Part shown: positions 1 to 64,000 of the stretch, piece by piece
How positions within the stretch are numbered: position 1 is the first letter of the stretch
How the letters are laid out: every line of letters begins with the position of its first letter
Notes under the pieces: generated by a model
Seen by the model: the letters and a program-made list of their open reading frames with translations, nothing else
Database searches by the model: none
Told to the model about the DNA's origin: nothing
IMG/VR virus record: IMGVR_UViG_3300024308_000302
Coordinates: 186,001 to 250,000 of that record
Origin: a virus
DNA: 64,000 nucleotides
Strand: one strand, 5' to 3'
Translations under genes and position numbers: made by a program

Positions 1-8
1 GAGAGTTA

Positions 9-464
9 TTAACGGTTCCAATAATTTTCACTATCAACCCAACTGCCGGGTTCAGGTGCTACAGTAGGATATGAATTCAAGTCTTTTGAACAAATTTCAA
101 AAATATCAGTAGTTCCTTGCGTGATTACATGGTTGCCTTTTTGTATACCTGCTGGCATGTTAGTTGGAAAACCATATAAATTATAGCCAATTATAGATCC
201 ATTTAATTGAGCTATCACATTACCCTTTTTATAAGGATATGTATCAGCATTATATTCAGCATAAAAAGTAGTTGAATTAAACGTGCATGGAACAGGTTCT
301 TCTGGGATTACAGGAGTTTCAGTCTCTAAACTTGAAATAATGATTGCATTATTAGGTAAATGTCCACCACGATCAAGTTCTAATGGGATTTTCATTACAA
401 AATCGGCAAAAACAAGCGGGCTTAAAAACAATAATGTTAATGTAAATAGCGATGTCTTTTTCAT
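9..464 (-). CDS. Secreted PLE-family protein, short form
   Basis: A 151-residue protein with a Sec signal peptide (residues 1-20, hydrophobic core ending in VFA). The mature N-terminus has the shared PLE motif at residues 27-29, then RGGHLPNNAIII. A middle segment with two cysteines (PCTF and EICSKDL) matches the larger neighbours. It lacks their C-terminal cysteine domain, so it is the short form. It is the last of four tandem paralogues at 9-2678. It is probably periplasmic or surface exposed. I recognise no named family. Confidence 0.85.
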   Translation of the reverse strand: MKKTSLFTLTLLFLSPLVFADFVMKIPLELDRGGHLPNNAIIISSLETETPVIPEEPVPCTFNSTTFYAEYNADTYPYKKGNVIAQLNGSIIGYNLYGFPTNMPAGIQKGNHVITQGTTDIFEICSKDLNSYPTVAPEPGSWVDSENYWNR

Positions 465-520
465 AATCTTAAAATAGTTATCCTAATAATATTATACACT
501 ATAATATATATATAACAAAT

Positions 521-541
521 AAAAAACCATCATAAGATGGT
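521..541 (-). terminator. Rho-independent terminator
   Basis: Stem ACCATC/GATGGT with a 4-base loop and a T-run on the minus strand, just after the gene at 572-1207. Confidence 0.7.
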
Positions 542-571
542 AATTATTAAGACAACATATAATTAATATAG

Positions 572-1207
572 TTACAATGCTATATTAACGCCAACAGATT
601 CAAACTCTTGAATGATACCACTATTCCAATCATCACTTGGATTATGAACATCCGCCATACAATTACCATTGCTGGACATATAATACAAATTAGTAACAGT
701 AGCTCCATAACTTGAAGCAATGCCATCAACTGTACTTCTTTTATCCAAGCAAGCAGTTTCAGCAGCATTATCATTACCACCCCATAATGGATGATTTAAT
801 ACTGGTTTAGTATTTAAATTGTCACCACATATTTGATAATAGTTTGCTTGCATAATTGAATTCATTAATTTACCACGCTTAACACCAGAAGGAATCTGTT
901 GAGGATAACCAGCTAAATTATAGCCAATGAGATCACCATTGTAATAATATTCTGTATCGCCAACAGTATAAGGAGTTTCTGGTTTTCCAAGTTTAACAAC
1001 GACAATAAAATCACCATTGTCAGGATTGAAAAGACAATTAGAATCATTATCTGGGTTGCTTTCATTACCGTTACCAATGATAATACTATTATCTGGTAAA
1101 CGACCACCATTAAGAACTTCCAAAGGAACTTTAGCAGTATAAGTAGCTGCAAAAGATAATGGTGTTATCAATACAGTGAGAAGCATTATTTGTTTTGTTA
1201 TATTCAT
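572..1207 (-). CDS. Secreted PLE-family protein, long form
   Basis: About 211 residues. I chose the ATG at 1207 rather than an upstream TTG because it gives a normal signal peptide (MNITKQIMLLTVLITPLSFA). The mature protein starts AATYTAKVPLEVLNGGRLP, the family hallmark. The middle has YYYNGDLIGYNLAGYP and YQICGDNL. A C-terminal domain with two cysteines (CLDKRS and GNCMADV) ends in a hydrophobic GVNIAL. The same three-part layout is found in the genes at 1297 and 2007. Predicted extracytoplasmic; function unknown. Confidence 0.87.
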   Translation of the reverse strand: MNITKQIMLLTVLITPLSFAATYTAKVPLEVLNGGRLPDNSIIIGNGNESNPDNDSNCLFNPDNGDFIVVVKLGKPETPYTVGDTEYYYNGDLIGYNLAGYPQQIPSGVKRGKLMNSIMQANYYQICGDNLNTKPVLNHPLWGGNDNAAETACLDKRSTVDGIASSYGATVTNLYYMSSNGNCMADVHNPSDDWNSGIIQEFESVGVNIAL

Positions 1208-1264
1208 AAAAGAAAAGATATAATTATTCAATAATATTTTAATATATCACAAAGGATAGTCAAT

Positions 1265-1288
1265 AAAAAAACATCCGAAGATGTTTTT
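1265..1288 (-). terminator. Rho-independent terminator
   Basis: Stem ACATC/GATGT with a CGAA loop (TTCG on the minus strand), flanked by A- and T-runs, after the gene at 1297. Confidence 0.75.
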
Positions 1289-1296
1289 ATTTTTGA

Positions 1297-1908
1297 TTAC
1301 ATACCAATACCAATACCAATTTCATTAAAATCATGTACAATACCATCCCAACCACCTTCTGGATACCTAACATCTGCCATACAATTACCACTGATGTAAT
1401 ATAACCCAGTAACAATCGTTCCATAATTTGCAGCAATAGCATCAGCTTCTGATCTCTTATTTAGACAAGCTTGTTGTTGAGGATCTGACGGAATACTTGG
1501 AAGCCCAGGTGGTGGTACGGCAGGATAGCTACCTAAGTTATCACCACAAATCTCATAAAGTTCACCATATTCATCAGTTGACATGAATTTACCAGCAGAT
1601 AGACCTGCTGGAACATTAACACCATCTTCTGTTGAATAACCAATGAGGTTAGAATTATATGAATAATAAGTTCCACTCTCTTCTATAATGACAAAAGTAC
1701 CAGAATTTTCATCATAATTATATTCACAATTACCTAATTCTGGAGTAGTTGGTTTAGGCGATGAAACATCACCAATGATAATGCTATTGTTTGGTAATCT
1801 GCCACCATTATTGACTTCTAATGGAATTTTAGCAATATAATCAGCAAAAGAAAAGTTTAAAGAAGCTATTAATGCAGCAAATAGAAGAGGTTTTTTTATA
1901 TTTATCAT
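1297..1908 (-). CDS. Secreted PLE-family protein, long form
   Basis: A 203-residue protein with a signal peptide ending SFA, then DYIAKIPLEVNNGGRLP. The middle segment has YYSYNSNLIGYS and YEICGDNLGSYP. The C-terminal segment has CLNKRSEADAIAANYG and GNCMADVRYP, and ends GIGIGM. It is closest to the neighbour at 572-1207, pointing to tandem duplication. Each copy has its own terminator. Role unknown, presumably outside the cytoplasm. Confidence 0.88.
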   Translation of the reverse strand: MINIKKPLLFAALIASLNFSFADYIAKIPLEVNNGGRLPNNSIIIGDVSSPKPTTPELGNCEYNYDENSGTFVIIEESGTYYSYNSNLIGYSTEDGVNVPAGLSAGKFMSTDEYGELYEICGDNLGSYPAVPPPGLPSIPSDPQQQACLNKRSEADAIAANYGTIVTGLYYISGNCMADVRYPEGGWDGIVHDFNEIGIGIGM

Positions 1909-1975
1909 TATATAAGTAATTGTTTTAATTAAATAATACTATGAGTTACATACAAGTCAATATATTTACAAAAAT

Positions 1976-1995
1976 AAAAAAGCCCCGAAGGGCCA
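1976..1995 (-). terminator. Rho-independent terminator
   Basis: GCCC/GGGC stem with a CGAA loop next to an A-run (a T-run on the minus strand), after the gene at 2007. Confidence 0.7.
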
Positions 1996-2006
1996 TTTTA
2001 GAAAAG

Positions 2007-2678
2007 TTACATAGGAGTTCCTACACCAATTGCATTCAATTCATTAATAACATCATCGCGTGCTTGACCAGAAGGAAGATTGTAATCCGCAGTACAATAA
2101 ACAACATCACTGTCAGTATCCAAGTAAGCACTTAAATTTCTAAGTGTTGATCCATAACTTTCAATAATGCTTCTAACTTGAGGTTCTTTGTCATAACATG
2201 CAGTAATTCGAGGGTCTTCTGGTTCAGGCTCAGGCTCACCAAGATTAGGGGGCGTTACAGTCTCAAATGATGACAAATCATTAGCACAGATTTCAGAATA
2301 ATTAGCTCCAGTTTCAACATCAGTAAACATAACTTTACCACTACTAACACCGGCTGGAACATATGCAGGATACCCAGCTATATTGTAACCAATAAATTGA
2401 CCATTATATAAATATATTGTATCACCCGGAGCAAAAGGAATAAATGGATCTGACAAAGTGAATCTCACAACACTTGTGCCATTATAACGATCATATGCAC
2501 AGTTTCCCACTGGTGTTTCTGGATTAGTAGGTGTTGATGAACCATCACCTATTACAATACTACCTGTAGGCAAACTGCCACCTTGAAGGACTTCAAGAGG
2601 TATTTTAGCTGTATAACCAGCAAAAGAGTAAATTGGGATAATTGCAAGTGCAATTAATGTGAGTTTTTTGATTGACAT
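2007..2678 (-). CDS. Secreted PLE-family protein, long form
   Basis: A 223-residue protein with a signal peptide ending SFA, then GYTAKIPLEVLQGGSLPTGS. The middle has IYLYNGQFIGYNIAGYPAYV and YSEICANDL. A proline/glutamate linker (EPEPEPED) leads to a C-terminal domain with two cysteines (ITACYDKEP and VYCTADY). It is the first gene of the four-gene tandem array. Predicted secreted; no known family recognised. Confidence 0.88.
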   Translation of the reverse strand: MSIKKLTLIALAIIPIYSFAGYTAKIPLEVLQGGSLPTGSIVIGDGSSTPTNPETPVGNCAYDRYNGTSVVRFTLSDPFIPFAPGDTIYLYNGQFIGYNIAGYPAYVPAGVSSGKVMFTDVETGANYSEICANDLSSFETVTPPNLGEPEPEPEDPRITACYDKEPQVRSIIESYGSTLRNLSAYLDTDSDVVYCTADYNLPSGQARDDVINELNAIGVGTPM

Positions 2679-2766
2679 ATAAATAACATTATAATATTAG
2701 TTACCTAAAATATTAATCGATATTAGATATAAGTCAATGTCATATCCATAAATAAAGTTAACTGAA

Positions 2767-2991
2767 TTATTCTGTCAAAACTTGATTTCCATTTTTTTCA
2801 ACATAAGCATCAAAGATTGTACAAAGCTCATCAGACCAGCCATAAGCATTACCGATACCTTTATAAATATCCAATGTTTTTTGCTCATAGAAAGGAATGA
2901 TTGAATCACGCTCCATCATTGATAAAACAGAGTTATAGTCATAACCTAATGTTTCAGCAAAAGAAGCCACATCAGAAATAGAATTAAGCAT
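2767..2991 (-). CDS. Small hypothetical protein
   Basis: A 74-residue soluble protein beginning MLNSISDVASFAETLGYDY. It has no signal peptide or membrane segment. A GGAGA-type ribosome site precedes the ATG. It is divergent from the gene at 3176. No family recognised. Confidence 0.7.
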   Translation of the reverse strand: MLNSISDVASFAETLGYDYNSVLSMMERDSIIPFYEQKTLDIYKGIGNAYGWSDELCTIFDAYVEKNGNQVLTE

Positions 2992-3119
2992 AAATAAGTC
3001 TCCATAAAGAAACTAAGTATATCAAAAATTTAAAAAAATAGCTATCATTTAAATGGCCATTAATGACCAATTACCAATAATAAATCGTTATAAATGGTTG
3101 TATGTGGTTTATTAAAAGA

Positions 3120-3148
3120 TTGTTTAAAAGAGAAAAATGTGATAAAAT
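3120..3148 (+). promoter_or_regulatory. Sigma70-type promoter for the 3176 gene
   Basis: TTGTTT, 17 bases, then TAAAAT with an extended TG (TGATAAAAT), about 28 bases before the start codon. Confidence 0.65.
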
Positions 3149-3175
3149 AAAGCAAATTAGAGTCGAGGTCATTGT

Positions 3176-4018
3176 ATGAAGCATTATGAACATGTCCAAA
3201 TTTTTGAATTTGATAAGCTCAATTATGAAAGTATTGAAAACAAAATAAATGCATCAAAAATGGACATCAAGTTTGATATTGATATTTTAAAATCAATTAT
3301 GACTTCATTCAAAGAAGAATTTTTGGTATCTCAAAAAGAAGATATTTCTATATTTGTAACTATTCAAATCACTAATAAAACAAAAAAAGAAATTTATATA
3401 GAATTCGATTCAAAAGAAGTGATTGCTCCACATATATCAATAATTAAAAAGAAATATGAAATAACAAAACGTCTTGATGAATTTAAACACGAAAATCCAA
3501 AAAAAATGTTTATTGGATTCATGGATAAATTAATGGGTGAAGAAACATGTAGTTTAAGTGATAAGAATTACGAAGTTATAAGCCATGATACAAATAAAAA
3601 AATTCCTATTATTTTGAAAAATGCAAAATGGATAGAAAAACTAATAAAAAGCCCAGATAAATTATATACTTCAATTATTAAAAACGGAATTTATACACAT
3701 GAAAAAAGAGTTACTTCTGGAATGTTCCTTATTGACTATAACAAATATGTAATCAGAGTAAGGACTAAACTTAAACACGAAGTGCTAAACACAAAAGAAT
3801 CTGTATTATGTATTAAGATGGAATTATCATCACCAATATACTGTGAAATTACAATTTACGATCAAACTATTGTGATATATAAAAAGGATCTTGATAAAAT
3901 AAAGATTACTAATGTACAAAAGGCAATCTGTGCATTAATGGCAATGAAAGGTTTTGAGATAGATAGTTTTGAAGAGTTTTATGATGTATTGTTAATTGAA
4001 GAAATGAAACTTATCTAA
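3176..4018 (+). CDS. C-terminal-tag protein, group A
   Basis: A 280-residue protein with no signal peptide, preceded by a GAGG ribosome site. Its start (MKHYEHVQIFEFDKLNYE) resembles the genes at 37448 and 43693 (MKYIE..LF...K.NY). All three also have a Y-x-Q-x-h-x-I-x-Y segment about 60 residues before the end. It finishes IEEMKLI, the signature shared by 17 proteins here. Cytoplasmic by prediction; function unknown. Confidence 0.85.
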   Translation: MKHYEHVQIFEFDKLNYESIENKINASKMDIKFDIDILKSIMTSFKEEFLVSQKEDISIFVTIQITNKTKKEIYIEFDSKEVIAPHISIIKKKYEITKRLDEFKHENPKKMFIGFMDKLMGEETCSLSDKNYEVISHDTNKKIPIILKNAKWIEKLIKSPDKLYTSIIKNGIYTHEKRVTSGMFLIDYNKYVIRVRTKLKHEVLNTKESVLCIKMELSSPIYCEITIYDQTIVIYKKDLDKIKITNVQKAICALMAMKGFEIDSFEEFYDVLLIEEMKLI

Positions 4019-4034
4019 TTAGTTTAAACAAAAA

Positions 4035-4062
4035 CAAAAAAAAGAGCCGTGAGGCTCTTTTC
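4035..4062. terminator. Bidirectional terminator
   Basis: Perfect 8-base stem AAAGAGCC/GGCTCTTT with a GTGA loop, flanked by A- and T-runs, between convergent genes at 3176 and 4065. Confidence 0.85.
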
Positions 4063-4064
4063 TT

Positions 4065-5459
4065 TTACTCTTTATCTAACAAAGTTGACATCAATCCAAT
4101 TGGTCGTCCAGTGGAACCATTATGGTCACTTGTACCAGCAATGTCTAAATGAACCCATTTTTCTTTTGGAGCAAATTCACGAAGGAAAACAGCACCATTA
4201 GTAGCACCAGCACCTTGACCTAAGCAAAGGTTATTTAAGTCTGCTACATCACTATCCAAGAAGTGTTTATAATCATCACTCAATGGAAGTCTCCATACAG
4301 TATCACCTGACTCAATGCCTGCTTCAATAAACAGTGCTGACAACTCATCATCTTCTGTAAATAAACCAGAGTGAACATGGCCAATAGCAGAAATAACAGC
4401 ACCAGTTAGCGTTGCAAAGTCAACAGTCAATGCACCATTGAATGTTTGAGCATGACAAAGAGCATCAGCAAGAACAAGACGGCCTTCTGCATCAGTATCT
4501 TCTACTTCAATAGTTTTTCCATTTTTTGCAGTAATAACATCACCCGGTTTCAAAGCACCTGCATCTGGCATATTTTCACAAGTTGCAATGATAGCAACAA
4601 CATTCTTTTTGGAATTAGTACGAATTGCATAAAGCAAAGTACCAAGAACGGTTGCAGCACCACCCATGTCACCTTTCATACGGCCCATGCCCTTCGATGG
4701 TTTGATAGAGATACCACCAGAATCAAAAGTAAGACCTTTACCAACTAAGACAATAGGATCATCACCTTCTTTGCCACCATTGTATTCAATAGTTAATAGG
4801 TGTCCTTCTTCTACTGAGCCTTTTGATACAGCATACAAAGATCCATAACCTTTTTCTTCAAGTTCTTTTCCACTTACAACAGAGACTTTAGTTTTATTAC
4901 TAAGTCCTGCAACTCGCTTGCCTTCTTCAACCAAAACAGTTGGGGTAAGATAATTTGATGGCATATCAATCAATTTCTTTTTAAGAAGAATTGCTTCTGC
5001 TAATGCAACGCCAAAAGACAGGTCTTTTTCAAAAGCTCCAATATCAGAAGAATCATTAAAAAGCAACGAAATATTTTTAGGTGTTACAGCAGTAGTGTTT
5101 GTTTTTGCTGACCAAGGAACAGAATTTTTAACAACAATAGATGATACAAGTTTTTTCATATCAATCAAATCTGAAATTACACAAATATCAGTAATATTTG
5201 ATGGTAATTTACTGATAGCGTTACCAATGGCATCTTCTACTTTTTTAGAATTTTTAGATAAGTGAACAAATGAGTAGTAAACACCAGAATAAAAAATAGA
5301 AAAATCTGATTTATCCAAATACTGGGTCAAATCTTTAGGAATATCAGGGTGAATATCAATCCCATCTTCACTAGATGAAAAAGTCGTTACAATTGCTTGT
5401 GATTTTGAAATGGCAGTAACGATTGAAACAGAAATGTTATTAAATTTATTGTCTAGCAT
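4065..5459 (-). CDS. pepA: M17 leucyl aminopeptidase
   Basis: A 464-residue cytosol aminopeptidase that removes N-terminal residues from peptides with two bound metal ions. The C-terminal half has the family blocks KGLTFDSGG and DTDAEGRLVL. K241, D246, D264, D323, E325 and R327 have exactly the spacing of the metal-binding and catalytic residues of E. coli PepA (K282, D287, D305, D364, E366, R368). The usual NTDAEGRL reads DTDAEGRL here. The N-terminal half is diverged. The start has a GGAGA site. No peptide-metabolism neighbours; single-gene unit. Confidence 0.96.
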   Translation of the reverse strand: MLDNKFNNISVSIVTAISKSQAIVTTFSSSEDGIDIHPDIPKDLTQYLDKSDFSIFYSGVYYSFVHLSKNSKKVEDAIGNAISKLPSNITDICVISDLIDMKKLVSSIVVKNSVPWSAKTNTTAVTPKNISLLFNDSSDIGAFEKDLSFGVALAEAILLKKKLIDMPSNYLTPTVLVEEGKRVAGLSNKTKVSVVSGKELEEKGYGSLYAVSKGSVEEGHLLTIEYNGGKEGDDPIVLVGKGLTFDSGGISIKPSKGMGRMKGDMGGAATVLGTLLYAIRTNSKKNVVAIIATCENMPDAGALKPGDVITAKNGKTIEVEDTDAEGRLVLADALCHAQTFNGALTVDFATLTGAVISAIGHVHSGLFTEDDELSALFIEAGIESGDTVWRLPLSDDYKHFLDSDVADLNNLCLGQGAGATNGAVFLREFAPKEKWVHLDIAGTSDHNGSTGRPIGLMSTLLDKE

Positions 5460-5755
5460 ATAATCTCCTATAAATGCACAAGTATTCTACAGAAAAAAAA
5501 TGAAAACATCAAGAAATAAAAAACAATATAAGTGTAATTGGTGGTTATAATAACCACAAAAAAACATGCATTGTCTCTTTAAAATTGACAATTATGGTTA
5601 ATATAATTCGATTGGTAATCACACCATTACTATTGAGAAAAAAGGATTTTTTTAGTGTTTACATGTATAAAAAAAAGATTATAGTGTAAAAATATACTTA
5701 TACATATTAACTAATATTGTATAAGATATTAATTCATTTAAATATAAAAGGTTTT
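5460..5755. other. Divergent intergenic region with palindrome
   Basis: 296 bases between pepA and the gene at 5756. It contains a perfect palindrome, GTGGTTAT-A-ATAACCAC, at 5541-5557 with TATAAT inside it, which could be an operator over a promoter. The rest is A+T-rich promoter-like sequence. A 31-codon frame from 5594 lacks a ribosome site and is not called. Confidence 0.5.
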
Positions 5756-6109
5756 ATGAAAAAGTTAATAACAATTATCATAGTTATATCAATAATAAGT
5801 GTGTACTACATAGTACAGATGCCATTAAAAAAATATAAAGATGGTTCATTGGAAACTGAAAGCATAACAAACAGTTATAATACCTTAAAAATAACAACTT
5901 GTTTATATTCAAAACAAAACCATAATTGGAAAGTTAATAAAAAAACACAATCATCAAGTATAGTTTGGGATGAAATTAATGTTGTAAGTGATTTACCAAA
6001 AGGATTAAAAACTTATGTAGATGATGATGGAGTCAATTATATTAAAAATGGTTTACATAAAGACGTAGATGATACATATGAATGGTATGAAGTATGTAGA
6101 ACAAAATAA
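5756..6109 (+). CDS. PLE-family protein, diverged short form
   Basis: A 117-residue protein starting at the ATG at 5756 (AAGG before it); an upstream TTG would add 13 residues. The hydrophobic N-terminus (residues 2-20) is a signal peptide or membrane anchor. It is followed by VQMPLKKYKDGSLETESI, a degenerate PLE...GG.LP.SI motif. It ends YEWYEVCRTK, matching YTLYTICRDKI of the next gene, 27 bases downstream, with which it likely forms an operon. Confidence 0.78.
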   Translation: MKKLITIIIVISIISVYYIVQMPLKKYKDGSLETESITNSYNTLKITTCLYSKQNHNWKVNKKTQSSSIVWDEINVVSDLPKGLKTYVDDDGVNYIKNGLHKDVDDTYEWYEVCRTK

Positions 6110-6136
6110 AAATAAAAAAGATTAAAGGAGACTATT

Positions 6137-6523
6137 ATGAATAAAAAAATATTACTTACACTTATTATCTCGATAATAACTTATGCGGCAAACGCAGAAT
6201 ACTTAGCAACTTTTCCATTAGAAGCGAATAATGGTGGTACATTACCAAATGGAAGTATCAATATCGTTAAAAATGAAGCTCACGAACCAACAGAAGAACG
6301 TTGTCAATATGTATACAGCGACACATTGTCAGGAACTAGTGCATGGGCGTACAGAACCGCTGGAGCAAGAACTACATTAAGGTGGAATAAAGAAGAAGTA
6401 TTGCCACTATCAATAAATATACCTGATGAGATAACAATTAATGGATATAAATATTCAAAAGGGGCATTACAAACGCAATCAGGAGGGTATACATTATATA
6501 CAATATGCAGAGACAAAATATGA
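6137..6523 (+). CDS. Secreted PLE-family protein, short form
   Basis: A 128-residue protein with a signal peptide ending ANA, then EYLATFPLEANNGGTLPNGS. Two cysteines remain (ERCQYVY and TICRDK). A strong AAAGGAG site precedes the ATG. Second gene of a small plus-strand operon. Predicted to be exported; function unknown. Confidence 0.85.
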   Translation: MNKKILLTLIISIITYAANAEYLATFPLEANNGGTLPNGSINIVKNEAHEPTEERCQYVYSDTLSGTSAWAYRTAGARTTLRWNKEEVLPLSINIPDEITINGYKYSKGALQTQSGGYTLYTICRDKI

Positions 6524-6545
6524 AAATATCATTTTATTGAAATAA

Positions 6546-6571
6546 AAATAGTGCTTTCGAAAGCACTATTT
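6546..6571. terminator. Bidirectional terminator
   Basis: A 26-base perfect palindrome, AAATAGTGCTTT and its complement around CG, between the convergent genes at 6137 and 6596. Confidence 0.85.
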
Positions 6572-6595
6572 TTTATTCAATAAACTAGATAATAA

Positions 6596-7063
6596 TTATT
6601 CTGTTGATTGACCATAACTAACTGCAGTGATAGAGTTCTTTGGACTGCCATCAATAAGATGATCGGAGAAAGTGAGATAAATTAGCATTTTACGCTCTTT
6701 GTCAATAAATCTAACAACATGCAATTCTTTGAAAAGAATTGAACGTTTTGCAGAAAACACTTCTTGACCATTCTTTAAACCATCATCAAAAGAGATAGGC
6801 CCAGTCTTACGGCAAGCCACACCAGCATCAGAAGAATCAGCACTCAAACCAATAGCCCCGCCTACTCCACCACGTTTAGAGCTTGAAAGATAACAAGCTA
6901 CACCTTTGACTGCTGGGTCATCAAAAGCTGTCACAACAATCTTGTCATTTGGGCCGACCATTTGAAAAGAAGTGGAGACTTCACCAATCACTTCTGAGCC
7001 AAATGCAATGGCAGAAGACAGTACAAGAGCAATAGCAACGGCAGTTTTCTTCAAGAACATCAT
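6596..7063 (-). CDS. creA: CreA family periplasmic protein
   Basis: A 155-residue protein with a signal peptide ending IAFG. It matches CreA along its length: GEVSTSFQMVGPNDKIVV, AFDDPAVKGVACYLS, GGVGGAIGL, SDAGVACRKTGPI and the near-C-terminal DGSPKNSITAVSYG. CreA is a conserved proteobacterial periplasmic protein of unclear function, classically beside creBCD; none of those is here. Two adjacent ATG codons (7063, 7060) follow a GGAGA site, and the second has better spacing. It supports a proteobacterial host. Confidence 0.92.
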   Translation of the reverse strand: MMFLKKTAVAIALVLSSAIAFGSEVIGEVSTSFQMVGPNDKIVVTAFDDPAVKGVACYLSSSKRGGVGGAIGLSADSSDAGVACRKTGPISFDDGLKNGQEVFSAKRSILFKELHVVRFIDKERKMLIYLTFSDHLIDGSPKNSITAVSYGQSTE

Positions 7064-7105
7064 GTATCTCCTATTGAATTAAGACAATATAATAGCAAAT
7101 AGCAA

Positions 7106-7486
7106 TTAATTAATCAAGCACATTTCTTGATTTGAGAACTGTTTAGAGAAGGTTTCCAGTGTATCACCTATAATAAAACGAACACCCAATGAAGCAGATG
7201 GAGTCATAATGATAAGTAATTGAATAAGATCTGTTTCAATATGTTTCAATTCTTGTAAAGATTCTTTAGACTCTCCAAAAGATCCATATAAGCTAATAAC
7301 ACGGTTGTCTTCTACACTCTCTATATTTATTTCATTAATAAAAGCATCTCTTTCGTAATAAGAGTTAACATTATATATATAAAAATCTGATAGCTCTAAC
7401 GTCTCCTGAATATAAGTGCAAACCTCATATAATACTGCAATTTGCTTATCTCGTAACTCTGTAAATTTTGCCTCAATGAAATTCAT
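7106..7486 (-). CDS. Hypothetical protein
   Basis: A 126-residue soluble protein (MNFIEAKFTELRDKQIAVLY) with a GGGGA ribosome site. It has no signal peptide or membrane segment. It lies upstream of creA on the same strand with a 42-base gap. No family recognised. Confidence 0.72.
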   Translation of the reverse strand: MNFIEAKFTELRDKQIAVLYEVCTYIQETLELSDFYIYNVNSYYERDAFINEINIESVEDNRVISLYGSFGESKESLQELKHIETDLIQLLIIMTPSASLGVRFIIGDTLETFSKQFSNQEMCLIN

Positions 7487-7573
7487 ATTTTATCCCCTGT
7501 AATCTAATATATAGATAATAGCAAATTTTTATTTAAAATCAACATTTTTTAGACAAAATGATTAAAAGATATA

Positions 7574-7602
7574 TTGTTAAGTTTGACAGTTTTTGGTATA
7601 AT
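7574..7602 (+). promoter_or_regulatory. Sigma70-type promoter with extended -10
   Basis: TTGTTA, 17 bases, TATAAT preceded by TGG, 25 bases before the start of the gene at 7628. Confidence 0.75.
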
Positions 7603-7627
7603 CGGAACAAATTAACTGGAGATATCG

Positions 7628-8884
7628 ATGGATAGGATATGGTATCAAAAATTCGCGTTAACTATAATGGAAAATATGTTAGATATATCAAGCATTATAA
7701 ATGACAACCGAAAGTTCGAAAAAACAACAAATACTACAAATACTACATATACAAGTGTTCAGGCATTCGAAGATAAACATGAAATAGGCCGCTATAAATA
7801 TGTAATTGAATTTGTTTTAAAAGAACAATGTAATATATATAAAACAAAAGCAAATCAAAAGGAATTAATTGTAAGCTCACATTGTTACAGTTCTGATATA
7901 ATTAAAGACCTTTCCTTATGGAAAAAAGAAGATTTAATAGATAAGGTAAGCATTTATAAAGTATCATTATTGGAAAATTTTTTTAATGATCTAAATATTA
8001 AACAATACAGTTATATAACTGATTTATTAAAAGAAGATTTAAAAAAGTATGAATTTTCAATTAAAAGTAATCTTGAAGTTATTTTCAACGGGGCTGAAAA
8101 TTTCAAAAAATCTATATCATTGGAAGATTCTGATTTTAACTATGCTAAATACAGTATAAATAATAAAACAATTGTAGCATATAATAATGGTGCAAGGGGC
8201 CAACCATTGTTAATCATTTATGAAAACGATGACAATAAAAATATCAGAGTTCTTTGTGAATATGGGGATAAGATAGACAAATTATTCAATAAAAAGGATA
8301 AATGTTACAGTAAATACAGTGATATTGTAAAATATTGCCTTGAAAATAGTCCTGTATCTATAGTCATTAAAGATGATGAAGTTAAAATATTAGATGAACC
8401 CTATCAAATATTAGAAGCATATCATGCTGCCAAAGCATTAATACGTAAATTTAAATTGGTAAAAAAAGTTCAATATAACAAAGAAAATTTAAAAGAATTG
8501 TTACAATATTCAATTTACCCATCAATAAATGCTCTACTTACACATGGTATGTGGTCAGTAAATGGTATTTGGAATATAAATGAAAACAATGAATACTATT
8601 TTGAATTTAAAGATGACGATATGAACGATATAATTAATGATATTTCATATGATCAAAAGTTGCAATTTAGATATGAAACAAATGAGAGTATTAATGCTGT
8701 AAAAAATAAATCAATTATGAAAACTTTGCCTAATGGAATTATTAAACAAGATTGGTTAAATTTAATTATTGATTCTTATGTATATTATATCAACAATAAC
8801 AATAACTTCAAAGTTAATTCTGTAAAAAGTAATGATATTAAGAGAGTAGAGAAATACTTAAAAACAAATAGATATATAAAATAA
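7628..8884 (+). CDS. Large hypothetical protein
   Basis: A 418-residue, lysine- and asparagine-rich soluble protein with a CTGGAGA ribosome site and a well-formed promoter of its own. I see no signal peptide or membrane segment. Its length and composition resemble the group B proteins nearby, but it ends NRYIK without the Met signature. A short triplet-rich run (about 7728-7748) encodes TTNTTNTT near residue 38. Function unknown. Confidence 0.8.
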   Translation: MDRIWYQKFALTIMENMLDISSIINDNRKFEKTTNTTNTTYTSVQAFEDKHEIGRYKYVIEFVLKEQCNIYKTKANQKELIVSSHCYSSDIIKDLSLWKKEDLIDKVSIYKVSLLENFFNDLNIKQYSYITDLLKEDLKKYEFSIKSNLEVIFNGAENFKKSISLEDSDFNYAKYSINNKTIVAYNNGARGQPLLIIYENDDNKNIRVLCEYGDKIDKLFNKKDKCYSKYSDIVKYCLENSPVSIVIKDDEVKILDEPYQILEAYHAAKALIRKFKLVKKVQYNKENLKELLQYSIYPSINALLTHGMWSVNGIWNINENNEYYFEFKDDDMNDIINDISYDQKLQFRYETNESINAVKNKSIMKTLPNGIIKQDWLNLIIDSYVYYINNNNNFKVNSVKSNDIKRVEKYLKTNRYIK

Positions 8885-8904
8885 AGGGAGCCGAAGCTCC
8901 CTTT
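8883..8904. terminator. Bidirectional terminator
   Basis: 9-base stem AAAGGGAGC/GCTCCCTTT with a CGAA loop between convergent genes. Confidence 0.85.
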
Positions 8905-9882
8905 TTAGTACCGCATAATTTGATACAAATCAATATCTTTCATTGTCAACGATTCAACATCAGTATTGGTCTTGTCAGATATTTCATACTTCAAACGTTC
9001 AACTGTTTGATTATAAATATCATCTAAGCTTTCATAGTTTTCATGCTGCCTAAGCATGGAGTTACTTGTGAAAGAAACAGTTGTTTTAACAGCATCATCA
9101 AAAACTCTAACATGGAAATGACAAGCATTAGAGCGATAGCCATATGAAAGCTCAAATACCAAGTTGGAATCTTTTACATTGCTGATTCTGTCATTAAAAA
9201 TGATATATACGGGAGTGTCAGCATTTGGATCATCTACAATCTTAAAATAGAAATTCATCAAGCTTAGTTGTTGTTTTATTTTTGATTTCAAATCACCAGT
9301 GAATACTGTATTAACAAAATAAATCAACTCATCAAATGTATAAAAATTATGAACTGTCCGTGTAAGAACTTTAGCCATTTGAGATGGTGGAATATAATTA
9401 ATTCCAAGTTTTTTCAACTTGTCAGTAACAACTGATGTAGTTGACTGATTTAACAACATATTCAATTCTTTAAAGTTTTTTGTTTTGGGATAAATAATAT
9501 CACTCACAGTTTTCAATAGTGAAAGATAGCGAGTTTCAAGGGCAGCTTCATTTTCGATGAAAGCCTGATGTGCAATAACTGTATGTTTCCCGTTTTCCAA
9601 ATTAATCGAGCACCCCGGAAACGGTTGATAAACAATTCGGCTTGTAGAGACTTCAATATTTGATTGAAAATACTCGAAACCACTGACCTTACTATAAAGT
9701 TTAGACAATGATTCCATTTGAGACAAAGAACGCTCTGATACATCAAGAAATGGGGCCAAATAAGCATACAAATCTTTATTTGTTTTCAAAAAATATCGTT
9801 TTTCAACATTTCGATCAATGATCCCATTTTTTTTCACATAATCTTCAATGAACATGAAAACTTTAAAATATAAGTATTCCAT
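8905..9882 (-). CDS. C-terminal-tag protein, group B
   Basis: 325 residues from the ATG at 9882 (GGAG six bases upstream); a TTG four codons earlier is less likely. Shared group B features are a central NFKELNMLL segment, SLMNFYFKIV, SLDDIYNQTVERL about 45 residues from the end, and the terminal LYQIMRY, where Met is shifted one place. The stop of the upstream paralogue (9895) is 12 bases before this start, so the two form a tandem operon. Cytoplasmic by prediction; function unknown. Confidence 0.85.
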   Translation of the reverse strand: MEYLYFKVFMFIEDYVKKNGIIDRNVEKRYFLKTNKDLYAYLAPFLDVSERSLSQMESLSKLYSKVSGFEYFQSNIEVSTSRIVYQPFPGCSINLENGKHTVIAHQAFIENEAALETRYLSLLKTVSDIIYPKTKNFKELNMLLNQSTTSVVTDKLKKLGINYIPPSQMAKVLTRTVHNFYTFDELIYFVNTVFTGDLKSKIKQQLSLMNFYFKIVDDPNADTPVYIIFNDRISNVKDSNLVFELSYGYRSNACHFHVRVFDDAVKTTVSFTSNSMLRQHENYESLDDIYNQTVERLKYEISDKTNTDVESLTMKDIDLYQIMRY

Positions 9883-9894
9883 ACAATGCTCCAA

Positions 9895-10896
9895 TTAACA
9901 GGCGTACATCTGTAAAAGTAATAAGTGATTAAAGGTTAGGTCTTTAACATCTACTTCCAAGTGGTCACTAACATAACCAGAGAACTGCTCTAATATATAC
10001 AGATAAATTTCATCAAACGAGCTAACATATGGTTCACAATTGTCAAAAGAAAATTCAATATGGTCATCAGAAAAAATAATCTCAAAACCGAAATGTACTG
10101 GGCTTTCATGAATTACCATCTTAAATAAATAATTACTATTCAAATACTTATTAAAAGATAGAGACGAACAAAATTTCATATTGATTGGTATATTCAAATT
10201 CAAAATCTTTTCAATGAACTTAACAAGTTCTATGATCTGATTAAATCTGGCATAATCAGTATCCGTTAAATAATTATACAGTATATCTAAAGATTCATCT
10301 AAGGCAATAACATTGTTAGTTGTGACATGCTTTCCAACCATGTCCAACAAATGAATGCCATTATAGCACAAATACCTTTTGCGAACAACATCCCAACTGG
10401 ATAATGGCAAAATATCTGTGATACTTTTAAAGGTAAAAATTGAAGAATGTAGACTACTTTTTATTTTTGATAGCAATTCATTATATTTGTTTTCAAACAA
10501 TTTATTATTGTTGACAAGAGAAGAAATATGAAATTCAGTACCAGCTAAATAAATTGTTACATTCTTTTTAAAATAGACATATCTTACTTTTATGTAAAAA
10601 TTGGGTTCCAATAATGATATAGATGCATAATTATCAAGCCAACGAACAGAAGCTGAATCTTTTCTTTTGTTATTAATTAAGTTATAGAAATAAATAAGAG
10701 AATATAACTGCATAATTAAATGATGATTAACATTAATCAAGTTTCCAACATACATTGCCATAGAAGGATTCATATCAAATGAGAATCCATTATAAGCAGA
10801 AGTAAATTTGCATTCAGGAATTATTTCAGGAAGGCGATGGATTACATCACTATCAATGATAGGTGGATGAATAAAATTATCAGACATAGTATCCAT
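9895..10896 (-). CDS. C-terminal-tag protein, group B
   Basis: A 333-residue soluble protein with a GGAG site five bases before the ATG. It has the group B landmarks TFKSITDILPLSSWD, FNQIIELVKFIEKI and SFDEIYLYILEQ, and ends LLLLQMYAC. It is first in a two-gene operon with the paralogue at 8905, driven by the promoter at 10918-10946. I recognise no catalytic motif. Confidence 0.86.
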   Translation of the reverse strand: MDTMSDNFIHPPIIDSDVIHRLPEIIPECKFTSAYNGFSFDMNPSMAMYVGNLINVNHHLIMQLYSLIYFYNLINNKRKDSASVRWLDNYASISLLEPNFYIKVRYVYFKKNVTIYLAGTEFHISSLVNNNKLFENKYNELLSKIKSSLHSSIFTFKSITDILPLSSWDVVRKRYLCYNGIHLLDMVGKHVTTNNVIALDESLDILYNYLTDTDYARFNQIIELVKFIEKILNLNIPINMKFCSSLSFNKYLNSNYLFKMVIHESPVHFGFEIIFSDDHIEFSFDNCEPYVSSFDEIYLYILEQFSGYVSDHLEVDVKDLTFNHLLLLQMYAC

Positions 10897-10917
10897 ATAA
10901 GCTCCTAAATATGGTCA

Positions 10918-10946
10918 ATTATAGCATATTTAATGATTTTTGTCTA
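10918..10946 (-). promoter_or_regulatory. Sigma70-type promoter with extended -10
   Basis: Minus strand TAGACA, 17 bases, TATAAT preceded by TGC, 22 bases before the start of the gene at 9895-10896. Confidence 0.75.
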
Positions 10947-10953
10947 ACAAAAG

Positions 10954-11814
10954 CTATTTTAAGGATTCATCAAAAAGTATGAAAACATGTCCAAGAATTC
11001 TTTTCTTGTCTTCATCAGAGACAAAATTATTGATAATTTCATTATCATCAGTAAACAGTTTAAACTGAGATGAACCACCACCATCAAGATTCAACATCTC
11101 TTGAAATTTAAAAGCATTGCCAATAAGCTGCAGTTCTTCTAATGTACAACCACCAGAACCATCATCGTTGTTTTCAACAAGAATAAAGAATATGTCATCA
11201 CCAATCATTGCAACAGCAGTTCTGGGATGTACTTGTGAGCTATGTCCAAGATAACTTGGAGGATTGATAACACCATTAGGAACTGGTAGATGTGTCTTTA
11301 TAGGTACTACCAGACCATTCTGGATAAGGTGTGGAGTGCAACCTAAAATATATTTGTGTAGATTTAAATCTGCAATAGAATCATTAGCAATAGACCAGTT
11401 ATCTTTTTTCGATTTCTGTATGAAATAACCATAATCATTTACTGGCAGAGTATCTTTAAAGAAGTGCTCACGAATTTTAACAATTCCAACAGGATCGCCT
11501 ACGTTAAAATCTTGATGGTCCCATTCGTAAAAATCTTTTCTGTAATGGTTAAATCCAGCATTGATAATAAACCTAATGCCTTTTTGTTTTTCTATAATGT
11601 CATTTATAGATCCACCTTCGCCAATATGATTATTAGGCGTATCAGGAAGAAGTGCTTCTGATGCTTTTGAAATCAATAGTGTCAAATCTTGATTGACAGC
11701 TTGATTATAACGAATCAAATGAACGACATTTTTCCGTTCTCTAAGGGAGAATAAGTAGCTGGAATAGAAAAAACCAGAAGTGATCACACTTTCTGGTTTG
11801 ATGATGTCATACAT
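10954..11814 (-). CDS. Phosphodiester glycosidase (NAGPA-like) family protein
   Basis: 286 residues from the ATG at 11814, which overlaps the stop of the upstream gene (8 bases). An earlier in-frame start would run about 50 bases further into that gene. Family marks are FIINAGFNHYRKDF, PRTAVAMIGDDIFFILV and NLDGGGSSQF, characteristic of the DUF2233/NAGPA domain. That family cleaves phosphodiester-linked sugars. No signal peptide is seen, which is unusual because many relatives are exported. Translationally coupled to 11807-12400. Confidence 0.85.
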   Translation of the reverse strand: MYDIIKPESVITSGFFYSSYLFSLRERKNVVHLIRYNQAVNQDLTLLISKASEALLPDTPNNHIGEGGSINDIIEKQKGIRFIINAGFNHYRKDFYEWDHQDFNVGDPVGIVKIREHFFKDTLPVNDYGYFIQKSKKDNWSIANDSIADLNLHKYILGCTPHLIQNGLVVPIKTHLPVPNGVINPPSYLGHSSQVHPRTAVAMIGDDIFFILVENNDDGSGGCTLEELQLIGNAFKFQEMLNLDGGGSSQFKLFTDDNEIINNFVSDEDKKRILGHVFILFDESLK

Positions 11815-12400
11815 TAGGTTTACTCTTATGAATTTTCTTAACCAGACTCTTCGAGGCTGGGTCATCTAGTTTCTCAAGATGCTTAAGACATTCTTTCAAG
11901 AGGTTTTCAGGTTCAGATGGAACAACTTTACCAATTTTATGAGGATCAATTTGTTTATTTAAGATTTCTTCATTTACTTTTGCTTGAGCAACATCACCAT
12001 CTGCATAACTTTTCAAAATTTTAGCAGCAAGATAGTAGTAACGATCATTAAGAACTTTATCTGACCTAAATGACATATCTTTTTCATGAAGTAATTTTCC
12101 ACCAACAAACTCATAAGTGCTTGCCGGAATCATGTCACGAACACTTGTCTCCATAAACTCAGAAGCATAGTTTAGGGCAGACTTTAAATCACCAGACTTC
12201 AGTAAGCTCTGAAAACTTTTCAACTTATACAAATCTTGTTCTTGTAATTCCACAAGTGGCAAGCCTAAATCTTCATCTGACATGAAGTCACCATATGACC
12301 TCTTTTGATTTTGAAAATCTTCACGATCTGCTTTTACTTGTTTTTCGAATGTGATAATAGATGAATTCAAATCATGTAATGCTCTTGCTACATAGTGCAT
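11807..12400 (-). CDS. Hypothetical protein upstream of glycosidase
   Basis: A 197-residue, charged, probably helical protein (MHYVARALHDLNSSIITFEK). Its last codons overlap the start of the phosphodiester-glycosidase gene, implying a shared operon. Promoter with TGCTATAAT at 12434-12442. No family recognised. Confidence 0.8.
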   Translation of the reverse strand: MHYVARALHDLNSSIITFEKQVKADREDFQNQKRSYGDFMSDEDLGLPLVELQEQDLYKLKSFQSLLKSGDLKSALNYASEFMETSVRDMIPASTYEFVGGKLLHEKDMSFRSDKVLNDRYYYLAAKILKSYADGDVAQAKVNEEILNKQIDPHKIGKVVPSEPENLLKECLKHLEKLDDPASKSLVKKIHKSKPNV

Positions 12401-12433
12401 GTTAAAAAATCCTAAATGTTAATTAATAATCCA

Positions 12434-12442
12434 ATTATAGCA
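12434..12442 (-). promoter_or_regulatory. Extended -10 promoter element
   Basis: Minus strand TGCTATAAT, 34 bases before the start of the gene at 11807-12400; no convincing -35 box. Confidence 0.55.
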
Positions 12443-12469
12443 TAAATTATCAAAAAAGACAGAGAAAGA

Positions 12470-12492
12470 ATAAGATACCATTCCGAAAATGG
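12470..12492 (-). terminator. Probable terminator hairpin
   Basis: Imperfect stem TACCATT/AATGGCA just after the gene at 12495-13622, without a long T-run. Confidence 0.4.
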
Positions 12493-12494
12493 CA

Positions 12495-13622
12495 TCATTT
12501 CAAATAAGTGGCAAACTTGTCTCGGTATTCTTTTTGTTGTTCAGTTGTCAATTCTTTATAGCGAGTTTTGAAACCATTAACAGTCAATTTAGCAAAGATA
12601 GCATCACCAGAATGAAGCGTCACTGTCACACCAGCATCCTTGAAGTAATCAGTAGGCACTCTTGGCAAATGAGCGGCTGTCGTTTCACCTGAAAGGGTGG
12701 AATTGAACATGTTTGTTTTAGACAAGCAGAGATAGCCATTTGCAAAGATAAGGCTGTATTTATCAGAAATATCTTCTGCATTGAAATCTACAGATTCTTG
12801 TAGACCACATTTGACCAAGCAACGAGTCATTTTTTCAATGTTAGCATCAATTTCGGCATCAGTTTGTTTCAAAATAAGCTTACCAGTAACATTGAAGTAA
12901 ATACTAAGCAAACCAGCCAAAACAAAAAGATCCTGCTTAGACATAATAAGTTTGCTATTCATAATTTTCCAGAACAAATCAACATCTTTATGAACAAGCA
13001 AGATTTTCAGAACATAATAGTAAGGAATTTCAAATCCATTTTTATGTTCAATAATTTGGTTCATACGTTTAAACATGAGTTCTTTAGGAACAGGAGACTG
13101 ATGGTTGTTCTCATGCTCATAATAGGAGTAATACATAACACCATGAAAAATGCTTTCTGACAGTTTACCTTTGATTTTAAGGTCATCTACAAAGAACATA
13201 TCCCAATAATATTCATTTCTTGAGATGTTATTCATGTCAAGAACCTTAAGACGAAGATTGTTGATTTCATTAGCAGAAAGATTTTTTTCATTGAAAGTTT
13301 TATTAATCAGCCATTCTTCTGCGAGAGTATTTTTCAAAGGAGCAGCATGGCTACGGCCATGACCACAAGCGATGGCATCCCATGCTTTACTAATAAAAGC
13401 TTTTTTAGTTAACCAGCCAAGATCCCAAAGAAGATTCAAAGCTTCAATCCAATTGCTATAAAAGAATTCTTGCAGGGCAGCAGACGCAAGATTTTTATTA
13501 GGCTCGCCATTTTCAAACCAATGCTTCACAAGATTAATATCATGCTTCTCCAACATAGCCTTCATGATTGGAATATTGAATGCCACTTGAGTGGAATATT
13601 GTGGGTCATAATTTTTGGTCAT
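12495..13622 (-). CDS. Hypothetical protein, helical-repeat-like
   Basis: 375 residues from the ATG at 13622 (AGGAG seven bases upstream); a start 12 codons earlier has no such site. The first half has short helical stretches with small residues (LASAALQEFFYSNWIEALNL, ISKAWDAIACGHGRSHAAPL) that recall ankyrin-like repeats, but I cannot assign them firmly. Base composition is less A+T-rich than its neighbours. Own promoter and terminator. Function unknown. Confidence 0.82.
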   Translation of the reverse strand: MTKNYDPQYSTQVAFNIPIMKAMLEKHDINLVKHWFENGEPNKNLASAALQEFFYSNWIEALNLLWDLGWLTKKAFISKAWDAIACGHGRSHAAPLKNTLAEEWLINKTFNEKNLSANEINNLRLKVLDMNNISRNEYYWDMFFVDDLKIKGKLSESIFHGVMYYSYYEHENNHQSPVPKELMFKRMNQIIEHKNGFEIPYYYVLKILLVHKDVDLFWKIMNSKLIMSKQDLFVLAGLLSIYFNVTGKLILKQTDAEIDANIEKMTRCLVKCGLQESVDFNAEDISDKYSLIFANGYLCLSKTNMFNSTLSGETTAAHLPRVPTDYFKDAGVTVTLHSGDAIFAKLTVNGFKTRYKELTTEQQKEYRDKFATYLK

Positions 13623-13646
13623 GGGATAACTCCTAAAATTTGACAA

Positions 13647-13675
13647 ATTATACCACAACGAGCCATAAAATGAAA
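13647..13675 (-). promoter_or_regulatory. Sigma70-type promoter with extended -10
   Basis: Minus strand TTTCAT, 17 bases, TATAAT preceded by TGG, 25 bases before the start at 13622. Confidence 0.65.
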
Positions 13676-13682
13676 GTTTTTA

Positions 13683-14774
13683 TTATAAAATTAACATTTC
13701 ATGTATTTTTAAGTCTGGTAATCTGAAATCATCTCGATGCATTTGAAAAGTCTTCTCCAGTCTCAAAATAAGATTTTCTTTTAAATGGTCATAGATAGAA
13801 TCTAAATCAGTTAGAACAATTTGATTTATTGGATCATAAAATTCTATTGTTCCATCATCAAAAAGTAAAATAGATTCTCGACAATCTAAATTTAAATTAA
13901 CTCCAAAATGAAACTGATAAAACTGATTCAATTCTGCATATTTTGATGTTTTATTGAACGTTATACTAAAATGGTTAGAAACACACTCGCTCCATTTAAT
14001 ATCTCTTTTGAAAAATGTTTCTTGAAAAGACGTTAAAGCAACAATGTTTTTTAATTTTTTTGCAAATGATTCTGAGAAACTATCTTTTAAAAAGGAATTG
14101 AAAGTTTTTAAATCTACAGTAACAGTATGTTGTCCAAGATTCATGCAGTTTATAAAAATACTTGAATCGTCAACTTGGTAACGTTTAATGAAGTCTGTTA
14201 ACGATACAATTTTCAGATCGGTGTTAATTAAACGACTGTTTATAAAATTCACATTAGACATTTTATTAATTTCAAAAAAATGTTTAAAGGTCTTAACATT
14301 TGAATTAAGTGCTTTCTTTATATCTGATAAAATTTCATTATATGCGACCTCATAATCATTAGTATAAACCATAAGAGAATACGCCATTTCAAATGATAAA
14401 TTTAAATTAGAATTTTGTTTTTTACATTGACTATAAAGTGTTAAAAAGTAATAGTAATCATGATCAAAAATCTCAAATAAAGAAAATTCAAAACTTAAAC
14501 AATCACCATTATAAACCAGATTAATATAAACATCTAAGTTTTCAAGCCCTTGTATCAAAGCTAAAAAACTATTGGCAAAAATATATTGATTAATTAATGA
14601 TGAATTAGATTTTGTTAAATTAGAAATAAATTGTATTACAATAGGATTTGAATAAACAGAATAATAAAAATGTTTTCTACCACCACGTATAATTTCTTGT
14701 TCAATTAACGGTAATTCGTGTTTAGAAACTAAATCTTTGAACTGACATATAATATCATTTTCGATGCCTGTCAT
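13683..14774 (-). CDS. C-terminal-tag protein, group B
   Basis: A 363-residue soluble protein with a GGATT ribosome site. Group B landmarks are TFKHFFEINKMSNVNFINSR, LKNIVALTSFQETFF, DLDSIYDHLKENLILRL and the end LKIHEMLIL. It follows the methyltransferase gene by 12 bases and is probably co-transcribed with it. No enzymatic motif seen. Confidence 0.85.
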   Translation of the reverse strand: MTGIENDIICQFKDLVSKHELPLIEQEIIRGGRKHFYYSVYSNPIVIQFISNLTKSNSSLINQYIFANSFLALIQGLENLDVYINLVYNGDCLSFEFSLFEIFDHDYYYFLTLYSQCKKQNSNLNLSFEMAYSLMVYTNDYEVAYNEILSDIKKALNSNVKTFKHFFEINKMSNVNFINSRLINTDLKIVSLTDFIKRYQVDDSSIFINCMNLGQHTVTVDLKTFNSFLKDSFSESFAKKLKNIVALTSFQETFFKRDIKWSECVSNHFSITFNKTSKYAELNQFYQFHFGVNLNLDCRESILLFDDGTIEFYDPINQIVLTDLDSIYDHLKENLILRLEKTFQMHRDDFRLPDLKIHEMLIL

Positions 14775-14786
14775 AATTAATCCTTA

Positions 14787-15524
14787 TTATTTTTTAGAAA
14801 CAAAAATCAAACGGCTTGAATTTACATCAGGTTGAGAACGATTAGTGTCAGCAAAACATTGAATTTCTTTGAAACCAGCCTGCTCTAATAATGAAATAAT
14901 TTCATCTTTAGTATACATCTTAGTTAATCCACTACCTTCAAAAATTTTCTTTTTATTTTGATTTTTAATGACAAAATCAGAAATAAGACATCTATTTTCA
15001 ATTCGAGATTTTCGTTCACACTTGAAATGAGTGCCATCTACGTTCCGCTCAAGAACCGTAGTTTTTTCAAAATTAGAAATAACAAAGTCTGAGTTGTAAT
15101 ACTCCAAAACAAAAGTACCATTAGATCGTAAATGCTTGTTAGCATTCTGCAAGAATTTTAAATTAAGTGCATCATCTTCAAAATATCCCCAACTAGTATG
15201 CCAATTAATAACAAAATGAGTTAGGGCAACACATTTATCGTCCAATATATCGTGCTGCATAAATTTACTCGTTACCTGAGCAGCTTTTGCTTTTTTATTG
15301 GCCGTTTCAATATATTCCTCACATAAGTCAACACCAAGCGTCTTACAGCCTAATGACTGGGCCAAAGCTATAGATAGAGTTCCTTCACCACAACATTGCT
15401 CAAGAACTTGAGTAGTGTAACTTACACCCAGCGATTTAAAAAAAGCAATAAGGTCATCATTCACAGTATTGATAAGAAAAAAATTTCTTGTAATGTTGTT
15501 AAAAAAATCTGTACTCCAATTCAT
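14787..15524 (-). CDS. Class I SAM-dependent methyltransferase
   Basis: A 245-residue methyltransferase. Motif I is VLEQCCGEGTLSIALA (about residues 40-55), the acidic motif II GVDLCEEYIETA follows, then MQHDILDD and a motif IV-like NWHTSWGYF. The Gly-rich loop reads CCGEG. Substrate cannot be told; the TSWGYF element resembles small-molecule or protein methyltransferases rather than DNA enzymes. GGAGA site. Likely operon with 13683-14774. Confidence 0.88.
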   Translation of the reverse strand: MNWSTDFFNNITRNFFLINTVNDDLIAFFKSLGVSYTTQVLEQCCGEGTLSIALAQSLGCKTLGVDLCEEYIETANKKAKAAQVTSKFMQHDILDDKCVALTHFVINWHTSWGYFEDDALNLKFLQNANKHLRSNGTFVLEYYNSDFVISNFEKTTVLERNVDGTHFKCERKSRIENRCLISDFVIKNQNKKKIFEGSGLTKMYTKDEIISLLEQAGFKEIQCFADTNRSQPDVNSSRLIFVSKK

Positions 15525-15560
15525 TTAAAATCTCCAATTATTATAGTATACAACAAAAAC

Positions 15561-15583
15561 AAAAAAGAGCCAGAAGGCTCTTT
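15561..15583 (-). terminator. Rho-independent terminator
   Basis: 8-base stem AAAGAGCC/GGCTCTTT with an AGAA loop at the end of the gene at 15582. Confidence 0.8.
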
Positions 15584-15893
15584 AATTGACTTTGTTTTCT
15601 CTTTTTTTCATGTATTCTAAAAAGTGTGAGACATCTTTGCTAAGAATCTCATTCCTTTCAACGTTTAATTCATTTAAAATAGCCTGAATACTTGCAAGGT
15701 CGTTATCATTGATAGCTTTTTGAATTCTTTGGAAATAAGGTTCTTCCATCTGAGCAACACTTTTGGCTCCAGCAAAGACAGAAGCATTAATTGCTGTATT
15801 AATTTTATTTTTATCTACAAAAGTTGCACTTTTAAGCAATTTGTAAGTAAGAACAATACCAAGAGCAATCAAAATAAATTCAAAAAGATCCAT
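15582..15893 (-). CDS. Small membrane-anchored protein
   Basis: A 103-residue protein with one N-terminal membrane helix (residues 4-18, FEFILIALGIVLTYKLL), then a charged helical domain with QKAINDNDLASIQAILNEL. GAGG ribosome site. Probably an inner-membrane protein with a cytoplasmic tail. Function unknown. Confidence 0.8.
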   Translation of the reverse strand: MDLFEFILIALGIVLTYKLLKSATFVDKNKINTAINASVFAGAKSVAQMEEPYFQRIQKAINDNDLASIQAILNELNVERNEILSKDVSHFLEYMKKRENKVN

Positions 15894-15951
15894 AAGTCAC
15901 CTCATAAAAAAGATAAGCAATGATAACATAAATTATCTATTTAATCAACTT

Positions 15952-16311
15952 TTAATGAAATTTTACATTTTCAATATAGTTAATACGCTCTTCAAGTTTC
16001 TGAGCCATTTCTTTACGAATTGTATCACAAGTCTTGGTGACCCATTCTTGTTTTCGAGCTTCAAATTCTTCATCTGAAATATTCAGTTCAAATGATGACA
16101 TGCCATTGGAGTAACAATCATAAGAAATATATACCAATGTTGTATTACCATTATCGTCAATAATATTGATCTCAGTAGTGCTATCAATAACATGTTTCAC
16201 AACAATCCCATCATATACTTTTCCAAGCTGATAAGGAGTGTCAGGTCTTGTTGCCACATTCACTTGAAATTTTACTTTGTCACCTACTTGAGCCAAATCA
16301 GACTTTCGCAT
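15952..16311 (-). CDS. Small beta-rich hypothetical protein
   Basis: 119 residues from the ATG at 16311 (AAGGA seven bases upstream); a TTG five codons earlier is the alternative. The first 70 residues (VGDKVKFQV, KVYDGIVVKHVI, INIIDDNGNTTLVYI) look like an SH3-like beta barrel; the rest is a charged helix. No family assigned. Confidence 0.77.
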   Translation of the reverse strand: MRKSDLAQVGDKVKFQVNVATRPDTPYQLGKVYDGIVVKHVIDSTTEINIIDDNGNTTLVYISYDCYSNGMSSFELNISDEEFEARKQEWVTKTCDTIRKEMAQKLEERINYIENVKFH

Positions 16312-16375
16312 ACAAAATTCCTTCAATAAATTAATTGAGATTATGATAATTCATTTGTGCTACTAAGTCAATGAT

Positions 16376-16834
16376 TTAACTAGTAATTTTTCTATATGTT
16401 TTCTCAAATGCTGTTTTTTCAATCCTATAGACTTCTGGAATTGAAGGTTCAGTAGTTGCTAAATAATCACCAGAACACACTAACATTTCTTCGCTCCATG
16501 GAGCAATGAACTTGAAAGAGTCTCCAAGATATTTGAAAGCAATACATGTACCAGAAGGAGTGAAATCTTGGAAATCGTCAGTTAGCGGTTTATCAACAAC
16601 ATATCGTGCTTTAAATTTATCCATAGACATTGTATAAAGCTCGCCTTTAGGGCCACGTACAACAACATGATTAGAACCAGCTTTATTTTCAGTTTCAACA
16701 ACATTATCAATTATGGTAATAACAACTTCACCATCTATAGCCTTTCGGACAGAAACTAAGCCTACTTTTTTATATTTGTTAGCTTTTTCTATATTATCCT
16801 TAAAATATTCAATCATATCTTCTTGTTTAAACAT
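16376..16834 (-). CDS. Hypothetical protein
   Basis: 152 residues from the ATG at 16834 with GGAGA upstream; an in-frame TTG directly before the ATG is unlikely. The C-terminal half (LVCSGDYLATT, VYRIEKTAFEKTY) resembles a small domain seen in phage and bacterial proteins with a GDYLV...Y.I...F..TY pattern, which I cannot name. Soluble. Confidence 0.78.
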   Translation of the reverse strand: MFKQEDMIEYFKDNIEKANKYKKVGLVSVRKAIDGEVVITIIDNVVETENKAGSNHVVVRGPKGELYTMSMDKFKARYVVDKPLTDDFQDFTPSGTCIAFKYLGDSFKFIAPWSEEMLVCSGDYLATTEPSIPEVYRIEKTAFEKTYRKITS

Positions 16835-16870
16835 CAATATTTCTCCTATATTATTTTTTTTAGAAACGCA

Positions 16871-16890
16871 AAAAGAGGCCGAAGCCTCTT
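16871..16890 (-). terminator. GAGGC-type terminator
   Basis: AAGAGGC/GCCTCTT stem with a CGAA loop after the gene at 16889. Confidence 0.85.
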
Positions 16891-17341
16891 ATTCTTTCAA
16901 ATATACATGTTTATAATGTGGTTTTAGTGGTTTTAGTTTTAAAGCTTCTTCTTTAGTGATTTCATCACAATATCGAAGGTATGACATAATAGGACAATAA
17001 CTTTTTGAATATTCTTCTTTCACATCTGAGATATTCTTACAATCCTCCTGCCATGCCAAAGCTTTAGAATATTGTTCAGCACTACATGCAGTCAAAAAAG
17101 GTGTTGCCATATTCACAATGACTAGATTGTTAACATCTTCTGGATGTGATGTTTCTGGCCTCATTACTGGTGTAAAGTAATCTTTGTTTTTAACGTTATC
17201 TGCCAAATTTTTATTACTCGAATTAGCAGCCTCTGAACCAGCAGCAATGATGGCAGTGTTATTTGCAATACTTACAGCAAGGTTCGCAGATGCAAAAGGG
17301 GCAATCATAAAGCACAGCATAAACATAATAATTTTTTTCAT
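16889..17341 (-). CDS. Secreted protein, paralogue of 17849
   Basis: A 150-residue protein with a signal peptide ending ASA. The C-terminal 75 residues carry ATPFLTACSAEQ, WQEDCK, SYCPIMSYLRYCDEIT and KPLKPHYKHVYL, nearly the same as the gene at 17849. Four cysteines are conserved, suggesting two disulfides in the periplasm. The N-terminal part differs. The pair flanks a membrane protein gene. Confidence 0.85.
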   Translation of the reverse strand: MKKIIMFMLCFMIAPFASANLAVSIANNTAIIAAGSEAANSSNKNLADNVKNKDYFTPVMRPETSHPEDVNNLVIVNMATPFLTACSAEQYSKALAWQEDCKNISDVKEEYSKSYCPIMSYLRYCDEITKEEALKLKPLKPHYKHVYLKE

Positions 17342-17356
17342 TTAAATCTCCAATAA

Positions 17357-17803
17357 TTAAGCAGTTTGTTCTTCATCTTTTGTTTTGATAACAAAAAGTC
17401 CACAAGACATTGCAATCAAAACACAGAAAAGGTTTGCAAGGTAAAGCATGATACAAACAGTACGCCAGAAGTCACCAGTAACATTACCATTCATATTGTC
17501 TTGACTAAGTTCAAGTTTCATAGTAACTGGTTGATTACCACTTGCTTCAAAATCACGATATACTTTGTCATTGATTGGCCGATAGAACTTTTGACCAGTC
17601 AAATTGTCAACAAAATAACCATTGATATTGTATTGAACATTTTTCTTATGTTCATAAGTGACTGCTTTCGTGTCAATCATGGTAACTTCACGAACCTGTT
17701 TATTTAACAGTGAACTCGAATAGTTATTCAATGACAAAGTTAGGGCCAGAACGATGCCAGAAATAAAAAGAATAATCAGAGTATTTTTAATATTCAGTTT
17801 CAT
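17357..17803 (-). CDS. Membrane protein with large periplasmic loop
   Basis: A 148-residue protein with two membrane helices (about residues 8-26 and 119-140) and a roughly 90-residue loop between them. The loop includes VQYNINGYFVDNLTGQKFYR. It lies between the two paralogous secreted genes, 15 and 45 bases away, with GAGG upstream, suggesting joint function at the inner membrane. Confidence 0.82.
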   Translation of the reverse strand: MKLNIKNTLIILFISGIVLALTLSLNNYSSSLLNKQVREVTMIDTKAVTYEHKKNVQYNINGYFVDNLTGQKFYRPINDKVYRDFEASGNQPVTMKLELSQDNMNGNVTGDFWRTVCIMLYLANLFCVLIAMSCGLFVIKTKDEEQTA

Positions 17804-17848
17804 AGATAGAGCCTCTATTAGTATTTTAGAAAGTTAGCAAAATATAAA

Positions 17849-18379
17849 TTATTGATCACGAAGAAAAACATGTTTATAGCCTTCTTTCAGTGGACGCAGT
17901 TTGATAGCTTCTTCTGGTGTGATTTCATCACAATACCTAAAATATGACAGCAATGGGCAATACGAACTATCCAAGCCCGAATCAGAATCTTGTTCAATAA
18001 TTTTCTTACAATCCGCTTGCCAATCTTCTGCTTTTGCTACTTGCTCCACAGTACAAGCTGTAAGCAATGGAGTCGCTACTTCAACAGCCGTTGCAGCAGA
18101 AGAACTGTGAGAACTTGACATGAGCATAATTGGAACAAACAATGGAAGCACACTGGAATTTGACGAAATGCCATTTTTAGATGAAACGCTTTGGCGAGCA
18201 GGTGGAGGTGTAACAGCCTTAGCAGGAGCAGAAACTGATGGTCGAACAGTAGGAGCCGGAGCAATACGTGGAGCCATAACAGGCACACGAATTGGAGTGA
18301 TGATTGTAATTGCAAGAGCTTCAAAAGAGACAGCAAGGCCCATAATCAGAGCAATGGAACTAAGCACAGTCTTTTTCAT
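17849..18379 (-). CDS. Secreted protein, paralogue of 16889
   Basis: A 176-residue protein with a signal peptide of about 23 residues. A proline/alanine/serine-rich linker (about residues 28-70) suggests an extended spacer. The C-terminal domain has ATPLLTACTVEQ, WQADCK, SYCPLLSYFRYCDEIT and RPLKEGYKHVFL, with cysteines in the same places as 16889. First gene of a likely three-gene operon behind its own promoter. Confidence 0.86.
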   Translation of the reverse strand: MKKTVLSSIALIMGLAVSFEALAITIITPIRVPVMAPRIAPAPTVRPSVSAPAKAVTPPPARQSVSSKNGISSNSSVLPLFVPIMLMSSSHSSSAATAVEVATPLLTACTVEQVAKAEDWQADCKKIIEQDSDSGLDSSYCPLLSYFRYCDEITPEEAIKLRPLKEGYKHVFLRDQ

Positions 18380-18411
18380 TATGAATCCTCAATAGAATAA
18401 AAAGTAGACGA

Positions 18412-18440
18412 ATTATAGCAACCTTCAAGATGATTGTACA
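18412..18440 (-). promoter_or_regulatory. Sigma70-type promoter with extended -10
   Basis: Minus strand TGTACA, 17 bases, TATAAT preceded by TGC, before the three-gene unit 18379-16889. Confidence 0.7.
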
Positions 18441-18441
18441 G

Positions 18442-18633
18442 CTATTCAGCCGATTTTTTGTAAAGGTTCAAAACGGTAACACCAGTGATATCATCAACAC
18501 AGTCATTCACCAGAACTGTATCGTTGCCATGAATATTTTTAAGAGAAATCAAATACATAATAGCTTCATCAATGGTTTTGCCATCCAGAGCAAAATCAAC
18601 AGAGTCAGGAAGGTCAATCAGAGAAAGAGACAT
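18442..18633 (-). CDS. Small hypothetical protein
   Basis: A 63-residue protein (MSLSLIDLPDSVDFALDGKT) with a GAGGA ribosome site. Its G+C is higher than its surroundings. It reads as a compact soluble domain. The overlapping plus-strand frame has no ribosome site. Confidence 0.72.
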   Translation of the reverse strand: MSLSLIDLPDSVDFALDGKTIDEAIMYLISLKNIHGNDTVLVNDCVDDITGVTVLNLYKKSAE

Positions 18634-18751
18634 AGTGGTTCCTCAATATTGAAAAGTAATGAATGATACCAAAAAAAAGAGATGATGTCTACAATTTGTT
18701 GAATTAATTCAAAATTGGCGTACTGTATATATATTAACTATTGGAGAAGAA

Positions 18752-19201
18752 ATGCTAAAATCAATAATTATGACACTTCTTATGACAACAGTGACTTATG
18801 CAGAAACCACACATTCACCAATTAATGAAATTTTTGGATTTGAATTAGGAATGGATGTTACAAATTACAAAGGTGATACTGTTACTCTTTCAAATGGTGA
18901 CAAAGGAATGGTTGTCCCAGTAGATGTGAAAGGTTTTAAAAATGTATTGATAACATATGATCAGCAAACAAATAAAATAATTAGTATAGCAACAATGAAA
19001 GAACAACCTAATAATTGCCAAGAAGAAGCAAAAGTAATTATGGAGGTTTTGTCAGATAAATATGGTAAATTTGACAGAAAAGAAAGAAATGGAAAAACAG
19101 AATATTACATACAAGATAAAAATAAAAGACTGGTTGTAGCCTGCGATGAACCAGAAGTGTCTGAGGTATCAATAATATTACTTGATTATCAACCAGAATA
19201 A
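18752..19201 (+). CDS. Secreted protein, paralogue of 19890
   Basis: A 149-residue protein with a signal peptide ending TYA. The mature part has SPINEIFGFELGMDV, VPVDVKGFKNVLITYDQQT and a cysteine pair in NNCQEEAK and VVACDEPE. The gene at 19890 has the same layout (PIDNIFGIKLG). Predicted periplasmic. TTGGAGA ribosome site. Function unknown. Confidence 0.85.
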   Translation: MLKSIIMTLLMTTVTYAETTHSPINEIFGFELGMDVTNYKGDTVTLSNGDKGMVVPVDVKGFKNVLITYDQQTNKIISIATMKEQPNNCQEEAKVIMEVLSDKYGKFDRKERNGKTEYYIQDKNKRLVVACDEPEVSEVSIILLDYQPE

Positions 19202-19230
19202 TTGACTACAAAACTCGAATTTGCTATAAT
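19202..19230 (+). promoter_or_regulatory. Sigma70-type promoter with extended -10
   Basis: TTGACT, 17 bases, TATAAT preceded by TGC, 24 bases before the gene at 19255. Confidence 0.8.
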
Positions 19231-19254
19231 TAACAAATTTAGAGGACTTAAACT

Positions 19255-19779
19255 ATGCAAGTTAAATATAAAGTTAATTTTGAATTTAACAAAAAAATTG
19301 ATGAAGTCTTGCTCAATATATTAACTGGCTTTGGATGGCCAGATTTATATTCTTTGTATAGCGACAAATCAATTAAAATTTTTGAAGATATTGGTGAAAG
19401 GTTATCTCACATAAACAAGACAGATAGAAATTGGTGGGGTAATAATATTAAAACAGAAGTAGCAATATCTGATTGTGATTCTGCGGAGTATATTCAATCT
19501 GTCAAACATGATGAAACAAGAAATGTATATATTTTAACAATCAAAGTAGAAGATCGACCAACTGAGCAATATATTAAAAATACATCTCAAAGATTCAAAT
19601 ACTATATGAATGAAGTAGTCCCAGCACTATTAGAAAAATACATGGAACAAGAAAAATATATGAAATACTTTGAAGATGTAATTGGTTGTAAAATTGAAGA
19701 TATTGATGCTGTCAAAATAGTTAGTATCAATATTGAAGAAGAAATCACCATTAATGTTAAGCATACTGTAGAAATATAA
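19255..19779 (+). CDS. Hypothetical protein
   Basis: A 174-residue soluble acidic protein (MQVKYKVNFEFNKKIDEVL) with an AGAGGA site, a textbook promoter and its own terminator. It sits between the two secreted paralogues at 18752 and 19890. No family recognised. Confidence 0.83.
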   Translation: MQVKYKVNFEFNKKIDEVLLNILTGFGWPDLYSLYSDKSIKIFEDIGERLSHINKTDRNWWGNNIKTEVAISDCDSAEYIQSVKHDETRNVYILTIKVEDRPTEQYIKNTSQRFKYYMNEVVPALLEKYMEQEKYMKYFEDVIGCKIEDIDAVKIVSINIEEEITINVKHTVEI

Positions 19780-19796
19780 TTAATGTTATCAAAAAT

Positions 19797-19820
19797 AAAA
19801 GAGGCTTCGGCCTCTTTTTT
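19797..19820 (+). terminator. GAGGC-type terminator
   Basis: AAAAGAGGC/GCCTCTTTT stem, TTCG loop, T-run; ends the gene at 19255. Confidence 0.9.
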
Positions 19821-19889
19821 GTTGACTAACGGGATATTGACTTTCATAACATTGTAATTAAAATGAGATCAAAACATCCAAGGTAAACC

Positions 19890-20390
19890 ATGAAAAAGAT
19901 ATTTATTGCAGCCGCATTATTTACATTGAGCTTCGCCACAACAGTAGTGCCAATAGATAATATTTTTGGTATTAAGCTTGGGGACAAAATAGCAACAAGA
20001 AATGATAGATTTCTAAGAATTGATGACGTTAACAATACTATATATGAGAGAATAAATTTCAAAGGTTTTGACAAAATATCAATTAAGTATACACCAAAAA
20101 CAAAAACAATATATCAAGTATATACAGAGAAAGATGTATCAGAAGGCTGTATAGATGAATTAGAAATAATAAATGGTATATTAGAAAAAAAATATGGAAC
20201 AATGACAAAAAATGATAATCTTGTTAATGCAGAGCATATGATTAAACAAGGGAACAAGACTTTAATATCAGGATGCAGAGGAACAAGCTATACTAAACTA
20301 TATATCATGTTAACTGATGAAGAATTAAAATCAAATTCAAAAAAAGAAACTATTGAAATTCAAGCAGATAGAGAACTCGAAAATCTATAA
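19890..20390 (+). CDS. Secreted protein, paralogue of 18752
   Basis: A 166-residue protein with a signal peptide ending FA. The mature part has VPIDNIFGIKLGDKI, NFKGFDKISIKYTPKT and cysteines in EGCIDELE and ISGCRGTS, aligned with those of 18752. An extra 25-residue charged tail (KSNSKKETIEIQADRELENL) is unique to it. AAGG ribosome site. Confidence 0.85.
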   Translation: MKKIFIAAALFTLSFATTVVPIDNIFGIKLGDKIATRNDRFLRIDDVNNTIYERINFKGFDKISIKYTPKTKTIYQVYTEKDVSEGCIDELEIINGILEKKYGTMTKNDNLVNAEHMIKQGNKTLISGCRGTSYTKLYIMLTDEELKSNSKKETIEIQADRELENL

Positions 20391-20409
20391 AAGAGGTCGA
20401 AACCTCTTT
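20390..20409. terminator. Bidirectional terminator
   Basis: 8-base stem AAAGAGGT/ACCTCTTT with a CGAA loop between convergent genes 19890 and 20408. Confidence 0.85.
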
Positions 20410-21343
20410 AGTATTCAATCATTTCTTGGACTAACAACCTATCGTCCCATTTATTAACATCAAATTGTTCTGGATGGTAAGCTGATGGAATATAAAGTTC
20501 TGGTAATACTTCAGACCATTTGGCATAGTTATAGCCTACATATTTCAGAAGTTCGTATAAACCTTGTTTCAATGAGCTTTTATTATATGATTTATTAAAA
20601 GACTCTTTAGACCACCCATTAAAATTAACTAAAATAACTAAATTTTCATTTTCTAAAGTCATTTTTACAATAGTCTGATTATAACAATTAATTAAACAAA
20701 CTTTCGTATTAAGAATAGAATAGTCATCATTAAAATAAACTTCAATTTTATATGTAAGCAACATGCCTTCACCGCCATCAAAGATTGTTCTAAACAAACG
20801 TTTGTTATCATCATCAATATTAAGATTAAATGAGATTACAAAACTAGTATTATTAGCGATGAGCCGTTTGTTATTAAAAATGCCAAAACCAGCATCGAAA
20901 TCTACATTATTAAGAATTGCTGAGCAGACTTCTTCCTTATCAGATTTTGATACGTTAAAATAATCAAAGGTAATACTCAAATTATCAGAAATCAATTTTC
21001 TATTGGATTCGTTTAGCATAAAAGCTTTTTTGTGATTTTTAATTATAAGTTCATTAGTAGCAATATCAAAATCTTTATCACGCATATCATAGACTGAAAA
21101 ACCATTATTCTCATATAAAACATATACAAATCTTTTCTTTTTTTTCAAAGAATTCACAATATAATAGTTTGCCTGTATCGTTCTTTTAGATCTTTCAAAA
21201 ACTTTTTCTTGATCAATGCTATCTTTAATTTTTGAACAATCAAAAATATTTGGCAACATAACAATAATGTGTTTACCAACATACCAGTTTAATTCATCTA
21301 TTGTTTTAAAATTTTTAACAAAGGTTGCATAGTCTCTAAACAT
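20408..21343 (-). CDS. C-terminal-tag protein
   Basis: 311 residues from the ATG at 21343 (AGAGA upstream, MFRDYATFVKNFKTIDELNW). An in-frame extension to 21403 would add a spurious hydrophobic stretch. The protein is soluble, beta-rich in the middle, and ends RLLVQEMIEY, the shared signature. Internal similarity to group B is weak. Function unknown. Confidence 0.82.
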   Translation of the reverse strand: MFRDYATFVKNFKTIDELNWYVGKHIIVMLPNIFDCSKIKDSIDQEKVFERSKRTIQANYYIVNSLKKKKRFVYVLYENNGFSVYDMRDKDFDIATNELIIKNHKKAFMLNESNRKLISDNLSITFDYFNVSKSDKEEVCSAILNNVDFDAGFGIFNNKRLIANNTSFVISFNLNIDDDNKRLFRTIFDGGEGMLLTYKIEVYFNDDYSILNTKVCLINCYNQTIVKMTLENENLVILVNFNGWSKESFNKSYNKSSLKQGLYELLKYVGYNYAKWSEVLPELYIPSAYHPEQFDVNKWDDRLLVQEMIEY

Positions 21344-21487
21344 GATATGATCTCTAATAAAAATTAACATTATTATACCAATATACAAAGGGAATAACAA
21401 CAAAATTAAAAATAAATATTAATAAAAAAAAGTAGACTGATAATCTGATTGGATGTATAATACACATTCACATTATGGAGACTACTA

Positions 21488-21829
21488 ATGAATTTGAAAA
21501 ACGATCTGTATTTTTCTGTAGCACGAAATGTTTCTGATGACTATCTGATTCTTATGATGGTAAGGAAACAAACGTGGGATACTTATGAGATGAAAGATGA
21601 TCCTGATGAGCTATCTGATGTTGCATATGATTTCACTTTGGAAGGGTATGTGTTTGAAGTGACAGGACAGAACGGTGAAGATTGCATTGATAGCATCGAA
21701 CGTGAAAATGGTGAAGAAGTAGACGGTCAAAAACTGATTGAAGATCTTGAAGCTGCAGGCTATACCGTAAATCAAGATATTGCTGAGCACTTCCAATCAG
21801 AAACCGATGGGTATTTCGAACCGGCTTAA
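21488..21829 (+). CDS. Acidic hypothetical protein
   Basis: A 113-residue, strongly acidic protein (ERENGEEVDGQKLIEDLEAA) with a TATGGAG site. TATAAT lies about 37 bases upstream with a weak -35 box (TAGACT). Followed by a canonical terminator. Less A+T-rich than its neighbours. Unknown family. Confidence 0.82.
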   Translation: MNLKNDLYFSVARNVSDDYLILMMVRKQTWDTYEMKDDPDELSDVAYDFTLEGYVFEVTGQNGEDCIDSIERENGEEVDGQKLIEDLEAAGYTVNQDIAEHFQSETDGYFEPA

Positions 21830-21842
21830 TAATAACGGTTTA

Positions 21843-21869
21843 AAAAAGAGGCTTTGGCCTCTTTTTTTT
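21843..21869 (+). terminator. GAGGC-type terminator
   Basis: AAAAGAGGC/GCCTCTTTT stem with a TTTG loop and long T-run. Confidence 0.9.
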
Positions 21870-21876
21870 GCTTAAA

Positions 21877-22932
21877 TTAATAAGTCATCATCATAAACAA
21901 ATCAACATCTTTAATAGTTATTTTAGAACTATCTATGCCAAGTTTATTACTTAATAATTCAGTAATTAATGTCAGATAATGATCATATATATCATTTAAT
22001 GTATCTAAATAAACAGGAATATATAATAGTGGATTAGAATAATAAAATGTCCCATCAGAAAATAACTCTAAACTTATATGTGGATGAGATTTATAAGTAA
22101 GAATAAATTGTCTATTATAAGATTGAAATTTTAATGGTTTAACAAAACATATATCAATAAAATCAGCTTTTTTATTATGTTCGAGATTATAATAAAATTG
22201 CATTATTGATAATACTTGATTAAATTCTTTAAAAGTTTCCTTTGGTAAGAAATTTTTAACAATACTTGAAAATTGATAGTATTGAAGACGATAAAAATGA
22301 TCATTATTGAATTCATTAACTCGTTCAAGTATTTTATACTCATCTGGAATACAAGTATGTGCCATATAAGACATGCCAGATTTCTTTATTTCTTCACTCA
22401 TCAAGTAATATGATTCATTTTTTACATAATGCATCAATGATTTCATATCTTTAATATTAGGATTTAGTTTAGATTTAATGCTATTAAATGAGTATTCATA
22501 TGCAGCATCAAAATTAAAAGAATCAGAAAATTGTTTGTGGCTATTAGTCAAAAACAGTTCATAATTAGAAACACTATTATTATTGATTGATAAGTTAACG
22601 ATATCTATTCTATTGTTTCTATACATGTTATTAGAAATAAGATAAAAAATTGAATGTTTAGAAATACCAATTCTCACTTTAATAACAGTTGGCAAATCTC
22701 GCATGAGATAAACTAGTTGATTTAAGGAGACAAACTGTTTAAGAAAGCTTTTAGGTATATTGATTATTTCGTATAAATGATTGACAACATCATCGTTAAA
22801 ATCCAAAAGGAATTCTTGATTCTCTGTTGAGGAATTAACAATGACTAATTTATCTTTAGACAACTGTAGTTCTATCAATTTCTTAGCACTATCTACAATA
22901 TCATCAAATAATGCTATTTTATAATCAGACAT
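21877..22932 (-). CDS. C-terminal-tag protein, group B
   Basis: A 351-residue soluble protein with an AAAGGAG site. Group B landmarks are DMKSLMHYVKNESYYLMSEE, FKEFNQVLSIMQFYYNLEHN and TLNDIYDHYLTLITELL, and the end DVDLFMMMTY. It lies 22 bases after the gene at 22955, likely one operon. No catalytic motif recognised. Confidence 0.86.
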   Translation of the reverse strand: MSDYKIALFDDIVDSAKKLIELQLSKDKLVIVNSSTENQEFLLDFNDDVVNHLYEIINIPKSFLKQFVSLNQLVYLMRDLPTVIKVRIGISKHSIFYLISNNMYRNNRIDIVNLSINNNSVSNYELFLTNSHKQFSDSFNFDAAYEYSFNSIKSKLNPNIKDMKSLMHYVKNESYYLMSEEIKKSGMSYMAHTCIPDEYKILERVNEFNNDHFYRLQYYQFSSIVKNFLPKETFKEFNQVLSIMQFYYNLEHNKKADFIDICFVKPLKFQSYNRQFILTYKSHPHISLELFSDGTFYYSNPLLYIPVYLDTLNDIYDHYLTLITELLSNKLGIDSSKITIKDVDLFMMMTY

Positions 22933-22954
22933 GTTTAACTCCTTTGAATATCTA

Positions 22955-23512
22955 TTATTCTAATATAAGTTTTTGAATGTCATAAGAATTTGGATATGTT
23001 TTAAAATCAAGTTGATGACCATGCATAAAAGTAAAATTATAAGTTTCAACCATTAATGAGGTGACATTATAATTTTTATCTCGTTGAATAATAATATCCT
23101 TATAAACTTCTTCATCATCAGCAAGATTAGGTTTTTTAGGGCCTACAGTTATTTGATGAGAAATTTGTTCTATACGACCTTTTTTATGTATAAAGTAAAC
23201 ATGCTCTTTTAACGTTGAGTCATCTGCAACATTATAATTGCTAAAAGATCCTAAATTATCGACCTTAACTTTAATGGAATCGAGACTCATTCGATAACTA
23301 CTTGCAATAACTTGTTTAGTTTTTTTGTTATAAAATTGATAACCGCCAAACAAATGAATTTTTATGGCATAGTCTTTATAATCAAAAGTATCAACATTAT
23401 AGAGTTTATTAAGCAAAAAGCAGGTTTCTTTCTTTAAACGGTCAAGAGAATACATATGACGTTTAGTCCACATCATTGGTATGAATAAAGTGTTTAAAAT
23501 AGGTATCAGCAT
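22955..23512 (-). CDS. Hypothetical protein
   Basis: A 185-residue protein with TTGGAGA upstream. A moderately hydrophobic start (MLIPILNTLFIPMMW) could be an anchor but is short. A beta-rich body contains YAIKIHLFGGYQFYNKKTKQ. It ends IQKLILE, possibly a degraded form of the Met signature. Co-directional with 21877. Confidence 0.77.
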   Translation of the reverse strand: MLIPILNTLFIPMMWTKRHMYSLDRLKKETCFLLNKLYNVDTFDYKDYAIKIHLFGGYQFYNKKTKQVIASSYRMSLDSIKVKVDNLGSFSNYNVADDSTLKEHVYFIHKKGRIEQISHQITVGPKKPNLADDEEVYKDIIIQRDKNYNVTSLMVETYNFTFMHGHQLDFKTYPNSYDIQKLILE

Positions 23513-23564
23513 ACAATATCTCCAAAATAATTTCCATTGTAGATTACAATGATTTGATAGTCAA

Positions 23565-23585
23565 CAAAAAAGAGGCTACTGCCTC
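23565..23585 (-). terminator. GAGGC-type terminator
   Basis: GAGGC/GCCTC stem with a TACT loop overlapping the stop of 23584. Confidence 0.8.
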
Positions 23586-25026
23586 ATATTTTGTGTTTTA
23601 ATGGTTTACTTAATTCTTTTTCTTTAACTGAGTCATTTATTTTTTCATATATCTGATGAGCTTCTTTCAGAGATGTTGCTTCTGAAAGTTCCATTAGATG
23701 AACAAAATTAGTCACATTTAAGGTGTGAATTAGTTTAGGATAATCAAACTTGATTAAATCGGCCATTTCTTTTTCTTCTACATATCTAAAAATAGAACTT
23801 TCACGATTTAAGTTCATAACAATATTATTCTTTTCAAAATAATCTAAAACAGGTCTTATATGATCTTTATATTTTGAACGATCTACTTCCATTGATATAA
23901 CTGATTCAACATCACTACACAAAGTCAAAGAACCCTTTTTTTCTAACATGAGATGATGATAATAAACTTTGAAAAAAGAATTATCACCAGAAATATGAAC
24001 ATGGTTATCTTTTGTATTATTTATATAGTGCTTTGGCATGTATGAATAACCTTCTGTCAAAGCTGGTCTTGCTGAACCAATATAACCAACATCAAATAAT
24101 TCAAAATCAGTGAAACTATGTTGTAGTTCAACACCAGATGCTCGAATAGTGTTATCATCTGTCACAGTACAAGTTATATCATCAATAGATGTAAACCAAT
24201 CAGGGTAAGAATCTTTTACCAATTGAACAAACTTATTCAATTCAGGTGTGTCTAACAATTGTTGTTCTGTTTTTGAATTTAATAACATACCTAACTTCAT
24301 ACATTGTCTTCTTTTAAAAGGTTCAAAAGCTTCATCAAAAACTGTATAGTATTTATCCATCATTTCATTATGAGTACGAATTGCATCTGGTCTTGATGAC
24401 TCATAGCTAAAGTAATAATTATTATAAAGATCAAAAAGGTTATAAATTCTAAATTGTTTCAACAAATGCGTGTTAGCTTGAATAACAGAGATAACATTAT
24501 CAAGACCAGTTCTTACTGAACTTGAACGTTCTTTTTTTTCAGCAACAACTGAATCAAGATTTCTGAATTCTTCTACAAATCTAAACGCAGGTAATTTTTG
24601 TAAATCACTTTTAAGTTTAACAAGATCTAAGTCATCATGAAAAGCAAGTTCAAAATTGGTAATAAATTCTTTAAATCCTTTACTATCATTCAATGCTTTG
24701 TAAATTTTATTCAAATAATCAAAATCACTTTCTTGAATAACTGGAATATATTCTATTGAACTGGCCACATCTCTATCCATGTTTTTAAAAATATTGGAAT
24801 CATCTTCTTTATAAATCAATTTAGAATAGTTCTTTAATAATATAGGATATCCTTCGTTGTTGGTCTTAACTAAAGAAAAATCATAAAGTCCTTTCATAAA
24901 AGTTTCATTAGTGAATTTTAAAGCAGCATAATAATCAAAATTTTGGTAAGTTCCATCATTTATATTATGTTCTTCTTTAAAATCATTGAGTAGATTTAAA
25001 TAATCATTATAATTGGCTTTTTTCAT
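23584..25026 (-). CDS. Second gene of duplicated two-gene operon, copy 1
   Basis: A 480-residue soluble protein, paralogous to 44593-46089. Shared blocks include the start MKKANYNDYL (copy 2 MKKAKAEDF), DDNTIRASG (290-298) and HISGDNSFFKVYYHHL (344-359). Its ATG overlaps the stop of the upstream gene by four bases (ATGA), so translation is coupled. Function unknown. The conserved HISGDNSFFK patch is a candidate active or binding site. Confidence 0.87.
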   Translation of the reverse strand: MKKANYNDYLNLLNDFKEEHNINDGTYQNFDYYAALKFTNETFMKGLYDFSLVKTNNEGYPILLKNYSKLIYKEDDSNIFKNMDRDVASSIEYIPVIQESDFDYLNKIYKALNDSKGFKEFITNFELAFHDDLDLVKLKSDLQKLPAFRFVEEFRNLDSVVAEKKERSSSVRTGLDNVISVIQANTHLLKQFRIYNLFDLYNNYYFSYESSRPDAIRTHNEMMDKYYTVFDEAFEPFKRRQCMKLGMLLNSKTEQQLLDTPELNKFVQLVKDSYPDWFTSIDDITCTVTDDNTIRASGVELQHSFTDFELFDVGYIGSARPALTEGYSYMPKHYINNTKDNHVHISGDNSFFKVYYHHLMLEKKGSLTLCSDVESVISMEVDRSKYKDHIRPVLDYFEKNNIVMNLNRESSIFRYVEEKEMADLIKFDYPKLIHTLNVTNFVHLMELSEATSLKEAHQIYEKINDSVKEKELSKPLKHKI

Positions 25027-26924
25027 GCGACTCTCTGTTTAAATTGTTTTTTATTTTGTGTACTATTTTCTTCTACTATGCCTAACATGTTTTTTAATTT
25101 TTCAACTGAATCATCATCTAGGACATGTCTATCTTTATTTGTATACAATGTTGCATTATATGCCTGCTCAAATCTTATATCTTTATCATAAACACGATCA
25201 TCATTTTTGTAATGCATGGCATAATCTTCACCATTAGGCTTAATAGTAAATCCAATCATGGAGGATATATCAGAAGACGCCTTATTAAAGTCATACATAA
25301 TATATTGACGATTAGAACATTTAACTTTTGATTCATCTTCAAGTGTATATGTTGATCCTGTGTTGGTTACATATTGTTCAAAGTAATCTAAATCACGAAC
25401 AATACACCATGAAGTAGATCCAAAAGCTTGACATTGCTCATGAGTTTTTATCTCAAATGTAACAATGTTCTTATCATCATATATCTTTTCTATACCAAAA
25501 GATTCTAATTTGGCAGTCAGGTCTTCTTGTGTAAACTGATCAAAATGATTTAAAGTTCTTGTCAACATATTAATAACATCATCATTGTCTTTTAAAGCAG
25601 CTATCTTTCTACCAACAAATGTTTGCAATTGTGATGTTGTAACATTATTGTCATATAATGATTTAAAGTGGGGTTCTGTTTCATCATTGAAATGATGTTT
25701 ATATTTAGAACTCAGAATACTATAAGCGAACTGCTTTATTTTATTACGTGCAACAATATGATTGATTTCATCATCAATTGCCTCAAAAGACTTGTCTTTG
25801 AAATTATTCAAATCAAAATTATACTGTTTTAAAACAGCATGATTCTCCAATAATGATTGCACGGCTTTAATGCCATTAGCATATTTTTTTTCTTCAAGTA
25901 TTTTTTGTTGGAAGAATGGAACACTTTTTGGTTTCTTTCTTAATAAGTAGGCAACAGCATCAAGATGAAGTTCTTTCGTGAACTTTTCTAAGGTTTCATT
26001 ATCTTTTATAGTATGATACTGATTATCTTTTCTATAAACTAAACTCTTATCATCAAAGTAATAAACCTTGTCTATCTTTTGAGAGGCAGTAAAAGTTATA
26101 TCAAATACAGAACTATCAGTTAAAAGTTTAGTGGCTAAAAATGATTCAACAGAGCTATCAGATAAATTAGAAGAAGCATCTCTAATAAAAATATCAGCTT
26201 TAGACATGAAAAAGTCAGGATCATACTTTGTTAAAATAAACTTTACTTTATCATTGAATTCTTTATTTTCTTTTTCATATTTAATCAATAGATCAGAAAA
26301 ATCTTGAGTATTTATTGAATTTTGAACATAATCATTGATATATTTAAAAAGATACTTTCTTTCATCTTCATGAATAAAAGAAATACTCAACTCATCAAGT
26401 AAATTATAATAGGTATTTATAAAAGTATTAAATTTATTATATGTATCAACAATTTTTATACCTAATTCCATTATTTCATAATGGTTGTCATCTAAATTGT
26501 GAACATCTTCAATACTGAGTTCATTATCATAGCCATCAAAATTTTGTAATTTATTTTGAACTAAAGTACGCCATTCTCTATTCAAGGCATAATTACGTTC
26601 AGTAAAAGAAGAAATAGATGAAAACTTTCTTTCTGGTTGTGGATAAACTTGTGGCATATAAACCAAAAGAGCATCAATTGATGTAATTTTTGTAATATCT
26701 GTATCTTGGATAGAAGAAACAATACCTATTTTTTCATAAACTAATTTACTCAAAGTTGCATTTTTATCAACAGGCTTAGCATTAAGTTCGCTTTGAGAAA
26801 ACTCTGGGATAAATGTCATTTCATTATAGTTTAAATGAATATCATCATCCATGTGAAGATCAGCAGTGTATATTCTTAGATCATTTAATTTTTCAATCTG
26901 TTTTAAATTCTCATTTAATTCCAT
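25023..26924 (-). CDS. First gene of duplicated two-gene operon, copy 1
   Basis: A 633-residue soluble protein, paralogous to 46086-47924. The best conserved core (about 394-455) includes KIKQFAYSILSSKYKHHF and SQLQTFVGRKIAALK. A second block at about 500-518 reads AFGSTSWCIVRDLDYFEQYV, and NRQYIMYDFNKAS follows. A G-x-x-W-C...F-x-x-Y pattern of this kind occurs in some phage proteins, but I cannot name the family. No ribosome site is visible, unlike most genes here. Confidence 0.87.
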   Translation of the reverse strand: MELNENLKQIEKLNDLRIYTADLHMDDDIHLNYNEMTFIPEFSQSELNAKPVDKNATLSKLVYEKIGIVSSIQDTDITKITSIDALLVYMPQVYPQPERKFSSISSFTERNYALNREWRTLVQNKLQNFDGYDNELSIEDVHNLDDNHYEIMELGIKIVDTYNKFNTFINTYYNLLDELSISFIHEDERKYLFKYINDYVQNSINTQDFSDLLIKYEKENKEFNDKVKFILTKYDPDFFMSKADIFIRDASSNLSDSSVESFLATKLLTDSSVFDITFTASQKIDKVYYFDDKSLVYRKDNQYHTIKDNETLEKFTKELHLDAVAYLLRKKPKSVPFFQQKILEEKKYANGIKAVQSLLENHAVLKQYNFDLNNFKDKSFEAIDDEINHIVARNKIKQFAYSILSSKYKHHFNDETEPHFKSLYDNNVTTSQLQTFVGRKIAALKDNDDVINMLTRTLNHFDQFTQEDLTAKLESFGIEKIYDDKNIVTFEIKTHEQCQAFGSTSWCIVRDLDYFEQYVTNTGSTYTLEDESKVKCSNRQYIMYDFNKASSDISSMIGFTIKPNGEDYAMHYKNDDRVYDKDIRFEQAYNATLYTNKDRHVLDDDSVEKLKNMLGIVEENSTQNKKQFKQRVA

Positions 26925-26983
26925 ATAAACATATAATATTAGTATATCTAAAAGTATAACATAAAAATAAATATTTAAAATAG

Positions 26984-27005
26984 AAAAAGAGGCCGAAGCC
27001 TCTTG
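26984..27005 (-). terminator. GAGGC-type terminator
   Basis: AAGAGGC/GCCTCTT stem with a CGAA loop, downstream of the gene at 27024. Confidence 0.85.
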
Positions 27006-27023
27006 ATTTAAAGATTCAAAATA

Positions 27024-27257
27024 TTATTTATTGAAATCGCTCATAACTTTTGCAATATCAGCAGCACTGGCATTGATTTTAAGCGATGGCTTTCCTTTAG
27101 ACAATGAAGATGTTTCTGCTCGGAACGATTCTTGCTCTTCCAAGGTAACTTGACGGAAACCATTTTTAGCATTTTCTGCCTCTGCTTCTTTATCACCCAT
27201 AGTCATGGAACACATACGAGTTTTATCATTCACCCAATATTTAATGGCAGGTTTCAT
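27024..27257 (-). CDS. Small hypothetical protein
   Basis: A 77-residue soluble protein (MKPAIKYWVNDKTRMCSMTM) with TAGGAGA upstream, own promoter and terminator. Composition is less A+T-rich than average. No known domain. Confidence 0.8.
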   Translation of the reverse strand: MKPAIKYWVNDKTRMCSMTMGDKEAEAENAKNGFRQVTLEEQESFRAETSSLSKGKPSLKINASAADIAKVMSDFNK

Positions 27258-27286
27258 ACTTTCTCTCCTAAAAATTAGATAAGCCG

Positions 27287-27315
27287 ATTATACACGATAG
27301 CAGTCATTCAAACAA
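27287..27315 (-). promoter_or_regulatory. Sigma70-type promoter
   Basis: Minus strand TTGTTT, 17 bases, TATAAT, 30 bases before the gene at 27024-27257. Confidence 0.7.
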
Positions 27316-27328
27316 GTTTATTTTGCGA

Positions 27329-27988
27329 TCAAACTTTAGTCATCTGCAAAATAATATGATCTTTCAATCTGATGTCATTTAAATTTATGTTAAGTGGTTG
27401 GCAAGCAAATTCAATTAAAAATGTATCAATCATATGTTGTAGTGATAGATAAGTATAAATATCTTTTCCAATATAAGCAAGGAATCGATGAGACAACACA
27501 ACTTTATTATTTGAAATATCAAAAAAGAACCTGATATAAATTCCTATATGCATTTCACTGACAAAAGCATTAATGGGGTCTAATCGATTAGGCGTACCTA
27601 TTATTTTTTTTCTAATATATTTATTATAATTATTATCTGATGTATATTTTGTATTCTGAAATAAGAAACAGTTTAAAAATAGAAGCTTATTATCAATGTC
27701 ATGAATAGCAGTTTTAATATCAAGTTCGAGAGATTGTGTTAACGGAATATTAAAAATATCCTGAACAACATCAAAATCAACATCAGAAATAAAATCTATC
27801 ATGTAATCATCACCAGACTTAATGATTTCAAACCTACAGTGCTCATGTAATGAATCAAAGATCATAAAAAAGACAGGAATCTTATTTGGTGAATCATCAG
27901 TAACAATAGACATCGTATAGTCTTGACGATTATATTCAAGGTTTTTAAATTTTTCTTTTAATGCCTCTAACACCTTAAAATTTTTCAT
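27329..27988 (-). CDS. C-terminal-tag protein, short
   Basis: A 219-residue soluble protein (MKNFKVLEALKEKFKNLEYN) whose start overlaps the end of 27975-28802 by 14 bases, so the pair is co-translated. It ends DHIILQMTKV, the shared C-terminal signature. Similarity to longer members beyond the tail is weak. Function unknown. Confidence 0.82.
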   Translation of the reverse strand: MKNFKVLEALKEKFKNLEYNRQDYTMSIVTDDSPNKIPVFFMIFDSLHEHCRFEIIKSGDDYMIDFISDVDFDVVQDIFNIPLTQSLELDIKTAIHDIDNKLLFLNCFLFQNTKYTSDNNYNKYIRKKIIGTPNRLDPINAFVSEMHIGIYIRFFFDISNNKVVLSHRFLAYIGKDIYTYLSLQHMIDTFLIEFACQPLNINLNDIRLKDHIILQMTKV

Positions 27989-28802
27989 AATCTAAAATAT
28001 ACTCAACGATATTATAAAACATGTCAATAATAGGGTTCTTTGCAACAGCTTTATCACCATCGACCTCAAAGATAATCATACCATCATGGAGGTATTTAAA
28101 GAAGTAGGGTTCAAAGTCAGCAGTATCCCAATCAAAATCAGGATTGTTAAGTTCTTCTAATTCTTTTCCATAATCATTGTTTTCACCATAAACAACAAAG
28201 CCAGTTGGTGTGAATTCAACCATATACATGGTAGCAGATGCATAACAAGCAATCATAAATTTATTGTCATACATGTAAATATAGAAATCGGAATCACAAT
28301 AACCTTTAAGATTGGAATGATAGTCATCTTCCATATTCTTAACTTGTTTATGGTCAACAGCAAACTGATATAATTTTGGAATCATGAGTTTTAAATCTTT
28401 TTCATACTTCTCTTTTCTGGGATCATCAATAGCATTCATGCCATTCTGAACAGCCGTTAAGACATTTTCTACTGAAAAGTTAGTATATTTAGCAATGATT
28501 GTTGCAAAATAAAATACATTATGACCAACAATATTGGCAAAAATACCATCATTTTTAAATGCAGAACCTAATGCATACATATAATTGTTACTTTCATTGG
28601 TAGACATCAATGTTTGTAAAGTAATATCAGGATCAGTAATTTGAACAATATAAAAGTCTCTATCAAAATAATACACATCAAAATAAGTGTAATGCATCAC
28701 ACGAGACTGGTTTACCTTAATGATATCTTTAATCAAATTAGACGCAATACAATTGAAAATAGTTAGAGCGTTATCGAAAAAACTTGGGTTTACAAGATAC
28801 AT
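27975..28802 (-). CDS. Hypothetical protein
   Basis: A 275-residue soluble acidic protein with TTGGAGA upstream. It contains DSDFYIYMYDNKFMIACYAS and ends VEYILDYEKF, so it lacks the Met signature although it is coupled to a gene that has it. It lies 61 bases downstream of pyrH on the same strand. No family recognised. Confidence 0.82.
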   Translation of the reverse strand: MYLVNPSFFDNALTIFNCIASNLIKDIIKVNQSRVMHYTYFDVYYFDRDFYIVQITDPDITLQTLMSTNESNNYMYALGSAFKNDGIFANIVGHNVFYFATIIAKYTNFSVENVLTAVQNGMNAIDDPRKEKYEKDLKLMIPKLYQFAVDHKQVKNMEDDYHSNLKGYCDSDFYIYMYDNKFMIACYASATMYMVEFTPTGFVVYGENNDYGKELEELNNPDFDWDTADFEPYFFKYLHDGMIIFEVDGDKAVAKNPIIDMFYNIVEYILDYEKF

Positions 28803-28863
28803 AATATCTCCAATAAAATGATAAAATAGGGACTATTTTATAATAAATGTTAAAAGGCAACCA

Positions 28864-29568
28864 TTAACTAACTAATGTTCCAACCTTTTCACCTAAAGCA
28901 ATAGAACTCAAGTTGTTCTTGCCCATAACGTCACAAACAACAATTGGAATATTGAAGTCTTTACACATTGTAAAAGCAGTCATATCCATAACTTCCAAAT
29001 TCTGATCTATAGCTTCTTTGAATGTCAAAGTATCATATTTAACAGCATCTGAATATTTATTAGGATCTTTGTTATATATACCATCTACTTTGGTAGCTTT
29101 AATAATTAAATCACAGTTTAACTCTTTAGCTTTAAGACTTGAAGCAGTATCAGTAGTTGAGAATGGATTACCAGTACCAGCAGAGAGAATAACAACACGT
29201 TTCTTATTGAGATGTTTTACAGCTTTAAGACGAATGAAAGGTTCAGCAACTTCATTAACAGCAATGGCTGTCATCACACGGTTTTCAATACCTTTGGATT
29301 TGAGCACATCTTGCAAATAGAGGCCATTCATAATAGTAGCCATCATACCCATATAGTCGGCTGTTGCAGGGTCTACACCATGCCCATTCAAGCTTTTACC
29401 ACGACAAATATTACCACCACCTACGACAATAGCAATCTCTGCACCCAATTTGTGCAAGCCAGCAATTTCGTCCACAATAGCATTAACTGTTTCTTTACTA
29501 TAACCAAATTTATCATCACCCATAAGTGACTCACCACTTAACTTCAACAGTATACGTTTATATTTCAT
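28864..29568 (-). CDS. pyrH: UMP kinase
   Basis: A 234-residue bacterial uridylate kinase (amino-acid-kinase fold) converting UMP and ATP to UDP and ADP. It has LKLSGESL (8-15), VVGGGNICRG (48-57), DYMGMMATIMNG (71-82), SAGTGNPFSTTDTAS (129-143) and IKATKVDGIYNKDP (156-169), all in place. GAGGA ribosome site. In most bacteria pyrH lies between tsf and frr; neither is here. It is apparently intact; whether it is the sole copy cannot be told. Confidence 0.97.
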   Translation of the reverse strand: MKYKRILLKLSGESLMGDDKFGYSKETVNAIVDEIAGLHKLGAEIAIVVGGGNICRGKSLNGHGVDPATADYMGMMATIMNGLYLQDVLKSKGIENRVMTAIAVNEVAEPFIRLKAVKHLNKKRVVILSAGTGNPFSTTDTASSLKAKELNCDLIIKATKVDGIYNKDPNKYSDAVKYDTLTFKEAIDQNLEVMDMTAFTMCKDFNIPIVVCDVMGKNNLSSIALGEKVGTLVS

Positions 29569-29644
29569 GTAAGATCCTCATATTCGCTTTCGATATAATA
29601 TATTATTGAATACAAACAGTCAATATTTCCATAATAATAATAAA

Positions 29645-29670
29645 TAAAAAAACCACCCGAAGGTGGTTTA
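29645..29670 (-). terminator. Rho-independent terminator
   Basis: AACCACC/GGTGGTT stem with a CGAA loop after the gene at 29688. Confidence 0.85.
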
Positions 29671-29687
29671 TTAAGTATTCTAACTAT

Positions 29688-30023
29688 TTAAACTTTCATA
29701 TTTTTTAAGTTTTCAATTGAATCCTCAATAGTAGCCGCATTAGAAGAGTGCTTTTTTTGCTTACGGATAAGAGATTCAATTTCTTCATCAATACGTGCAT
29801 TGAATTCCGAATCGTTTTCTTCTCTGGTCAAAACGATTTCTTCGTCAATGTTGCTATAGCCAGAATCGAATCGAATATTAGCAGCAGAACCATATTGGCT
29901 AATCAATTCAGCAACACGTTGTTGTACTTCAGCCAGTGTAGAGCATTCAGTAATCATATTTTCAACACAAATACGAGTCTCAATAACTTTCCGCTGGAAT
30001 GCTGCACTTTTAGTTTTTGACAT
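29688..30023 (-). CDS. Small helical hypothetical protein
   Basis: A 111-residue charged, probably coiled-coil protein (MSKTKSAAFQRKVIETRICV; RIDEEIESLIRKQKK) with TAGGAG upstream. No family recognised. Confidence 0.78.
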   Translation of the reverse strand: MSKTKSAAFQRKVIETRICVENMITECSTLAEVQQRVAELISQYGSAANIRFDSGYSNIDEEIVLTREENDSEFNARIDEEIESLIRKQKKHSSNAATIEDSIENLKNMKV

Positions 30024-30074
30024 TTCTATAACTCCTATTTAACAACAGTGTGATTTAAGATTTAATGTAACAAT

Positions 30075-30620
30075 TTAAAGGCTAAACAGAACTTTTTCCA
30101 TTGGACTTTGCATTTGAGGCCAGAAATAATAGCCTTTATAATCATTTGAATACATTTTGTACATGTACTCTGCAAATTCAAGATTAGACATATGGTCAAA
30201 AGGATTTTCAGAGATCATTTTGGTGCAATGTCTTTCCAAAAACTTCGCCATTTGTCCTTCAACTTGAGCAAAAAGCTCATCCCCAAAAACTCGACGCTGA
30301 ATTGAAACCGCATCAACTAAGTTTTTAAAATTGTAATAAGTAGTATGTAGAAACATAACAGTAACATTCAAAATGAAAGGTGCTTCCAAAATATCTTTTT
30401 TCTGTTGAGCGAAGACATGCTCAAGCTCAGAAGTAGTAATAAGTTTCACATAATCAAGGTCATCACTTACAACAGAACGCATAACATCCCAACGCCAAGT
30501 CGATGGATCACTGTTAGGTGCAGCGTGTTTTTTCAAAACATCAACCAAAGGAGCCACATCTTTCGTAATATTGTTTTTGATGTCATCAAAAGCAGCTTCA
30601 AAATCTCTAACAAGATCCAT
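30075..30620 (-). CDS. Hypothetical protein
   Basis: A 181-residue soluble, mostly helical protein (MDLVRDFEAAFDDIKNNITK) with a TAGGTGA site and its own promoter at 30652-30680. Composition is moderately rich in G+C for the window. Function unknown. Confidence 0.82.
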   Translation of the reverse strand: MDLVRDFEAAFDDIKNNITKDVAPLVDVLKKHAAPNSDPSTWRWDVMRSVVSDDLDYVKLITTSELEHVFAQQKKDILEAPFILNVTVMFLHTTYYNFKNLVDAVSIQRRVFGDELFAQVEGQMAKFLERHCTKMISENPFDHMSNLEFAEYMYKMYSNDYKGYYFWPQMQSPMEKVLFSL

Positions 30621-30651
30621 AAATCACCTATGAGTGTTTGTTTATGGTTGA

Positions 30652-30680
30652 ATTATAGCACAAATATTGAAATAGGTCTA
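30652..30680 (-). promoter_or_regulatory. Sigma70-type promoter with extended -10
   Basis: Minus strand TAGACC, 17 bases, TATAAT preceded by TGC, 32 bases before the gene at 30075-30620. Confidence 0.7.
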
Positions 30681-30698
30681 ATTGTTTATTTAATTTAA

Positions 30699-31331
30699 TC
30701 AAACAAAAATCATTTCAATAAGCGAAATTGTATTTTTCAAAGAATCAACATTATCAAATGACAAATCTTCGTTCATCTTAGTTTTGAAGATGTTTTTAAT
30801 CTTACTCTTTGTAGAATCTGAGGCTGATTCGAAGTCATCAGCAAACATATTCATAAGTTTATAGAAAACAACCTTTAATTCATCAAATGATTTAAAAGGA
30901 GTCATACTTAAAGCAGGTTTATTATCTAGAAATGCTCTAACAGTTAAATTGTTTTTTTTGTACTGAGAGCATTGAAATAATATCTTTTTCCCTAAAACAG
31001 TAGCTGGCATTTGAATGAAGTGATCTGAATAATCTAAATCATCTTTAAAGAATTCTGATTGTGCAAATATATCATTAGAAATAATACGAAGTCCAGAATC
31101 ATCATACCAATACAATAAAGCATCTGACAAAACAATGTTATACAAAGATTTTTGGCTTTCCAAACTTAATATATATCGAACATCATTAGACTTCTGATGA
31201 ATGCTGAAACTAAATACTGGAATTTCATTAATGAAACAATACTCAAAAATAGTGAGATTATTTTTTAAAGAAATTATTTTGTCAGATAGCATAACTAAAT
31301 ACAGTTGACTAACAATTGAATTAAGCTGCAC
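30699..31331 (-). CDS. C-terminal-tag protein, short
   Basis: 210 residues from a GTG at 31331 that has GGAG six bases upstream; another GTG at 31343 has none. A soluble protein (QLNSIVSQLYLVMLSDKIIS) ending NTISLIEMIFV, the shared signature. Internal similarity to other members is low. Function unknown. Confidence 0.78.
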   Translation of the reverse strand: MQLNSIVSQLYLVMLSDKIISLKNNLTIFEYCFINEIPVFSFSIHQKSNDVRYILSLESQKSLYNIVLSDALLYWYDDSGLRIISNDIFAQSEFFKDDLDYSDHFIQMPATVLGKKILFQCSQYKKNNLTVRAFLDNKPALSMTPFKSFDELKVVFYKLMNMFADDFESASDSTKSKIKNIFKTKMNEDLSFDNVDSLKNTISLIEMIFV

Positions 31332-31390
31332 ATTAGACTCCACTATATAAAATATTAAGTATTATAACAAAATCAATAAAATTTGTAAAC

Positions 31391-31413
31391 AAAAAAGAGG
31401 CCGAAGCCTCTTT
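31391..31413 (-). terminator. GAGGC-type terminator
   Basis: AAAGAGGC/GCCTCTTT stem with a CGAA loop after the gene at 31428. Confidence 0.9.
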
Positions 31414-31427
31414 AGAAGTTCAAGAAA

Positions 31428-31961
31428 TTATTTACGTTTCTTAGAAGGTTCCTTGAAAGTGATATAACGCAATTCTTCCTCAGATAGTTTCGACTTTACA
31501 GATTCAATGATAGAAAGGAACTTTGCATTGTTTTTTTGTTTTAGTTCTTCCTCTGCTTTAAGATTGGCATCAATTTCATCTTTAAAGTGTTTATATTGTT
31601 TAGTCACAATATCTTCAAAATTCATCCAAACAAAGTCAAAAGGAACTTTTTCTTGATAAAGATCGAATACCTTATCTTTATATCTGGTAGGCTTTCCAGC
31701 AATAACAACAGAAACAAAATCAGTATGACGGTCAACATCAAAGAAACCATTAGTTTCAGCCTCTTCATTAAGATTGTCAAAATCCCACCAATCCAAATCA
31801 TATTCAGTAATATCAGCAATCATACGAACAACATAATTAAGTCGTTCTGAAATGGAATTACGAAGAGTTTTAAGTTCTGCAACAGTTATCTTGCCTTCGA
31901 TTACAAGACGCATTACAGCAGCATCAAGTGGTTCAACAAACACTGCATGATTTTTACTCAT
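31428..31961 (-). CDS. Hypothetical protein
   Basis: A 177-residue soluble charged protein with a lysine-rich tail (ITFKEPSKKRK), AGAGGA site, own promoter and terminator. A probable helical segment (residues 130-155) is rich in Glu and Lys. No family recognised. Confidence 0.82.
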   Translation of the reverse strand: MSKNHAVFVEPLDAAVMRLVIEGKITVAELKTLRNSISERLNYVVRMIADITEYDLDWWDFDNLNEEAETNGFFDVDRHTDFVSVVIAGKPTRYKDKVFDLYQEKVPFDFVWMNFEDIVTKQYKHFKDEIDANLKAEEELKQKNNAKFLSIIESVKSKLSEEELRYITFKEPSKKRK

Positions 31962-31989
31962 AGTTAAGTCCTCTGAATTTTAGAAATAA

Positions 31990-32018
31990 ATTATACCATA
32001 TTTCGGATATAGTAACAA
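31990..32018 (-). promoter_or_regulatory. Sigma70-type promoter with extended -10
   Basis: Minus strand TTGTTA, 17 bases, TATAAT preceded by TGG; the same boxes as at 7574-7602. Serves 31428-31961. Confidence 0.75.
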
Positions 32019-32027
32019 ACAAAATTT

Positions 32028-32414
32028 TTAATTTTTAAGCCGATATGAATGTGCTAGCCCCTTTGAATGAAAAGTCTTTCCATCCAAAATAACTTCAACC
32101 TTGATGTTTGCACCACCTTTAATCACAAGACCAGTGTAGGTATTGCCATCAAAATCAAATTCAACAGTAGTGCCTTTCTCAATGTTCAAAAAACAATCAG
32201 AATAAGCTTTGGCCAGTGAATCTGGCATATCTCGTTTAGAGAGTAACGAATAGTTCAAAACAGATGGTGAAACATGTGAAAGAGTCTTCAAAGATTGAGA
32301 AACATTATCAAAAAGAACAAGATTGAGGTATTTGCCAGCTTTTTGAACAAAGCCAACATAAGATAAACCATTATGGTTCAAAGAAAAAATGTCACCACGC
32401 TTAAGATCGCTCAT
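32028..32414 (-). CDS. Small beta-rich protein, two SH3-like halves
   Basis: 128 residues from the ATG at 32414 (GGAG seven bases upstream); a GTG two codons earlier is poorer. Two similar halves (KRGDIFSLNHNGLSYVGFV and KGTTVEFDFDGNTYTGLVIK) look like tandem SH3- or KOW-like barrels. That fold suggestion is my inference. Function unknown. Confidence 0.78.
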   Translation of the reverse strand: MSDLKRGDIFSLNHNGLSYVGFVQKAGKYLNLVLFDNVSQSLKTLSHVSPSVLNYSLLSKRDMPDSLAKAYSDCFLNIEKGTTVEFDFDGNTYTGLVIKGGANIKVEVILDGKTFHSKGLAHSYRLKN

Positions 32415-32442
32415 AAACACGCTCCATTGAAGGTAATGGCTT

Positions 32443-32451
32443 ATTATACCA
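32443..32451 (-). promoter_or_regulatory. Extended -10 promoter element
   Basis: Minus strand TGGTATAAT, 29 bases before the start at 32414; -35 box weak. Confidence 0.6.
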
Positions 32452-32482
32452 TAAAGGATCTCTTATATTCAACAAATAATGA

Positions 32483-32511
32483 TTGATTAGGTTCTTATTT
32501 TTAGTTATAAT
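32483..32511 (+). promoter_or_regulatory. Sigma70-type promoter
   Basis: TTGATT, 17 bases, TATAAT, 33 bases before the GTG start at 32545. Confidence 0.7.
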
Positions 32512-32544
32512 ACACATCGAAATAAAATTTTGAGGAATAGAAAA

Positions 32545-32925
32545 GTGATCGATAATCTGAAAAAAGAGATTTCAAACCTTGAACAACTTCTTACTCTGAA
32601 AAAAGAAGAGTTGGCTAAATTGATTGAAGATGAGAAATTCAAAAATAAAAATCAATTGATTGCCCTTGCTGAAATGAGAGATCAATTTGCTGGCATTACT
32701 GATCTACTTTTGGTAAATAACACCCCAGAAGATATTGAAAACGTAAGAAAGCAATTTGAAGATAACTTCATGTGTGGATATAGAGTACATTTCTACAAAA
32801 TTAAAGACATTAAAAAAGCATATAGATTTTTAAATGAAAACATGGACAACAGTTCGTACAGTCAATCAACATTGTATGAATGGATGGATAAGAACGAAAA
32901 ATATTTAATTAATAAGGAATATTAA
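32545..32925 (+). CDS. Small coiled-coil protein
   Basis: 126 residues from the GTG at 32545, eight bases after a GAGGA site; an upstream TTG would sit over that site. The N-terminal 30 residues (LKKEISNLEQLLTLKKEELA) form a clear coiled coil. The rest is a small soluble domain. No family recognised. Confidence 0.8.
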   Translation: MIDNLKKEISNLEQLLTLKKEELAKLIEDEKFKNKNQLIALAEMRDQFAGITDLLLVNNTPEDIENVRKQFEDNFMCGYRVHFYKIKDIKKAYRFLNENMDNSSYSQSTLYEWMDKNEKYLINKEY

Positions 32926-32944
32926 TCAAAACAAAAGTAATAAA

Positions 32945-32966
32945 AAAAGAGGCTAATGCCTCTTTT
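32945..32966. terminator. Bidirectional GAGGC-type terminator
   Basis: AAAGAGGC/GCCTCTTT stem with a TAAT loop between convergent genes 32545 and 32984. Confidence 0.9.
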
Positions 32967-32983
32967 TTATTGATATAAACTTA

Positions 32984-33562
32984 TTATGTAATCGCAAAAA
33001 CACCTTCATAATCCACACTATAACCAATCTTTTTAAGATTATTCATGGCTTCTTGCATTTGCTTATGTCGAAAATCGGAAATCTCAGCATCAGTTAGTTC
33101 TAGTCGAGTAATAACAACTGTTACACCATCTTGCAGTTTGACATAAGAAGATTCATCATCATAACAAATAATTCGATCTTCAAGGACTAGCGAATTATTC
33201 AACATTTTGTTTTCTAAAGCCCAACAAAGAGTACCAATAACATTATGTTGACCATTTTTAAGAGGTTCTGCAATAAAGAGTTCTTTAAAAGCAGAAAGAT
33301 CGTTATTTTCAGTATCGACACCAAAGCGTGCTAAACTTTCAGCAAACTTATCATTTAAAGTGGACAATTCATCATTTTGAATAATAAAAGATTCAGAATT
33401 ATCATTAAGAAGAATATTGACAATATAACGACAATTAGGCTCAACACTGGTATGCATGAAAGCATCAATGGCTTTTTCAAGTTTGAGCTTTAGAGCAATC
33501 AAAGTATTTGCTGCTTCTTGAGTATTTTTGGCTTTACCAATATCAATGCGTGCAGATGTCAT
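32984..33562 (-). CDS. Hypothetical protein
   Basis: A 192-residue soluble protein (MTSARIDIGKAKNTQEAANT) with an AAGGAGA site and its own promoter. It contains a helical N-terminus and a beta-rich middle (CRYIVNILLNDNSESFIIQN). Unknown family. Confidence 0.82.
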   Translation of the reverse strand: MTSARIDIGKAKNTQEAANTLIALKLKLEKAIDAFMHTSVEPNCRYIVNILLNDNSESFIIQNDELSTLNDKFAESLARFGVDTENNDLSAFKELFIAEPLKNGQHNVIGTLCWALENKMLNNSLVLEDRIICYDDESSYVKLQDGVTVVITRLELTDAEISDFRHKQMQEAMNNLKKIGYSVDYEGVFAIT

Positions 33563-33589
33563 CTATGTGTTCTCCTTAAATGTTGTTAA

Positions 33590-33618
33590 ATTATATCAAA
33601 AACAAAGGTTACGTGCAA
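33590..33618 (-). promoter_or_regulatory. Sigma70-type promoter with extended -10
   Basis: Minus strand TTGCAC, 17 bases, TATAAT preceded by TGA; serves 32984-33562. Confidence 0.7.
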
Positions 33619-33679
33619 TTAATAATGTTAAATTAGAACCATCTCAATCACTGAAACAGATTGCTCAAATAAACTCTAT

Positions 33680-34711
33680 TTAAATATAAGCCATTTGATA
33701 TAATTCTAAATGTTCTTTCGTAAAGTCTTCAAGTTTGATACCAAGATCTGATAACAAGCCATCCCTGTAAAGGGCTAACAGATAATCATACAATGAATTC
33801 AAATTATTAAATTTTACAGTATTAAACTTTCCATCAGTGTCATGATAAGTTAATATGTATTTCTCAGGATCTTCAATAATACTAATAGAAATATATTTGC
33901 TATCACTCCAGACACTCGATGAATTGAAGTCATGAAAACATATTGAATATATAGAATGAGTAAAATGTTTGTTATTTGCAAATATTTTATTTAAATTATC
34001 AGTTTCAAAATCAAAGTTAAAATAAGTTCCATTAAGTGATTTATTCAAAGCTACTGCAGAAAAATTAATTAAAGAAAATATTTGATTAAATATACGACAG
34101 TCATCTGAAGGAAAAATTTTAGCAGTGATACTTGTCATTTCATTATAGTTAAGTGGATTAGAAGTATCAATTGAGAAGTCTTTCAAACACTCTTCTTTTG
34201 TGTACATATTCATATTTAAAGATTTAATACGTTCATCAAATAAAACATATCTATCCATACAACGAATTCGATTCAAATCTTTAAGGGTTTTAATTGTCGG
34301 ATGAAAAGTAATTAATTCAAGCGAAAATTGATAAATATTTTCAAATGTAGACTTCTCACTATATGAACGAACATGCCAACCATCAGCCAAAGTAAAAAGA
34401 ATACTTAATTCAAGCGTGATATCTATAAGAATGTGATTTTCAAAAATAAAAAGTTCACTTTTTTGATTGAATTTTTGAGGAATAGGGGCTTCTGATTCTA
34501 TATAATGCTTGAATTGAACCAAAGCGTGCTGTTGAAGCATAGAAGATGCTGATAACCCAGTTAAATCTTTAAGATAATAAGCAAATTCTTTATTAAAATT
34601 GAAAGAATAATAATCATACTTATCATAAATTAAAGAATGCTCAAAATCATTTTTGGATGATCCAATAAATATTTTCAATTTTTCGTAAATATCATAAATA
34701 AATTGATTCAT
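33680..34711 (-). CDS. C-terminal-tag protein, group B
   Basis: A 343-residue soluble protein with GGAGG upstream. Group B landmarks are TLKDLNRIRCMDRYVLFDER, IFNQIFSLINFSAVALN and NLNSLYDYLLALYRDGL. It ends HLELYQMAYI. It is the clearest member next to 21877. Divergent from the membrane protein gene at 34837. Function unknown. Confidence 0.87.
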   Translation of the reverse strand: MNQFIYDIYEKLKIFIGSSKNDFEHSLIYDKYDYYSFNFNKEFAYYLKDLTGLSASSMLQQHALVQFKHYIESEAPIPQKFNQKSELFIFENHILIDITLELSILFTLADGWHVRSYSEKSTFENIYQFSLELITFHPTIKTLKDLNRIRCMDRYVLFDERIKSLNMNMYTKEECLKDFSIDTSNPLNYNEMTSITAKIFPSDDCRIFNQIFSLINFSAVALNKSLNGTYFNFDFETDNLNKIFANNKHFTHSIYSICFHDFNSSSVWSDSKYISISIIEDPEKYILTYHDTDGKFNTVKFNNLNSLYDYLLALYRDGLLSDLGIKLEDFTKEHLELYQMAYI

Positions 34712-34836
34712 AATGCCTCCAAAATATGATGCCTAAGTATATCATAGCAGTAGTACATAAGCAATTAGATAAGATAAAATGTACACAAAACAAAAATGTG
34801 ATATAATAATATTAATATCTAATTAAAGACGAATAT

Positions 34837-35430
34837 ATGAAAAAAAATAAATTATTTAAAGCTCATATAAGTGACATGATGAAAATAGATGTGAGACATT
34901 TCTATTCAATAATGCATGAAAAAGAAAAACAAAAAAAAGAGATACAAGAAGAAATATCTAAAAATAGCAAATATCATAAAGGATGTGTTATGTTAGCAGG
35001 CGGAATAGGATTGCTTACTATTGGTATGGCCATAACAAATAACTATGATGTTTATAAAATAGATAAAGACATCATACATGCCAGTTTTGTAACAACATTA
35101 TTTGCTGGAGCAATTAGTTCAAAAATTTATAAACATTTGAATGAACTTATTAATCAACATTTTAAAATGCTCAAAGATCCAATAAGTTACAAACATGAAC
35201 AATTTGAAAAAAAATTAGTTGAATACTTAAATGAACAAGGTCATCCAACAGAATACCAATATATATCAACAATAGATGATTATTTTGAGCTTAAAAACAT
35301 ATCAAAAAATTCAGAAAATTATGAAAAAGAATTACATCAGAAAACAACAAAATATGTAGAAAAAATCATTAATGCTTATATAGAACCAGACGTTGCAAGA
35401 AAAAACACAATAAAACAAAACAAGCCATAG
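34837..35430 (+). CDS. Membrane protein with charged flanks
   Basis: A 197-residue protein. A charged N-terminal helix (residues 25-45, EKEKQKKEIQEEI) precedes one clear membrane segment (50-67, CVMLAGGIGLLTIGMAI) and a probable second (82-96). A basic C-terminal cytoplasmic domain follows. TGATATAAT lies about 32 bases upstream. Function unknown. Confidence 0.8.
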   Translation: MKKNKLFKAHISDMMKIDVRHFYSIMHEKEKQKKEIQEEISKNSKYHKGCVMLAGGIGLLTIGMAITNNYDVYKIDKDIIHASFVTTLFAGAISSKIYKHLNELINQHFKMLKDPISYKHEQFEKKLVEYLNEQGHPTEYQYISTIDDYFELKNISKNSENYEKELHQKTTKYVEKIINAYIEPDVARKNTIKQNKP

Positions 35431-35510
35431 ATATATTTAATAATTTTTTCTTTATTTTGAGGTCTTAATATGATAAAATATGTTATCGAAATATTATAAA
35501 AAGGCTGATT

Positions 35511-36155
35511 ATGATAGAAATTAAAGATATTGCAAGCTTGAAAGAAGCATTAACTACAGACAGTCAATCAGGTCTGTTTGTTAAGCCTTTGAAAGAATTT
35601 ATTAAAGAAGGTATTGTAATGGATTCTGGAACTAGACCAGAGTATCGATATCCATTAGATGAAGATGCTAATGAAATATTATTATTCCAAGTGAAAAAAT
35701 CTGTTATTACATTCAAAAGTTATATGAAAAAAATAAATGAAAATTATCAATATCATAGATCAAATGACTTACCAGCTACTATCACATACAACGATAATGG
35801 GTATCCTTTTTTTTATCAATGGTTTATTGAAGGATATAAATGTAGAGACAACGTAATGAAACCAATCACTGTTGAAAACAATGGTGATGAATTCTGGCAT
35901 TTCAAATACCAATATGATATCAGTGAAACACATCTACTTGCAGTCGCAAATATTACATATATTCATTCTAAACGACAAGATAAGCTAAGAGATATAGCTA
36001 TTGAGTGTAATGGAACATATATAGATTATAATTTAGAAAAAGCAAAAAGAATGGTGCCAGAAATTGATGACATTAAATTTGAAGATTGCTTTGATTTAAG
36101 TAAAAATATATTCACCGAAGATTATATTACAGTAATTGAAATGGCAAACATATAA
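35511..36155 (+). CDS. C-terminal-tag protein with HR-PA-W repeat-like segment
   Basis: A 214-residue protein with AAAGG upstream. Residues 81-113 (YHRSNDLPATITY, then FYQWFIEGYKCRDN) match the HR..PA.....G...W...G..hR pattern of YwqK-like repeats common in phage and bacterial proteins. It nevertheless ends YITVIEMANI, the signature carried by otherwise different proteins here. This makes it useful evidence that the tail is portable. Function unknown. Confidence 0.82.
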   Translation: MIEIKDIASLKEALTTDSQSGLFVKPLKEFIKEGIVMDSGTRPEYRYPLDEDANEILLFQVKKSVITFKSYMKKINENYQYHRSNDLPATITYNDNGYPFFYQWFIEGYKCRDNVMKPITVENNGDEFWHFKYQYDISETHLLAVANITYIHSKRQDKLRDIAIECNGTYIDYNLEKAKRMVPEIDDIKFEDCFDLSKNIFTEDYITVIEMANI

Positions 36156-36164
36156 TTATTGGAA

Positions 36165-36190
36165 ATAAAAGAGGCTGAAGCCTCTTTTTT
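36165..36190. terminator. Bidirectional GAGGC-type terminator
   Basis: AAAAGAGGC/GCCTCTTTT stem with a TGAA loop between convergent genes 35511 and 36196. Confidence 0.9.
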
Positions 36191-36195
36191 ATTGC

Positions 36196-36567
36196 TTAGT
36201 AATTGTCTGAATATATAATTAACTCAACTTTATCAATCATATGTTCAAGTCCAACCTTGCGAAGTGCATCAAGAAACTCAGATTTCAAATTGGCAGATAT
36301 TGAACCATATTCGGCATTAATCTTACTGAATTCAGATAGAGTAACTGCTTTACCATAATGAGGCAACTCACCAAGCGATCTCAAAACAGCAGTAGACCAA
36401 TCATGTTGTGGGTAATCTTCTGTATGACTTACAAAAACAAATCCGACCTTTGAATCTATCATTTGTAGATTTCTATCATTCTCAACTATATTTTGAGCAT
36501 TATCAAACTCAAACTCTTTAATTGAAGATGATAAAAAACCATAACCATATTTAAGATAATGTTGCAT
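36196..36567 (-). CDS. Hypothetical protein
   Basis: 123 residues from the ATG at 36567 (AAGGAG upstream); 11 extra codons upstream lack a site. Soluble protein (MQHYLKYGYGFLSSSIKEFE) with a helical C-terminus LRKVGLEHMIDKVELIIYS. No family recognised. Confidence 0.78.
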   Translation of the reverse strand: MQHYLKYGYGFLSSSIKEFEFDNAQNIVENDRNLQMIDSKVGFVFVSHTEDYPQHDWSTAVLRSLGELPHYGKAVTLSEFSKINAEYGSISANLKSEFLDALRKVGLEHMIDKVELIIYSDNY

Positions 36568-36696
36568 AATGTAACTCCTTAAAACATATAATAATATCAT
36601 TTAAATAATAAAAAGTAAAGTTTAATAATTTCTTTACATTGACTTTTTTTATAAAAAAAATATATTAAATATACGAAAAAATAAAAGGAGATAACA

Positions 36697-37419
36697 ATGA
36701 CAAATATTAAAAAGCTTGCATTAATAATAGCCACAACAGTAATAACAACAAATATAGCATTTGCAGGTACAAACAAAGAAGAAACTCGTAAAGAAAATGA
36801 AAACATGAAACAAAAGATCCTAGACAATAAAGCAATCTTGGAAAAAGAACGTGAAATGTTATTTCCCAAGCAAGAGTCTTATGATATAAGTACAATAACT
36901 GTTACTTTTTCTCCAAAAAATCAAGAAGATGATATAGTGTCAGAATTAATAGCAATGAATGAATTATTAATAAAAACAAATAACATTAACCAAACAATCA
37001 ATAATTATGGAAATATTAAAGAATATGAAAGCCAATCTCAAAGTATTCTTTCTAATACATTAAGTAGAGTATCACAAGAAAGAATAATGAATTACAAATA
37101 TAAACAAGAAGATGGTGTAATAAATTCAGTAGATATAAAGTTAAGTAACGTAAAATCATATAAACTAAGAGAAACTGACGATAATAAATATACATTATTC
37201 TTTAATATAAAAAATGAAAAATTAGGTAAAAGTAATGAACAATTGAATTCTGACGAGTATTCATTATCAAAGATACCATCAATAAAAACGGATGAACTTA
37301 ATCAAGCAGTTGTTTTAAAGAAAGGAGAATATAAAGTAGTCAACATATATCAGAACCTACCTAATGATAAAGATATCGGGAAAGAATACACTGCAACTAT
37401 TATGAAGTTGACACAATAA
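36697..37419 (+). CDS. Secreted protein with coiled-coil region
   Basis: A 240-residue protein with a signal peptide ending AFA (residue 23), AAAGGAGA site. A charged helical stretch (about 27-56, KENENMKQKILDNKAILEKE) is followed by a beta-rich C-terminal domain (SVDIKLSNVKSYKLRE). Predicted periplasmic. No family recognised. Confidence 0.84.
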   Translation: MTNIKKLALIIATTVITTNIAFAGTNKEETRKENENMKQKILDNKAILEKEREMLFPKQESYDISTITVTFSPKNQEDDIVSELIAMNELLIKTNNINQTINNYGNIKEYESQSQSILSNTLSRVSQERIMNYKYKQEDGVINSVDIKLSNVKSYKLRETDDNKYTLFFNIKNEKLGKSNEQLNSDEYSLSKIPSIKTDELNQAVVLKKGEYKVVNIYQNLPNDKDIGKEYTATIMKLTQ

Positions 37420-37425
37420 TAAATT

Positions 37426-37447
37426 AAAGAGGCTAGAAAGCCTCTTT
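37426..37447. terminator. Bidirectional GAGGC-type terminator
   Basis: 9-base stem AAAGAGGCT/AGCCTCTTT with an AGAA loop between convergent genes. Confidence 0.9.
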
Positions 37448-38281
37448 TTAAATGTTTTTCATTTCTTCTATTATTAAAAAATCTTTAAGTTCTGCAATGG
37501 AATTAACATTGACATTGTTTATTTTGAACATTGAAAATATAAGATTTCGAAAAGCACAAAAATCAGATTGAATAAATTCATCATAAGGAATAGTGAGTGA
37601 TTGATTATAAACAAATATATTACACGTAATATAATATTCGTTATATTGAATATGTTCTTTAACTCTAAATGAAAGAATAGTATCTTTAGCATTATTATTC
37701 ATTTTAGCTTTGCTATCAAATCTAATTTCAGCAACAGAAAAAGTTATTTCGAATTCATCATAAGGATCTTTAAATACTTCACCATATAAGCCATAATCAT
37801 ATATTGATTTAAATATAAATCCTTCAAACTCAAAAATGTTATCTATTTGCTTTAGTGCATGCAATAATTTACCAGAATTTAAAAAACAATAATTTCTGTA
37901 ATAGTTATTAGATGATGATGCTTCTAAATAATCAACCATAAACATACGAAAAATGTCTATGGCTGATTTACCATCAATAAAAAGATCTTGTATGTATATA
38001 TTAATAGTTATGATGCTAGGAACTAACTTTAAATGACGAAATAAAGAATGCTCTTGTTCAAATGAAATATATAATCTACCATCATTAACTTCAAAAGTAA
38101 CACGAATAGAAAAATCATCCTTGTAAACAATCTTAGACTCATCTTGGACAATTTTAAAAAGGTCAATAATTTTATCAGAATTTACAATTTCTAAATTTTG
38201 AATTGAATTAATATATTTAACAACTGCATCACAATTAACAGTATGCAGTTTAAATAATGAAGTTGATTCAATATATTTCAT
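37448..38281 (-). CDS. C-terminal-tag protein, group A
   Basis: A 277-residue soluble protein starting MKYIESTSLFKLHTVNCD, very like 43693 (MKYIEKTTLFNIDKINY) and 3176. Shared near-terminal segment VYNQSLTIPYDEFIQSD and ending DFLIIEEMKNI. It is 14 bases after 38296-39003 and probably co-transcribed. No enzymatic motif seen. Confidence 0.86.
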   Translation of the reverse strand: MKYIESTSLFKLHTVNCDAVVKYINSIQNLEIVNSDKIIDLFKIVQDESKIVYKDDFSIRVTFEVNDGRLYISFEQEHSLFRHLKLVPSIITINIYIQDLFIDGKSAIDIFRMFMVDYLEASSSNNYYRNYCFLNSGKLLHALKQIDNIFEFEGFIFKSIYDYGLYGEVFKDPYDEFEITFSVAEIRFDSKAKMNNNAKDTILSFRVKEHIQYNEYYITCNIFVYNQSLTIPYDEFIQSDFCAFRNLIFSMFKINNVNVNSIAELKDFLIIEEMKNI

Positions 38282-38295
38282 ACAAAACCTATTAT

Positions 38296-39003
38296 TTATT
38301 TCAATTTAAGTTTTTTAAGCATACAGTATTCATCAGGGTCTGCATTTTTATCATTTTTGTAAACAAAACCAAGACCTTCCAACAATGATACAATTTCACG
38401 AATCGTAGAACTTGACACAGAATCAGTCAGAACAAAGTGTTCTTCATCACATTTATCAAAAGTATCTGGAAGAATTCCTCTTAGAATATCAGTGATATAT
38501 TCATTAGTATCTTCATTTCGTTTACGATAGTACATAAAAATACAATATGATTCACCATCGTTTTCGAACATAGATGTATCAAGACCATTGTTCACAGTAG
38601 AAATGTCATTTGCATAAATCAAATCTGGGAAATAGAAACAAAATTCATTTGCAATTTTCGTCTGATTATCTACAGGCATTGATTTAATTTGATTGATAGT
38701 GTTCTCAACAAAATCATAGTCATCATCAGCATCAAGTTTTTTTAGTGCTGATTTAACAAATTTACTACCATCGAATTCTGTTGGGTCTTTAGCAGTTGAA
38801 TTTGGATTACCATTATGAACAATCAATGAACCATCAGCTAATTCTTTGACCATATAGATATTGCCAGAAATATCAGAGAATTCTCTAATATAAAGTCCAT
38901 CTGAATCTTTATATTTAGTCAGCCTTTTCAATTTTGCAGAACTGGTCAAATTGAATTCTTTGTTAAGAAAATTTTTGCAATCATCAGTAGTAACAGTAGA
39001 CAT
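38296..39003 (-). CDS. Hypothetical protein
   Basis: A 235-residue soluble acidic protein (MSTVTTDDCKNFLNKEFNLT) with TAGGAG upstream. It contains YIREFSDISGNIYMVKELAD and ends EYCMLKKLKLK, without the Met signature. Upstream partner of the group A gene at 37448. Confidence 0.82.
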   Translation of the reverse strand: MSTVTTDDCKNFLNKEFNLTSSAKLKRLTKYKDSDGLYIREFSDISGNIYMVKELADGSLIVHNGNPNSTAKDPTEFDGSKFVKSALKKLDADDDYDFVENTINQIKSMPVDNQTKIANEFCFYFPDLIYANDISTVNNGLDTSMFENDGESYCIFMYYRKRNEDTNEYITDILRGILPDTFDKCDEEHFVLTDSVSSSTIREIVSLLEGLGFVYKNDKNADPDEYCMLKKLKLK

Positions 39004-39034
39004 AATAACTCCTATAAATTATTTATTTAGCACA

Positions 39035-39493
39035 TTAAATAGAAATACGTGAAGGTGGCTGGAAATTAGACAGATCAATAACTGGGTTAGGTTCAAATAA
39101 AAGCCAGTTTCTACTAAGAAGATATTTACAGAATATAAAATTATCTTCTGAAAATTCAACATAAGGACTGGTTTTATCAACAGTATTTAGATCAATGCCT
39201 TCATAAGCAAAATATTTTGCATCTTTTTTATCAAGAATTTCATGTTCACTAATAGTCAAAGGTGTCATATCTTCTTTAAGCAGACAGCTTGCCAAGTTAA
39301 TAATCAAGAAATTAGTTGGAATTATGTATACCAACATATATTTAGCAGACATAGTGTTCATTTCTTTACCAAGATTGCTGGCATAGAACATATGATTTCG
39401 TGATTCAAAAGCATCATCAGGAATAGTGAATAGATAATGCTGACCTTGAGAAAGCGGATTATTATTTAAATCAAAAAGACCAGAATTAGCCAT
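39035..39493 (-). CDS. Hypothetical protein coupled to YopX-like gene
   Basis: 152 residues from the ATG at 39493 (GGGAG upstream), overlapping the end of 39486-39929 by 8 bases. A longer in-frame version to 39589 would run antiparallel to no signal and lacks a ribosome site. It begins MANSGLFDLNNNPLSQGQHY and looks like a small beta-rich domain. Translationally coupled to the upstream gene. Confidence 0.78.
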   Translation of the reverse strand: MANSGLFDLNNNPLSQGQHYLFTIPDDAFESRNHMFYASNLGKEMNTMSAKYMLVYIIPTNFLIINLASCLLKEDMTPLTISEHEILDKKDAKYFAYEGIDLNTVDKTSPYVEFSEDNFIFCKYLLSRNWLLFEPNPVIDLSNFQPPSRISI

Positions 39494-39929
39494 TGATATG
39501 CTCCCTATTAACAAGAGGGGATTGTTTAATCCACAAATTATCACTGATAATACCTTTAAACAACTGGAAATGTTTATGAGTAGGCACATTATAGACTCTA
39601 TGTGGTTGCAAGTCTTTTGGATAGCTATCTAAATAATCATCAAAAGTCATGCCTTCGTTATCTTCGGCAAAACTATATTCAACTACAGTGAGAGCTTTAT
39701 TCTGTGAATCAATAAAGATCAAATCAATTTCATAGCGAAGTTCACCAGTAGGTTTGATATAAGCCTGCATATATTGAATATCAAAAAGTTCAATCATCTT
39801 GTTGAGAGTACGAGCTTCCCGTTGTTCATCAGTCAAATCACTGAGTTTGAGGATAATATAGTCACCTTCATAAATATCTAGACCAGAAGGATCTTTGAAA
39901 CCAGTGAAACGAAGCTCTTGATTAGACAT
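39486..39929 (-). CDS. YopX-like protein
   Basis: 147 residues from the ATG at 39929 (AGGA seven bases upstream). The N-terminus LRFTGFKDPSGLDIYEGDYI fits the FTGLKDKNG..IYEGDIV hallmark of the YopX family, proteins of unknown function common in phages and prophages. The rest has DLIFIDSQNKALTVVEYSFA. Overlaps the start of 39035. It hints at phage-derived gene content. Confidence 0.75.
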   Translation of the reverse strand: MSNQELRFTGFKDPSGLDIYEGDYIILKLSDLTDEQREARTLNKMIELFDIQYMQAYIKPTGELRYEIDLIFIDSQNKALTVVEYSFAEDNEGMTFDDYLDSYPKDLQPHRVYNVPTHKHFQLFKGIISDNLWIKQSPLVNREHING

Positions 39930-39954
39930 ATAATATTCCTGTATGAGATGAAAC

Positions 39955-39983
39955 ATTATATCAAAATTAACAAGAAATGGCAA
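39955..39983 (-). promoter_or_regulatory. Sigma70-type promoter with extended -10
   Basis: Minus strand TTGCCA, 17 bases, TATAAT preceded by TGA; serves the YopX-like operon. Confidence 0.75.
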
Positions 39984-39988
39984 TAAAA

Positions 39989-40008
39989 AAGTCAGCAGAT
40001 GCTGACTT
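39989..40008 (-). terminator. Rho-independent terminator
   Basis: AAGTCAGC/GCTGACTT stem with an AGAT loop at the end of 40007. Confidence 0.85.
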
Positions 40009-40243
40009 AATGGTCTTCTACAATCAATGGGTTCGCCAAGAATTTGTGATATTCATCACCATTTTCAAAAAAAGCATCAATGTCATTATAAGTAAATTTT
40101 TGTTTATAACTAAAATACCCATAATAAAGCAATGATGATTGCTCTTTTTGTATTGAAAATTCAGTTAACATTATAGCTTCAAAAGAAGCTTTGTCTGAAA
40201 ATTTTGCATTAATCTTATACGGCTGTTCAAAAATTCCAATCAT
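40007..40243 (-). CDS. Small hypothetical protein
   Basis: A 78-residue soluble protein (MIGIFEQPYKINAKFSDKAS) with CGGAGA upstream, 12 bases after the stop of 40256. Probably the second gene of an operon with that tagged protein. No family recognised. Confidence 0.77.
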   Translation of the reverse strand: MIGIFEQPYKINAKFSDKASFEAIMLTEFSIQKEQSSLLYYGYFSYKQKFTYNDIDAFFENGDEYHKFLANPLIVEDH

Positions 40244-40255
40244 AATAGTCTCCGT

Positions 40256-41017
40256 TCAAATACAAATCATTTGTAACAACTCAATTTTTTGCTCAATACT
40301 CATATCATCAAAATCACTACATTTACTACCATGTGTAGAAATAATAAGCTCATCAATAACAGATTCAATATTATAATTGAAATCTTTGTCCACGTCTACA
40401 ATTTTGTTTGCGGCCCAAAAATCTTCTTCAAATAAAGTTTCATTTTTAACTAAATAAGCCTTTTTATTTTTTAAATTAAATGCAACCTTAAATTCTTGCT
40501 CTTTTTTAGAAAAAATTGTAATAAATGGAATACAAACAATATCATTTTGTTTATTAAACTTAAAAGATATATAAATACGACAGTTCGCCTTAAAACCATC
40601 AATAAAAGAATTAATAATAAAAAAATCATAAAGAACAAATTCAGTAGTCTTATTGAAAGAATTATTATACAAAACACAATCAGAGTTGAACTTTTCAAGA
40701 GACTGAAAAGTTTGTTTAAATATATTATGTTGATTTAATGAATTTAAAAAAAGATCTATAGTTTGAAAAGAATGTTTATAATTATTCATATCAAAAAGAT
40801 TTCTTATTTCAGATTCATTATCATTAGGGCCAGACACCCCAATTATGTACCCAGAATTATGAGAAATTGTCATAGATAAATCTTCTCTACCAGAAGAATT
40901 AAAAGCCCTTAAAATACAATGCGAAGGGCCATTATTCAAAGAAAGTTCACTATCAGGGTAATGCCTTGAAAAAAATAAGTTAGCTTGTGCTAAAATAGAA
41001 GATTGATTATTTGGCAT
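40256..41017 (-). CDS. C-terminal-tag protein
   Basis: A 253-residue soluble protein (MPNNQSSILAQANLFFSRHY) with TAGGTG upstream. Beta-rich middle (ANCRIYISFKFNKQND), then DMSIEQKIELLQMICI at the end, which fits the shared signature. Internal match to groups A and B is weak. Function unknown. Confidence 0.83.
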   Translation of the reverse strand: MPNNQSSILAQANLFFSRHYPDSELSLNNGPSHCILRAFNSSGREDLSMTISHNSGYIIGVSGPNDNESEIRNLFDMNNYKHSFQTIDLFLNSLNQHNIFKQTFQSLEKFNSDCVLYNNSFNKTTEFVLYDFFIINSFIDGFKANCRIYISFKFNKQNDIVCIPFITIFSKKEQEFKVAFNLKNKKAYLVKNETLFEEDFWAANKIVDVDKDFNYNIESVIDELIISTHGSKCSDFDDMSIEQKIELLQMICI

Positions 41018-41077
41018 AATAACACCTATAAAATAAAGACTGTTATTTTAGCACAAACGAGTAAAAAAAGTAAAGCT

Positions 41078-41099
41078 AAAAAAGGCCAAAGCCTTTTAT
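41078..41099 (-). terminator. Rho-independent terminator
   Basis: AAAAGGC/GCCTTTT stem with a CAAA loop, at the end of 41096. Confidence 0.8.
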
Positions 41100-41623
41100 T
41101 TGTTTGTTAGGTATTTACCTATGAATGTAATAACAAGTTGAGTACCAACTTCTGTTTGTATTTCACCTAAACCATCATATGGAGAAACACTACCAGTAAT
41201 CTCAGTAGCTGATATCTGAACAACACATGTATAAGGCCCAGTGCCTGTACAATTTTGATATGGAATTGATATATTGCCATACACTAATCCCATACCACTT
41301 ACTTCCTCAAGAGTCACAGAATCTATAACAATTTTGTTTGTAGTAGTCAATGTATACGTCACTGTATTTTTATCAACTAATCCTGCTGGTGTTTGAGCAG
41401 TGATGATAGCATTGGTTGATGGAGTGTCACCAAAAGAACCACCTGTATCCACATAAGTAGGAGTCTCAGGGTCAGTAGGCGTCTCTGAATTACTTAATAT
41501 AAATTGTATTGAATTAACTGGAAGAGAACCACCATTAACCTGCTCAAGTGGGACTTGAACTTGATAATCGGCATAGACACAACTTGAAGCAAGCAAAGCA
41601 ATAGAAGTAATTAACTTTTTCAT
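41096..41623 (-). CDS. Secreted PLE-family protein, remote copy
   Basis: A 175-residue protein with a signal peptide ending VYA, then DYQVQVPLEQVNGGSLPVNS, the family hallmark. A Pro/Thr linker follows. The rest differs from the copies at 0-6.5 kb: a beta-rich domain with two cysteines (YQNCTGTGPYTCVV) that looks immunoglobulin-like, by inference. It shows that the N-terminal module is attached to different C-terminal domains. Confidence 0.86.
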   Translation of the reverse strand: MKKLITSIALLASSCVYADYQVQVPLEQVNGGSLPVNSIQFILSNSETPTDPETPTYVDTGGSFGDTPSTNAIITAQTPAGLVDKNTVTYTLTTTNKIVIDSVTLEEVSGMGLVYGNISIPYQNCTGTGPYTCVVQISATEITGSVSPYDGLGEIQTEVGTQLVITFIGKYLTNK

Positions 41624-41763
41624 ATGATCCTTTTTTATTGTAATAAATATATTTTTTCATATATCATAATAATGTCAATACGATAAGTATTAAATTTAAA
41701 TTAAATAGAAATAGCGATTTGATCGCAATTTCAAAAAAATATAATATTTAATAAAAAATAAAC

Positions 41764-41788
41764 AAAAAAAGCCCTAAGAAGGGCTTTT
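41764..41788 (-). terminator. Rho-independent terminator
   Basis: 9-base stem AAAAGCCCT/AGGGCTTTT with an AAGA loop; ends the small gene at 41808. Confidence 0.85.
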
Positions 41789-41807
41789 GGTTGAGTGTGT
41801 AATGTAG

Positions 41808-41942
41808 TTACAGTTCTTTTCCTTTATTCTGAGTAGCTTCAGCTTGTTCCCAAGCAGCTTCTTTTTCCTTTTCATTCTGCTCTTTCAATTGAGCGTAAGC
41901 AAGTTCGATTTCTTGTTCTTTAGTCAGTGCAGCTTTAGTCAT
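41808..41942 (-). CDS. 44-residue helical protein
   Basis: A short gene read directly from the sequence: ATG at 41942 with CGGAGA upstream, TAA at 41808-41810, own terminator and a TATACT box about 35 bases upstream. The product begins MTKAALTKEQEIELAYAQLK and is one long, highly charged amphipathic helix (many Glu, Lys, Gln). Base composition is richer in G+C than its neighbours. Function unknown. Confidence 0.75.
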   Translation of the reverse strand: MTKAALTKEQEIELAYAQLKEQNEKEKEAAWEQAEATQNKGKEL

Positions 41943-42107
41943 TGTGTTTCTCCGTTACTTCGTTGTTTATGTGGAGCAAGTATAGCTCAAAATGAAGATG
42001 TTGTAAACAAAAAAAATAAAAAAAATCAAAAATATGAGAAGTTTTCAAAAGTAAGATTGACTTATAATAAGTTCGATGCAAAAATGACATTTTTAAAAGG
42101 AGTTTGT

Positions 42108-42866
42108 ATGGACACAATGTCTATTTTAAGTAGTATTTTTTTTCTAATCGTTATTTTCTTATTTTACCAAGAAGCGGCTCTAGTCATTGGTATTGTATTA
42201 GGTGTATTTTTGTTTTTATACAATTTTTTATGGGACATTCCAAAATCATTGATGGAATTTATATTAGAAAATGGGCTGTCAGAACATGTAGATTATTTTT
42301 ATGATGCCAGAATACCAATAGTATCAATTAGCTTATTATTAATAGTAATTTGGTCGATACCAGTAGGGATGACGGAAAAGTTTGGCACAAAAACAGCAAA
42401 AATAATAGCTGTCATTTTTGGCGTTGTTCCATTTGTAGGATTGTTGACATATATACACAGCGATACACAAGAAGGCTATTTTAAAAATGTATTTAACAGT
42501 AAATATGAAGATCTATCGTCAGCAAATATGTATTTCAATAATTCAAAAGTTGGTAAGGAATTGAGAAATGCAATTGATACTAAAAATTATACTGTAATAA
42601 ATAAATATTATCCTAAAAATAGCAGTCTTGAAGATTATGTTAACAAAAAAGTAAATGCTTTGTCTGTCGAGGAATATATTAACAAAAAAGCATTGATTAC
42701 AAGTATAAATGTTCCAATTATAACAGAAAAGTTTAAATCAATCGCAAATGATAATTACATAACTCTTGAAGAGTATGAACAATTTAAAAAAGAAGTGCTA
42801 GAAATTGCAAACTTTAACCCATTAAAGCTTAACTCTGAACAATTAAGATTCATATACAGCATTTAA
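42108..42866 (+). CDS. Multi-spanning membrane protein
   Basis: 252 residues from the ATG at 42108 (AAAAGGAG upstream). The in-frame extension back to 41844 only reads through the antisense of the 44-residue gene. Four likely membrane helices (about 6-20, 24-42, 71-88, 97-115) are followed by a roughly 130-residue soluble domain with VNKKVNALSVEEYINKKA. No family recognised. Confidence 0.82.
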   Translation: MDTMSILSSIFFLIVIFLFYQEAALVIGIVLGVFLFLYNFLWDIPKSLMEFILENGLSEHVDYFYDARIPIVSISLLLIVIWSIPVGMTEKFGTKTAKIIAVIFGVVPFVGLLTYIHSDTQEGYFKNVFNSKYEDLSSANMYFNNSKVGKELRNAIDTKNYTVINKYYPKNSSLEDYVNKKVNALSVEEYINKKALITSINVPIITEKFKSIANDNYITLEEYEQFKKEVLEIANFNPLKLNSEQLRFIYSI

Positions 42867-42870
42867 ACAA

Positions 42871-42897
42871 AAATAAACCGCTTAAGCGGTTTTTTAT
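42871..42897. terminator. Bidirectional terminator
   Basis: AAACCGC/GCGGTTT stem with a TTAA loop between convergent genes 42108 and 42901. Confidence 0.85.
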
Positions 42898-42900
42898 TTA

Positions 42901-43671
42901 TTAAATATACATCATTTTAAAAACAGTAATGTCATCATCTACCATATCATCAATCTTTTTGCCTAACACTGGTAAAGTATATTCAACTTCCATGAAGTCC
43001 TTCAGTTTAGAAGCAAATTTATTATCTGGTGTTTTTAACACTTTTCTTACAAAGTTGATTCGTCTATATTCTACTTTTTCATTAAAAGTAAAAGAGTAAT
43101 AGATAACATATTTAAATACATCAGAAAATATGACACTACCTCTTTTTTGTACAGAATGACGTAATGTATTGTTTACATCCAACATATCACCAAGCAATTT
43201 ATTGTAGAAGTCAACGACTTTCAAATCTACATCAGTATAGGTATTAACACTATATGACTGTTTAAATGAATCTTTCAAATAAATATCACTAATGTCTATT
43301 TCTAAGTCTCGTGGCAATCCATTATTGTAGATTGTAAATGCAGCCGTTAGTAATAAAGTCTCACCAGTAGGCTCAATTGTCGCTTCATAGACAACAGAAA
43401 GAGAGTCAAGACCTGTAGACCAAATACTGGTATTTACAAATAATTCTTTGTAAAAAATGTTATGACGATTATCAAATAGATCGTCTAGGTGTTCATATTT
43501 ATCTACTGGAACAATATTTTTGAGTTGTTCTTTATTAAGTGTTGATAGGTTTTCAATAAATATATTTTCTTTTTTCAGGCGAACAATTGCATTATCAAAT
43601 ATTTCTTTTTTCGTTTTAGAAATATATGTACCTAATGTATTAAAATTAGTAAATTTTTGATTTTTAGTCAT
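42901..43671 (-). CDS. C-terminal-tag protein
   Basis: A 256-residue soluble protein (MTKNQKFTNFNTLGTYISKT) with GAGAG upstream. Beta-rich centre (LSVVYEATIEPTGETLLLTA). It ends DDITVFKMMYI, the shared signature. It lies 21 bases after the group A gene at 43693, so two tagged proteins share one operon. Function unknown. Confidence 0.84.
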   Translation of the reverse strand: MTKNQKFTNFNTLGTYISKTKKEIFDNAIVRLKKENIFIENLSTLNKEQLKNIVPVDKYEHLDDLFDNRHNIFYKELFVNTSIWSTGLDSLSVVYEATIEPTGETLLLTAAFTIYNNGLPRDLEIDISDIYLKDSFKQSYSVNTYTDVDLKVVDFYNKLLGDMLDVNNTLRHSVQKRGSVIFSDVFKYVIYYSFTFNEKVEYRRINFVRKVLKTPDNKFASKLKDFMEVEYTLPVLGKKIDDMVDDDITVFKMMYI

Positions 43672-43692
43672 AATAACTCTCGAATATAAATA

Positions 43693-44514
43693 TTAAATGT
43701 CCATCATTTCTTGTAATGTAAATTCATTTTTCAAATCAGAAATATTTGAAATGTTCATTTTTTTAAGTTTAAGGACAGATACAATTGCAGTTTCAATTAA
43801 TTCATTATCTGCTGACATGAACTCATCATATGTCAACATAAGTTCTTGTCCATACATATAGAAATATAAAGCATATTTTTCAGGTACATGAATATCATTT
43901 GCTGGATTAAAAAGAAATTTAATAGAAAATGTATTATTACTGAGCTTAAAAATAGATGAAGAATATTCAACTTCAAATAAATCAATAATTTTTTTTGATT
44001 CTTCTGGATAAAATTTGTTACTAACAACTGTATTGAATAAACTATCATTTAAAATTAAAAGAGAATCAATTTTTTTGATTGCTGATAAAATACAATTAAA
44101 ATTTGCTTTTGAATAATGGTTTTTAATGTCGCCATAAATAAAACCAATATAATGTCTACAAAATTCATTAAAAAGATATTCTCCTGAAAGTTTTCCTTTT
44201 CGTGAGTCATAAAATGTAACATTAAAAAAATCATAATCTGTATGCTCATTATTAATTTGTGGCAATAGTTTGCCATCTGTCTCAAAAAGAATATTTAAAG
44301 ATGGGTCAAGATTGCCAGAAATTTCAAAAATAATTGTTACAGGAAAATCAACTTTGTTACTCACAAGCGATTCAGACTTAAGAAGAGTCAAAAATTCAGC
44401 TAGAATATCTAAATCAATAGTAAATTTTTTCTTAGACTCTGTATTTTTTTTACCAAGTGCTACATAATTGATTTTATCAATATTAAACAGTGTTGTTTTT
44501 TCGATATATTTCAT
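43693..44514 (-). CDS. C-terminal-tag protein, group A
   Basis: 273 residues from the ATG at 44514, chosen because MKYIEKTTLFNIDKINY aligns with the start of 37448; an extension to 44550 adds 12 unrelated residues. MYGQELMLTYDEFMSAD precedes the end EFTLQEMMDI. First of a two-gene unit with 42901. Cytoplasmic by prediction; function unknown. Confidence 0.86.
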   Translation of the reverse strand: MKYIEKTTLFNIDKINYVALGKKNTESKKKFTIDLDILAEFLTLLKSESLVSNKVDFPVTIIFEISGNLDPSLNILFETDGKLLPQINNEHTDYDFFNVTFYDSRKGKLSGEYLFNEFCRHYIGFIYGDIKNHYSKANFNCILSAIKKIDSLLILNDSLFNTVVSNKFYPEESKKIIDLFEVEYSSSIFKLSNNTFSIKFLFNPANDIHVPEKYALYFYMYGQELMLTYDEFMSADNELIETAIVSVLKLKKMNISNISDLKNEFTLQEMMDI

Positions 44515-44570
44515 AAATAGTCCACAGATAATTTCTTCGTATATTACCAAAAAAGAATTAATAAATCAAT

Positions 44571-44595
44571 AAAAAAGATGCCTAAGCATCTTTTA
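44571..44595 (-). terminator. Rho-independent terminator
   Basis: AAAGATGC/GCATCTTT stem with a CTAA loop after the gene at 44593. Confidence 0.85.
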
Positions 44596-46089
44596 TATTT
44601 TATTTTTTATCTTATTTTTAATTGTCTTCCCATCGTCAGTGCTCTTATAAAGTTCAAATGCTTCATCGTAAGATTTAGCTTCTGTAATAGCAATAGCCTT
44701 TAAGAAGTCTCCATTTTGATATAGAGATAACAAATTTGGATAATTGTTTTTTATCAAGTTCGCTAACTCATCTGGTTTAATATATGTCAATAAACTACTG
44801 TTTGCAGTATGATCTAAATGAAGGACAATTTTATGTTCTTGAAGGTAATCTAAAACAGGAGCAATATAGGCAAGTTTTTCTTCTGCTGTAGCAGTATAGG
44901 ATAAAGCTGAATCAATTACAAAACAAACTTTCAAATTATCTCGTTGTTCAATACATAAATTATGGTAATACATTTTAAAGAAACTATTATCACCAGAAAT
45001 GTGAATGTAGTTATAATCACTCTCTAAATATCTTTTAGATAAAGAATGATAACCATAAGTTAGACTTGGTTCGGCTGACAAAATAGAAATCTTGGGATCT
45101 ATTAAATCAAAATCAGCAGTCGTTTCAGACAAAGGAATACCAGAAGCTCTTATAGTGTTATCATCAATAACAATTTCCATCATAGAGTCTGAAACGGATT
45201 TAAACCATTCAGGACGATTATTTTCAATAAAACTAATAAAATCATTAAGAACTGGTGTATTTAGCATATCTTCTTCACTTTTAGCATTTGCCATTACACC
45301 AAGAACTACAGATTCTTTTGCCTGAAACAAATAGAAGTAATCATCAAATTCTTTATAGTAGTCATCCATAAGCTCTATATAAGTTTGATCAGCATCTATA
45401 ACAGTAATGTTAAATTTATGCTCAAATTTATGTGGTCTTAAATTAGCATCTAAAGGAATTTCTTTGTCCAACAAATCAATAATATTCTTAACGTAGAAGC
45501 TAACAGATTGAGCACTGACATCATTACTATTCATTACATCCTTAAAGCAATTAAAAGTATGACACAATTTAACAATAGGTAAATTTTGAATAGTATATGA
45601 AAAGTCAGTAAGATGATTTTTTTCACTAAATGCTAAATTGAATTTAGATATAAAATCTTTAAAACCATCACTATCATCTAATATATCATTAATAATTTTA
45701 ACCACTTGTTTATCTGAATTATTTAAAATCGGAATTGCATTAAAATCGTCGTTACGTGTTGGCTTTATTGAATTTAAAGTATCAGCAAGAGCTAAAGAAT
45801 ATTCATAGGCTTCATTTTCGTCTTCTGTTGGTTGCTTGGAATTTAACTTGGACTCAATAAATTTACCGTGTTCATTTTCTGTTAAAATTCTTTTTGATCT
45901 GTAACTTATGGCTAAAGGATTATCTTCTAAATCAGTTTTGGATAAACTGAGATCATAAAAGTCCTTTAATAATGTTGTTTTATAGAATTTTAAAGTTGAC
46001 AATTCATTGAAATAGTTGTCATTAATAGAATTAGACAATTTAAATTCTTCACGCAATTTTATAAAATCTTCTGCTTTTGCTTTTTTCAT
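44593..46089 (-). CDS. Second gene of duplicated two-gene operon, copy 2
   Basis: A 498-residue soluble paralogue of 23584-25026. Conserved blocks are MKKAKAEDFIKL, DDNTIRASGIPL, YHSLSKRYLESDYNYI and HISGDNSFFKMYYHNLC. The ATG overlaps the upstream stop as ATGA, just as in copy 1. Identity is moderate across the length, so the duplication is old. Function unknown. Confidence 0.87.
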   Translation of the reverse strand: MKKAKAEDFIKLREEFKLSNSINDNYFNELSTLKFYKTTLLKDFYDLSLSKTDLEDNPLAISYRSKRILTENEHGKFIESKLNSKQPTEDENEAYEYSLALADTLNSIKPTRNDDFNAIPILNNSDKQVVKIINDILDDSDGFKDFISKFNLAFSEKNHLTDFSYTIQNLPIVKLCHTFNCFKDVMNSNDVSAQSVSFYVKNIIDLLDKEIPLDANLRPHKFEHKFNITVIDADQTYIELMDDYYKEFDDYFYLFQAKESVVLGVMANAKSEEDMLNTPVLNDFISFIENNRPEWFKSVSDSMMEIVIDDNTIRASGIPLSETTADFDLIDPKISILSAEPSLTYGYHSLSKRYLESDYNYIHISGDNSFFKMYYHNLCIEQRDNLKVCFVIDSALSYTATAEEKLAYIAPVLDYLQEHKIVLHLDHTANSSLLTYIKPDELANLIKNNYPNLLSLYQNGDFLKAIAITEAKSYDEAFELYKSTDDGKTIKNKIKNKI

Positions 46090-47924
46090 GATAATCTCTG
46101 TTTTAATTTAACTTTGTTTTCTTTAATGACACCATTTTCTTTTAAGTAACTTTCAAGTGAATCAATGGTACTTTCTGTCATTGAGTGTTCTTCTCTGTTT
46201 GCATAAAGAGCTGCTTTTTGTGCAATTTCAATTTGTTTAGTAATATCTGAACCATATAACTCATCATCATTTTTTAAGTGTTGAGCATAAGAAGAACCAG
46301 ATTGATCAAGTGTAAAACCAATCATGGAATAAATGTCAGTAGAGCGTTTATTAAAGTCACATAGAATGTATTGTCGATTATTAACGTCCGTTACATACTG
46401 ATCAAAATAATCCTCATCACGAACTATACACCAAGATTTTGAGCCGAAAGCAACACATTGTTCATAATCTTTAACTTCAAAAACATAAATGCCATTATCA
46501 GCATATAACTTATTCAAACCAAATGATTCTAATTTTAAATCAATAACTTCTGGCGTAAATTGATCGAAATAATTCAATAATCCAGTTAGCATATTAATGA
46601 CATCTTCATTGTTTTTCATGGCTGCAATTTTCTTACCAACAAAAGTTTGAAGTTGTGATGAAGTAACTTTATTATCATACAATGATTTAAAATGTGGTTC
46701 GGTTTCTTCATTGAAGTGATGTTTATATTTTGAACTCAAAATAGTATAAGCAAATTGTTTTATTTTGTTTTTATATACAATATTATTAATTTTATCATCA
46801 ATACCTTCAAAATTTTTATCTTTCAAAGAGTTTAAATCAAAATTATATTGTTTCAAAACCGGGTAGTGCTCTAACAATGAATGAACTGTCTTGATAGCGT
46901 TTTCAACACCATCTTCATGTATCTTGTTTTTAAAGAATGGAATATGAGATGGTTTCTTTCTTAGAATAAATGAAACTGCATCACTATGAACATCACGATT
47001 AAATTGTTCTAATTCTTTGTTATTAGTGATTGTGTTATAAACTCCATTCTTTAAATAAGCAATGCTATTATCATTAAAAACTAAAACCTTATTTATTTTT
47101 TGAGAGGATGTAAGTTCAAGTGTAGCAAAGACTTCCTCAGAAATATTTTTAGTATGTATAAACTTTTCTAAAGAGTTATCACTAGGAATTTTTGATTCTT
47201 GTTCTATGAATTGAACAGCCTGAGATATCAAATATGTAGGATCTAATTTGGTGATTTCGTTTTTTACTGTCTGAATATAATTATTATTAGCAGATTCATA
47301 CTTATGATACGAATCATAAAAATCTTTAATATCTGGTATTGCATCAACTAATTTATTAATTGATTTTATAATGTACCCCTTATCTTCTTCATGTAAAAAA
47401 GATTTAGACAATTGTTCATTTAAAACATAATATGAGAATAAGAATTTATTAATCAAGACATAGTTCTTTTGAAGATCAGCAGCAAAATCTTCAACTATTT
47501 CGCGTTTAGTAATCAAATCATCAGTTATAGATTCATCAAAATGATCAAACTCTTCCATCTTTTCTAAATACAAGTTATACCATGCTTTATTTAACTCTTT
47601 ATTATTTTTAACAACATCACGTACTTGCATTTTTTTAGTGTAATCTGGAGCAACTTTGCTATAATGATCAACAGCATCAGCAGTTGATTCAAATTTGATA
47701 TGATCAGTCTCTTTTATTATATTTAAGATATTATCTAATCTATTTATGGTTTCAGATAAAGGAACTGCGTGTTCATTGACAGAGTTTACTTTATTCTCTT
47801 TGAAGAAAGGTATAAATGTTAATTCGTTATATTTTAATTTAGCAGAACTGTAACTCCAAAGAGAACCACCAACTCTTAATTCATTAAGGCTATCAATTTT
47901 ACTTAAAATTTCTTCAAGATTCAT
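46086..47924 (-). CDS. First gene of duplicated two-gene operon, copy 2
   Basis: 612 residues from the ATG at 47924, which aligns MNLEEILSKIDSLNELR with the start of copy 1. An extension to 47972 adds unrelated residues. It keeps the core KIKQFAYTILSSKYKHHF and SQLQTFVGKKIAAMK, and the block AFGSKSWCIVRDEDYFDQYV. As in copy 1, no ribosome site precedes the start. Function unknown. Confidence 0.87.
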   Translation of the reverse strand: MNLEEILSKIDSLNELRVGGSLWSYSSAKLKYNELTFIPFFKENKVNSVNEHAVPLSETINRLDNILNIIKETDHIKFESTADAVDHYSKVAPDYTKKMQVRDVVKNNKELNKAWYNLYLEKMEEFDHFDESITDDLITKREIVEDFAADLQKNYVLINKFLFSYYVLNEQLSKSFLHEEDKGYIIKSINKLVDAIPDIKDFYDSYHKYESANNNYIQTVKNEITKLDPTYLISQAVQFIEQESKIPSDNSLEKFIHTKNISEEVFATLELTSSQKINKVLVFNDNSIAYLKNGVYNTITNNKELEQFNRDVHSDAVSFILRKKPSHIPFFKNKIHEDGVENAIKTVHSLLEHYPVLKQYNFDLNSLKDKNFEGIDDKINNIVYKNKIKQFAYTILSSKYKHHFNEETEPHFKSLYDNKVTSSQLQTFVGKKIAAMKNNEDVINMLTGLLNYFDQFTPEVIDLKLESFGLNKLYADNGIYVFEVKDYEQCVAFGSKSWCIVRDEDYFDQYVTDVNNRQYILCDFNKRSTDIYSMIGFTLDQSGSSYAQHLKNDDELYGSDITKQIEIAQKAALYANREEHSMTESTIDSLESYLKENGVIKENKVKLKQRLS

Positions 47925-48000
47925 GTTTAAATTATTATTTGATTGTATTTTTATATTGTAACATATAAACAAGAAAAAAATAGACTAAAAAAAACAATAA

Positions 48001-48020
48001 AAAAGAGGCCGAAGCCCCTT
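48001..48020 (-). terminator. GAGGC-type terminator
   Basis: AAGAGGC/GCCCCTT stem with a CGAA loop and one G-U pair on the transcript, after the gene at 48040. Confidence 0.75.
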
Positions 48021-48039
48021 AAAAGTTAGATTAATGTTA

Positions 48040-48726
48040 TTAACTCAAAGACAAGATACTATTTTTATAGATATCAAAAGGATTTGAAGAATCTGATGAT
48101 TCTGCACAAATACCACAAGATTCCCATTTTTTACCAATCATAGAGAGGAATGTGTTGATAAATTTCACTTCTGCCAGATAAGGTAAATCTGATTCATTAA
48201 ATACATTAGGAACAATACTCCCAGAACGATTTGTTCCTAGCTTTGTTCTATAGGGTTCATCTTCAAAAGTTGGCAATCCTTTAGTTTCACTGTGAATATA
48301 CTCAACGAATCTATCCGAGAAATCATTGAAATTTAGTTTCATATTAGAAAAGCTAGAACGTGCCTTGAAGTCGCTCACAATTGAGTCATAAACATTTTGA
48401 TGACAAGCAAAGAAACTCAATACATAATCTTTATCATCATATTCTACTTCTTTTTCTGATCCACGAAGATTTAGGAAGTCACTCCAAGTAACATGACGAC
48501 CAATCAACTCAGAAATCATGCTTAGCATAAAATCTTCACGGTTTTTATCTTGTGGATCAATATAGAATAGATCTTCTTGAAATACGCCACGAACAGAAAC
48601 AGGAAATGGACGAACATTGACATTAGAAACAGAAGTATCTGTATATTTTTTGCTGATAAGAATAGGAATCAAAACCGCTTTTGGGTTTTGATAAAAAGGC
48701 ATGCCAGTAATAGAACATGTGAACAT
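48040..48726 (-). CDS. Hypothetical protein
   Basis: A 228-residue soluble protein beginning MFTCSITGMPFYQNPKAVLI, with AGAGG upstream. Two further cysteines near the end (SCGICAESS) together with the N-terminal one could bind metal. It lies 24 bases after 48751 and is co-directional. No family recognised. Confidence 0.8.
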   Translation of the reverse strand: MFTCSITGMPFYQNPKAVLIPILISKKYTDTSVSNVNVRPFPVSVRGVFQEDLFYIDPQDKNREDFMLSMISELIGRHVTWSDFLNLRGSEKEVEYDDKDYVLSFFACHQNVYDSIVSDFKARSSFSNMKLNFNDFSDRFVEYIHSETKGLPTFEDEPYRTKLGTNRSGSIVPNVFNESDLPYLAEVKFINTFLSMIGKKWESCGICAESSDSSNPFDIYKNSILSLS

Positions 48727-48750
48727 AAATATTACCTCTTTAGTTAAGAA

Positions 48751-49440
48751 TTAATTGGCATCAGGTGTAATAACCTTGCCTACATATCGTTTACCAGTTG
48801 AATAATCAGCATAAAGCTCAAATACAACATAGGTATCGTGGTCTTTCAAATTATCCAGAATAAAACTTTTATCATTATGGTTTGGAACAAGAGGCCCAAC
48901 CATTTCTTGAAGTGTTTCATTAGGCAAAATTGGAAGTAAATGGCTGTTAAAGTTATCTCTCTTAGTACATCCATAACCTTTATAGAGATTTTTACTATCA
49001 ATAATGAATGTATTTAGATCTTCATCTGCTTTAAATTTCAGATAAACAAACTTGTCTTTGATAAGTTGATCACCATCATATAGAAAGTTTGAAGCAAAAG
49101 ATTGAGCATCTACTTTTTTGCGGAAAGTATATTCATTAAAAAGATCAACAAGTGCTTGGCTATCAAATTCCGAAAATCCTCTTTGAACCAAATACTCTAT
49201 TTTTTTTGAAAAAGAAGTATGAAAGTCAAAAGTTTCAAAATAATTATAACAAAGATCAAGATGAATTCTAAAACGATCTTTAATAATAAAGTCACTAGCA
49301 AAACACAAAATGGTAGATTCTGGTGTAGGCGAATGAAGGAATGCAACAGCAATGCTGCTATCTTGTTTACCTAAAATAACATTCAGCTTGGTAAGGAATT
49401 CGTTTTGTTTTTCATGAACTTCTGAAATATTTAGGCTCAT
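48751..49440 (-). CDS. Hypothetical protein
   Basis: A 229-residue soluble protein (MSLNISEVHEKQNEFLTKLN) with TGGAG upstream and its own promoter. Contains VYLKFKADEDLNTFIIDSKN and ends YVGKVITPDAN. Operon partner of 48040. Function unknown. Confidence 0.82.
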   Translation of the reverse strand: MSLNISEVHEKQNEFLTKLNVILGKQDSSIAVAFLHSPTPESTILCFASDFIIKDRFRIHLDLCYNYFETFDFHTSFSKKIEYLVQRGFSEFDSQALVDLFNEYTFRKKVDAQSFASNFLYDGDQLIKDKFVYLKFKADEDLNTFIIDSKNLYKGYGCTKRDNFNSHLLPILPNETLQEMVGPLVPNHNDKSFILDNLKDHDTYVVFELYADYSTGKRYVGKVITPDAN

Positions 49441-49485
49441 TTAAAAGCTCCATCAAAATGTGTGGTGTATTGAATGACATCAGAG

Positions 49486-49514
49486 ATTATATCAAAAATG
49501 ATGGAAAGAATCAA
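49486..49514 (-). promoter_or_regulatory. Sigma70-type promoter with extended -10
   Basis: Minus strand TTGATT, 17 bases, TATAAT preceded by TGA; serves 48751-48040. It overlaps no gene. Confidence 0.75.
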
Positions 49515-49518
49515 ACAA

Positions 49519-49540
49519 AAAAAGAAGCATACGCCTCTTT
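49519..49540 (-). terminator. GAGGC-type terminator, diverged
   Basis: AAAGAGGC/GCTTCTTT on the minus strand with a GTAT loop and one G-U pair; about 95 bases after the gene at 49635. Confidence 0.65.
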
Positions 49541-49634
49541 CTGATTGCTATATAATGTCATTTTAAGGTTTCATATTATTGATATTTTTCTTTTGTAAGC
49601 ATAGAAGACTAAGTAAATTTAAATAAATTTTAAA

Positions 49635-50096
49635 TTAAAGTACAAATAGTTGTTTAAATTCTTCTTTAGTTAGCGTTCCATCAATATAGGCTTGTGTTAC
49701 ATTATAATAAGATCCATTTTTATATTTTTCTAATATTCTTTTACCACCAATATATTTAACAACTGTACTTATGTATAATAGTTTTTCAGGTATTTCTTCT
49801 GGTTCCTGTATATGCTCTTTTTTATGTTCATTTATAAAATAATCATACCTTTTACTGCTTTCTTCATCATCATAAAAATGAGTATGAAGGTAAAATTCTT
49901 CAATATTGTCAAACAGTTTAATAGAATCTGGATTAGAATCATGAATAAATAAATAAACGCCACTTTTTTTACTGATAATACTATTACCTGAAAGATCTCG
50001 GGCTAAAACTTCAGAATTTCCATCAAGAAGAAATAACTCTGAGTTAAATTTTATATTATCCTGATTAATATTAATAGTAAAATACTTTGATTTCAA
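49635..50096 (-). CDS. Possible immunity protein next to HNH toxin tail
   Basis: A 153-residue soluble protein starting at a TTG (AGGAG nine bases upstream), one base after the stop of the HNH-like reading frame at 50098. It is rich in acidic and aromatic residues (YFINEHKKEHIQEPEEIPEK). This is the position and size of an immunity gene downstream of a polymorphic toxin. The assignment rests on context only; I recognise no immunity family. Confidence 0.7.
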   Translation of the reverse strand: MKSKYFTININQDNIKFNSELFLLDGNSEVLARDLSGNSIISKKSGVYLFIHDSNPDSIKLFDNIEEFYLHTHFYDDEESSKRYDYFINEHKKEHIQEPEEIPEKLLYISTVVKYIGGKRILEKYKNGSYYNVTQAYIDGTLTKEEFKQLFVL

Positions 50097-50097
50097 T

Positions 50098-50329
50098 TTA
50101 ATTTACTCCTGAGTTTCTTAAAAATGAAGCTCCACCTTGATGACGTACACTATCATGTACAATTCTTTTAACTAAAGACATTGATTTTCCATCAGGCTCA
50201 TGATGAAAGATAAGGTCATTTTTATTTACAAAGTCTATATTATCAATCCCTGAATAAAGACTTTGTATAAAATCGATGAAGTTTATAAATTTCAGTAGCC
50301 CTTTCTTCTGTAATTGGAATAAGATTTAA
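50098..50329 (-). pseudogene. HNH/Endo VII-type toxin tail, no start codon
   Basis: A reading frame with no usable start, ending at 50098. It reads NKNDLIFHHEPDGKSMSLVK and then IVHDSVRHQGGASFLRN. The order HH, DGKSM, LV, H and H.GGAS is typical of the HNH/Endo VII toxin superfamily (WHH, LHH and SHH subgroups). Its 5' part overlaps the end of 50243-50614 in another frame. It may be a remnant, the C-terminus of that gene after a frameshift, or a toxin cassette fused by recombination. Confidence 0.6.
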
Positions 50330-50614
50330 TAATTTAGACTTTTCTGAGTTATGTTCAAAAACATTATAAAACCAAGAACCAACAGCAGCAGTATAGGTAT
50401 TCCCCGGAGCACATGAAACTCTTTTAAATTTTGGAATTGGATTGCCAAAACCATCAACAGTAGTAACAGTTGAAATATAAAGAGCTGAATTATCTCCTTT
50501 ATCACTATCAATATAAAACTTTGAACCCAAATAAGGATTGTCTTTATACAATTTAATAACTTCAAGTAATACAAACAATAAAAATAGAGAGCAAATAATA
50601 AGAATAATATTCAT
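50243..50614 (-). CDS. Membrane-anchored protein before HNH-like frame
   Basis: A 123-residue protein with one N-terminal membrane helix (residues 2-18), TAGGA upstream, and a 100-residue outer domain (SKFYIDSDKGDNSALYIS). The HNH-like frame overlaps its last 29 codons. If a frameshift joined them, the product would be a membrane-tethered or exported nuclease toxin; that is inference. Confidence 0.72.
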   Translation of the reverse strand: MNIILIICSLFLLFVLLEVIKLYKDNPYLGSKFYIDSDKGDNSALYISTVTTVDGFGNPIPKFKRVSCAPGNTYTAAVGSWFYNVFEHNSEKSKLLNLIPITEERATEIYKLHRFYTKSLFRD

Positions 50615-50887
50615 ATAGAAATCCTATAATAAAAAACAATAAATAGCAGTCTATCATTATACTACTTATAAATTTCCTTCACATTATAACAAAAAATGGT
50701 AGATTTGTAAACAATTATAAAGAATATCACCTGTAAAATATTTGAAGGCAACTAGAAGCTTAGCCAAAGTAATAAAAAAGATGATTATATAAAGAACACT
50801 TTTGTTAAATGTAAAATTTTAATTTAACTTATTGATTGAATATAAAAAGTAGATATGATTAAATAATTAAAGACAAAGGTAAAAGAA

Positions 50888-51199
50888 ATGGAATATATAA
50901 ACGCTAACGGAATAAATAATAACTCAAATCAACCACAACCAGAAAATGAAGAAGTAGATAAATGTATTAAATATTTAAAAAATATAATAGAAAATGATGT
51001 ATATAACAAAACCACTAGCAGCTATGCTCTTAAACATTTAATAGACAAAGAAGAGACATATGTCTCAAATGGTGCATTTATAGAAGCATTGCGTATATTA
51101 AAAATGAGTTATGAAAGATGTTCTGAAGAGTCGCCAAATGTTTGGGTAAAATTTGATATAAAAGATTTAGAAAGAGCAATAAAAGAATACAAAAGTTGA
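50888..51199 (+). CDS. Small hypothetical protein
   Basis: A 103-residue protein (MEYINANGINNNSNQPQPEN) with AAAGG upstream. The part SSYALKHLIDKEETYVSNGA, then SPNVWVKFDIKDLE, resembles a small bacterial family with a YVSNGAFI...G.PN.....I pattern, which I cannot name. Followed by a strong terminator and then a degenerate RNA-ligase tail. Confidence 0.8.
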   Translation: MEYINANGINNNSNQPQPENEEVDKCIKYLKNIIENDVYNKTTSSYALKHLIDKEETYVSNGAFIEALRILKMSYERCSEESPNVWVKFDIKDLERAIKEYKS

Positions 51200-51202
51200 T
51201 AA

Positions 51203-51226
51203 AAAAGAGGCTTCGGCCTCTTTTTA
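51203..51226 (+). terminator. GAGGC-type terminator
   Basis: 10-base stem AAAAAGAGGC/GCCTCTTTTT with a TTCG loop, after 50888-51199. Confidence 0.9.
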
Positions 51227-51239
51227 TCATCACTCTACA

Positions 51240-51290
51240 TTATTTTTTCTTCTTGCTACGCTCATCAAACTTCTCAAATGTAGCATTTGC
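51240..51290 (-). pseudogene. Degenerate copy of RNA ligase C-terminal tail
   Basis: Minus-strand frame ending in TAA at 51240-51242 encodes NATFEKFDERSKKKK, matching LPCFGKFDSRNKNKK at the end of the RNA ligase (56116-56769). The homology continues past it: CATATATAGAAAGAT here and CATATGTAGAAAGAT at 53358. No start or upstream coding sequence. Confidence 0.65.
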
Positions 51291-51316
51291 ATATATAGAA
51301 AGATAATTTAAAAAAA

Positions 51317-51898
51317 TTATGCAATTAGATCATATTTTAATTTATGATCATTGATTTTCTGTTTAAACATTTCAGTCATTTCATCTAATGTTAAAAGATG
51401 AAGATGTTCTTCTAGCTCATACCAACATCTAAAATCTTTTAAATAAGAGATAATCATTTCTTTATCACAAGGACCAAGAAGAATATAATAAATTTTATAC
51501 TTTTCACGACATGAAAACTTCTCAGTAATATACTCAGAATATTTTTTTAATTCTACTACAAGTCTACCAATAAGTTCTTCATTTGCTTTTTTAACATTCA
51601 CCGTTTTTTCTGAAATAGATTTAACTTCAATATTTAAATAATAATCCGCAAAATCGGCAATTTTAAATGCTTCTGACGACCTGAAATTACTTTCTCTCTT
51701 GTGTAACCGCACTTGGCTGTCTAAAACAAATGGAAATCTGTTGAAATATTCAGCTTTTACAGTCTCACCTTTTTTTAAAGCCATCTGATATAATTTTACT
51801 AATTTATCACGTTGATTAATAAAACAACCAATTTCTTTAAGCCTTTTTTCAACAATCTTCTCTGCTTTCTTTCCATTTATATACGAAACTTTAGACAT
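51317..51898 (-). CDS. PD-(D/E)XK nuclease-like protein
   Basis: A 193-residue soluble, lysine-rich protein. Residues 82-93 (DFADYYLNIEVK) fit the D...ExK core of PD-(D/E)XK nucleases, with D82 or D85, E91 and K93. The preceding SSEAFKIA and following hydrophobic strand YKIYYILLG suit the fold. No partner methyltransferase nearby. Could be a nuclease in a defence or repair role, or a non-enzymatic relative. Promoter TGCTATAAT at 51934-51942. Confidence 0.68.
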   Translation of the reverse strand: MSKVSYINGKKAEKIVEKRLKEIGCFINQRDKLVKLYQMALKKGETVKAEYFNRFPFVLDSQVRLHKRESNFRSSEAFKIADFADYYLNIEVKSISEKTVNVKKANEELIGRLVVELKKYSEYITEKFSCREKYKIYYILLGPCDKEMIISYLKDFRCWYELEEHLHLLTLDEMTEMFKQKINDHKLKYDLIA

Positions 51899-51933
51899 TA
51901 GAATATAAACCTTTATATCTTGAATTTGAAAGT

Positions 51934-51942
51934 ATTATAGCA
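51934..51942 (-). promoter_or_regulatory. Extended -10 promoter element with hairpin
   Basis: Minus strand TGCTATAAT, 36 bases before the start at 51898. A 7-base inverted repeat GCATGAA/TTCATGC (51940-51960) lies right behind it, in the -35 region, and could be an operator. Confidence 0.55.
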
Positions 51943-52067
51943 TGAAGACTGTTTTCATGCTACTATTTTTTGTTGTTGGCTGAAATAAGATAGTCCATAG
52001 ATTTAGTATTGAGTTGATTTTTTTTATTTTGATAATAAAATTTTAATAATTAATAAAAGAATAAAAG

Positions 52068-53198
52068 ATGACAGAAATTAAGAATATAAGAATATTATTA
52101 GAATACTATTTTAATAATTTTAAAGATGAATACGCAATAGCTACTTCAGTATTAATGTATGTAGATACAAGTAGCGAATTTGCAATAAAAAAAGAAATTG
52201 AGAAAAGAGTTGATCTTTTTGACAATAAAGATATAGACATTAAAGATAAATGTGAAAAAGTTTTTAATATTTTAGAAGATATAAAAGAAAATATTGGATT
52301 AAATTTTGGTAAAAACGAACAAATATTATATAATGAAAATAAATTTACATCAAGCTTCAAATTGCTTTCTGATTTTTGCAAAGGTGCTTCAATAATAAAT
52401 TCTGCATATTCCAAGGAATATATAGATATGACAGGAAAAGGATATAAAAGAATGTTGTCACAATTATTGACAAAAATCAATAACAACTTAATTGAAGTCA
52501 TTATTGAAAAAAAGAATAATAATCTTGATAGTATAGTAAAATCAGAAACTGATTATATAAGTAATATGAAAAGTAATAAAACAAATAATGGCATAAAATT
52601 GCTTAATTATCATGCTTCAATAGAAAGGGATAGAAAAGAGTATATAGAAAATGAAATAAAAAAAATAAATAATGATAATAAAATAATTGGTGAAGCAATA
52701 GGTTGTTTTTTGTTAAACTATCATAAAACATACGAATTTGAAATAGATCATTATACCGAATTAATAAAACACTTAAGAAAAAATATAGAGCCAAAAGAAA
52801 GAACTGAATTTGAAGGTGTGATACAAGCATCAGATTATGCTATTAGCTATTGGGCTACTAATTTTGACAAAATAAAAAGTGAAGAACAAAAAATAAATGA
52901 TGAATTTGAAAGTTGGAATTTAAAAAGCTTTCTTAGCTCTGTAGTTGCAGGAAAATTATTGACACAGAAAAATATTGACGAATTAACTTTTATAAGTGAG
53001 TTAAGGTTTATTAACAACAATAACGGGCAAGAAATGAACAGTATTGAAGTTAAAAAAATATTTGATAAAGCAATGGAAGAAAAACAAAAAATTAAACAAA
53101 AAGTAAAAGTAAAGGAACCAGAAATACTAAAAGAAATAGAAAAAAAAGAAGAAAAAATAGGTTTTATAAAAAGAGGCATAAATTGGTTTTATAAATAA
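52068..53198 (+). CDS. Large lysine-rich hypothetical protein
   Basis: A 376-residue, mostly helical protein, very rich in Lys, Asn, Ile and Glu, with only a weak ribosome site. Long charged helices run through it (IKKINNDNKIIGEAI) and a lysine/glutamate coiled coil lies near the C-terminus (KQKVKVKEPEILKEIEKKEE), ending in FIKRGINWFYK. Extreme A+T content sets it apart from most of the window. Function unknown. Confidence 0.8.
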   Translation: MTEIKNIRILLEYYFNNFKDEYAIATSVLMYVDTSSEFAIKKEIEKRVDLFDNKDIDIKDKCEKVFNILEDIKENIGLNFGKNEQILYNENKFTSSFKLLSDFCKGASIINSAYSKEYIDMTGKGYKRMLSQLLTKINNNLIEVIIEKKNNNLDSIVKSETDYISNMKSNKTNNGIKLLNYHASIERDRKEYIENEIKKINNDNKIIGEAIGCFLLNYHKTYEFEIDHYTELIKHLRKNIEPKERTEFEGVIQASDYAISYWATNFDKIKSEEQKINDEFESWNLKSFLSSVVAGKLLTQKNIDELTFISELRFINNNNGQEMNSIEVKKIFDKAMEEKQKIKQKVKVKEPEILKEIEKKEEKIGFIKRGINWFYK

Positions 53199-53218
53199 AG
53201 AAGAGGCAGAAGCCTCTT
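53199..53218 (+). terminator. GAGGC-type terminator
   Basis: AAGAGGC/GCCTCTT with an AGAA loop after 52068-53198. It is also the start of the 157-base duplicated block. Confidence 0.85.
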
Positions 53219-53357
53219 ATGTTTTTGGCAGTTTCTCCGAATATTCACGCTTCTTCTAAGAAGTGGTGACACCCAAATAACCGTCCAAGGTTACATCATT
53301 TTTTGTGCTTGTTGCGACTGTCAAACTTACCAAAGCATGGAAGCCCGAAATCCTTTC
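53201..53357. repeat. Recent duplicate of RNA ligase 3' region
   Basis: 157 bases nearly identical to 56022-56177: I count three differences, including one insertion. It covers the terminator, about 75 bases of non-coding sequence with inverted repeats (CTTCTT-CT-AAGAAG) and the last 20 codons of the RNA ligase. Confidence 0.9.
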
Positions 53358-53628
53358 ATATGTAGAAAGATCATGTAAAGTTTTATTTATCATACTCATT
53401 AAAATATTGAATTTACTTACTGTACAGAATATCTTAAAACTAAGATGTATCTGATATACAACATATTTTTATAAATATATTTTTGAAATTAATTAATGAA
53501 GATTATAATTATAAAAAAAGGAAAATAAAATCAATGAAATGCACTATTGATTTTCAAAAAAATAAAAAGTATCATAGTAAAAACACTAATTTTTTTTAGA
53601 TAAGTATAGAAATAATTAAGGAGATATT
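53219..53628. other. Intergenic region with ligase tail copy
   Basis: About 410 bases without a complete gene. 53219-53357 is the duplicated RNA-ligase block. 53358-53628 is very A+T-rich. A 21-codon frame at 53534 (MKCTIDFQKN) has a poorly placed ribosome site and is not called. Confidence 0.6.
53296..53357 (-). pseudogene. RNA ligase C-terminal fragment, near-identical copy
   Basis: The frame ending in TGA at 53296-53298 encodes KDFGLPCFGKFDSRNKHKK, one residue different from the intact gene. A stop codon lies just upstream in the same frame, and homology ends at 53357, so it is a fragment. Confidence 0.85.
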
Positions 53629-53817
53629 ATGACAACTAAAGCAGAAATATATAACGAAAAAGATGAGTTAATAAATACTTTTGAAGGTGTTAATTTAATT
53701 CCAATAAAAGATGGAAGTTCAATATTCGCAAATAGTTCATCGCAAAGACCAGTATTATATTATAATTTAAAACCGGGCCATTATATTAAGAATATATTAA
53801 CATCAATAACTAAATAA
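53629..53817 (+). CDS. Small hypothetical protein
   Basis: A 62-residue soluble protein (MTTKAEIYNEKDELINTFEG) with a strong AAGGAGA site and its own terminator. No family recognised. Its terminator is followed, as at 51.2 and 53.2 kb, by a ligase-tail-like fragment. Confidence 0.75.
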   Translation: MTTKAEIYNEKDELINTFEGVNLIPIKDGSSIFANSSSQRPVLYYNLKPGHYIKNILTSITK

Positions 53818-53834
53818 ACAAGATAAAAATAGAA

Positions 53835-53862
53835 TAAAAAAGAGGCTACTGCCTCTTTTTTT
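53835..53862 (+). terminator. GAGGC-type terminator
   Basis: AAAAAGAGGC/GCCTCTTTTT stem with a TACT loop after 53629-53817. Confidence 0.9.
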
Positions 53863-53877
53863 TACCATCATACTATA

Positions 53878-53928
53878 TCAATTTTTCTTCTTATAACGTT
53901 CATAAAAATTGAAGAATGAAGCAAAACT
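53878..53928 (-). pseudogene. Degenerate copy of RNA ligase C-terminal tail
   Basis: The frame ending in TGA at 53878-53880 encodes ASFFNFYERYKKKN, similar to ATFEKFDERSKKKK at 51240 and CFGKFDSRNKNKK in the intact ligase. The weakest of the three fragments, but in the same position and orientation relative to a plus-strand gene and terminator. Confidence 0.45.
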
Positions 53929-53962
53929 AAAATCTTTAAATATGTCAAAAGTAATTAAACTT

Positions 53963-55600
53963 TTAAATAACATCAATAACAAGATTAATTGCAAAAGAAT
54001 TATTAAGAAGATCTGATTTTAAGTCAGGATAACCAGCATAAATATTATTTGTTATAGCCACTCTAATTGGTTCATATAAATTATCTTCTAAATATGTTTT
54101 TAAATTATCATCTTGTATCGAATCTATGATTTCGTCAAATAAATCATTAAAATCTTCTAAGCAATAATTTAAGATCTCGCTTTTACTAATAGTTGAAAGA
54201 AAAGGAATATTGAAATTTTTCAAATTTAAAGAATTTCCACCTTTGGACAAATAAATATAAACACAATTTTTAAAAGAATAAAATAATTTATAGTATAAAA
54301 TATAATTGACTAATTTTTTTCGATAAACAGCTTTCATTTTATTACTGATAACTTTTCTTTTGGCTGCTTTATATTTATTAGTAGAGAAAAAGAGTTCCAA
54401 GAAACTTGGGTTATCTTTCAAAGAATCAGAATAGGCATTAAATAAATCATAAATAATATCTATGTTATTTATTTTTTTGAGCATATTTTTAGGACAATAA
54501 TATATGCCAATTTTATTTGACGACAAAGAATCGCAATTATTGTTGATATTTTTAAGATGCCATTTTTTGTTTTGTTTTTTTAATTCATTAAAATAAGTAT
54601 TTTTTGCTTTAATTTCTTTATTTTTTTCTTTCATTGTTTTTAAAATGGTGCTCTCTTTATATATTGGTGGATTACACAGTATACAAACGTTATTTCTGGC
54701 ATATGATTTTCTTATGCCTTTTATTGAACAATTAACACAATTAATAGTTTTTAACTTTAAAAATTTTCTACAAATGTAACAAGAAAAAGAATCTGATGAT
54801 CTTGATAATTTTATCAGGGTTTTATAATCATGATAATGCTCTCCAAAAAAATTAACACAATTTGGACATTTAACTTTATCGATTACAACAGGTATTCTGA
54901 AAATAACATCATTATATGAAGAATGATTAAAAAGAATAATAAAGTGTTTTAAATCATCATAAAGAAAATAAGTAGGCAATTTATTTATGCTTAAATGTTT
55001 ATTTATTGTATACAAAGGCATTAAAGAAACAGCAGCTACAAAATAATTAGAACGTGCCAAATTGGTAAGATTATTAATCATATCTTTCCTAAAATATAAA
55101 AAATAATCTATTAAAAATTGTTTTTTCTTACTCAAAACAAAATAACAAACAATATAGTCATTTAAAATTTTATTTAAATCATTTTTAATATTTTCTACAT
55201 TGAAAAGGTATGAAGTGTGGCTGTCAGCATTTCGCTTTGAATTAATATCATAAAATAACAAATTGAAATCATTATAATTAATTGGATTTTTTTCGAAAAA
55301 ATCATTACCATGTAGACTCTTAACAATATCAATTAGAATCGATGCATTTACTGATCTTATGGTATTACCTGTTTCAGAAGAGATATTAGCGTTTACATCT
55401 TTTTCAACAACTAAGCCTCGTAATGTGAGTTCACAATAATCATGTAAAGATGAATAAAGCTCTGTATAAAATAAATTAATATTACGCTTCCCAATATAAC
55501 CAGAATCTATAAATGCTGAAATATTGAAAAAATTCTCAAAGAAAATGGCATTAGCTTTATTATAGAAAAGATCTGGATCTGAATTAAACATTTTACTCAT
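53963..55600 (-). CDS. Zinc-ribbon-rich hypothetical protein
   Basis: 545 residues from the ATG at 55600, which has a perfect AGGAGG site. A 39-residue hydrophobic extension upstream has none. Residues about 275-345 hold four CxxC pairs (CPNC, CYIC, CVNC, CILC), probably two zinc ribbons. Flanking regions are helical and rich in Lys, Asn and Tyr. It may bind nucleic acid. Extreme A+T content. Function unknown. Confidence 0.83.
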   Translation of the reverse strand: MSKMFNSDPDLFYNKANAIFFENFFNISAFIDSGYIGKRNINLFYTELYSSLHDYCELTLRGLVVEKDVNANISSETGNTIRSVNASILIDIVKSLHGNDFFEKNPINYNDFNLLFYDINSKRNADSHTSYLFNVENIKNDLNKILNDYIVCYFVLSKKKQFLIDYFLYFRKDMINNLTNLARSNYFVAAVSLMPLYTINKHLSINKLPTYFLYDDLKHFIILFNHSSYNDVIFRIPVVIDKVKCPNCVNFFGEHYHDYKTLIKLSRSSDSFSCYICRKFLKLKTINCVNCSIKGIRKSYARNNVCILCNPPIYKESTILKTMKEKNKEIKAKNTYFNELKKQNKKWHLKNINNNCDSLSSNKIGIYYCPKNMLKKINNIDIIYDLFNAYSDSLKDNPSFLELFFSTNKYKAAKRKVISNKMKAVYRKKLVNYILYYKLFYSFKNCVYIYLSKGGNSLNLKNFNIPFLSTISKSEILNYCLEDFNDLFDEIIDSIQDDNLKTYLEDNLYEPIRVAITNNIYAGYPDLKSDLLNNSFAINLVIDVI

Positions 55601-56017
55601 AAAACCTCCTAAATTAAAATTTATATCCAATATTACATAATATATCATAAATAAAGTAGTCTTTAAAAAAATAGAGTCTTTTTGAACTATGAAAATAGGT
55701 AATAAAAATAAAACCAACTATTTTTATATCTTTATATCATATAAATTAATAAAAAATATACAAAAAAGACATATAACGTGTAATATATTATAAATAAAGT
55801 AAATTGTTAATACAAATATATTATTGAAAAATGAAAATATTTTTTACGTTTTTTATAAATCTAAACGAAGATTTATAAAGTTAATTTATATATAATAATG
55901 CTTATTTTATAAGCTTATTTCTTAAGTTTTTGAACAAATACATATAAAACAGCAATTTTAGAACATTTTTTATCAATATATGTAAAAATAAAAACGTGAA
56001 GTTTTTTTAATAGAAAT
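55601..56017. other. Non-coding A+T-rich region with perfect hairpin
   Basis: About 415 bases without a gene, visibly above 80% A+T. It contains an 11-base perfect inverted repeat, TTTATAAATCT (55852-55862) and AGATTTATAAA (55869-55879), around the loop AAACGA. No T-run of terminator type follows closely. It may be an operator, a small RNA or a replication element. Confidence 0.5.
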
Positions 56018-56019
56018 AA

Positions 56020-56040
56020 AAAAGAGGCCGAAGCCTCTTA
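56020..56040 (-). terminator. GAGGC-type terminator
   Basis: AAAAGAGGC/GCCTCTT stem with a CGAA loop, about 75 bases after the RNA ligase stop codon. Confidence 0.85.
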
Positions 56041-56177
56041 TGTTTTTGGCAGTTTCTCCGAATATTCACGCTTCTTCTAAGAAGTGGTGACACCCAAATA
56101 ACCGTCCAAGGTACATCATTTTTTGTTCTTGTTGCGACTGTCAAACTTACCAAAGCATGGAAGCCCGAAATCCTTTC
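56022..56177. repeat. Parental copy of duplicated RNA ligase 3' region
   Basis: 156-base block matching 53201-53357: terminator, non-coding stretch with inverted repeats at 56071-56084, and the final codons of the ligase gene. Confidence 0.9.
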
Positions 56178-56769
56178 TCCTTAATTTAGCATAACGCCCA
56201 TCAGGATGGTGGAAAACAAGTCCTTCTTCGTTTTCAAACTTGTCTTCGAAAAGTTTTTTCAAACCTTCAAAAGAGAAGTCAGTCACTTCAAACGCAACAC
56301 TACCATGTTCCCAGAGTTCGTGGCGAGTAAGGTTGTAGGGGTTGCCATTAACCTTTGGGCCAACAAGTTCGTAGGTTTTGCCATCCTTCAACTCTCCAGA
56401 ATTTGCAAGAGCCTCAAGGTGAAACTTGTCCTCTGGACCTTCACCAACAGGAACCCAGTGTGGGAAATGCAGGCTATGAGCAGCAGGCTTAGCTTCACAA
56501 GGAATAGCACCTGCTGGAACCTCATTGAACATATGGTCTTCTGGTACAAACTTATCGCCCAATTTACGAGCCAATTTCGAGAAATTCGATTTCAGCTTGC
56601 GGTCAAAGCGTTTAAACAGTTTGCCATCCTTGAAGTAGGCAGACGAACCATCAAACTTGATAGTAGCCTTGCCTTCACCACGAACAACCCATTCCGCACC
56701 CGGAGTAACAACATCGGTAGCAAGATCAGTATTACGGTCAATCACGAACAGAGTTTTGATTTTTTTCAT
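56116..56769 (-). CDS. RNA ligase (Rnl1-like, DUF5565-type)
   Basis: A 217-residue nucleotidyltransferase-fold ligase that probably joins RNA ends through an enzyme-AMP intermediate. Nucleotidyl motif I is KFDG with the reactive lysine at K38. Then RFDRK (54-58), the motif III-like TYELVGPKVNGNP (132-144), the motif IV EEGLVFHHPDG (181-191) and motif V AKLRRKD (194-200). It lacks a separate C-terminal domain. Clearly richer in G+C than its neighbours, suggesting recent acquisition. AGGAGA site. Promoter TGCTATACT near 56850. Confidence 0.88.
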   Translation of the reverse strand: MKKIKTLFVIDRNTDLATDVVTPGAEWVVRGEGKATIKFDGSSAYFKDGKLFKRFDRKLKSNFSKLARKLGDKFVPEDHMFNEVPAGAIPCEAKPAAHSLHFPHWVPVGEGPEDKFHLEALANSGELKDGKTYELVGPKVNGNPYNLTRHELWEHGSVAFEVTDFSFEGLKKLFEDKFENEEGLVFHHPDGRYAKLRRKDFGLPCFGKFDSRNKNKK

Positions 56770-56911
56770 GTTAAATCTCCTAAATAGATTAAAGTAGTTT
56801 TCGAATCCAACCGCCTCTATTTAAGGGTTTCCCCTCTGTTTGTGAAGCTAGTATAGCAAAACACGACCTATTGTGCAAGATTTTTTTTAACCAATGATAT
56901 CGAAATTACTA

Positions 56912-57559
56912 TCAAATAATTAACATCCTGAGTGTAATTAGATTATTTTCAAATTCACTAGTATTAATACGATAAGCACCATCAAAGTACCATTCTGGAA
57001 ACAATTCCTTTGTAATTTCTTTATCATCATTGAGAAATACTTCAAGAAGCCTAAATTCATCATCTAATGGACAAAGCATATTACGATGCTTAGTAACGTT
57101 CAAAACAATATCTTGACTTGATTTTGATTTAAGATAATGAAGCGATTGATATTCAAAGTTGCTATCATATGAAATTGAGATTTTGTAACCTAACATGCCA
57201 GATTTAGAGCATCTTTTTACAATCGTATAAGATAAATCGACATTTGATATAATACCATTATTGTCAGTAGTAACTATACAATTACTTCCAAAAACAATAT
57301 TACTATTAAGCTGTTTTAAAAAATGAGAAATAGGCAATATCGGACTTAAACCAGTTAGCTCGATTTTTTGATTGTTGTAGGCATAAAACTTATCAAAATT
57401 TTTGATATTCTGTTGTTCGCTCATAAAAGAACTGTCAAATTTATTGAATACCAATCGTGCAATATTGCTTACAAAAGATTGAGCTTGTTTCTTTTTTTTC
57501 ATAGCTGCATCATAGTTTTCTTGATAAACACTATAATTTGATTTTAAGGTAGGCGTCAT
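56912..57559 (-). CDS. C-terminal-tag protein, short
   Basis: A 215-residue soluble protein (MTPTLKSNYSVYQENYDAAM). It ends NLITLRMLII, the shared signature. The middle has GSNCIVTTDNNGIISNVDLS. It lies 14 bases after 57574 and is probably in one operon with that gene and 57764. Function unknown. Confidence 0.82.
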   Translation of the reverse strand: MTPTLKSNYSVYQENYDAAMKKKKQAQSFVSNIARLVFNKFDSSFMSEQQNIKNFDKFYAYNNQKIELTGLSPILPISHFLKQLNSNIVFGSNCIVTTDNNGIISNVDLSYTIVKRCSKSGMLGYKISISYDSNFEYQSLHYLKSKSSQDIVLNVTKHRNMLCPLDDEFRLLEVFLNDDKEITKELFPEWYFDGAYRINTSEFENNLITLRMLII

Positions 57560-57573
57560 AATTAATTACCTTT

Positions 57574-57801
57574 TTAAATAAAAAGTCGAGTAAAATCAAC
57601 AATAACATCTCTATTATTGTTGCATTGTTTACCACAGCATTTACATTTACGATTTGACTTTTGAATGTCTTCCAAAACAGCCAAAGCTCGCTTGTTAGCA
57701 GCGATAGCTCTTGATTCAGCTTCTTTTGCTCTAGCTAAAGCATAATCAGCACGAGCAAACAAATCAGTCAGGTTGGACAATGATTTTAACTCCTTTACCA
57801 T
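57574..57801 (-). CDS. Small coiled-coil protein with cysteine cluster
   Basis: 75 residues from the ATG at 57801, overlapping the end of 57764-58345. A TTG seven codons later (57780) has a better placed AAAGGAG and may be the real start. An alanine-rich coiled coil (ARADYALARAKEAESRAIAA) is followed by CKCCGKQC, a likely metal site. Function unknown. Confidence 0.72.
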   Translation of the reverse strand: MVKELKSLSNLTDLFARADYALARAKEAESRAIAANKRALAVLEDIQKSNRKCKCCGKQCNNNRDVIVDFTRLFI

Positions 57802-58345
57802 TCGTATATTCAGGCAAGCTGCTCCAAACATAAAGGTTATCTACAAAATGTGGTGGTTCAACACGTTCAATTTCAAGAGCTTCTGCCATTTTTGTTGCAC
57901 GAGTAATAGCTTCTTCTGAAGTTAAGAAACTTGCAATGATTACTGTATTTTCGACTTCATATTTGATAATTGCACCATTATCTTCTGGATCAAAAGATGG
58001 CCTATAACCACTGACACCACGTTTAACGTTTTGAATGATAATCGAATAGGATTGATCATTACTGGGGTCATAATCAAGGTACTTAAGTTCATAACAAATA
58101 GCAAAATTACCTTTGCCAAAGTCTTCAAAATTCTTCCATCCCATAACAGAACGACCTGTAGCCCCACTGGTCCAATCTTTTTTCGTAATATAGACTAAAG
58201 TTCCTTTGGACAATCCATAAACATCCTGATTGAGAACTGTTTTAATAATGCAATCTTTTAATTGTTTAGTCTCATCCAAATTGTCTGTTTTTTTTGGGGT
58301 GCTCTCACCAAAAATTAAATCACCAAACTTTTTAAGACCATCCAT
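57764..58345 (-). CDS. Hypothetical protein
   Basis: A 193-residue soluble protein (MDGLKKFGDLIFGESTPKKT) with AAGGAGA upstream and its own promoter. Contains TLVYITKKDWTSGATGRSVM. First gene of the 57764-56912 operon. No family recognised. Confidence 0.82.
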   Translation of the reverse strand: MDGLKKFGDLIFGESTPKKTDNLDETKQLKDCIIKTVLNQDVYGLSKGTLVYITKKDWTSGATGRSVMGWKNFEDFGKGNFAICYELKYLDYDPSNDQSYSIIIQNVKRGVSGYRPSFDPEDNGAIIKYEVENTVIIASFLTSEEAITRATKMAEALEIERVEPPHFVDNLYVWSSLPEYTNGKGVKIIVQPD

Positions 58346-58369
58346 AATGTTCTCCTTAGATTTAGGTGT

Positions 58370-58398
58370 ATTATATCAAATTTTTGAAAATTACTCAA
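58370..58398 (-). promoter_or_regulatory. Sigma70-type promoter with extended -10
   Basis: Minus strand TTGAGT, 17 bases, TATAAT preceded by TGA; serves 58345-56912. Confidence 0.7.
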
Positions 58399-58453
58399 GC
58401 GATAAACATCATTTCAAAAAGTCAAGGTATAATCATTCAGGATTTTGGTGTCC

Positions 58454-59404
58454 TTAACCTTTAAATTTGTTACAAACTTGAATCTTTTGTTTTTCATTTT
58501 TACGCTGGAAATTCAACTTATAGAAAACCATCTGGTTGAGCACATCAAGCGTATACGCGGCATCATTGCCAGCAACATGCAGTCTCAAATAAGGAATATC
58601 AAATGTACGAAGGGCTGTTCGAAGAGAAGCTGTCTCATTTTTAACATGATCACTGTTCAAGAAATGAAACTCATTTTTTGAAACATAAGAAGTATCAATG
58701 AAATTCATATTCTCAATAAACTCTTCTTCAAGGCCAAGCTGTTTCAGAATACTAATTTCAGTACAAAGATTATGGCCAACCAAATAATCACAATCAGAAA
58801 AATGCTCTTTGAAAATATCCAAAATAGCAGTTTTGTCGATATTGGAGGTTTCACCATAGTTAAAACGGTCTTTAGACTCATTTGAGAAAGAATAGTTGTA
58901 TGACATTCTTTGGCCATTTACTTGAATAGAAACACCCATTTCAAGCGGTTCAAAGTAATCACCAATGGTTACAAATTCAAAATCAAGAGCCATTAATTTC
59001 TTATCAGCAATATTTGTAGGCAATGGCCGATTGAATGACTCAATTAAATTTGATTTCTTTTTTTTCTTAGTAACACAAGCTTCCTGACGCAATAGCTCAA
59101 GTTCACGCAAATCATTTAAAGAGTTCACAAAAAAGCAGGCGTCTACTTCTGTAACTGTACTTTTCTCATAAGGTGCTGTTTTTTTCTTGATTCGAAAACG
59201 TTTATAAAGCTCGTTTTGAAATAATTGAAAAGATTCAACATCAATATAGAGCAATGAATTTTGAGTGTAGATTTTAGAGAAAATTTTAAGGTCAATAAGG
59301 TTTTCAGAGGTAAAAAACTTTTTAACAGCAGCAATTTTTTCAGATTCTTCCAATGGAATTCGGTTAAATGTTACGCCACGAATTTTGTCAATATTGTAGT
59401 ACAT
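58454..59404 (-). CDS. DEDDh 3'-5' exonuclease-like protein (Gfd2-like)
   Basis: A 316-residue protein with an RNase H-fold exonuclease domain from about residue 137. Exo I is ALDFEF (D141, E143). Exo II is LVGHNLCTEISIL, where E216 stands in the place of the usual Asp. Exo III is RLHVAGNDAAYTLDVL (H276, D281). The HxAGNDAxYTL wording is characteristic of the fungal Gfd2/YDR514C DEDDh group. The N-terminal 135 residues are not recognised. Expected to trim RNA or DNA 3' ends. GAGG site. Confidence 0.82.
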   Translation of the reverse strand: MYYNIDKIRGVTFNRIPLEESEKIAAVKKFFTSENLIDLKIFSKIYTQNSLLYIDVESFQLFQNELYKRFRIKKKTAPYEKSTVTEVDACFFVNSLNDLRELELLRQEACVTKKKKKSNLIESFNRPLPTNIADKKLMALDFEFVTIGDYFEPLEMGVSIQVNGQRMSYNYSFSNESKDRFNYGETSNIDKTAILDIFKEHFSDCDYLVGHNLCTEISILKQLGLEEEFIENMNFIDTSYVSKNEFHFLNSDHVKNETASLRTALRTFDIPYLRLHVAGNDAAYTLDVLNQMVFYKLNFQRKNEKQKIQVCNKFKG

Positions 59405-59484
59405 GACAACCTCATATTCTTTAAAAGATAGCTGATTGTATCATGATCCAAAATAAAAATGAACCCCCATACGTCGAGAAAATA

Positions 59485-59505
59485 AAAACCACCCGAAGGT
59501 GGTAT
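59485..59505 (-). terminator. Rho-independent terminator
   Basis: ACCACC/GGTGGT stem with a CGAA loop after the gene at 59516. Confidence 0.8.
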
Positions 59506-59515
59506 AATATAACAT

Positions 59516-60559
59516 TTAAAATCTTGCCATTTTTAAAATTTCAAAATCTTTAATATTGATTTCTTCTGCTGCAATATCCAAATTTTTCTTAAAAATCTCA
59601 GCAATATCATCCCTAAGAGCCTTATGAATATTATCAACACCATCAAAAGAGATTGTTTTAAAATTATGTGATGATCTAATATCAATTTTTCTATAAGAAA
59701 TAAAATGATTTTCAGTAGTAACAACAAAAAATCTATGAAAATCCGATGGAGTATCTTCAATATTTATAGTATAACAATCATAATGGTCTTTAAATTTATT
59801 AGGATCAATCTCTAAAGTAATAAATCCTTTCAATGAATTAAATTCTTGTTTACTACCTGTCAAATTTATATAAAAAGCCAATGGATAAAATACTGAAACA
59901 ATATCATCTAATTTAGACTTTGAAAAAAATGGACTTAAAGCTTTTCTTATTGATTTTGGATGCAAATCAAATTTAATCGAATTTGAACCATCATTTGTTT
60001 CAATATATTTACTTTTTAATTCATCTTCACTCATGTAAACAAAAGAATTATCAGGAATTTTTGATGTAATAATATCTACATAATCCAAAGCCAATTTATC
60101 AATAAATTCTTTTAAAGTAATATTTTTTGGCATAATATCTTGTAATTTTCTTAAAAGTTCTGAATAGCACTTATCATAAGCAGAACCAGCCAACATTTCA
60201 CTAAAGGTATATCTATTATTAAAGAGATCAATATAAATATTTTCAAGGGTCTGATTTTTTCTAATAGCAAATTTAAGATCCCCAAAGAAAAAAACTAATT
60301 TATCTATATAAAACCCAACACAAACTTTATCTGCTTTTTTTTGAAGATCCCCATAAAGAACAGATGAACGAAGATCTGACAAATTTTTTAATTGATCAAA
60401 TTTTCGATAATCAATTTTAAACATTTCATCAAGAAATATAAAAGTATTTGCATCTGCTTCGAACATATAGACATCAGAATTTATACTGGAAGATTTCATT
60501 TTTGAGAAATCATAAAGTTCATGAAGACGTTCTTTTTTTTGAGTCATAAGATCTGTCAC
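59516..60559 (-). CDS. C-terminal-tag protein, group B
   Basis: 347 residues from a GTG at 60559 with GGAGG seven bases upstream. This start aligns VTDLMTQKKERLHELYDF residue for residue with the beginning of 60710-61801. A frame extending to 60640 is not supported. Shared blocks are IDYRKFDQLKNLSDL, TLKEFIDKL, NSFVYMSEDELKSKY and GVDNIHKALRDDIAEIF, and it ends DFEILKMARF. Function unknown. Confidence 0.86.
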   Translation of the reverse strand: MTDLMTQKKERLHELYDFSKMKSSSINSDVYMFEADANTFIFLDEMFKIDYRKFDQLKNLSDLRSSVLYGDLQKKADKVCVGFYIDKLVFFFGDLKFAIRKNQTLENIYIDLFNNRYTFSEMLAGSAYDKCYSELLRKLQDIMPKNITLKEFIDKLALDYVDIITSKIPDNSFVYMSEDELKSKYIETNDGSNSIKFDLHPKSIRKALSPFFSKSKLDDIVSVFYPLAFYINLTGSKQEFNSLKGFITLEIDPNKFKDHYDCYTINIEDTPSDFHRFFVVTTENHFISYRKIDIRSSHNFKTISFDGVDNIHKALRDDIAEIFKKNLDIAAEEINIKDFEILKMARF

Positions 60560-60611
60560 AAGTGTACCTCCAAATATCCAAATATAAAATGAATTTAAAC
60601 TTTGAGCTATG

Positions 60612-60640
60612 ATTATATCAATATAGGGAAAAATTTGCAA
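60612..60640 (-). promoter_or_regulatory. Sigma70-type promoter with extended -10
   Basis: Minus strand TTGCAA, 17 bases, TATAAT preceded by TGA, before the GTG at 60559. Confidence 0.7.
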
Positions 60641-60654
60641 TATTTATTCAGAGA

Positions 60655-60682
60655 ATAAAAAATACCACTCGAAAGTGGCATC
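60655..60682 (-). terminator. Rho-independent terminator
   Basis: CCACT/AGTGG stem with a CGAA loop and T-run, about 30 bases after the gene at 60710. Confidence 0.75.
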
Positions 60683-60709
60683 TTATGTAAATTATGTAAC
60701 TGAAGAACA

Positions 60710-61801
60710 TTAGAAACTAATCATAGTAATCAGTTCAATATCTTGATTACTAATATCTTGCTGTTCAATGTTTAATTTCTCCTTAAACACATTGGCAATA
60801 TCCTTTTTAAGTTCATTGTATACAGCATCAATACCTTTAATTTTAGTTACCTCATAACTTTGAGTAGCAATATTGATGCGATCTCTATGATTAGTATTAT
60901 AAGAAATAAAATAATCATCAGTAGTAATACCAATAGATCGATATTTCATAATATTGGAGAAATGCATAGTTTCAGGCATATCAATACCCATAAAGTAACA
61001 ATCATGATGTCTACTAAATTTATTTATACCATTCAAAGGTCCAATATAACCATGAAGTTCCTCAAACTTACCAGATGGATTATCAACAAGAGATAAAAAC
61101 GCAAAATGAGAAAGCACAAATACTATATGATTTAATTTGTCTGTCGGGAAAAACGGTTTCAATGCTTGTCTAATTTCTGCTGGTTTCAACCCAAATTTTC
61201 TAATAGCAGTAGCCATATTAGAATCATCATAATCATCAGAAACATTAGAATATTTTTCAATAAATTCTTCATTATCAACATATACAAAAGCATTATCAGT
61301 AATAGAAGCATTAATAATGTCTTTGGGAGAAGATTTATTTTTAAAATTAAATTCGGCTAATGTGATATCAGATGGTAATAGGGAATTCAATTCTTCCAGT
61401 TTTTTTTGATAGTATTCTTCATAAGCTGAATTATCAATAAAAGAATTAAATGAAAAGAAAGTTTCATGTATACCAATTTTTGCATTTTCAATTTTTTGGC
61501 CACGATTAATATGAAACTTAATGTTACAGTTAAATTTTAATGTACCAGAATCAATAGCAACAATACAAGAAACTGATTTATCTATATCATGATTCCTAAT
61601 ATGCATTATAAGATTATTTAAATTTTTAATTTGATCAAGTTTCCTATAATCCAACGTAAAGAACTCATTTAAAAAAATAATAGATCGCTCATCATTCTCA
61701 AAAAAATAAAAAGTTGTACTACCAATACATTTAGTTTTTGCTGAATCAAAATCATACAGTTCACGAAGACGTGTTTCCATGAGTTGCATTACATCAATCA
61801 T
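60710..61801 (-). CDS. C-terminal-tag protein, group B
   Basis: A 363-residue soluble protein with TTGAGG upstream; tandem paralogue of 59516. Shared blocks are LDYRKLDQIKNLNNL, NAFVYVDNEEFIEKY, LNHIVFVLSHFAF and GIDAVYNELKKDIANVF. It ends DIELITMISF. The two genes have separate promoters and terminators. Function unknown. Confidence 0.87.
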   Translation of the reverse strand: MIDVMQLMETRLRELYDFDSAKTKCIGSTTFYFFENDERSIIFLNEFFTLDYRKLDQIKNLNNLIMHIRNHDIDKSVSCIVAIDSGTLKFNCNIKFHINRGQKIENAKIGIHETFFSFNSFIDNSAYEEYYQKKLEELNSLLPSDITLAEFNFKNKSSPKDIINASITDNAFVYVDNEEFIEKYSNVSDDYDDSNMATAIRKFGLKPAEIRQALKPFFPTDKLNHIVFVLSHFAFLSLVDNPSGKFEELHGYIGPLNGINKFSRHHDCYFMGIDMPETMHFSNIMKYRSIGITTDDYFISYNTNHRDRINIATQSYEVTKIKGIDAVYNELKKDIANVFKEKLNIEQQDISNQDIELITMISF

Positions 61802-61869
61802 ATAAAATCCTCAAGTTGATTAATTAAAAATCAAAAATATAAAATATGTAGAAAAACATTGTATAATAT

Positions 61870-61891
61870 AAAAAAGAGGCCGAAGCCTCTT
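61870..61891 (-). terminator. GAGGC-type terminator
   Basis: AAAAGAGGC/GCCTCTT stem with a CGAA loop after 61905. Confidence 0.85.
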
Positions 61892-61904
61892 GAAAATTAT
61901 TTAA

Positions 61905-62390
61905 TTAACGGGTTAAGGTGTAATGATTAATAGAATCCATTACATCTTCTGAAACCAAAGTTTCCCGACAATCACCAGAACCATCCAGCACACCAGTCGC
62001 AATAATAATGTCAGATGGTGCAAGTTTAACACCAACAAGGGTTCGATATTGTACTGCTTGTTCAAAAATATCAACACCAGCAGAATTAGCAAGGTTGATT
62101 TCATCAAAAATCAAAACGATCTTTTTTTGTCCTTCAACACGAATCTGATTAAGATCCAAAATCCACTTCGGAAGTGCAGGTTCCTGCCCAAGAACTGGCA
62201 AACTCATAAAATCAATGACATCAACAATAGGAGTCCGAATAATGCAAACATGATAATCTGGGTCACTGAATTTTTCCAACAGCCTACTCTGTGTTCCATG
62301 CCCAACTTTACCCCAAACAACAAAACTTTTGGATAGGTCCAGTTCATTAACACCAACCACTTGCACTTCACGAGTTTTTTGAGTAGTCAC
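61905..62390 (-). CDS. MoxR-like AAA+ protein lacking Walker A lysine
   Basis: 161 residues from a GTG with AGAGGA upstream. Walker B is intact (IVLIFDEINLA, D96 E97). Between it and the N-terminus are RTPIVDVIDFMSLPVLG and PKWILDL, as in MoxR/AAA_5 ATPases. The P-loop position reads VWGKVGHGTQS, with no lysine where GxxGxGK[ST] needs one. It stops right after the sensor region, about half normal length. It probably binds or scaffolds without normal ATP hydrolysis. Confidence 0.75.
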   Translation of the reverse strand: MTTQKTREVQVVGVNELDLSKSFVVWGKVGHGTQSRLLEKFSDPDYHVCIIRTPIVDVIDFMSLPVLGQEPALPKWILDLNQIRVEGQKKIVLIFDEINLANSAGVDIFEQAVQYRTLVGVKLAPSDIIIATGVLDGSGDCRETLVSEDVMDSINHYTLTR

Positions 62391-62459
62391 TTTATAAATT
62401 CCTCTGTTTTAATGATGAATTAAGTATAACATAAAATGGAAATGAGAGCAATCAACTTA

Positions 62460-62684
62460 TTAAATCAAAGAATCTGTTTCAAGAATAAATATGTTTTTTG
62501 TATCTGCTACTGGAGTATCCAAGCCTCTGCTGTCAGATAGTTGTTCTTCATTTTGTGGAATATAAAACATCGAATCATCCTCTTTAAGAGAAAAATCGAT
62601 AGGCTCAGGTTTAGGGAACACACTTCTTCGTATTTTTTCTATGTTAAACGCTAAAACTGATGTGTCTATGATAGTAGAATTCAT
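62460..62684 (-). CDS. Small hypothetical protein
   Basis: A 74-residue soluble acidic protein (MNSTIIDTSVLAFNIEKIRR) with CGGAG upstream and TGATATAAT about 33 bases before the start. No family recognised. Confidence 0.72.
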   Translation of the reverse strand: MNSTIIDTSVLAFNIEKIRRSVFPKPEPIDFSLKEDDSMFYIPQNEEQLSDSRGLDTPVADTKNIFILETDSLI

Positions 62685-62717
62685 GTCAAAACTCCGTTTT
62701 TGATATATGCCATTTTA

Positions 62718-63143
62718 TTATATCATATTATTGATAACTTCAACAAATGCACCTTTATTATTAAAAAGATACAAAGTATCAACAATTTTGTTATTGCGTG
62801 GGTCCATCACAATAGAAACCATTTTTTCCTTAGAAATGTTTGAAGCAACTTCTTCTTTAACAACAGCTAAAAATTCAGGAAAATTACCAATATCACCAGC
62901 ACAATCAGGTGTAATTCTTTTGCTCGGATGAATCATGAAAATACGTGGTTCACCAGAAGTCCAACCAACAGCAAGAACACTACCAGTGTCTTGATTTCTA
63001 AAAAATGGAATCAGATACATATAAGAATTAAAGCCATGTTTTTTATTGCCCATCGCACAAGCCAGAGCTTCAAAGTTTTGAAGACAATCTACAATATCAA
63101 CAACACTATCAAGAGAAATATTGTATTTGAACATAATCATCAT
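62718..63143 (-). CDS. Hypothetical protein, paralogue of 63492
   Basis: A 141-residue soluble protein. It matches the gene at the right edge: YMYLIPFFRNQDTGSVLAVG against HRFLIPLFRKKDKSVILASY, and the end LYLFNNKGAFVEVI against VKLFDDNGPFIDVT. Three ATGs lie close together after AGGA (63143, 63140, 63134). Own promoter. Function unknown. Confidence 0.8.
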   Translation of the reverse strand: MMIMFKYNISLDSVVDIVDCLQNFEALACAMGNKKHGFNSYMYLIPFFRNQDTGSVLAVGWTSGEPRIFMIHPSKRITPDCAGDIGNFPEFLAVVKEEVASNISKEKMVSIVMDPRNNKIVDTLYLFNNKGAFVEVINNMI

Positions 63144-63161
63144 CCTATAATGTAATGTCCA

Positions 63162-63190
63162 ATTATACCATAAAACAGACCGAATATCTA
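63162..63190 (-). promoter_or_regulatory. Sigma70-type promoter with extended -10
   Basis: Minus strand TAGATA, 17 bases, TATAAT preceded by TGG; serves 62718-63143. Confidence 0.65.
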
Positions 63191-63261
63191 CTATATTATC
63201 TAAAATTTGATATTTTTTAAAAAAGGTATATCATATATAAACAAAATTATTGGAGAATATG

Positions 63262-63462
63262 ATGGACTTCGAATTATTAATAAGCATAAATTGGATGTCA
63301 ATAGTCGGCATATTGATGGTTATGGCTTCCATCTATTTATTAGGTAGCTATATAGAAAAAGTTAGAATTAAAAACAAAGACCCAAAAGGATTATCTGAAA
63401 TATTAATATTCATATTGTTAATTGGTGGTATTGCTTTATTTTTCATACCAATAATGAATTAA
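63262..63462 (+). CDS. Small two-helix membrane protein
   Basis: 66 residues from the ATG at 63262, six bases after GGAG; the ATG at 63259 is an alternative. Two membrane helices (about 11-27 and 46-62) with a short charged loop (YIEKVRIKNKDPKG). Ends in a bidirectional terminator. Function unknown. Confidence 0.75.
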   Translation: MDFELLISINWMSIVGILMVMASIYLLGSYIEKVRIKNKDPKGLSEILIFILLIGGIALFFIPIMN

Positions 63463-63484
63463 AAGGCTGATTAAGTCAGCCTTT
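63462..63484. terminator. Bidirectional terminator
   Basis: 9-base stem AAAGGCTGA/TCAGCCTTT around a 5-base loop between convergent genes 63262 and 63492. Confidence 0.85.
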
Positions 63485-63491
63485 CATGATT

Positions 63492-64000
63492 TCAAACTTT
63501 AGTAACATCAATAAATGGCCCATTATCATCAAACAATTTTACAACCCCCTTACGTCTATGTGTATAATAGCCATCAGTTTTACCATAATAAGAATTGTTT
63601 TTATAGTATTCCATAGCATTATGAATAGATACCATATTAGGATGAGTTAAATTTTTAATAATAATATCCTTTTTATTTTCTATGAACTCAATAAAATTCA
63701 TATCAAAATAAGAAATCTCAAAATCTTTTTCATAAGATTTTTCAGGTTTTCTCATTCTATAGAGAACAAGTTCCAATTTAAAAAAGTCATAACTTGCTAA
63801 AATGACAGATTTATCTTTTTTTCGAAAAAGTGGAATTAAAAATCGATGACAATAATCAGTACAAGGATCATAAGCAGGACGTTCACGTTTAGTGGCAAGA
63901 TAATCAATCGCATAAGCTTTTTGTGAAAGCATCTTAATGCAATTAATAATACTTGCAGTATCAGTTAATTGAATTGACTCATTAAAACTAGAATAAAGGG
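63492..64000 (-). CDS. Hypothetical protein, cut by window edge
   Basis: The reading frame is open from its stop at 63492 to the right end of the window. Residues before the first internal ATG (63932) read FNESIQLTDTASIINCIK, which aligns with FKYNISLDSVVDIVDCLQ at the start of the paralogue 62718-63143. The real start is therefore just outside the window. Shares the LIPLFRKKD and F.D..PFIDV blocks. Function unknown. Confidence 0.8.
   Translation of the reverse strand, partial: LYSSFNESIQLTDTASIINCIKMLSQKAYAIDYLATKRERPAYDPCTDYCHRFLIPLFRKKDKSVILASYDFFKLELVLYRMRKPEKSYEKDFEISYFDMNFIEFIENKKDIIIKNLTHPNMVSIHNAMEYYKNNSYYGKTDGYYTHRRKGVVKLFDDNGPFIDVTKV

Follow-up and report, generated by a model that had tools for sequence, protein, structure and literature searches.

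A short C-terminal peptide shared by divergent proteins in a clade of jumbo phages, a candidate docking tag

Many divergent proteins encoded by a clade of uncultivated jumbo phages end in the same short peptide, which we interpret as a portable docking tag. We put the probability that this tail docks in trans at roughly 0.7, with partner and function inferred and no receptor identified. On this reading the shared C terminus would form an alpha-helix of about 14 residues, both acidic and hydrophobic in character and recognized at its free end, by which many rapidly evolving phage proteins with nothing else in common would be linked to one partner. Both the action in trans and the single receptor, which might be phage- or host-encoded and would offer a conserved pocket, are inferred. 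The window analyzed here (64,000 nucleotides) belongs to a 290-kb contig, part of the genome of an uncultivated, XacN1-related jumbo phage.

Results

A sequence-only reading of the window had singled out 17 genes with a common C-terminal signature, and all 17 open reading frames (ORFs) are present (Table 1). Met lies exactly at position -4 in 16 of the 82 window ORFs, against 2.2 expected (binomial P ~7e-10), and in none of the other nonoverlapping window ORFs; in ORF 8905-9894 it is displaced to -3 (YQIMRY). While the placement of Met was thus described correctly, the hydrophobic pair said to precede it is not universal, since position -6 is polar in 5 of the 17 genes (those at 3176, 13683, 20408, 37448, and 43693). 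Together the genes take up 15,051 bases, or 23.5% of the window, matching the coverage of about 23% given before. The YwqK/MORN-like protein has a tagged orthologue in 6/6 sister contigs, and the last 44 residues of the protein at 56912..57559 are common to contig gene 282093.

Table 1. Tagged genes of the window, with the C-terminal tail of each product
Coordinates	Strand	Protein	Tail	Remark
3176..4018	+	group B	VLLIEEMKLI	
8905..9894	-	group A	IDLYQIMRY	shifted variant, Met at -3
9895..10896	-	group A	LLLLQMYAC	
13683..14774	-	group A	DLKIHEMLIL	weakest fit, polar -6
20408..21403	-	extended "LPE..PSAY" C-terminal module	DRLLVQEMIEY	
21877..22932	-	group A	DVDLFMMMTY	
27329..27988	-	body relative not found	DHIILQMTKV	
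30699..31343	-	body relative not found	TISLIEMIFV	
33680..34711	-	group A	HLELYQMAYI	
35511..36155	+	YwqK/MORN-like	DYITVIEMANI	AlphaFold2 model
37448..38281	-	group B	FLIIEEMKNI	
40256..41017	-	paralogue of contig gene 150775	KIELLQMICI	
42901..43671	-	body relative not found	DITVFKMMYI	
43693..44550	-	group B	FTLQEMMDI	
56912..57559	-	extended C-terminal module	NLITLRMLII	
59516..60640	-	group A	DFEILKMARF	
60710..61801	-	group A	DIELITMISF	

The full motif, found solely at the extreme C terminus, reads roughly [T/L/F][K/D/E][D/N]x[L/I]x[L/V/I][L/I/F][E/D/K]M[I/L/M]x[I/Y]-COOH. Its constant positions are -1 (I/Y/F/V/L), -4 (M), -7 (L/V/I), and mostly -9 (L/I); position -5 holds D/E/K/Q, position -2 is variable, and a D/N/T-rich helix cap occupies -11 to -13. 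Pro is nearly missing from -1 to -7, and a T/S..D pattern resembles an N-cap; both features point to a helix. Codon use at the tag positions equals the genome average, which argues that selection acts on the peptide; together with the mixed stop codons, this background codon use rules out a nucleic acid motif at gene ends. A recoded stop codon, prompted by the presence of CUA-anticodon tRNAs, was likewise ruled out, TAG being an ordinary stop. A composition artifact was excluded by the controls with SCTP-2 (30% GC), internal windows, and shuffled tails.

Two rival uses of such an ending were considered. In the first, the tail would serve turnover, either as a C-degron or by turning its carriers into adaptors that hand their bound targets over to a protease of the host or the phage. 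As in C-degrons, the tail is hydrophobic, sits at the C terminus, and would be recognized at its free end, and early regulatory proteins are often short-lived. However, it does not resemble the ssrA/LAA class, for there is no Ala-Ala-type ending (the last residue is I in 56% and Y in 17% of tails); most tails are acidic at -5; and a conserved helix of this length would be unusual in a degron, although there are no stability data. We therefore consider turnover quite improbable. Still less probable, in our view, is that early proteins are anchored through the tail to the phage's DNA sliding clamp. Some tails show a partial likeness, DLxLF, but the common residues at -10 do not include Gln, which bacterial clamp motifs favor at their first position; the DNA metabolism proteins found, NAD-dependent DNA ligase and polynucleotide kinase, belong to a scanned set of large ORFs that almost wholly lack the tag; and some 100 clamp clients are implausible. 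Homologues of gp33 and gp55 either fall outside the contigs or went unidentified. The precedent is the motif of T4 gp55, gp33, and gp43, which is C-terminal, hydrophobic and acidic like the clade tag, interchangeable, and borne in gp55 on a divergent linker (PMC2988020). Yet it serves three replication/transcription proteins rather than the hundreds of orphans seen in the clade, whose consensus differs and has a near-invariant Met at -4.

Over the whole 290-kb contig, the window included, the tag occurs on about 40 genes, and it occurs on 336 proteins across seven sister contigs (9 to 19% of ORFs, with up to 98 tagged proteins on one contig), so that the count of 17, correct for the window, had understated the wider set. 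G001 has Met at -4 in 102 of its 548 ORFs (14 expected) and G006 in 63 of its 268, with adjacent positions near background. When a profile is trained on one genome and applied to the other, it recovers 34 and 65 tails, where <1 would be expected. The tag was seen on no protein of XacN1, SCTP-2, Atu_ph07, or RaK2, which are related or composition-matched phages, nor in contig G007. Equal frequency of the pattern at unrelated C termini, which would have refuted the idea of a tag, was not seen: the control phages gave 0, and merely 0.05 to 0.1% of internal windows reached tag-like scores. Relatives outside the clade were found neither by tblastn in INPHARED nor by a search of genome contigs, and a viral contig search with tagged proteins returned nothing, or the same contigs again. 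The structural half of the genomes, sought with the XacN1 terminase, was not found in any contig, and the tag counts accordingly do not speak to virion or replication proteins.

The bodies preceding the tag diverge much further than the tag itself. At a body identity of 0.27, tagged pairs are still 0.52 identical over the last 14 residues, whereas in untagged families the identity of these residues drops to 0.09; in 97% of distant pairs the tail is better conserved than the body. The choice of the tagged set by motif inflates the tail values to some extent, since two tagged proteins without any relationship are already 21% identical there. Once trimmed of the tag, the bodies fall into 123 clusters, and most multimember clusters are wholly tagged. 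Groups A and B are each true families, and an extended C-terminal module of about 45 residues is present on up to eight body clusters, but no cross-family profile similarity was detected among bodies. The bodies had no match in Pfam and PADLOC at E<=1e-3, none in PDB (two profiles searched), and two weak matches in PHROG, both of unknown function. The tagged bodies are soluble orphans.

AlphaFold2 models cover two tagged families only and leave out many singletons. In the YwqK-like protein, an ordered body is followed by a low-confidence linker and then by the tag as a separate helix (203-213), which is the lowest-confidence part of the model. In the tandem-array family A5, the tag forms the end of an ordered helix of 33 residues (226-258). 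The two models are otherwise confident and differ in architecture, which rules out, for at least two families, a single fold behind all tagged proteins; neither gave a significant Foldseek match. Since the A5 tag extends a long ordered helix, a role in cis is possible in the tandem-array family. Extended to the whole set, this would make the tail the last helix of a folded body or a homo-oligomerization helix, kept because many of the proteins descend from one superfamily, as the two true families and the C-terminal residues shared by several clusters might suggest. We regard this as improbable given the position of the YwqK-like tag beyond a linker (in the least confident part of its model), the unlike architectures, the excess of tail over body identity, and the lack of profile similarity across families. 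The portable C-terminal tag on diverging bodies that had been proposed from the sequence is instead supported by the tail identity above that of the bodies, the roughly 120 body clusters, and the two unlike architectures; it reflects neither one fold nor a general C-terminal habit.

The promoter context of the tagged genes is early-type. A sigma70-like -10 element lies upstream of 43.6% of those with their own upstream region, as it does for untagged genes, and the late-type promoter motif ATAAATA, which in the XacN1 core peaks 30 to 36 bases ahead of genes, is not enriched. A promoter distinct to tagged genes was rejected, there being only a modest excess of TATGATA that may stem from shared ancestry. 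Because these promoters are early-type, late virion packaging is weakened, and with it the possibility that the tail is a capsid-loading signal, equivalent to the T4 capsid targeting sequence (CTS) but placed at the C terminus, that would send proteins into the prohead for injection with the genome. Loading of this kind, known from the internal proteins of T4, is the chief other use to which the docking principle might be put, and the tagged genes do include tandem arrays of diverged paralogues; we nevertheless hold it unlikely. The T4 CTS is cut off by the prohead protease at a site of the (I/L)xE type. No clear, fixed site of that kind emerged in the clade tag, with [ILV]xE at -7 to -5 in 30% of tails and at a density of 0.54 per 26 residues ahead of the tag versus 0.29 in bodies, and the T4 signal is located at the N terminus of its cargo, whereas the clade tag sits at the extreme C terminus. 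Like the tag, the T4 CTS is a short conserved terminal peptide on highly diverse phage proteins, whose bodies act against host defenses (PMC3012670), but it marks a handful of proteins and not up to 98 per contig.

Among the roles envisaged by the sequence-only reading, a docking peptide thus fits best, though no partner has been shown. A secretion signal (Sec/Tat or other export) is disfavored, as an N-terminal hydrophobic stretch is found in 5.7% of tagged versus 17.7% of untagged proteins.

Discussion

How docking in trans would be used is less certain than docking itself. In our working model of early host takeover, each body would engage a different host or defense target, and the constant tail would bring each body to one hub or compartment; that the destination is an early intracellular hub in particular remains tentative. 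Encapsulin cargo-loading peptides are similarly short, C-terminal, and carried by unrelated cargo, but they load one shell and their consensus differs from the clade tag; an encapsulin shell was not among the Pfam matches listed for the larger ORFs, no dedicated shell search having been made. The phage nucleus of chimalliviruses offers another likeness, in that a jumbo phage sorts a large number of proteins that it encodes itself. There, import by the PicA pathway is reported to use a folded surface on the cargo, and no conserved linear signal has been found, in contrast to the linear C-terminal motif of the present clade (PMC11087766). As chimallivirus import so far lacks one, a clear linear signal in another jumbo phage lineage provides a useful contrast. 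We found no phage tag of comparable breadth in the literature searched.

It is tempting to speculate, though we would not yet assume, that an intracellular sorting code peculiar to this clade of giant phages exists, in which one C-terminal helix and one dedicated receptor would direct 10 to 20% of phage genes' products, mostly early host-takeover proteins, to a single hub or compartment. The tag offers a way into the study of hundreds of phage proteins beyond the reach of database annotation, and the same partner would be predictable for any protein with such an ending. The tail could be used as a portable targeting peptide, and the identity of its partner would reveal how a jumbo phage organizes its early protein arsenal.

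A shared tail ends unlike proteins

All 17 window genes in which the sequence-only reading had noticed a shared C-terminal signature were confirmed as described, and Met at the fourth position from the end (-4, the last residue being -1) occurs in no further nonoverlapping ORF of the window; the chance probability of at least 16 such cases among 82 ORFs is about 7e-10. The "hydrophobic pair" included in that signature, in contrast, was overstated as a rule, given that position -6 is polar in 5 of the 17 genes. The genes form about nine sequence groups: group A (seven genes), group B (three), a YwqK/MORN-like protein kept in the window's contig and all six sister contigs described below, and otherwise singles or pairs. 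A group A relative elsewhere on the contig (gene 286326; L013:6326-7363) has lost the motif and ends in NVYFIVKYK.

The tag across a set of related contigs

The window (bases 186,001 to 250,000) belongs to a linear, AT-rich IMG/VR virus record of 290,157 bases (22 to 33% GC per 4-kb window segment) that uses the standard genetic code. Among its products are phage-type RNA ligases, nucleases, and NUDIX enzymes. It also carries more than 30 tRNA genes, at 33 to 40, 126 to 130, and 163 to 184 kb (stretches L002, L007, L009, and L010), among which tRNA-Leu(UAA) occurs many times and tRNA-Arg(UCU) several times; two of the genes have a CUA anticodon, yet TAG is an ordinary stop. This phage contig further encodes a prepilin-like protein (L007:868-2403), which is probably the match to the shufflon N-terminal family.

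Through its RNA ligase we reached six sister contigs (G001 to G006), one of 437,043 bases. The nearest isolate found was Xanthomonas phage XacN1, grouped by its authors beside RaK2-like phages, SCTP-2, and Atu_ph07 (PMC5852040). No Terminase_6N gene was detectable in any of the contigs. In G001, G003, and G006, homologues of XacN1 terminase-adjacent genes sit close to the contig ends, and these three contigs end near homologues of XacN1 ORF258 to ORF260. This suggests co-occurring strains whose assembly was broken by a conserved core; from sequence, we infer that the contigs are the accessory arms and that the structural core of these genomes assembled elsewhere.

With an iterated 16-column profile, 9.4% of the ORFs of at least 70 amino acids were tagged in the window's contig (G000) and 17.9, 19.3, 17.9, 11.5, 17.3, and 19.4% in G001 to G006, respectively, for a total of 336 tagged proteins. 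These percentages are approximate, since mechanical ORF calling in 20-kb pieces truncated a few border genes. In G001, Met occupies -4 in 102 of 548 ORFs, compared with about 2 to 3% at adjoining positions. A profile built from G001 alone retrieved 34 tails in G000, and one built from G000 alone retrieved 65 in G001; shuffled tails or internal windows predict fewer than one. The window's contig carries about 40 tailed genes, all from 44 kb onward; its first 44 kb (G000:C1:1-44000), unlike the remainder, hold no tagged gene. The tag was not found in XacN1 (0/544), SCTP-2 (0/450; 29.9% GC), Atu_ph07 (0/264), the comparison contig G007 (0/196), or 50 kb of RaK2 (0/68).

Tails are conserved while bodies diverge

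Across all tails the consensus reads Leu/Phe/Thr at -13, Lys/Asp/Glu at -12, Asp/Asn at -11, Leu/Ile at -9, Leu/Val/Ile at -7, a hydrophobic residue at -6, Glu/Asp/Lys at -5, Met at -4 (95%), Ile/Leu at -3, and Ile/Tyr at -1. Proline is absent from -1 to -5 and from -7 and almost absent from -6, and the pattern T/S..D/E at the start suggests a helix cap. The stop codon follows the tag directly, apart from a few cases with one additional residue. At tag positions, the choice of Leu, Ile, and Glu codons is that of the genome, and the genes use all three stop codons, so the constraint acts on the peptide rather than on DNA or RNA.

Trimmed of their tails, the tagged proteins fell into 123 sequence clusters, most multimember clusters being wholly tagged. 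In pairs with 10 to 30% body identity, the last 14 residues were 52% identical and exceeded the body in 97% of pairs, whereas the corresponding values for equally divergent untagged families were 9% and 15%. Unrelated tagged pairs showed 21% tail identity, which is the share due to choosing by motif. Up to eight body clusters, of 200 to 331 residues, have in addition an extended C-terminal module of about 45 residues (LPE...PSAYDFNS..F..RL.L..M..I). Profile comparison of trimmed bodies gave no convincing cross-group homology, although singletons provide little power. Among 114 tagged proteins searched, none matched Pfam (E ≤ 1e-3) or PADLOC, and PHROGs returned only two weak matches, without function. 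The proposal of a portable tag is thus borne out: what the data establish is a helical tag that is portable, stands at the end of the chain, and is under strong selection in a single phage clade.

Structure models and a possible common partner

Of the more than 100 bodies, only two were modeled with AlphaFold2, and neither model gave a significant Foldseek match. The tandem-array family (25 sequences; pLDDT 89, pTM 0.84) is predicted to have two N-terminal helices, eight strands, and then helices, the final 33-residue one including the tag. For the YwqK-like protein at 35511-36155 (9 sequences), confidence is high over most of the body, and the last ~14 residues fall to pLDDT 53 to 58, the tag being modeled as a separate helix (203-213). 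Here, a top-conserved segment is the least fixed in the model, which is what a peptide with an external binding partner would be predicted to show. We infer that the tag docks in trans on one partner because its helix is detached in one family, its motif stays constant on bodies that differ, and its position is strictly terminal; the receptor is not identified, and there are no experimental data. C-terminal docking tails do exist in the wider T4-like world, as T4 gp55, gp33, and gp43 carry interchangeable clamp-binding motifs at the C terminus (PMC2988020). Chimallivirus nuclear import is reported to work without a linear signal (PMC11087766).

Other window genes

The M17 aminopeptidase does not reveal the host, as its matches come from scattered bacterial phyla.

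Further genes of the window
Feature	Coordinates	Remarks
M17 leucyl aminopeptidase	4065-5459	Genome-scan matches 33-46% identical, scattered bacterial phyla
Two-gene cassette (480/633 aa)	23584-26924	Apparently paralogous to the other cassette; no convincing match in Pfam or PHROG
Amino-acid-kinase family protein	28864-29568	
Two-gene cassette (498/628 aa)	44593-47972	Apparently paralogous to the other cassette
Probable RNA ligase 1-like enzyme	56116-56769	KFDGS motif

Expression context and role

Tagged proteins are mostly soluble, slightly acidic, and 180 to 370 residues long, with few N-terminal hydrophobic segments, and their genes are frequently in tandem arrays. When only genes that have their own upstream region are counted, a TATRAT box stands at the expected place in 43.6% of tagged versus 41.3% of untagged genes (shuffles, about 10%). 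In XacN1, ATAAATA peaks 30 to 36 bases upstream of start codons and is concentrated at 80 to 260 kb, a stretch that takes in the terminase-capsid region, being rarer in the arms; in the tagged contigs it is at or below chance without a peak, and at that distance a sigma70-like box has a strong peak. Our inference, drawn by analogy to T4 late promoters, is that the tagged genes look early. Between late packaging and an intracellular role in host takeover, the early-type context favors the latter. Even so, the nearest evolutionary parallel is still the T4 internal proteins, diverse antidefense proteins whose only link is a conserved targeting sequence (PMC3012670).

Follow-up and report, generated by a model that had tools for sequence, protein, structure and literature searches.

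Displaced versions of an RNA ligase 3' end in a viral genome and a possible recurrent insertion site

Results

The RNA ligase locus and its setting

The window analysed here, 64,000 nucleotides in length, spans positions 186001-250000 of a virus record of 290 kb in IMG/VR. It contains an intact RNA ligase gene, a near-identical copy of the 3' end of that gene, two more diverged remnants of it, and a set of ORFs dispersed between these tails (positions are those of the window):

56116..56769, minus strand: intact RNA ligase, 217 aa, with profile matches
56015..56177, minus strand: current ligase 3' block, comprising the last 20 codons (KDFG...KNKK, stop), a GC-rich 3' UTR and a GAGGC terminator
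53963..55717, minus strand: 584-aa orphan ORF (545 aa from an internal ATG)
53940..53967, minus strand: flank of remnant 2, resembling the flank of the copy and overlapping the stop of the 584-aa ORF
53871..53934, minus strand: remnant 2, a displaced, AT-rich tail; its ligase-frame reading is KDFSFASFFNFYERYKKKN-stop
53629..53817, plus strand: 62-aa ORF, converging on remnant 2
53358..53384, minus strand: candidate insert end, the foreign sequence flanking the copy, TTTACATGATCTTTCTACATAT as read on the minus strand
53194..53357, minus strand: displaced, near-identical copy of the ligase 3' block, leaving ligase sequence at 53357/53358
52068..53198, plus strand: 376-aa orphan ORF, converging on the copy
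51317..51898, minus strand: 193-aa orphan ORF, its end adjoining the flank of remnant 1
51291..51312, minus strand: flank of remnant 1, 19/22 identical to the flank of the copy
51236..51290, minus strand: remnant 1, a displaced tail reading FEKFDERSKKKK-stop and lacking ~11 nt near the break
50888..51199, plus strand: 103-aa ORF, converging on remnant 1

An earlier note on this DNA had placed the extra tails upstream of the ligase; on the gene's own strand they lie downstream. Along that strand the ligase and its current tail are followed by the 584-aa ORF, remnant 2, the 62-aa ORF and the copy, and then by the 376-aa and 193-aa ORFs, remnant 1 and the 103-aa ORF.

The virus is probably a giant phage, judging from its IMG/VR class, a tRNA array and phage-type gene matches rather than from hallmark genes. 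A terminase is absent from the record by the one family tested, and the record may therefore be a fragment. A simple ORF rule predicts 463 genes in the whole record, of which 389 are minus-strand and 74 plus-strand. The 35 tRNA-like genes are located at ~33-40 kb, 105-130 kb, 140 kb, 163-184 kb and 257-263 kb of the record (L006, L007, L010-L015); ten of them are tRNA-Leu(UAA), many nearly identical, an unusual number for one isoacceptor that is possibly linked to the RNA-repair ligase. Elsewhere the record encodes two TnpB/Cas12f1-like proteins of 565 aa (L015:16692-18389) and 356 aa (L010:12190-13260), with no CRISPR-like repeats by a crude scan, and a 511-aa protein (L011:868-2403) with a match to Pfam Shufflon_N (PilV-like), which is odd for a virus record. 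Host-like genes include a sodium/proton exchanger (L012:2645-3997), an M17 leucyl aminopeptidase (window 4065-5459) and a member of the amino-acid-kinase family (UMP kinase-like; window 28864-29568). Between window positions 8905 and 61801, many minus-strand orphan proteins of ~210-380 aa display a common C-terminal pattern by eye (...LQM..I, ...EEMK.I or ...MI.F), as if they formed one expanded paralogous family.

The ligase and its C-terminal extension

The ligase is recovered by phrog_14301 (E=5e-47) and Pfam RLIG1 (3e-9); the phrog_14301 profile covers its length, the K-x-x-DFG type C-terminal motif is present, and the gene is in these respects an ordinary member of the family of phage RNA ligases. 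Its conserved core ends at AKLRRKDFG and is followed by an extension of ~15 residues that is absent from its nearest relatives, the closest being a Hahella ligase (51% identical) that terminates in KDFGFSW. Among the phrog_14301/RLIG1 relatives compared, such an extension after KDFG is seen only in the present ligase; they end a few to about fifteen residues from the DFG motif and lack the lysine-rich ending, which indicates a lineage-specific extension. The 3' block (window 56016-56177) forms, next to the terminator, a long hairpin (MFE -47, z -3.3) that is also found in the copy and is missing from remnants 1 and 2. An integron-like attC was considered as an account of this fold and rejected: its box motifs are not seen by eye and the two remnants lack the hairpin.

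Three further versions of the ligase tail

The copy at 53201-53357 matches 56022-56177 over 157 bases with two substitutions and one 1-base indel, bearing out the three differences originally counted. It thus forms a direct repeat of the ligase 3' end, 98% identical, on either side of the intervening segment. The similarity extends further, to ~53194/56015, such that its starting point lies at the GAGGC terminator; at the other end it continues nearly unbroken as far as GAAAGGATTTCGGG, beyond which there is no relation to the ligase body. The two remnants are more distant, and their kinship with the ligase end, proposed in the earlier note, is upheld. When aligned in the register of the stop codon, remnant 1 matches the ligase end at 33/43 positions and remnant 2 at 27/43 and 39/64. 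The proposal was to fall if random lysine-rich tails matched equally well, and they do not: the 1175 other ORF ends in the record, the ligase itself aside, peak at 23/43 and 30/64. Likewise, an ungapped scan of both strands with the last 64 nt of the ligase, in pieces spanning the whole 290-kb record, returned the ligase itself (64), the copy (63) and remnant 2 (39), and no other site with at least 38/64. Whole-record blastn with remnant 1 retrieves remnant 2 (9e-9), the ligase (6e-5) and the copy (5e-4), all within the locus and all on one strand, as had been claimed; the next match stands at 0.014. Chance similarity among lysine-rich tails is ruled out by these in-register statistics and whole-record scans. 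Remnant 2 had initially been delimited as 53878-53928, a real match drawn too short, since it extends to a run of KDFS codons at ~53934.

Relative to the ligase (KDFGLPCFGKFDSRNKNKK), the mismatches of remnant 2 (KDFSFASFFNFYERYKKKN) are distributed over codon positions 1, 2 and 3 as 7, 3 and 14 (20 codons; Fisher p=0.001). This third-position bias indicates that remnant 2 diverged as a coding ligase end, before its displacement. Its GC content is 22%, against 42% in the copy and the current block, and neither remnant possesses the GC-rich structured UTR. In remnant 1 the KDFG codons are not recognisable, and the absence of ~11 nt near its break is consistent with decay. A search for an older tail to the left of the 103-aa ORF, and for extra traces of tails in the gaps between ORFs, yielded none, and nowhere else in the 290-kb record was a comparable local duplication of a gene tail found.

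A common breakpoint and similar flanks

In both the copy and remnant 2, similarity to the ligase breaks off at one and the same codon, immediately ahead of the conserved KDFG. Sequence resembling the flank of the copy is present beyond the break of both remnants and absent from the intact ligase: the flank of the copy matches that of remnant 1 over 22 nt (empirical P 0.0002) and that of remnant 2 over 36 nt (empirical P 0.0004). Between the flanks of the two remnants there is no significant match (P 0.11); with the flank of the copy as query, two unrelated sites in the record tie with remnant 1. Similar foreign sequence next to displaced tails, on which the earlier note had not remarked, points to related insert ends, and we regard the sequence comparisons as moderate evidence for such ends at one site.

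Terminators, intervening ORFs and candidate enzymes

The record has ~22 GAGGC hairpins, and the window accounts for 14. They are thus common enough that the presence of one next to every tail is in itself weak evidence. They adjoin the plus-strand cargo ORFs, as in the common bounding terminators of the T4-type PeSL cassettes discussed below. A promoter scan found 56 sites against 52.6 in shuffled sequences, which is no excess. The copy and both remnants each follow a plus-strand ORF, as the earlier note had said of all the tails; the intact ligase tail does not, and the interval adjoining it has no plus-strand gene at all. The accompanying idea that each event brought in a new plus-strand gene is too simple, since the ORFs between the tails lie on both strands (193 and 376 aa; 62 aa; 584 aa).

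The cargo ORFs have no family or PDB sequence match and no detectable relatives. By eye alone, the 584-aa protein has CxxC pairs and a HEPN-like RNADSH motif, and the 193-aa protein a PD-(D/E)XK-like pattern (IADF...IEVKS); single-sequence structure predictions for the two were uninformative (pLDDT 35 and 40). Searches by DNA, by UTR pattern and with several proteins recovered no close relatives of the locus in phages, plasmids or viral contigs. Tyrosine integrase (PF00589) and serine recombinase (PF00239) have no match in the record, itself possibly incomplete, and neither do GIY-YIG and HNH_3; one HNH gene and the two TnpB-like genes lie far from the ligase, and no recombinase or classical homing endonuclease was recognised at the locus. 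Two self-splicing alternatives were discarded, a group I or II intron because 49000-58500 has no Rfam match at E<=1, and an intein because the ligase frame meets a stop at the junction just before the tail of the copy.

Discussion

Four related tails, a breakpoint codon common to the copy and remnant 2, and the coding-type divergence of remnant 2 together make repeated events that renewed the ligase tail, the central claim of the earlier note, a well-supported reading. As to how these events took place, we give about even odds to the ligase 3' end being a recurrent insertion site, at which inserts supply a fresh C-terminus, a terminator and cargo. An incoming segment would carry its own version of the last ~20 codons of the ligase, with the stop, the terminator and then the cargo, and would be joined to the resident gene immediately ahead of the conserved KDFG codons. 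In this way the ligase would remain intact with a new tail, its previous one having been displaced downstream, behind the far end of the insert. Placement may depend on site-specific cleavage or recombination at KDFG, by a homing-type nuclease or by a recombinase provided in trans. The order of the locus is what such serial displacement of C-termini would leave; about three separate insertions would account for it, the two near-identical blocks presumably representing the newest. The position of the AT-rich remnant 2 between two GC-rich, near-identical blocks implies either alternating donors of different composition or a composite insert.

The serious rival, and the main one, is module shuffling without a dedicated mobile element, in which homologous or illegitimate recombination or template switching would reassort small cargo genes, homology being provided by the tails and by dispersed GAGGC terminators. 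A GAGGC terminator marks the exact start of the large repeat, such hairpins are frequent and no recombinase was found in the record, all of which would suit shuffling; yet it predicts neither the common breakpoint codon of the copy and remnant 2 nor the similar flanks beyond it, and gene-tail scars are absent at the other GAGGC sites in the record. We rate it as possible, at somewhat under one chance in three. If the whole ligase gene had been duplicated in tandem, with the older bodies then lost and the cargo genes arriving later, the coding-type relationship of the tails to the ligase end would be explained. However, no second ligase body can be traced anywhere in the record, and deletion endpoints should scatter, whereas the copy and remnant 2 break at one codon; we hold this history to be improbable. 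That the tail blocks are functional 3' UTR/terminator modules common to neighbouring genes, with the ligase extension a by-product of fusion, seems very improbable to us. It draws on the position of every tail, either next to a terminator or in the interval separating one from a minus-strand ORF or the ligase, on the good folding of the ligase block (z -3.3) and on the lack of the extension in ligase relatives, but it is at odds with remnant 2, which shows the divergence pattern of protein-coding sequence when read in the ligase frame and retains KDF, and with the want of a GC-rich structured UTR in both remnants.

Known systems offer parallels to the locus. The mobile regulatory cassettes named PeSLs, reportedly described from T4-type phages by Arbiol et al. 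in 2010, are said to consist of small novel genes bounded by repeated terminator elements, for which shuffling was proposed. The present locus resembles them in having small novel genes between repeated terminators in a phage-like genome. PeSLs reportedly also have a conserved early promoter with the stem-loop; a promoter scan that gives no more sites than shuffles, as here, is compatible with either the presence or the absence of one at the locus. A difference is that no gene-tail duplication is known to us from PeSLs.

Closer likenesses are offered by two systems in which a gene tail is displaced. The e14 prophage in E. coli icd generates a 165-bp C-terminal duplication of 54 residues (PMC11148124). 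There too the insertion point lies within a coding gene, in its 3' part; a C-terminus encoded by the element re-establishes the reading frame, and the displaced C-terminal segment comes to lie on the far side of the element; direct repeats of the gene's 3' end flank the element, as the 157-base repeat flanks the segment here. Unlike the present intervals of ~0.6-2.8 kb, for which no integrase was found, e14 is a complete prophage that encodes an integrase, and the ligase locus has several displaced tails in series. In the fungal mitochondrial mORFs (Allomyces and Glomus; atp6, atp9, cox2 and nad3), native C-termini are displaced and are 64-81% identical to the inserted ones (PMC3630166). The pattern is again one of a new C-terminus and an ORF within a gene, an older C-terminus displaced downstream and diverged tails, and the ligase locus has the corresponding in-frame C-terminus with displaced C-termini downstream, and any of these tails could be the foreign one. 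In contrast to the ORFs here, which match no endonuclease, mORFs encode recognisable ones, and they leave one displaced end per gene (PMC3630166), as against three at the ligase. As documented single-step precedents, e14/icd and the fungal mORFs speak for the reading of serial displacement.

A broader proposition, which we put forward as speculative and rather unlikely, is that a family of very small cargo elements without a recombinase of their own homes repeatedly to the last conserved codons of an RNA-repair ligase in large phages, renewing its C-terminus, with the displaced tails as a chronological record. Should the recurrent-insertion reading itself be right, the conserved codon run that ends an RNA-repair gene would serve as a landing site, through which the virus would gain accessory genes and keep its ligase, and the sequence of acquisitions could be read from the displaced tails. 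Displacement of gene tails, so far known from prophages and mitochondria in single events, would then extend to serial events in a virus genome, and the locus would show where further accessory genes might be sought.
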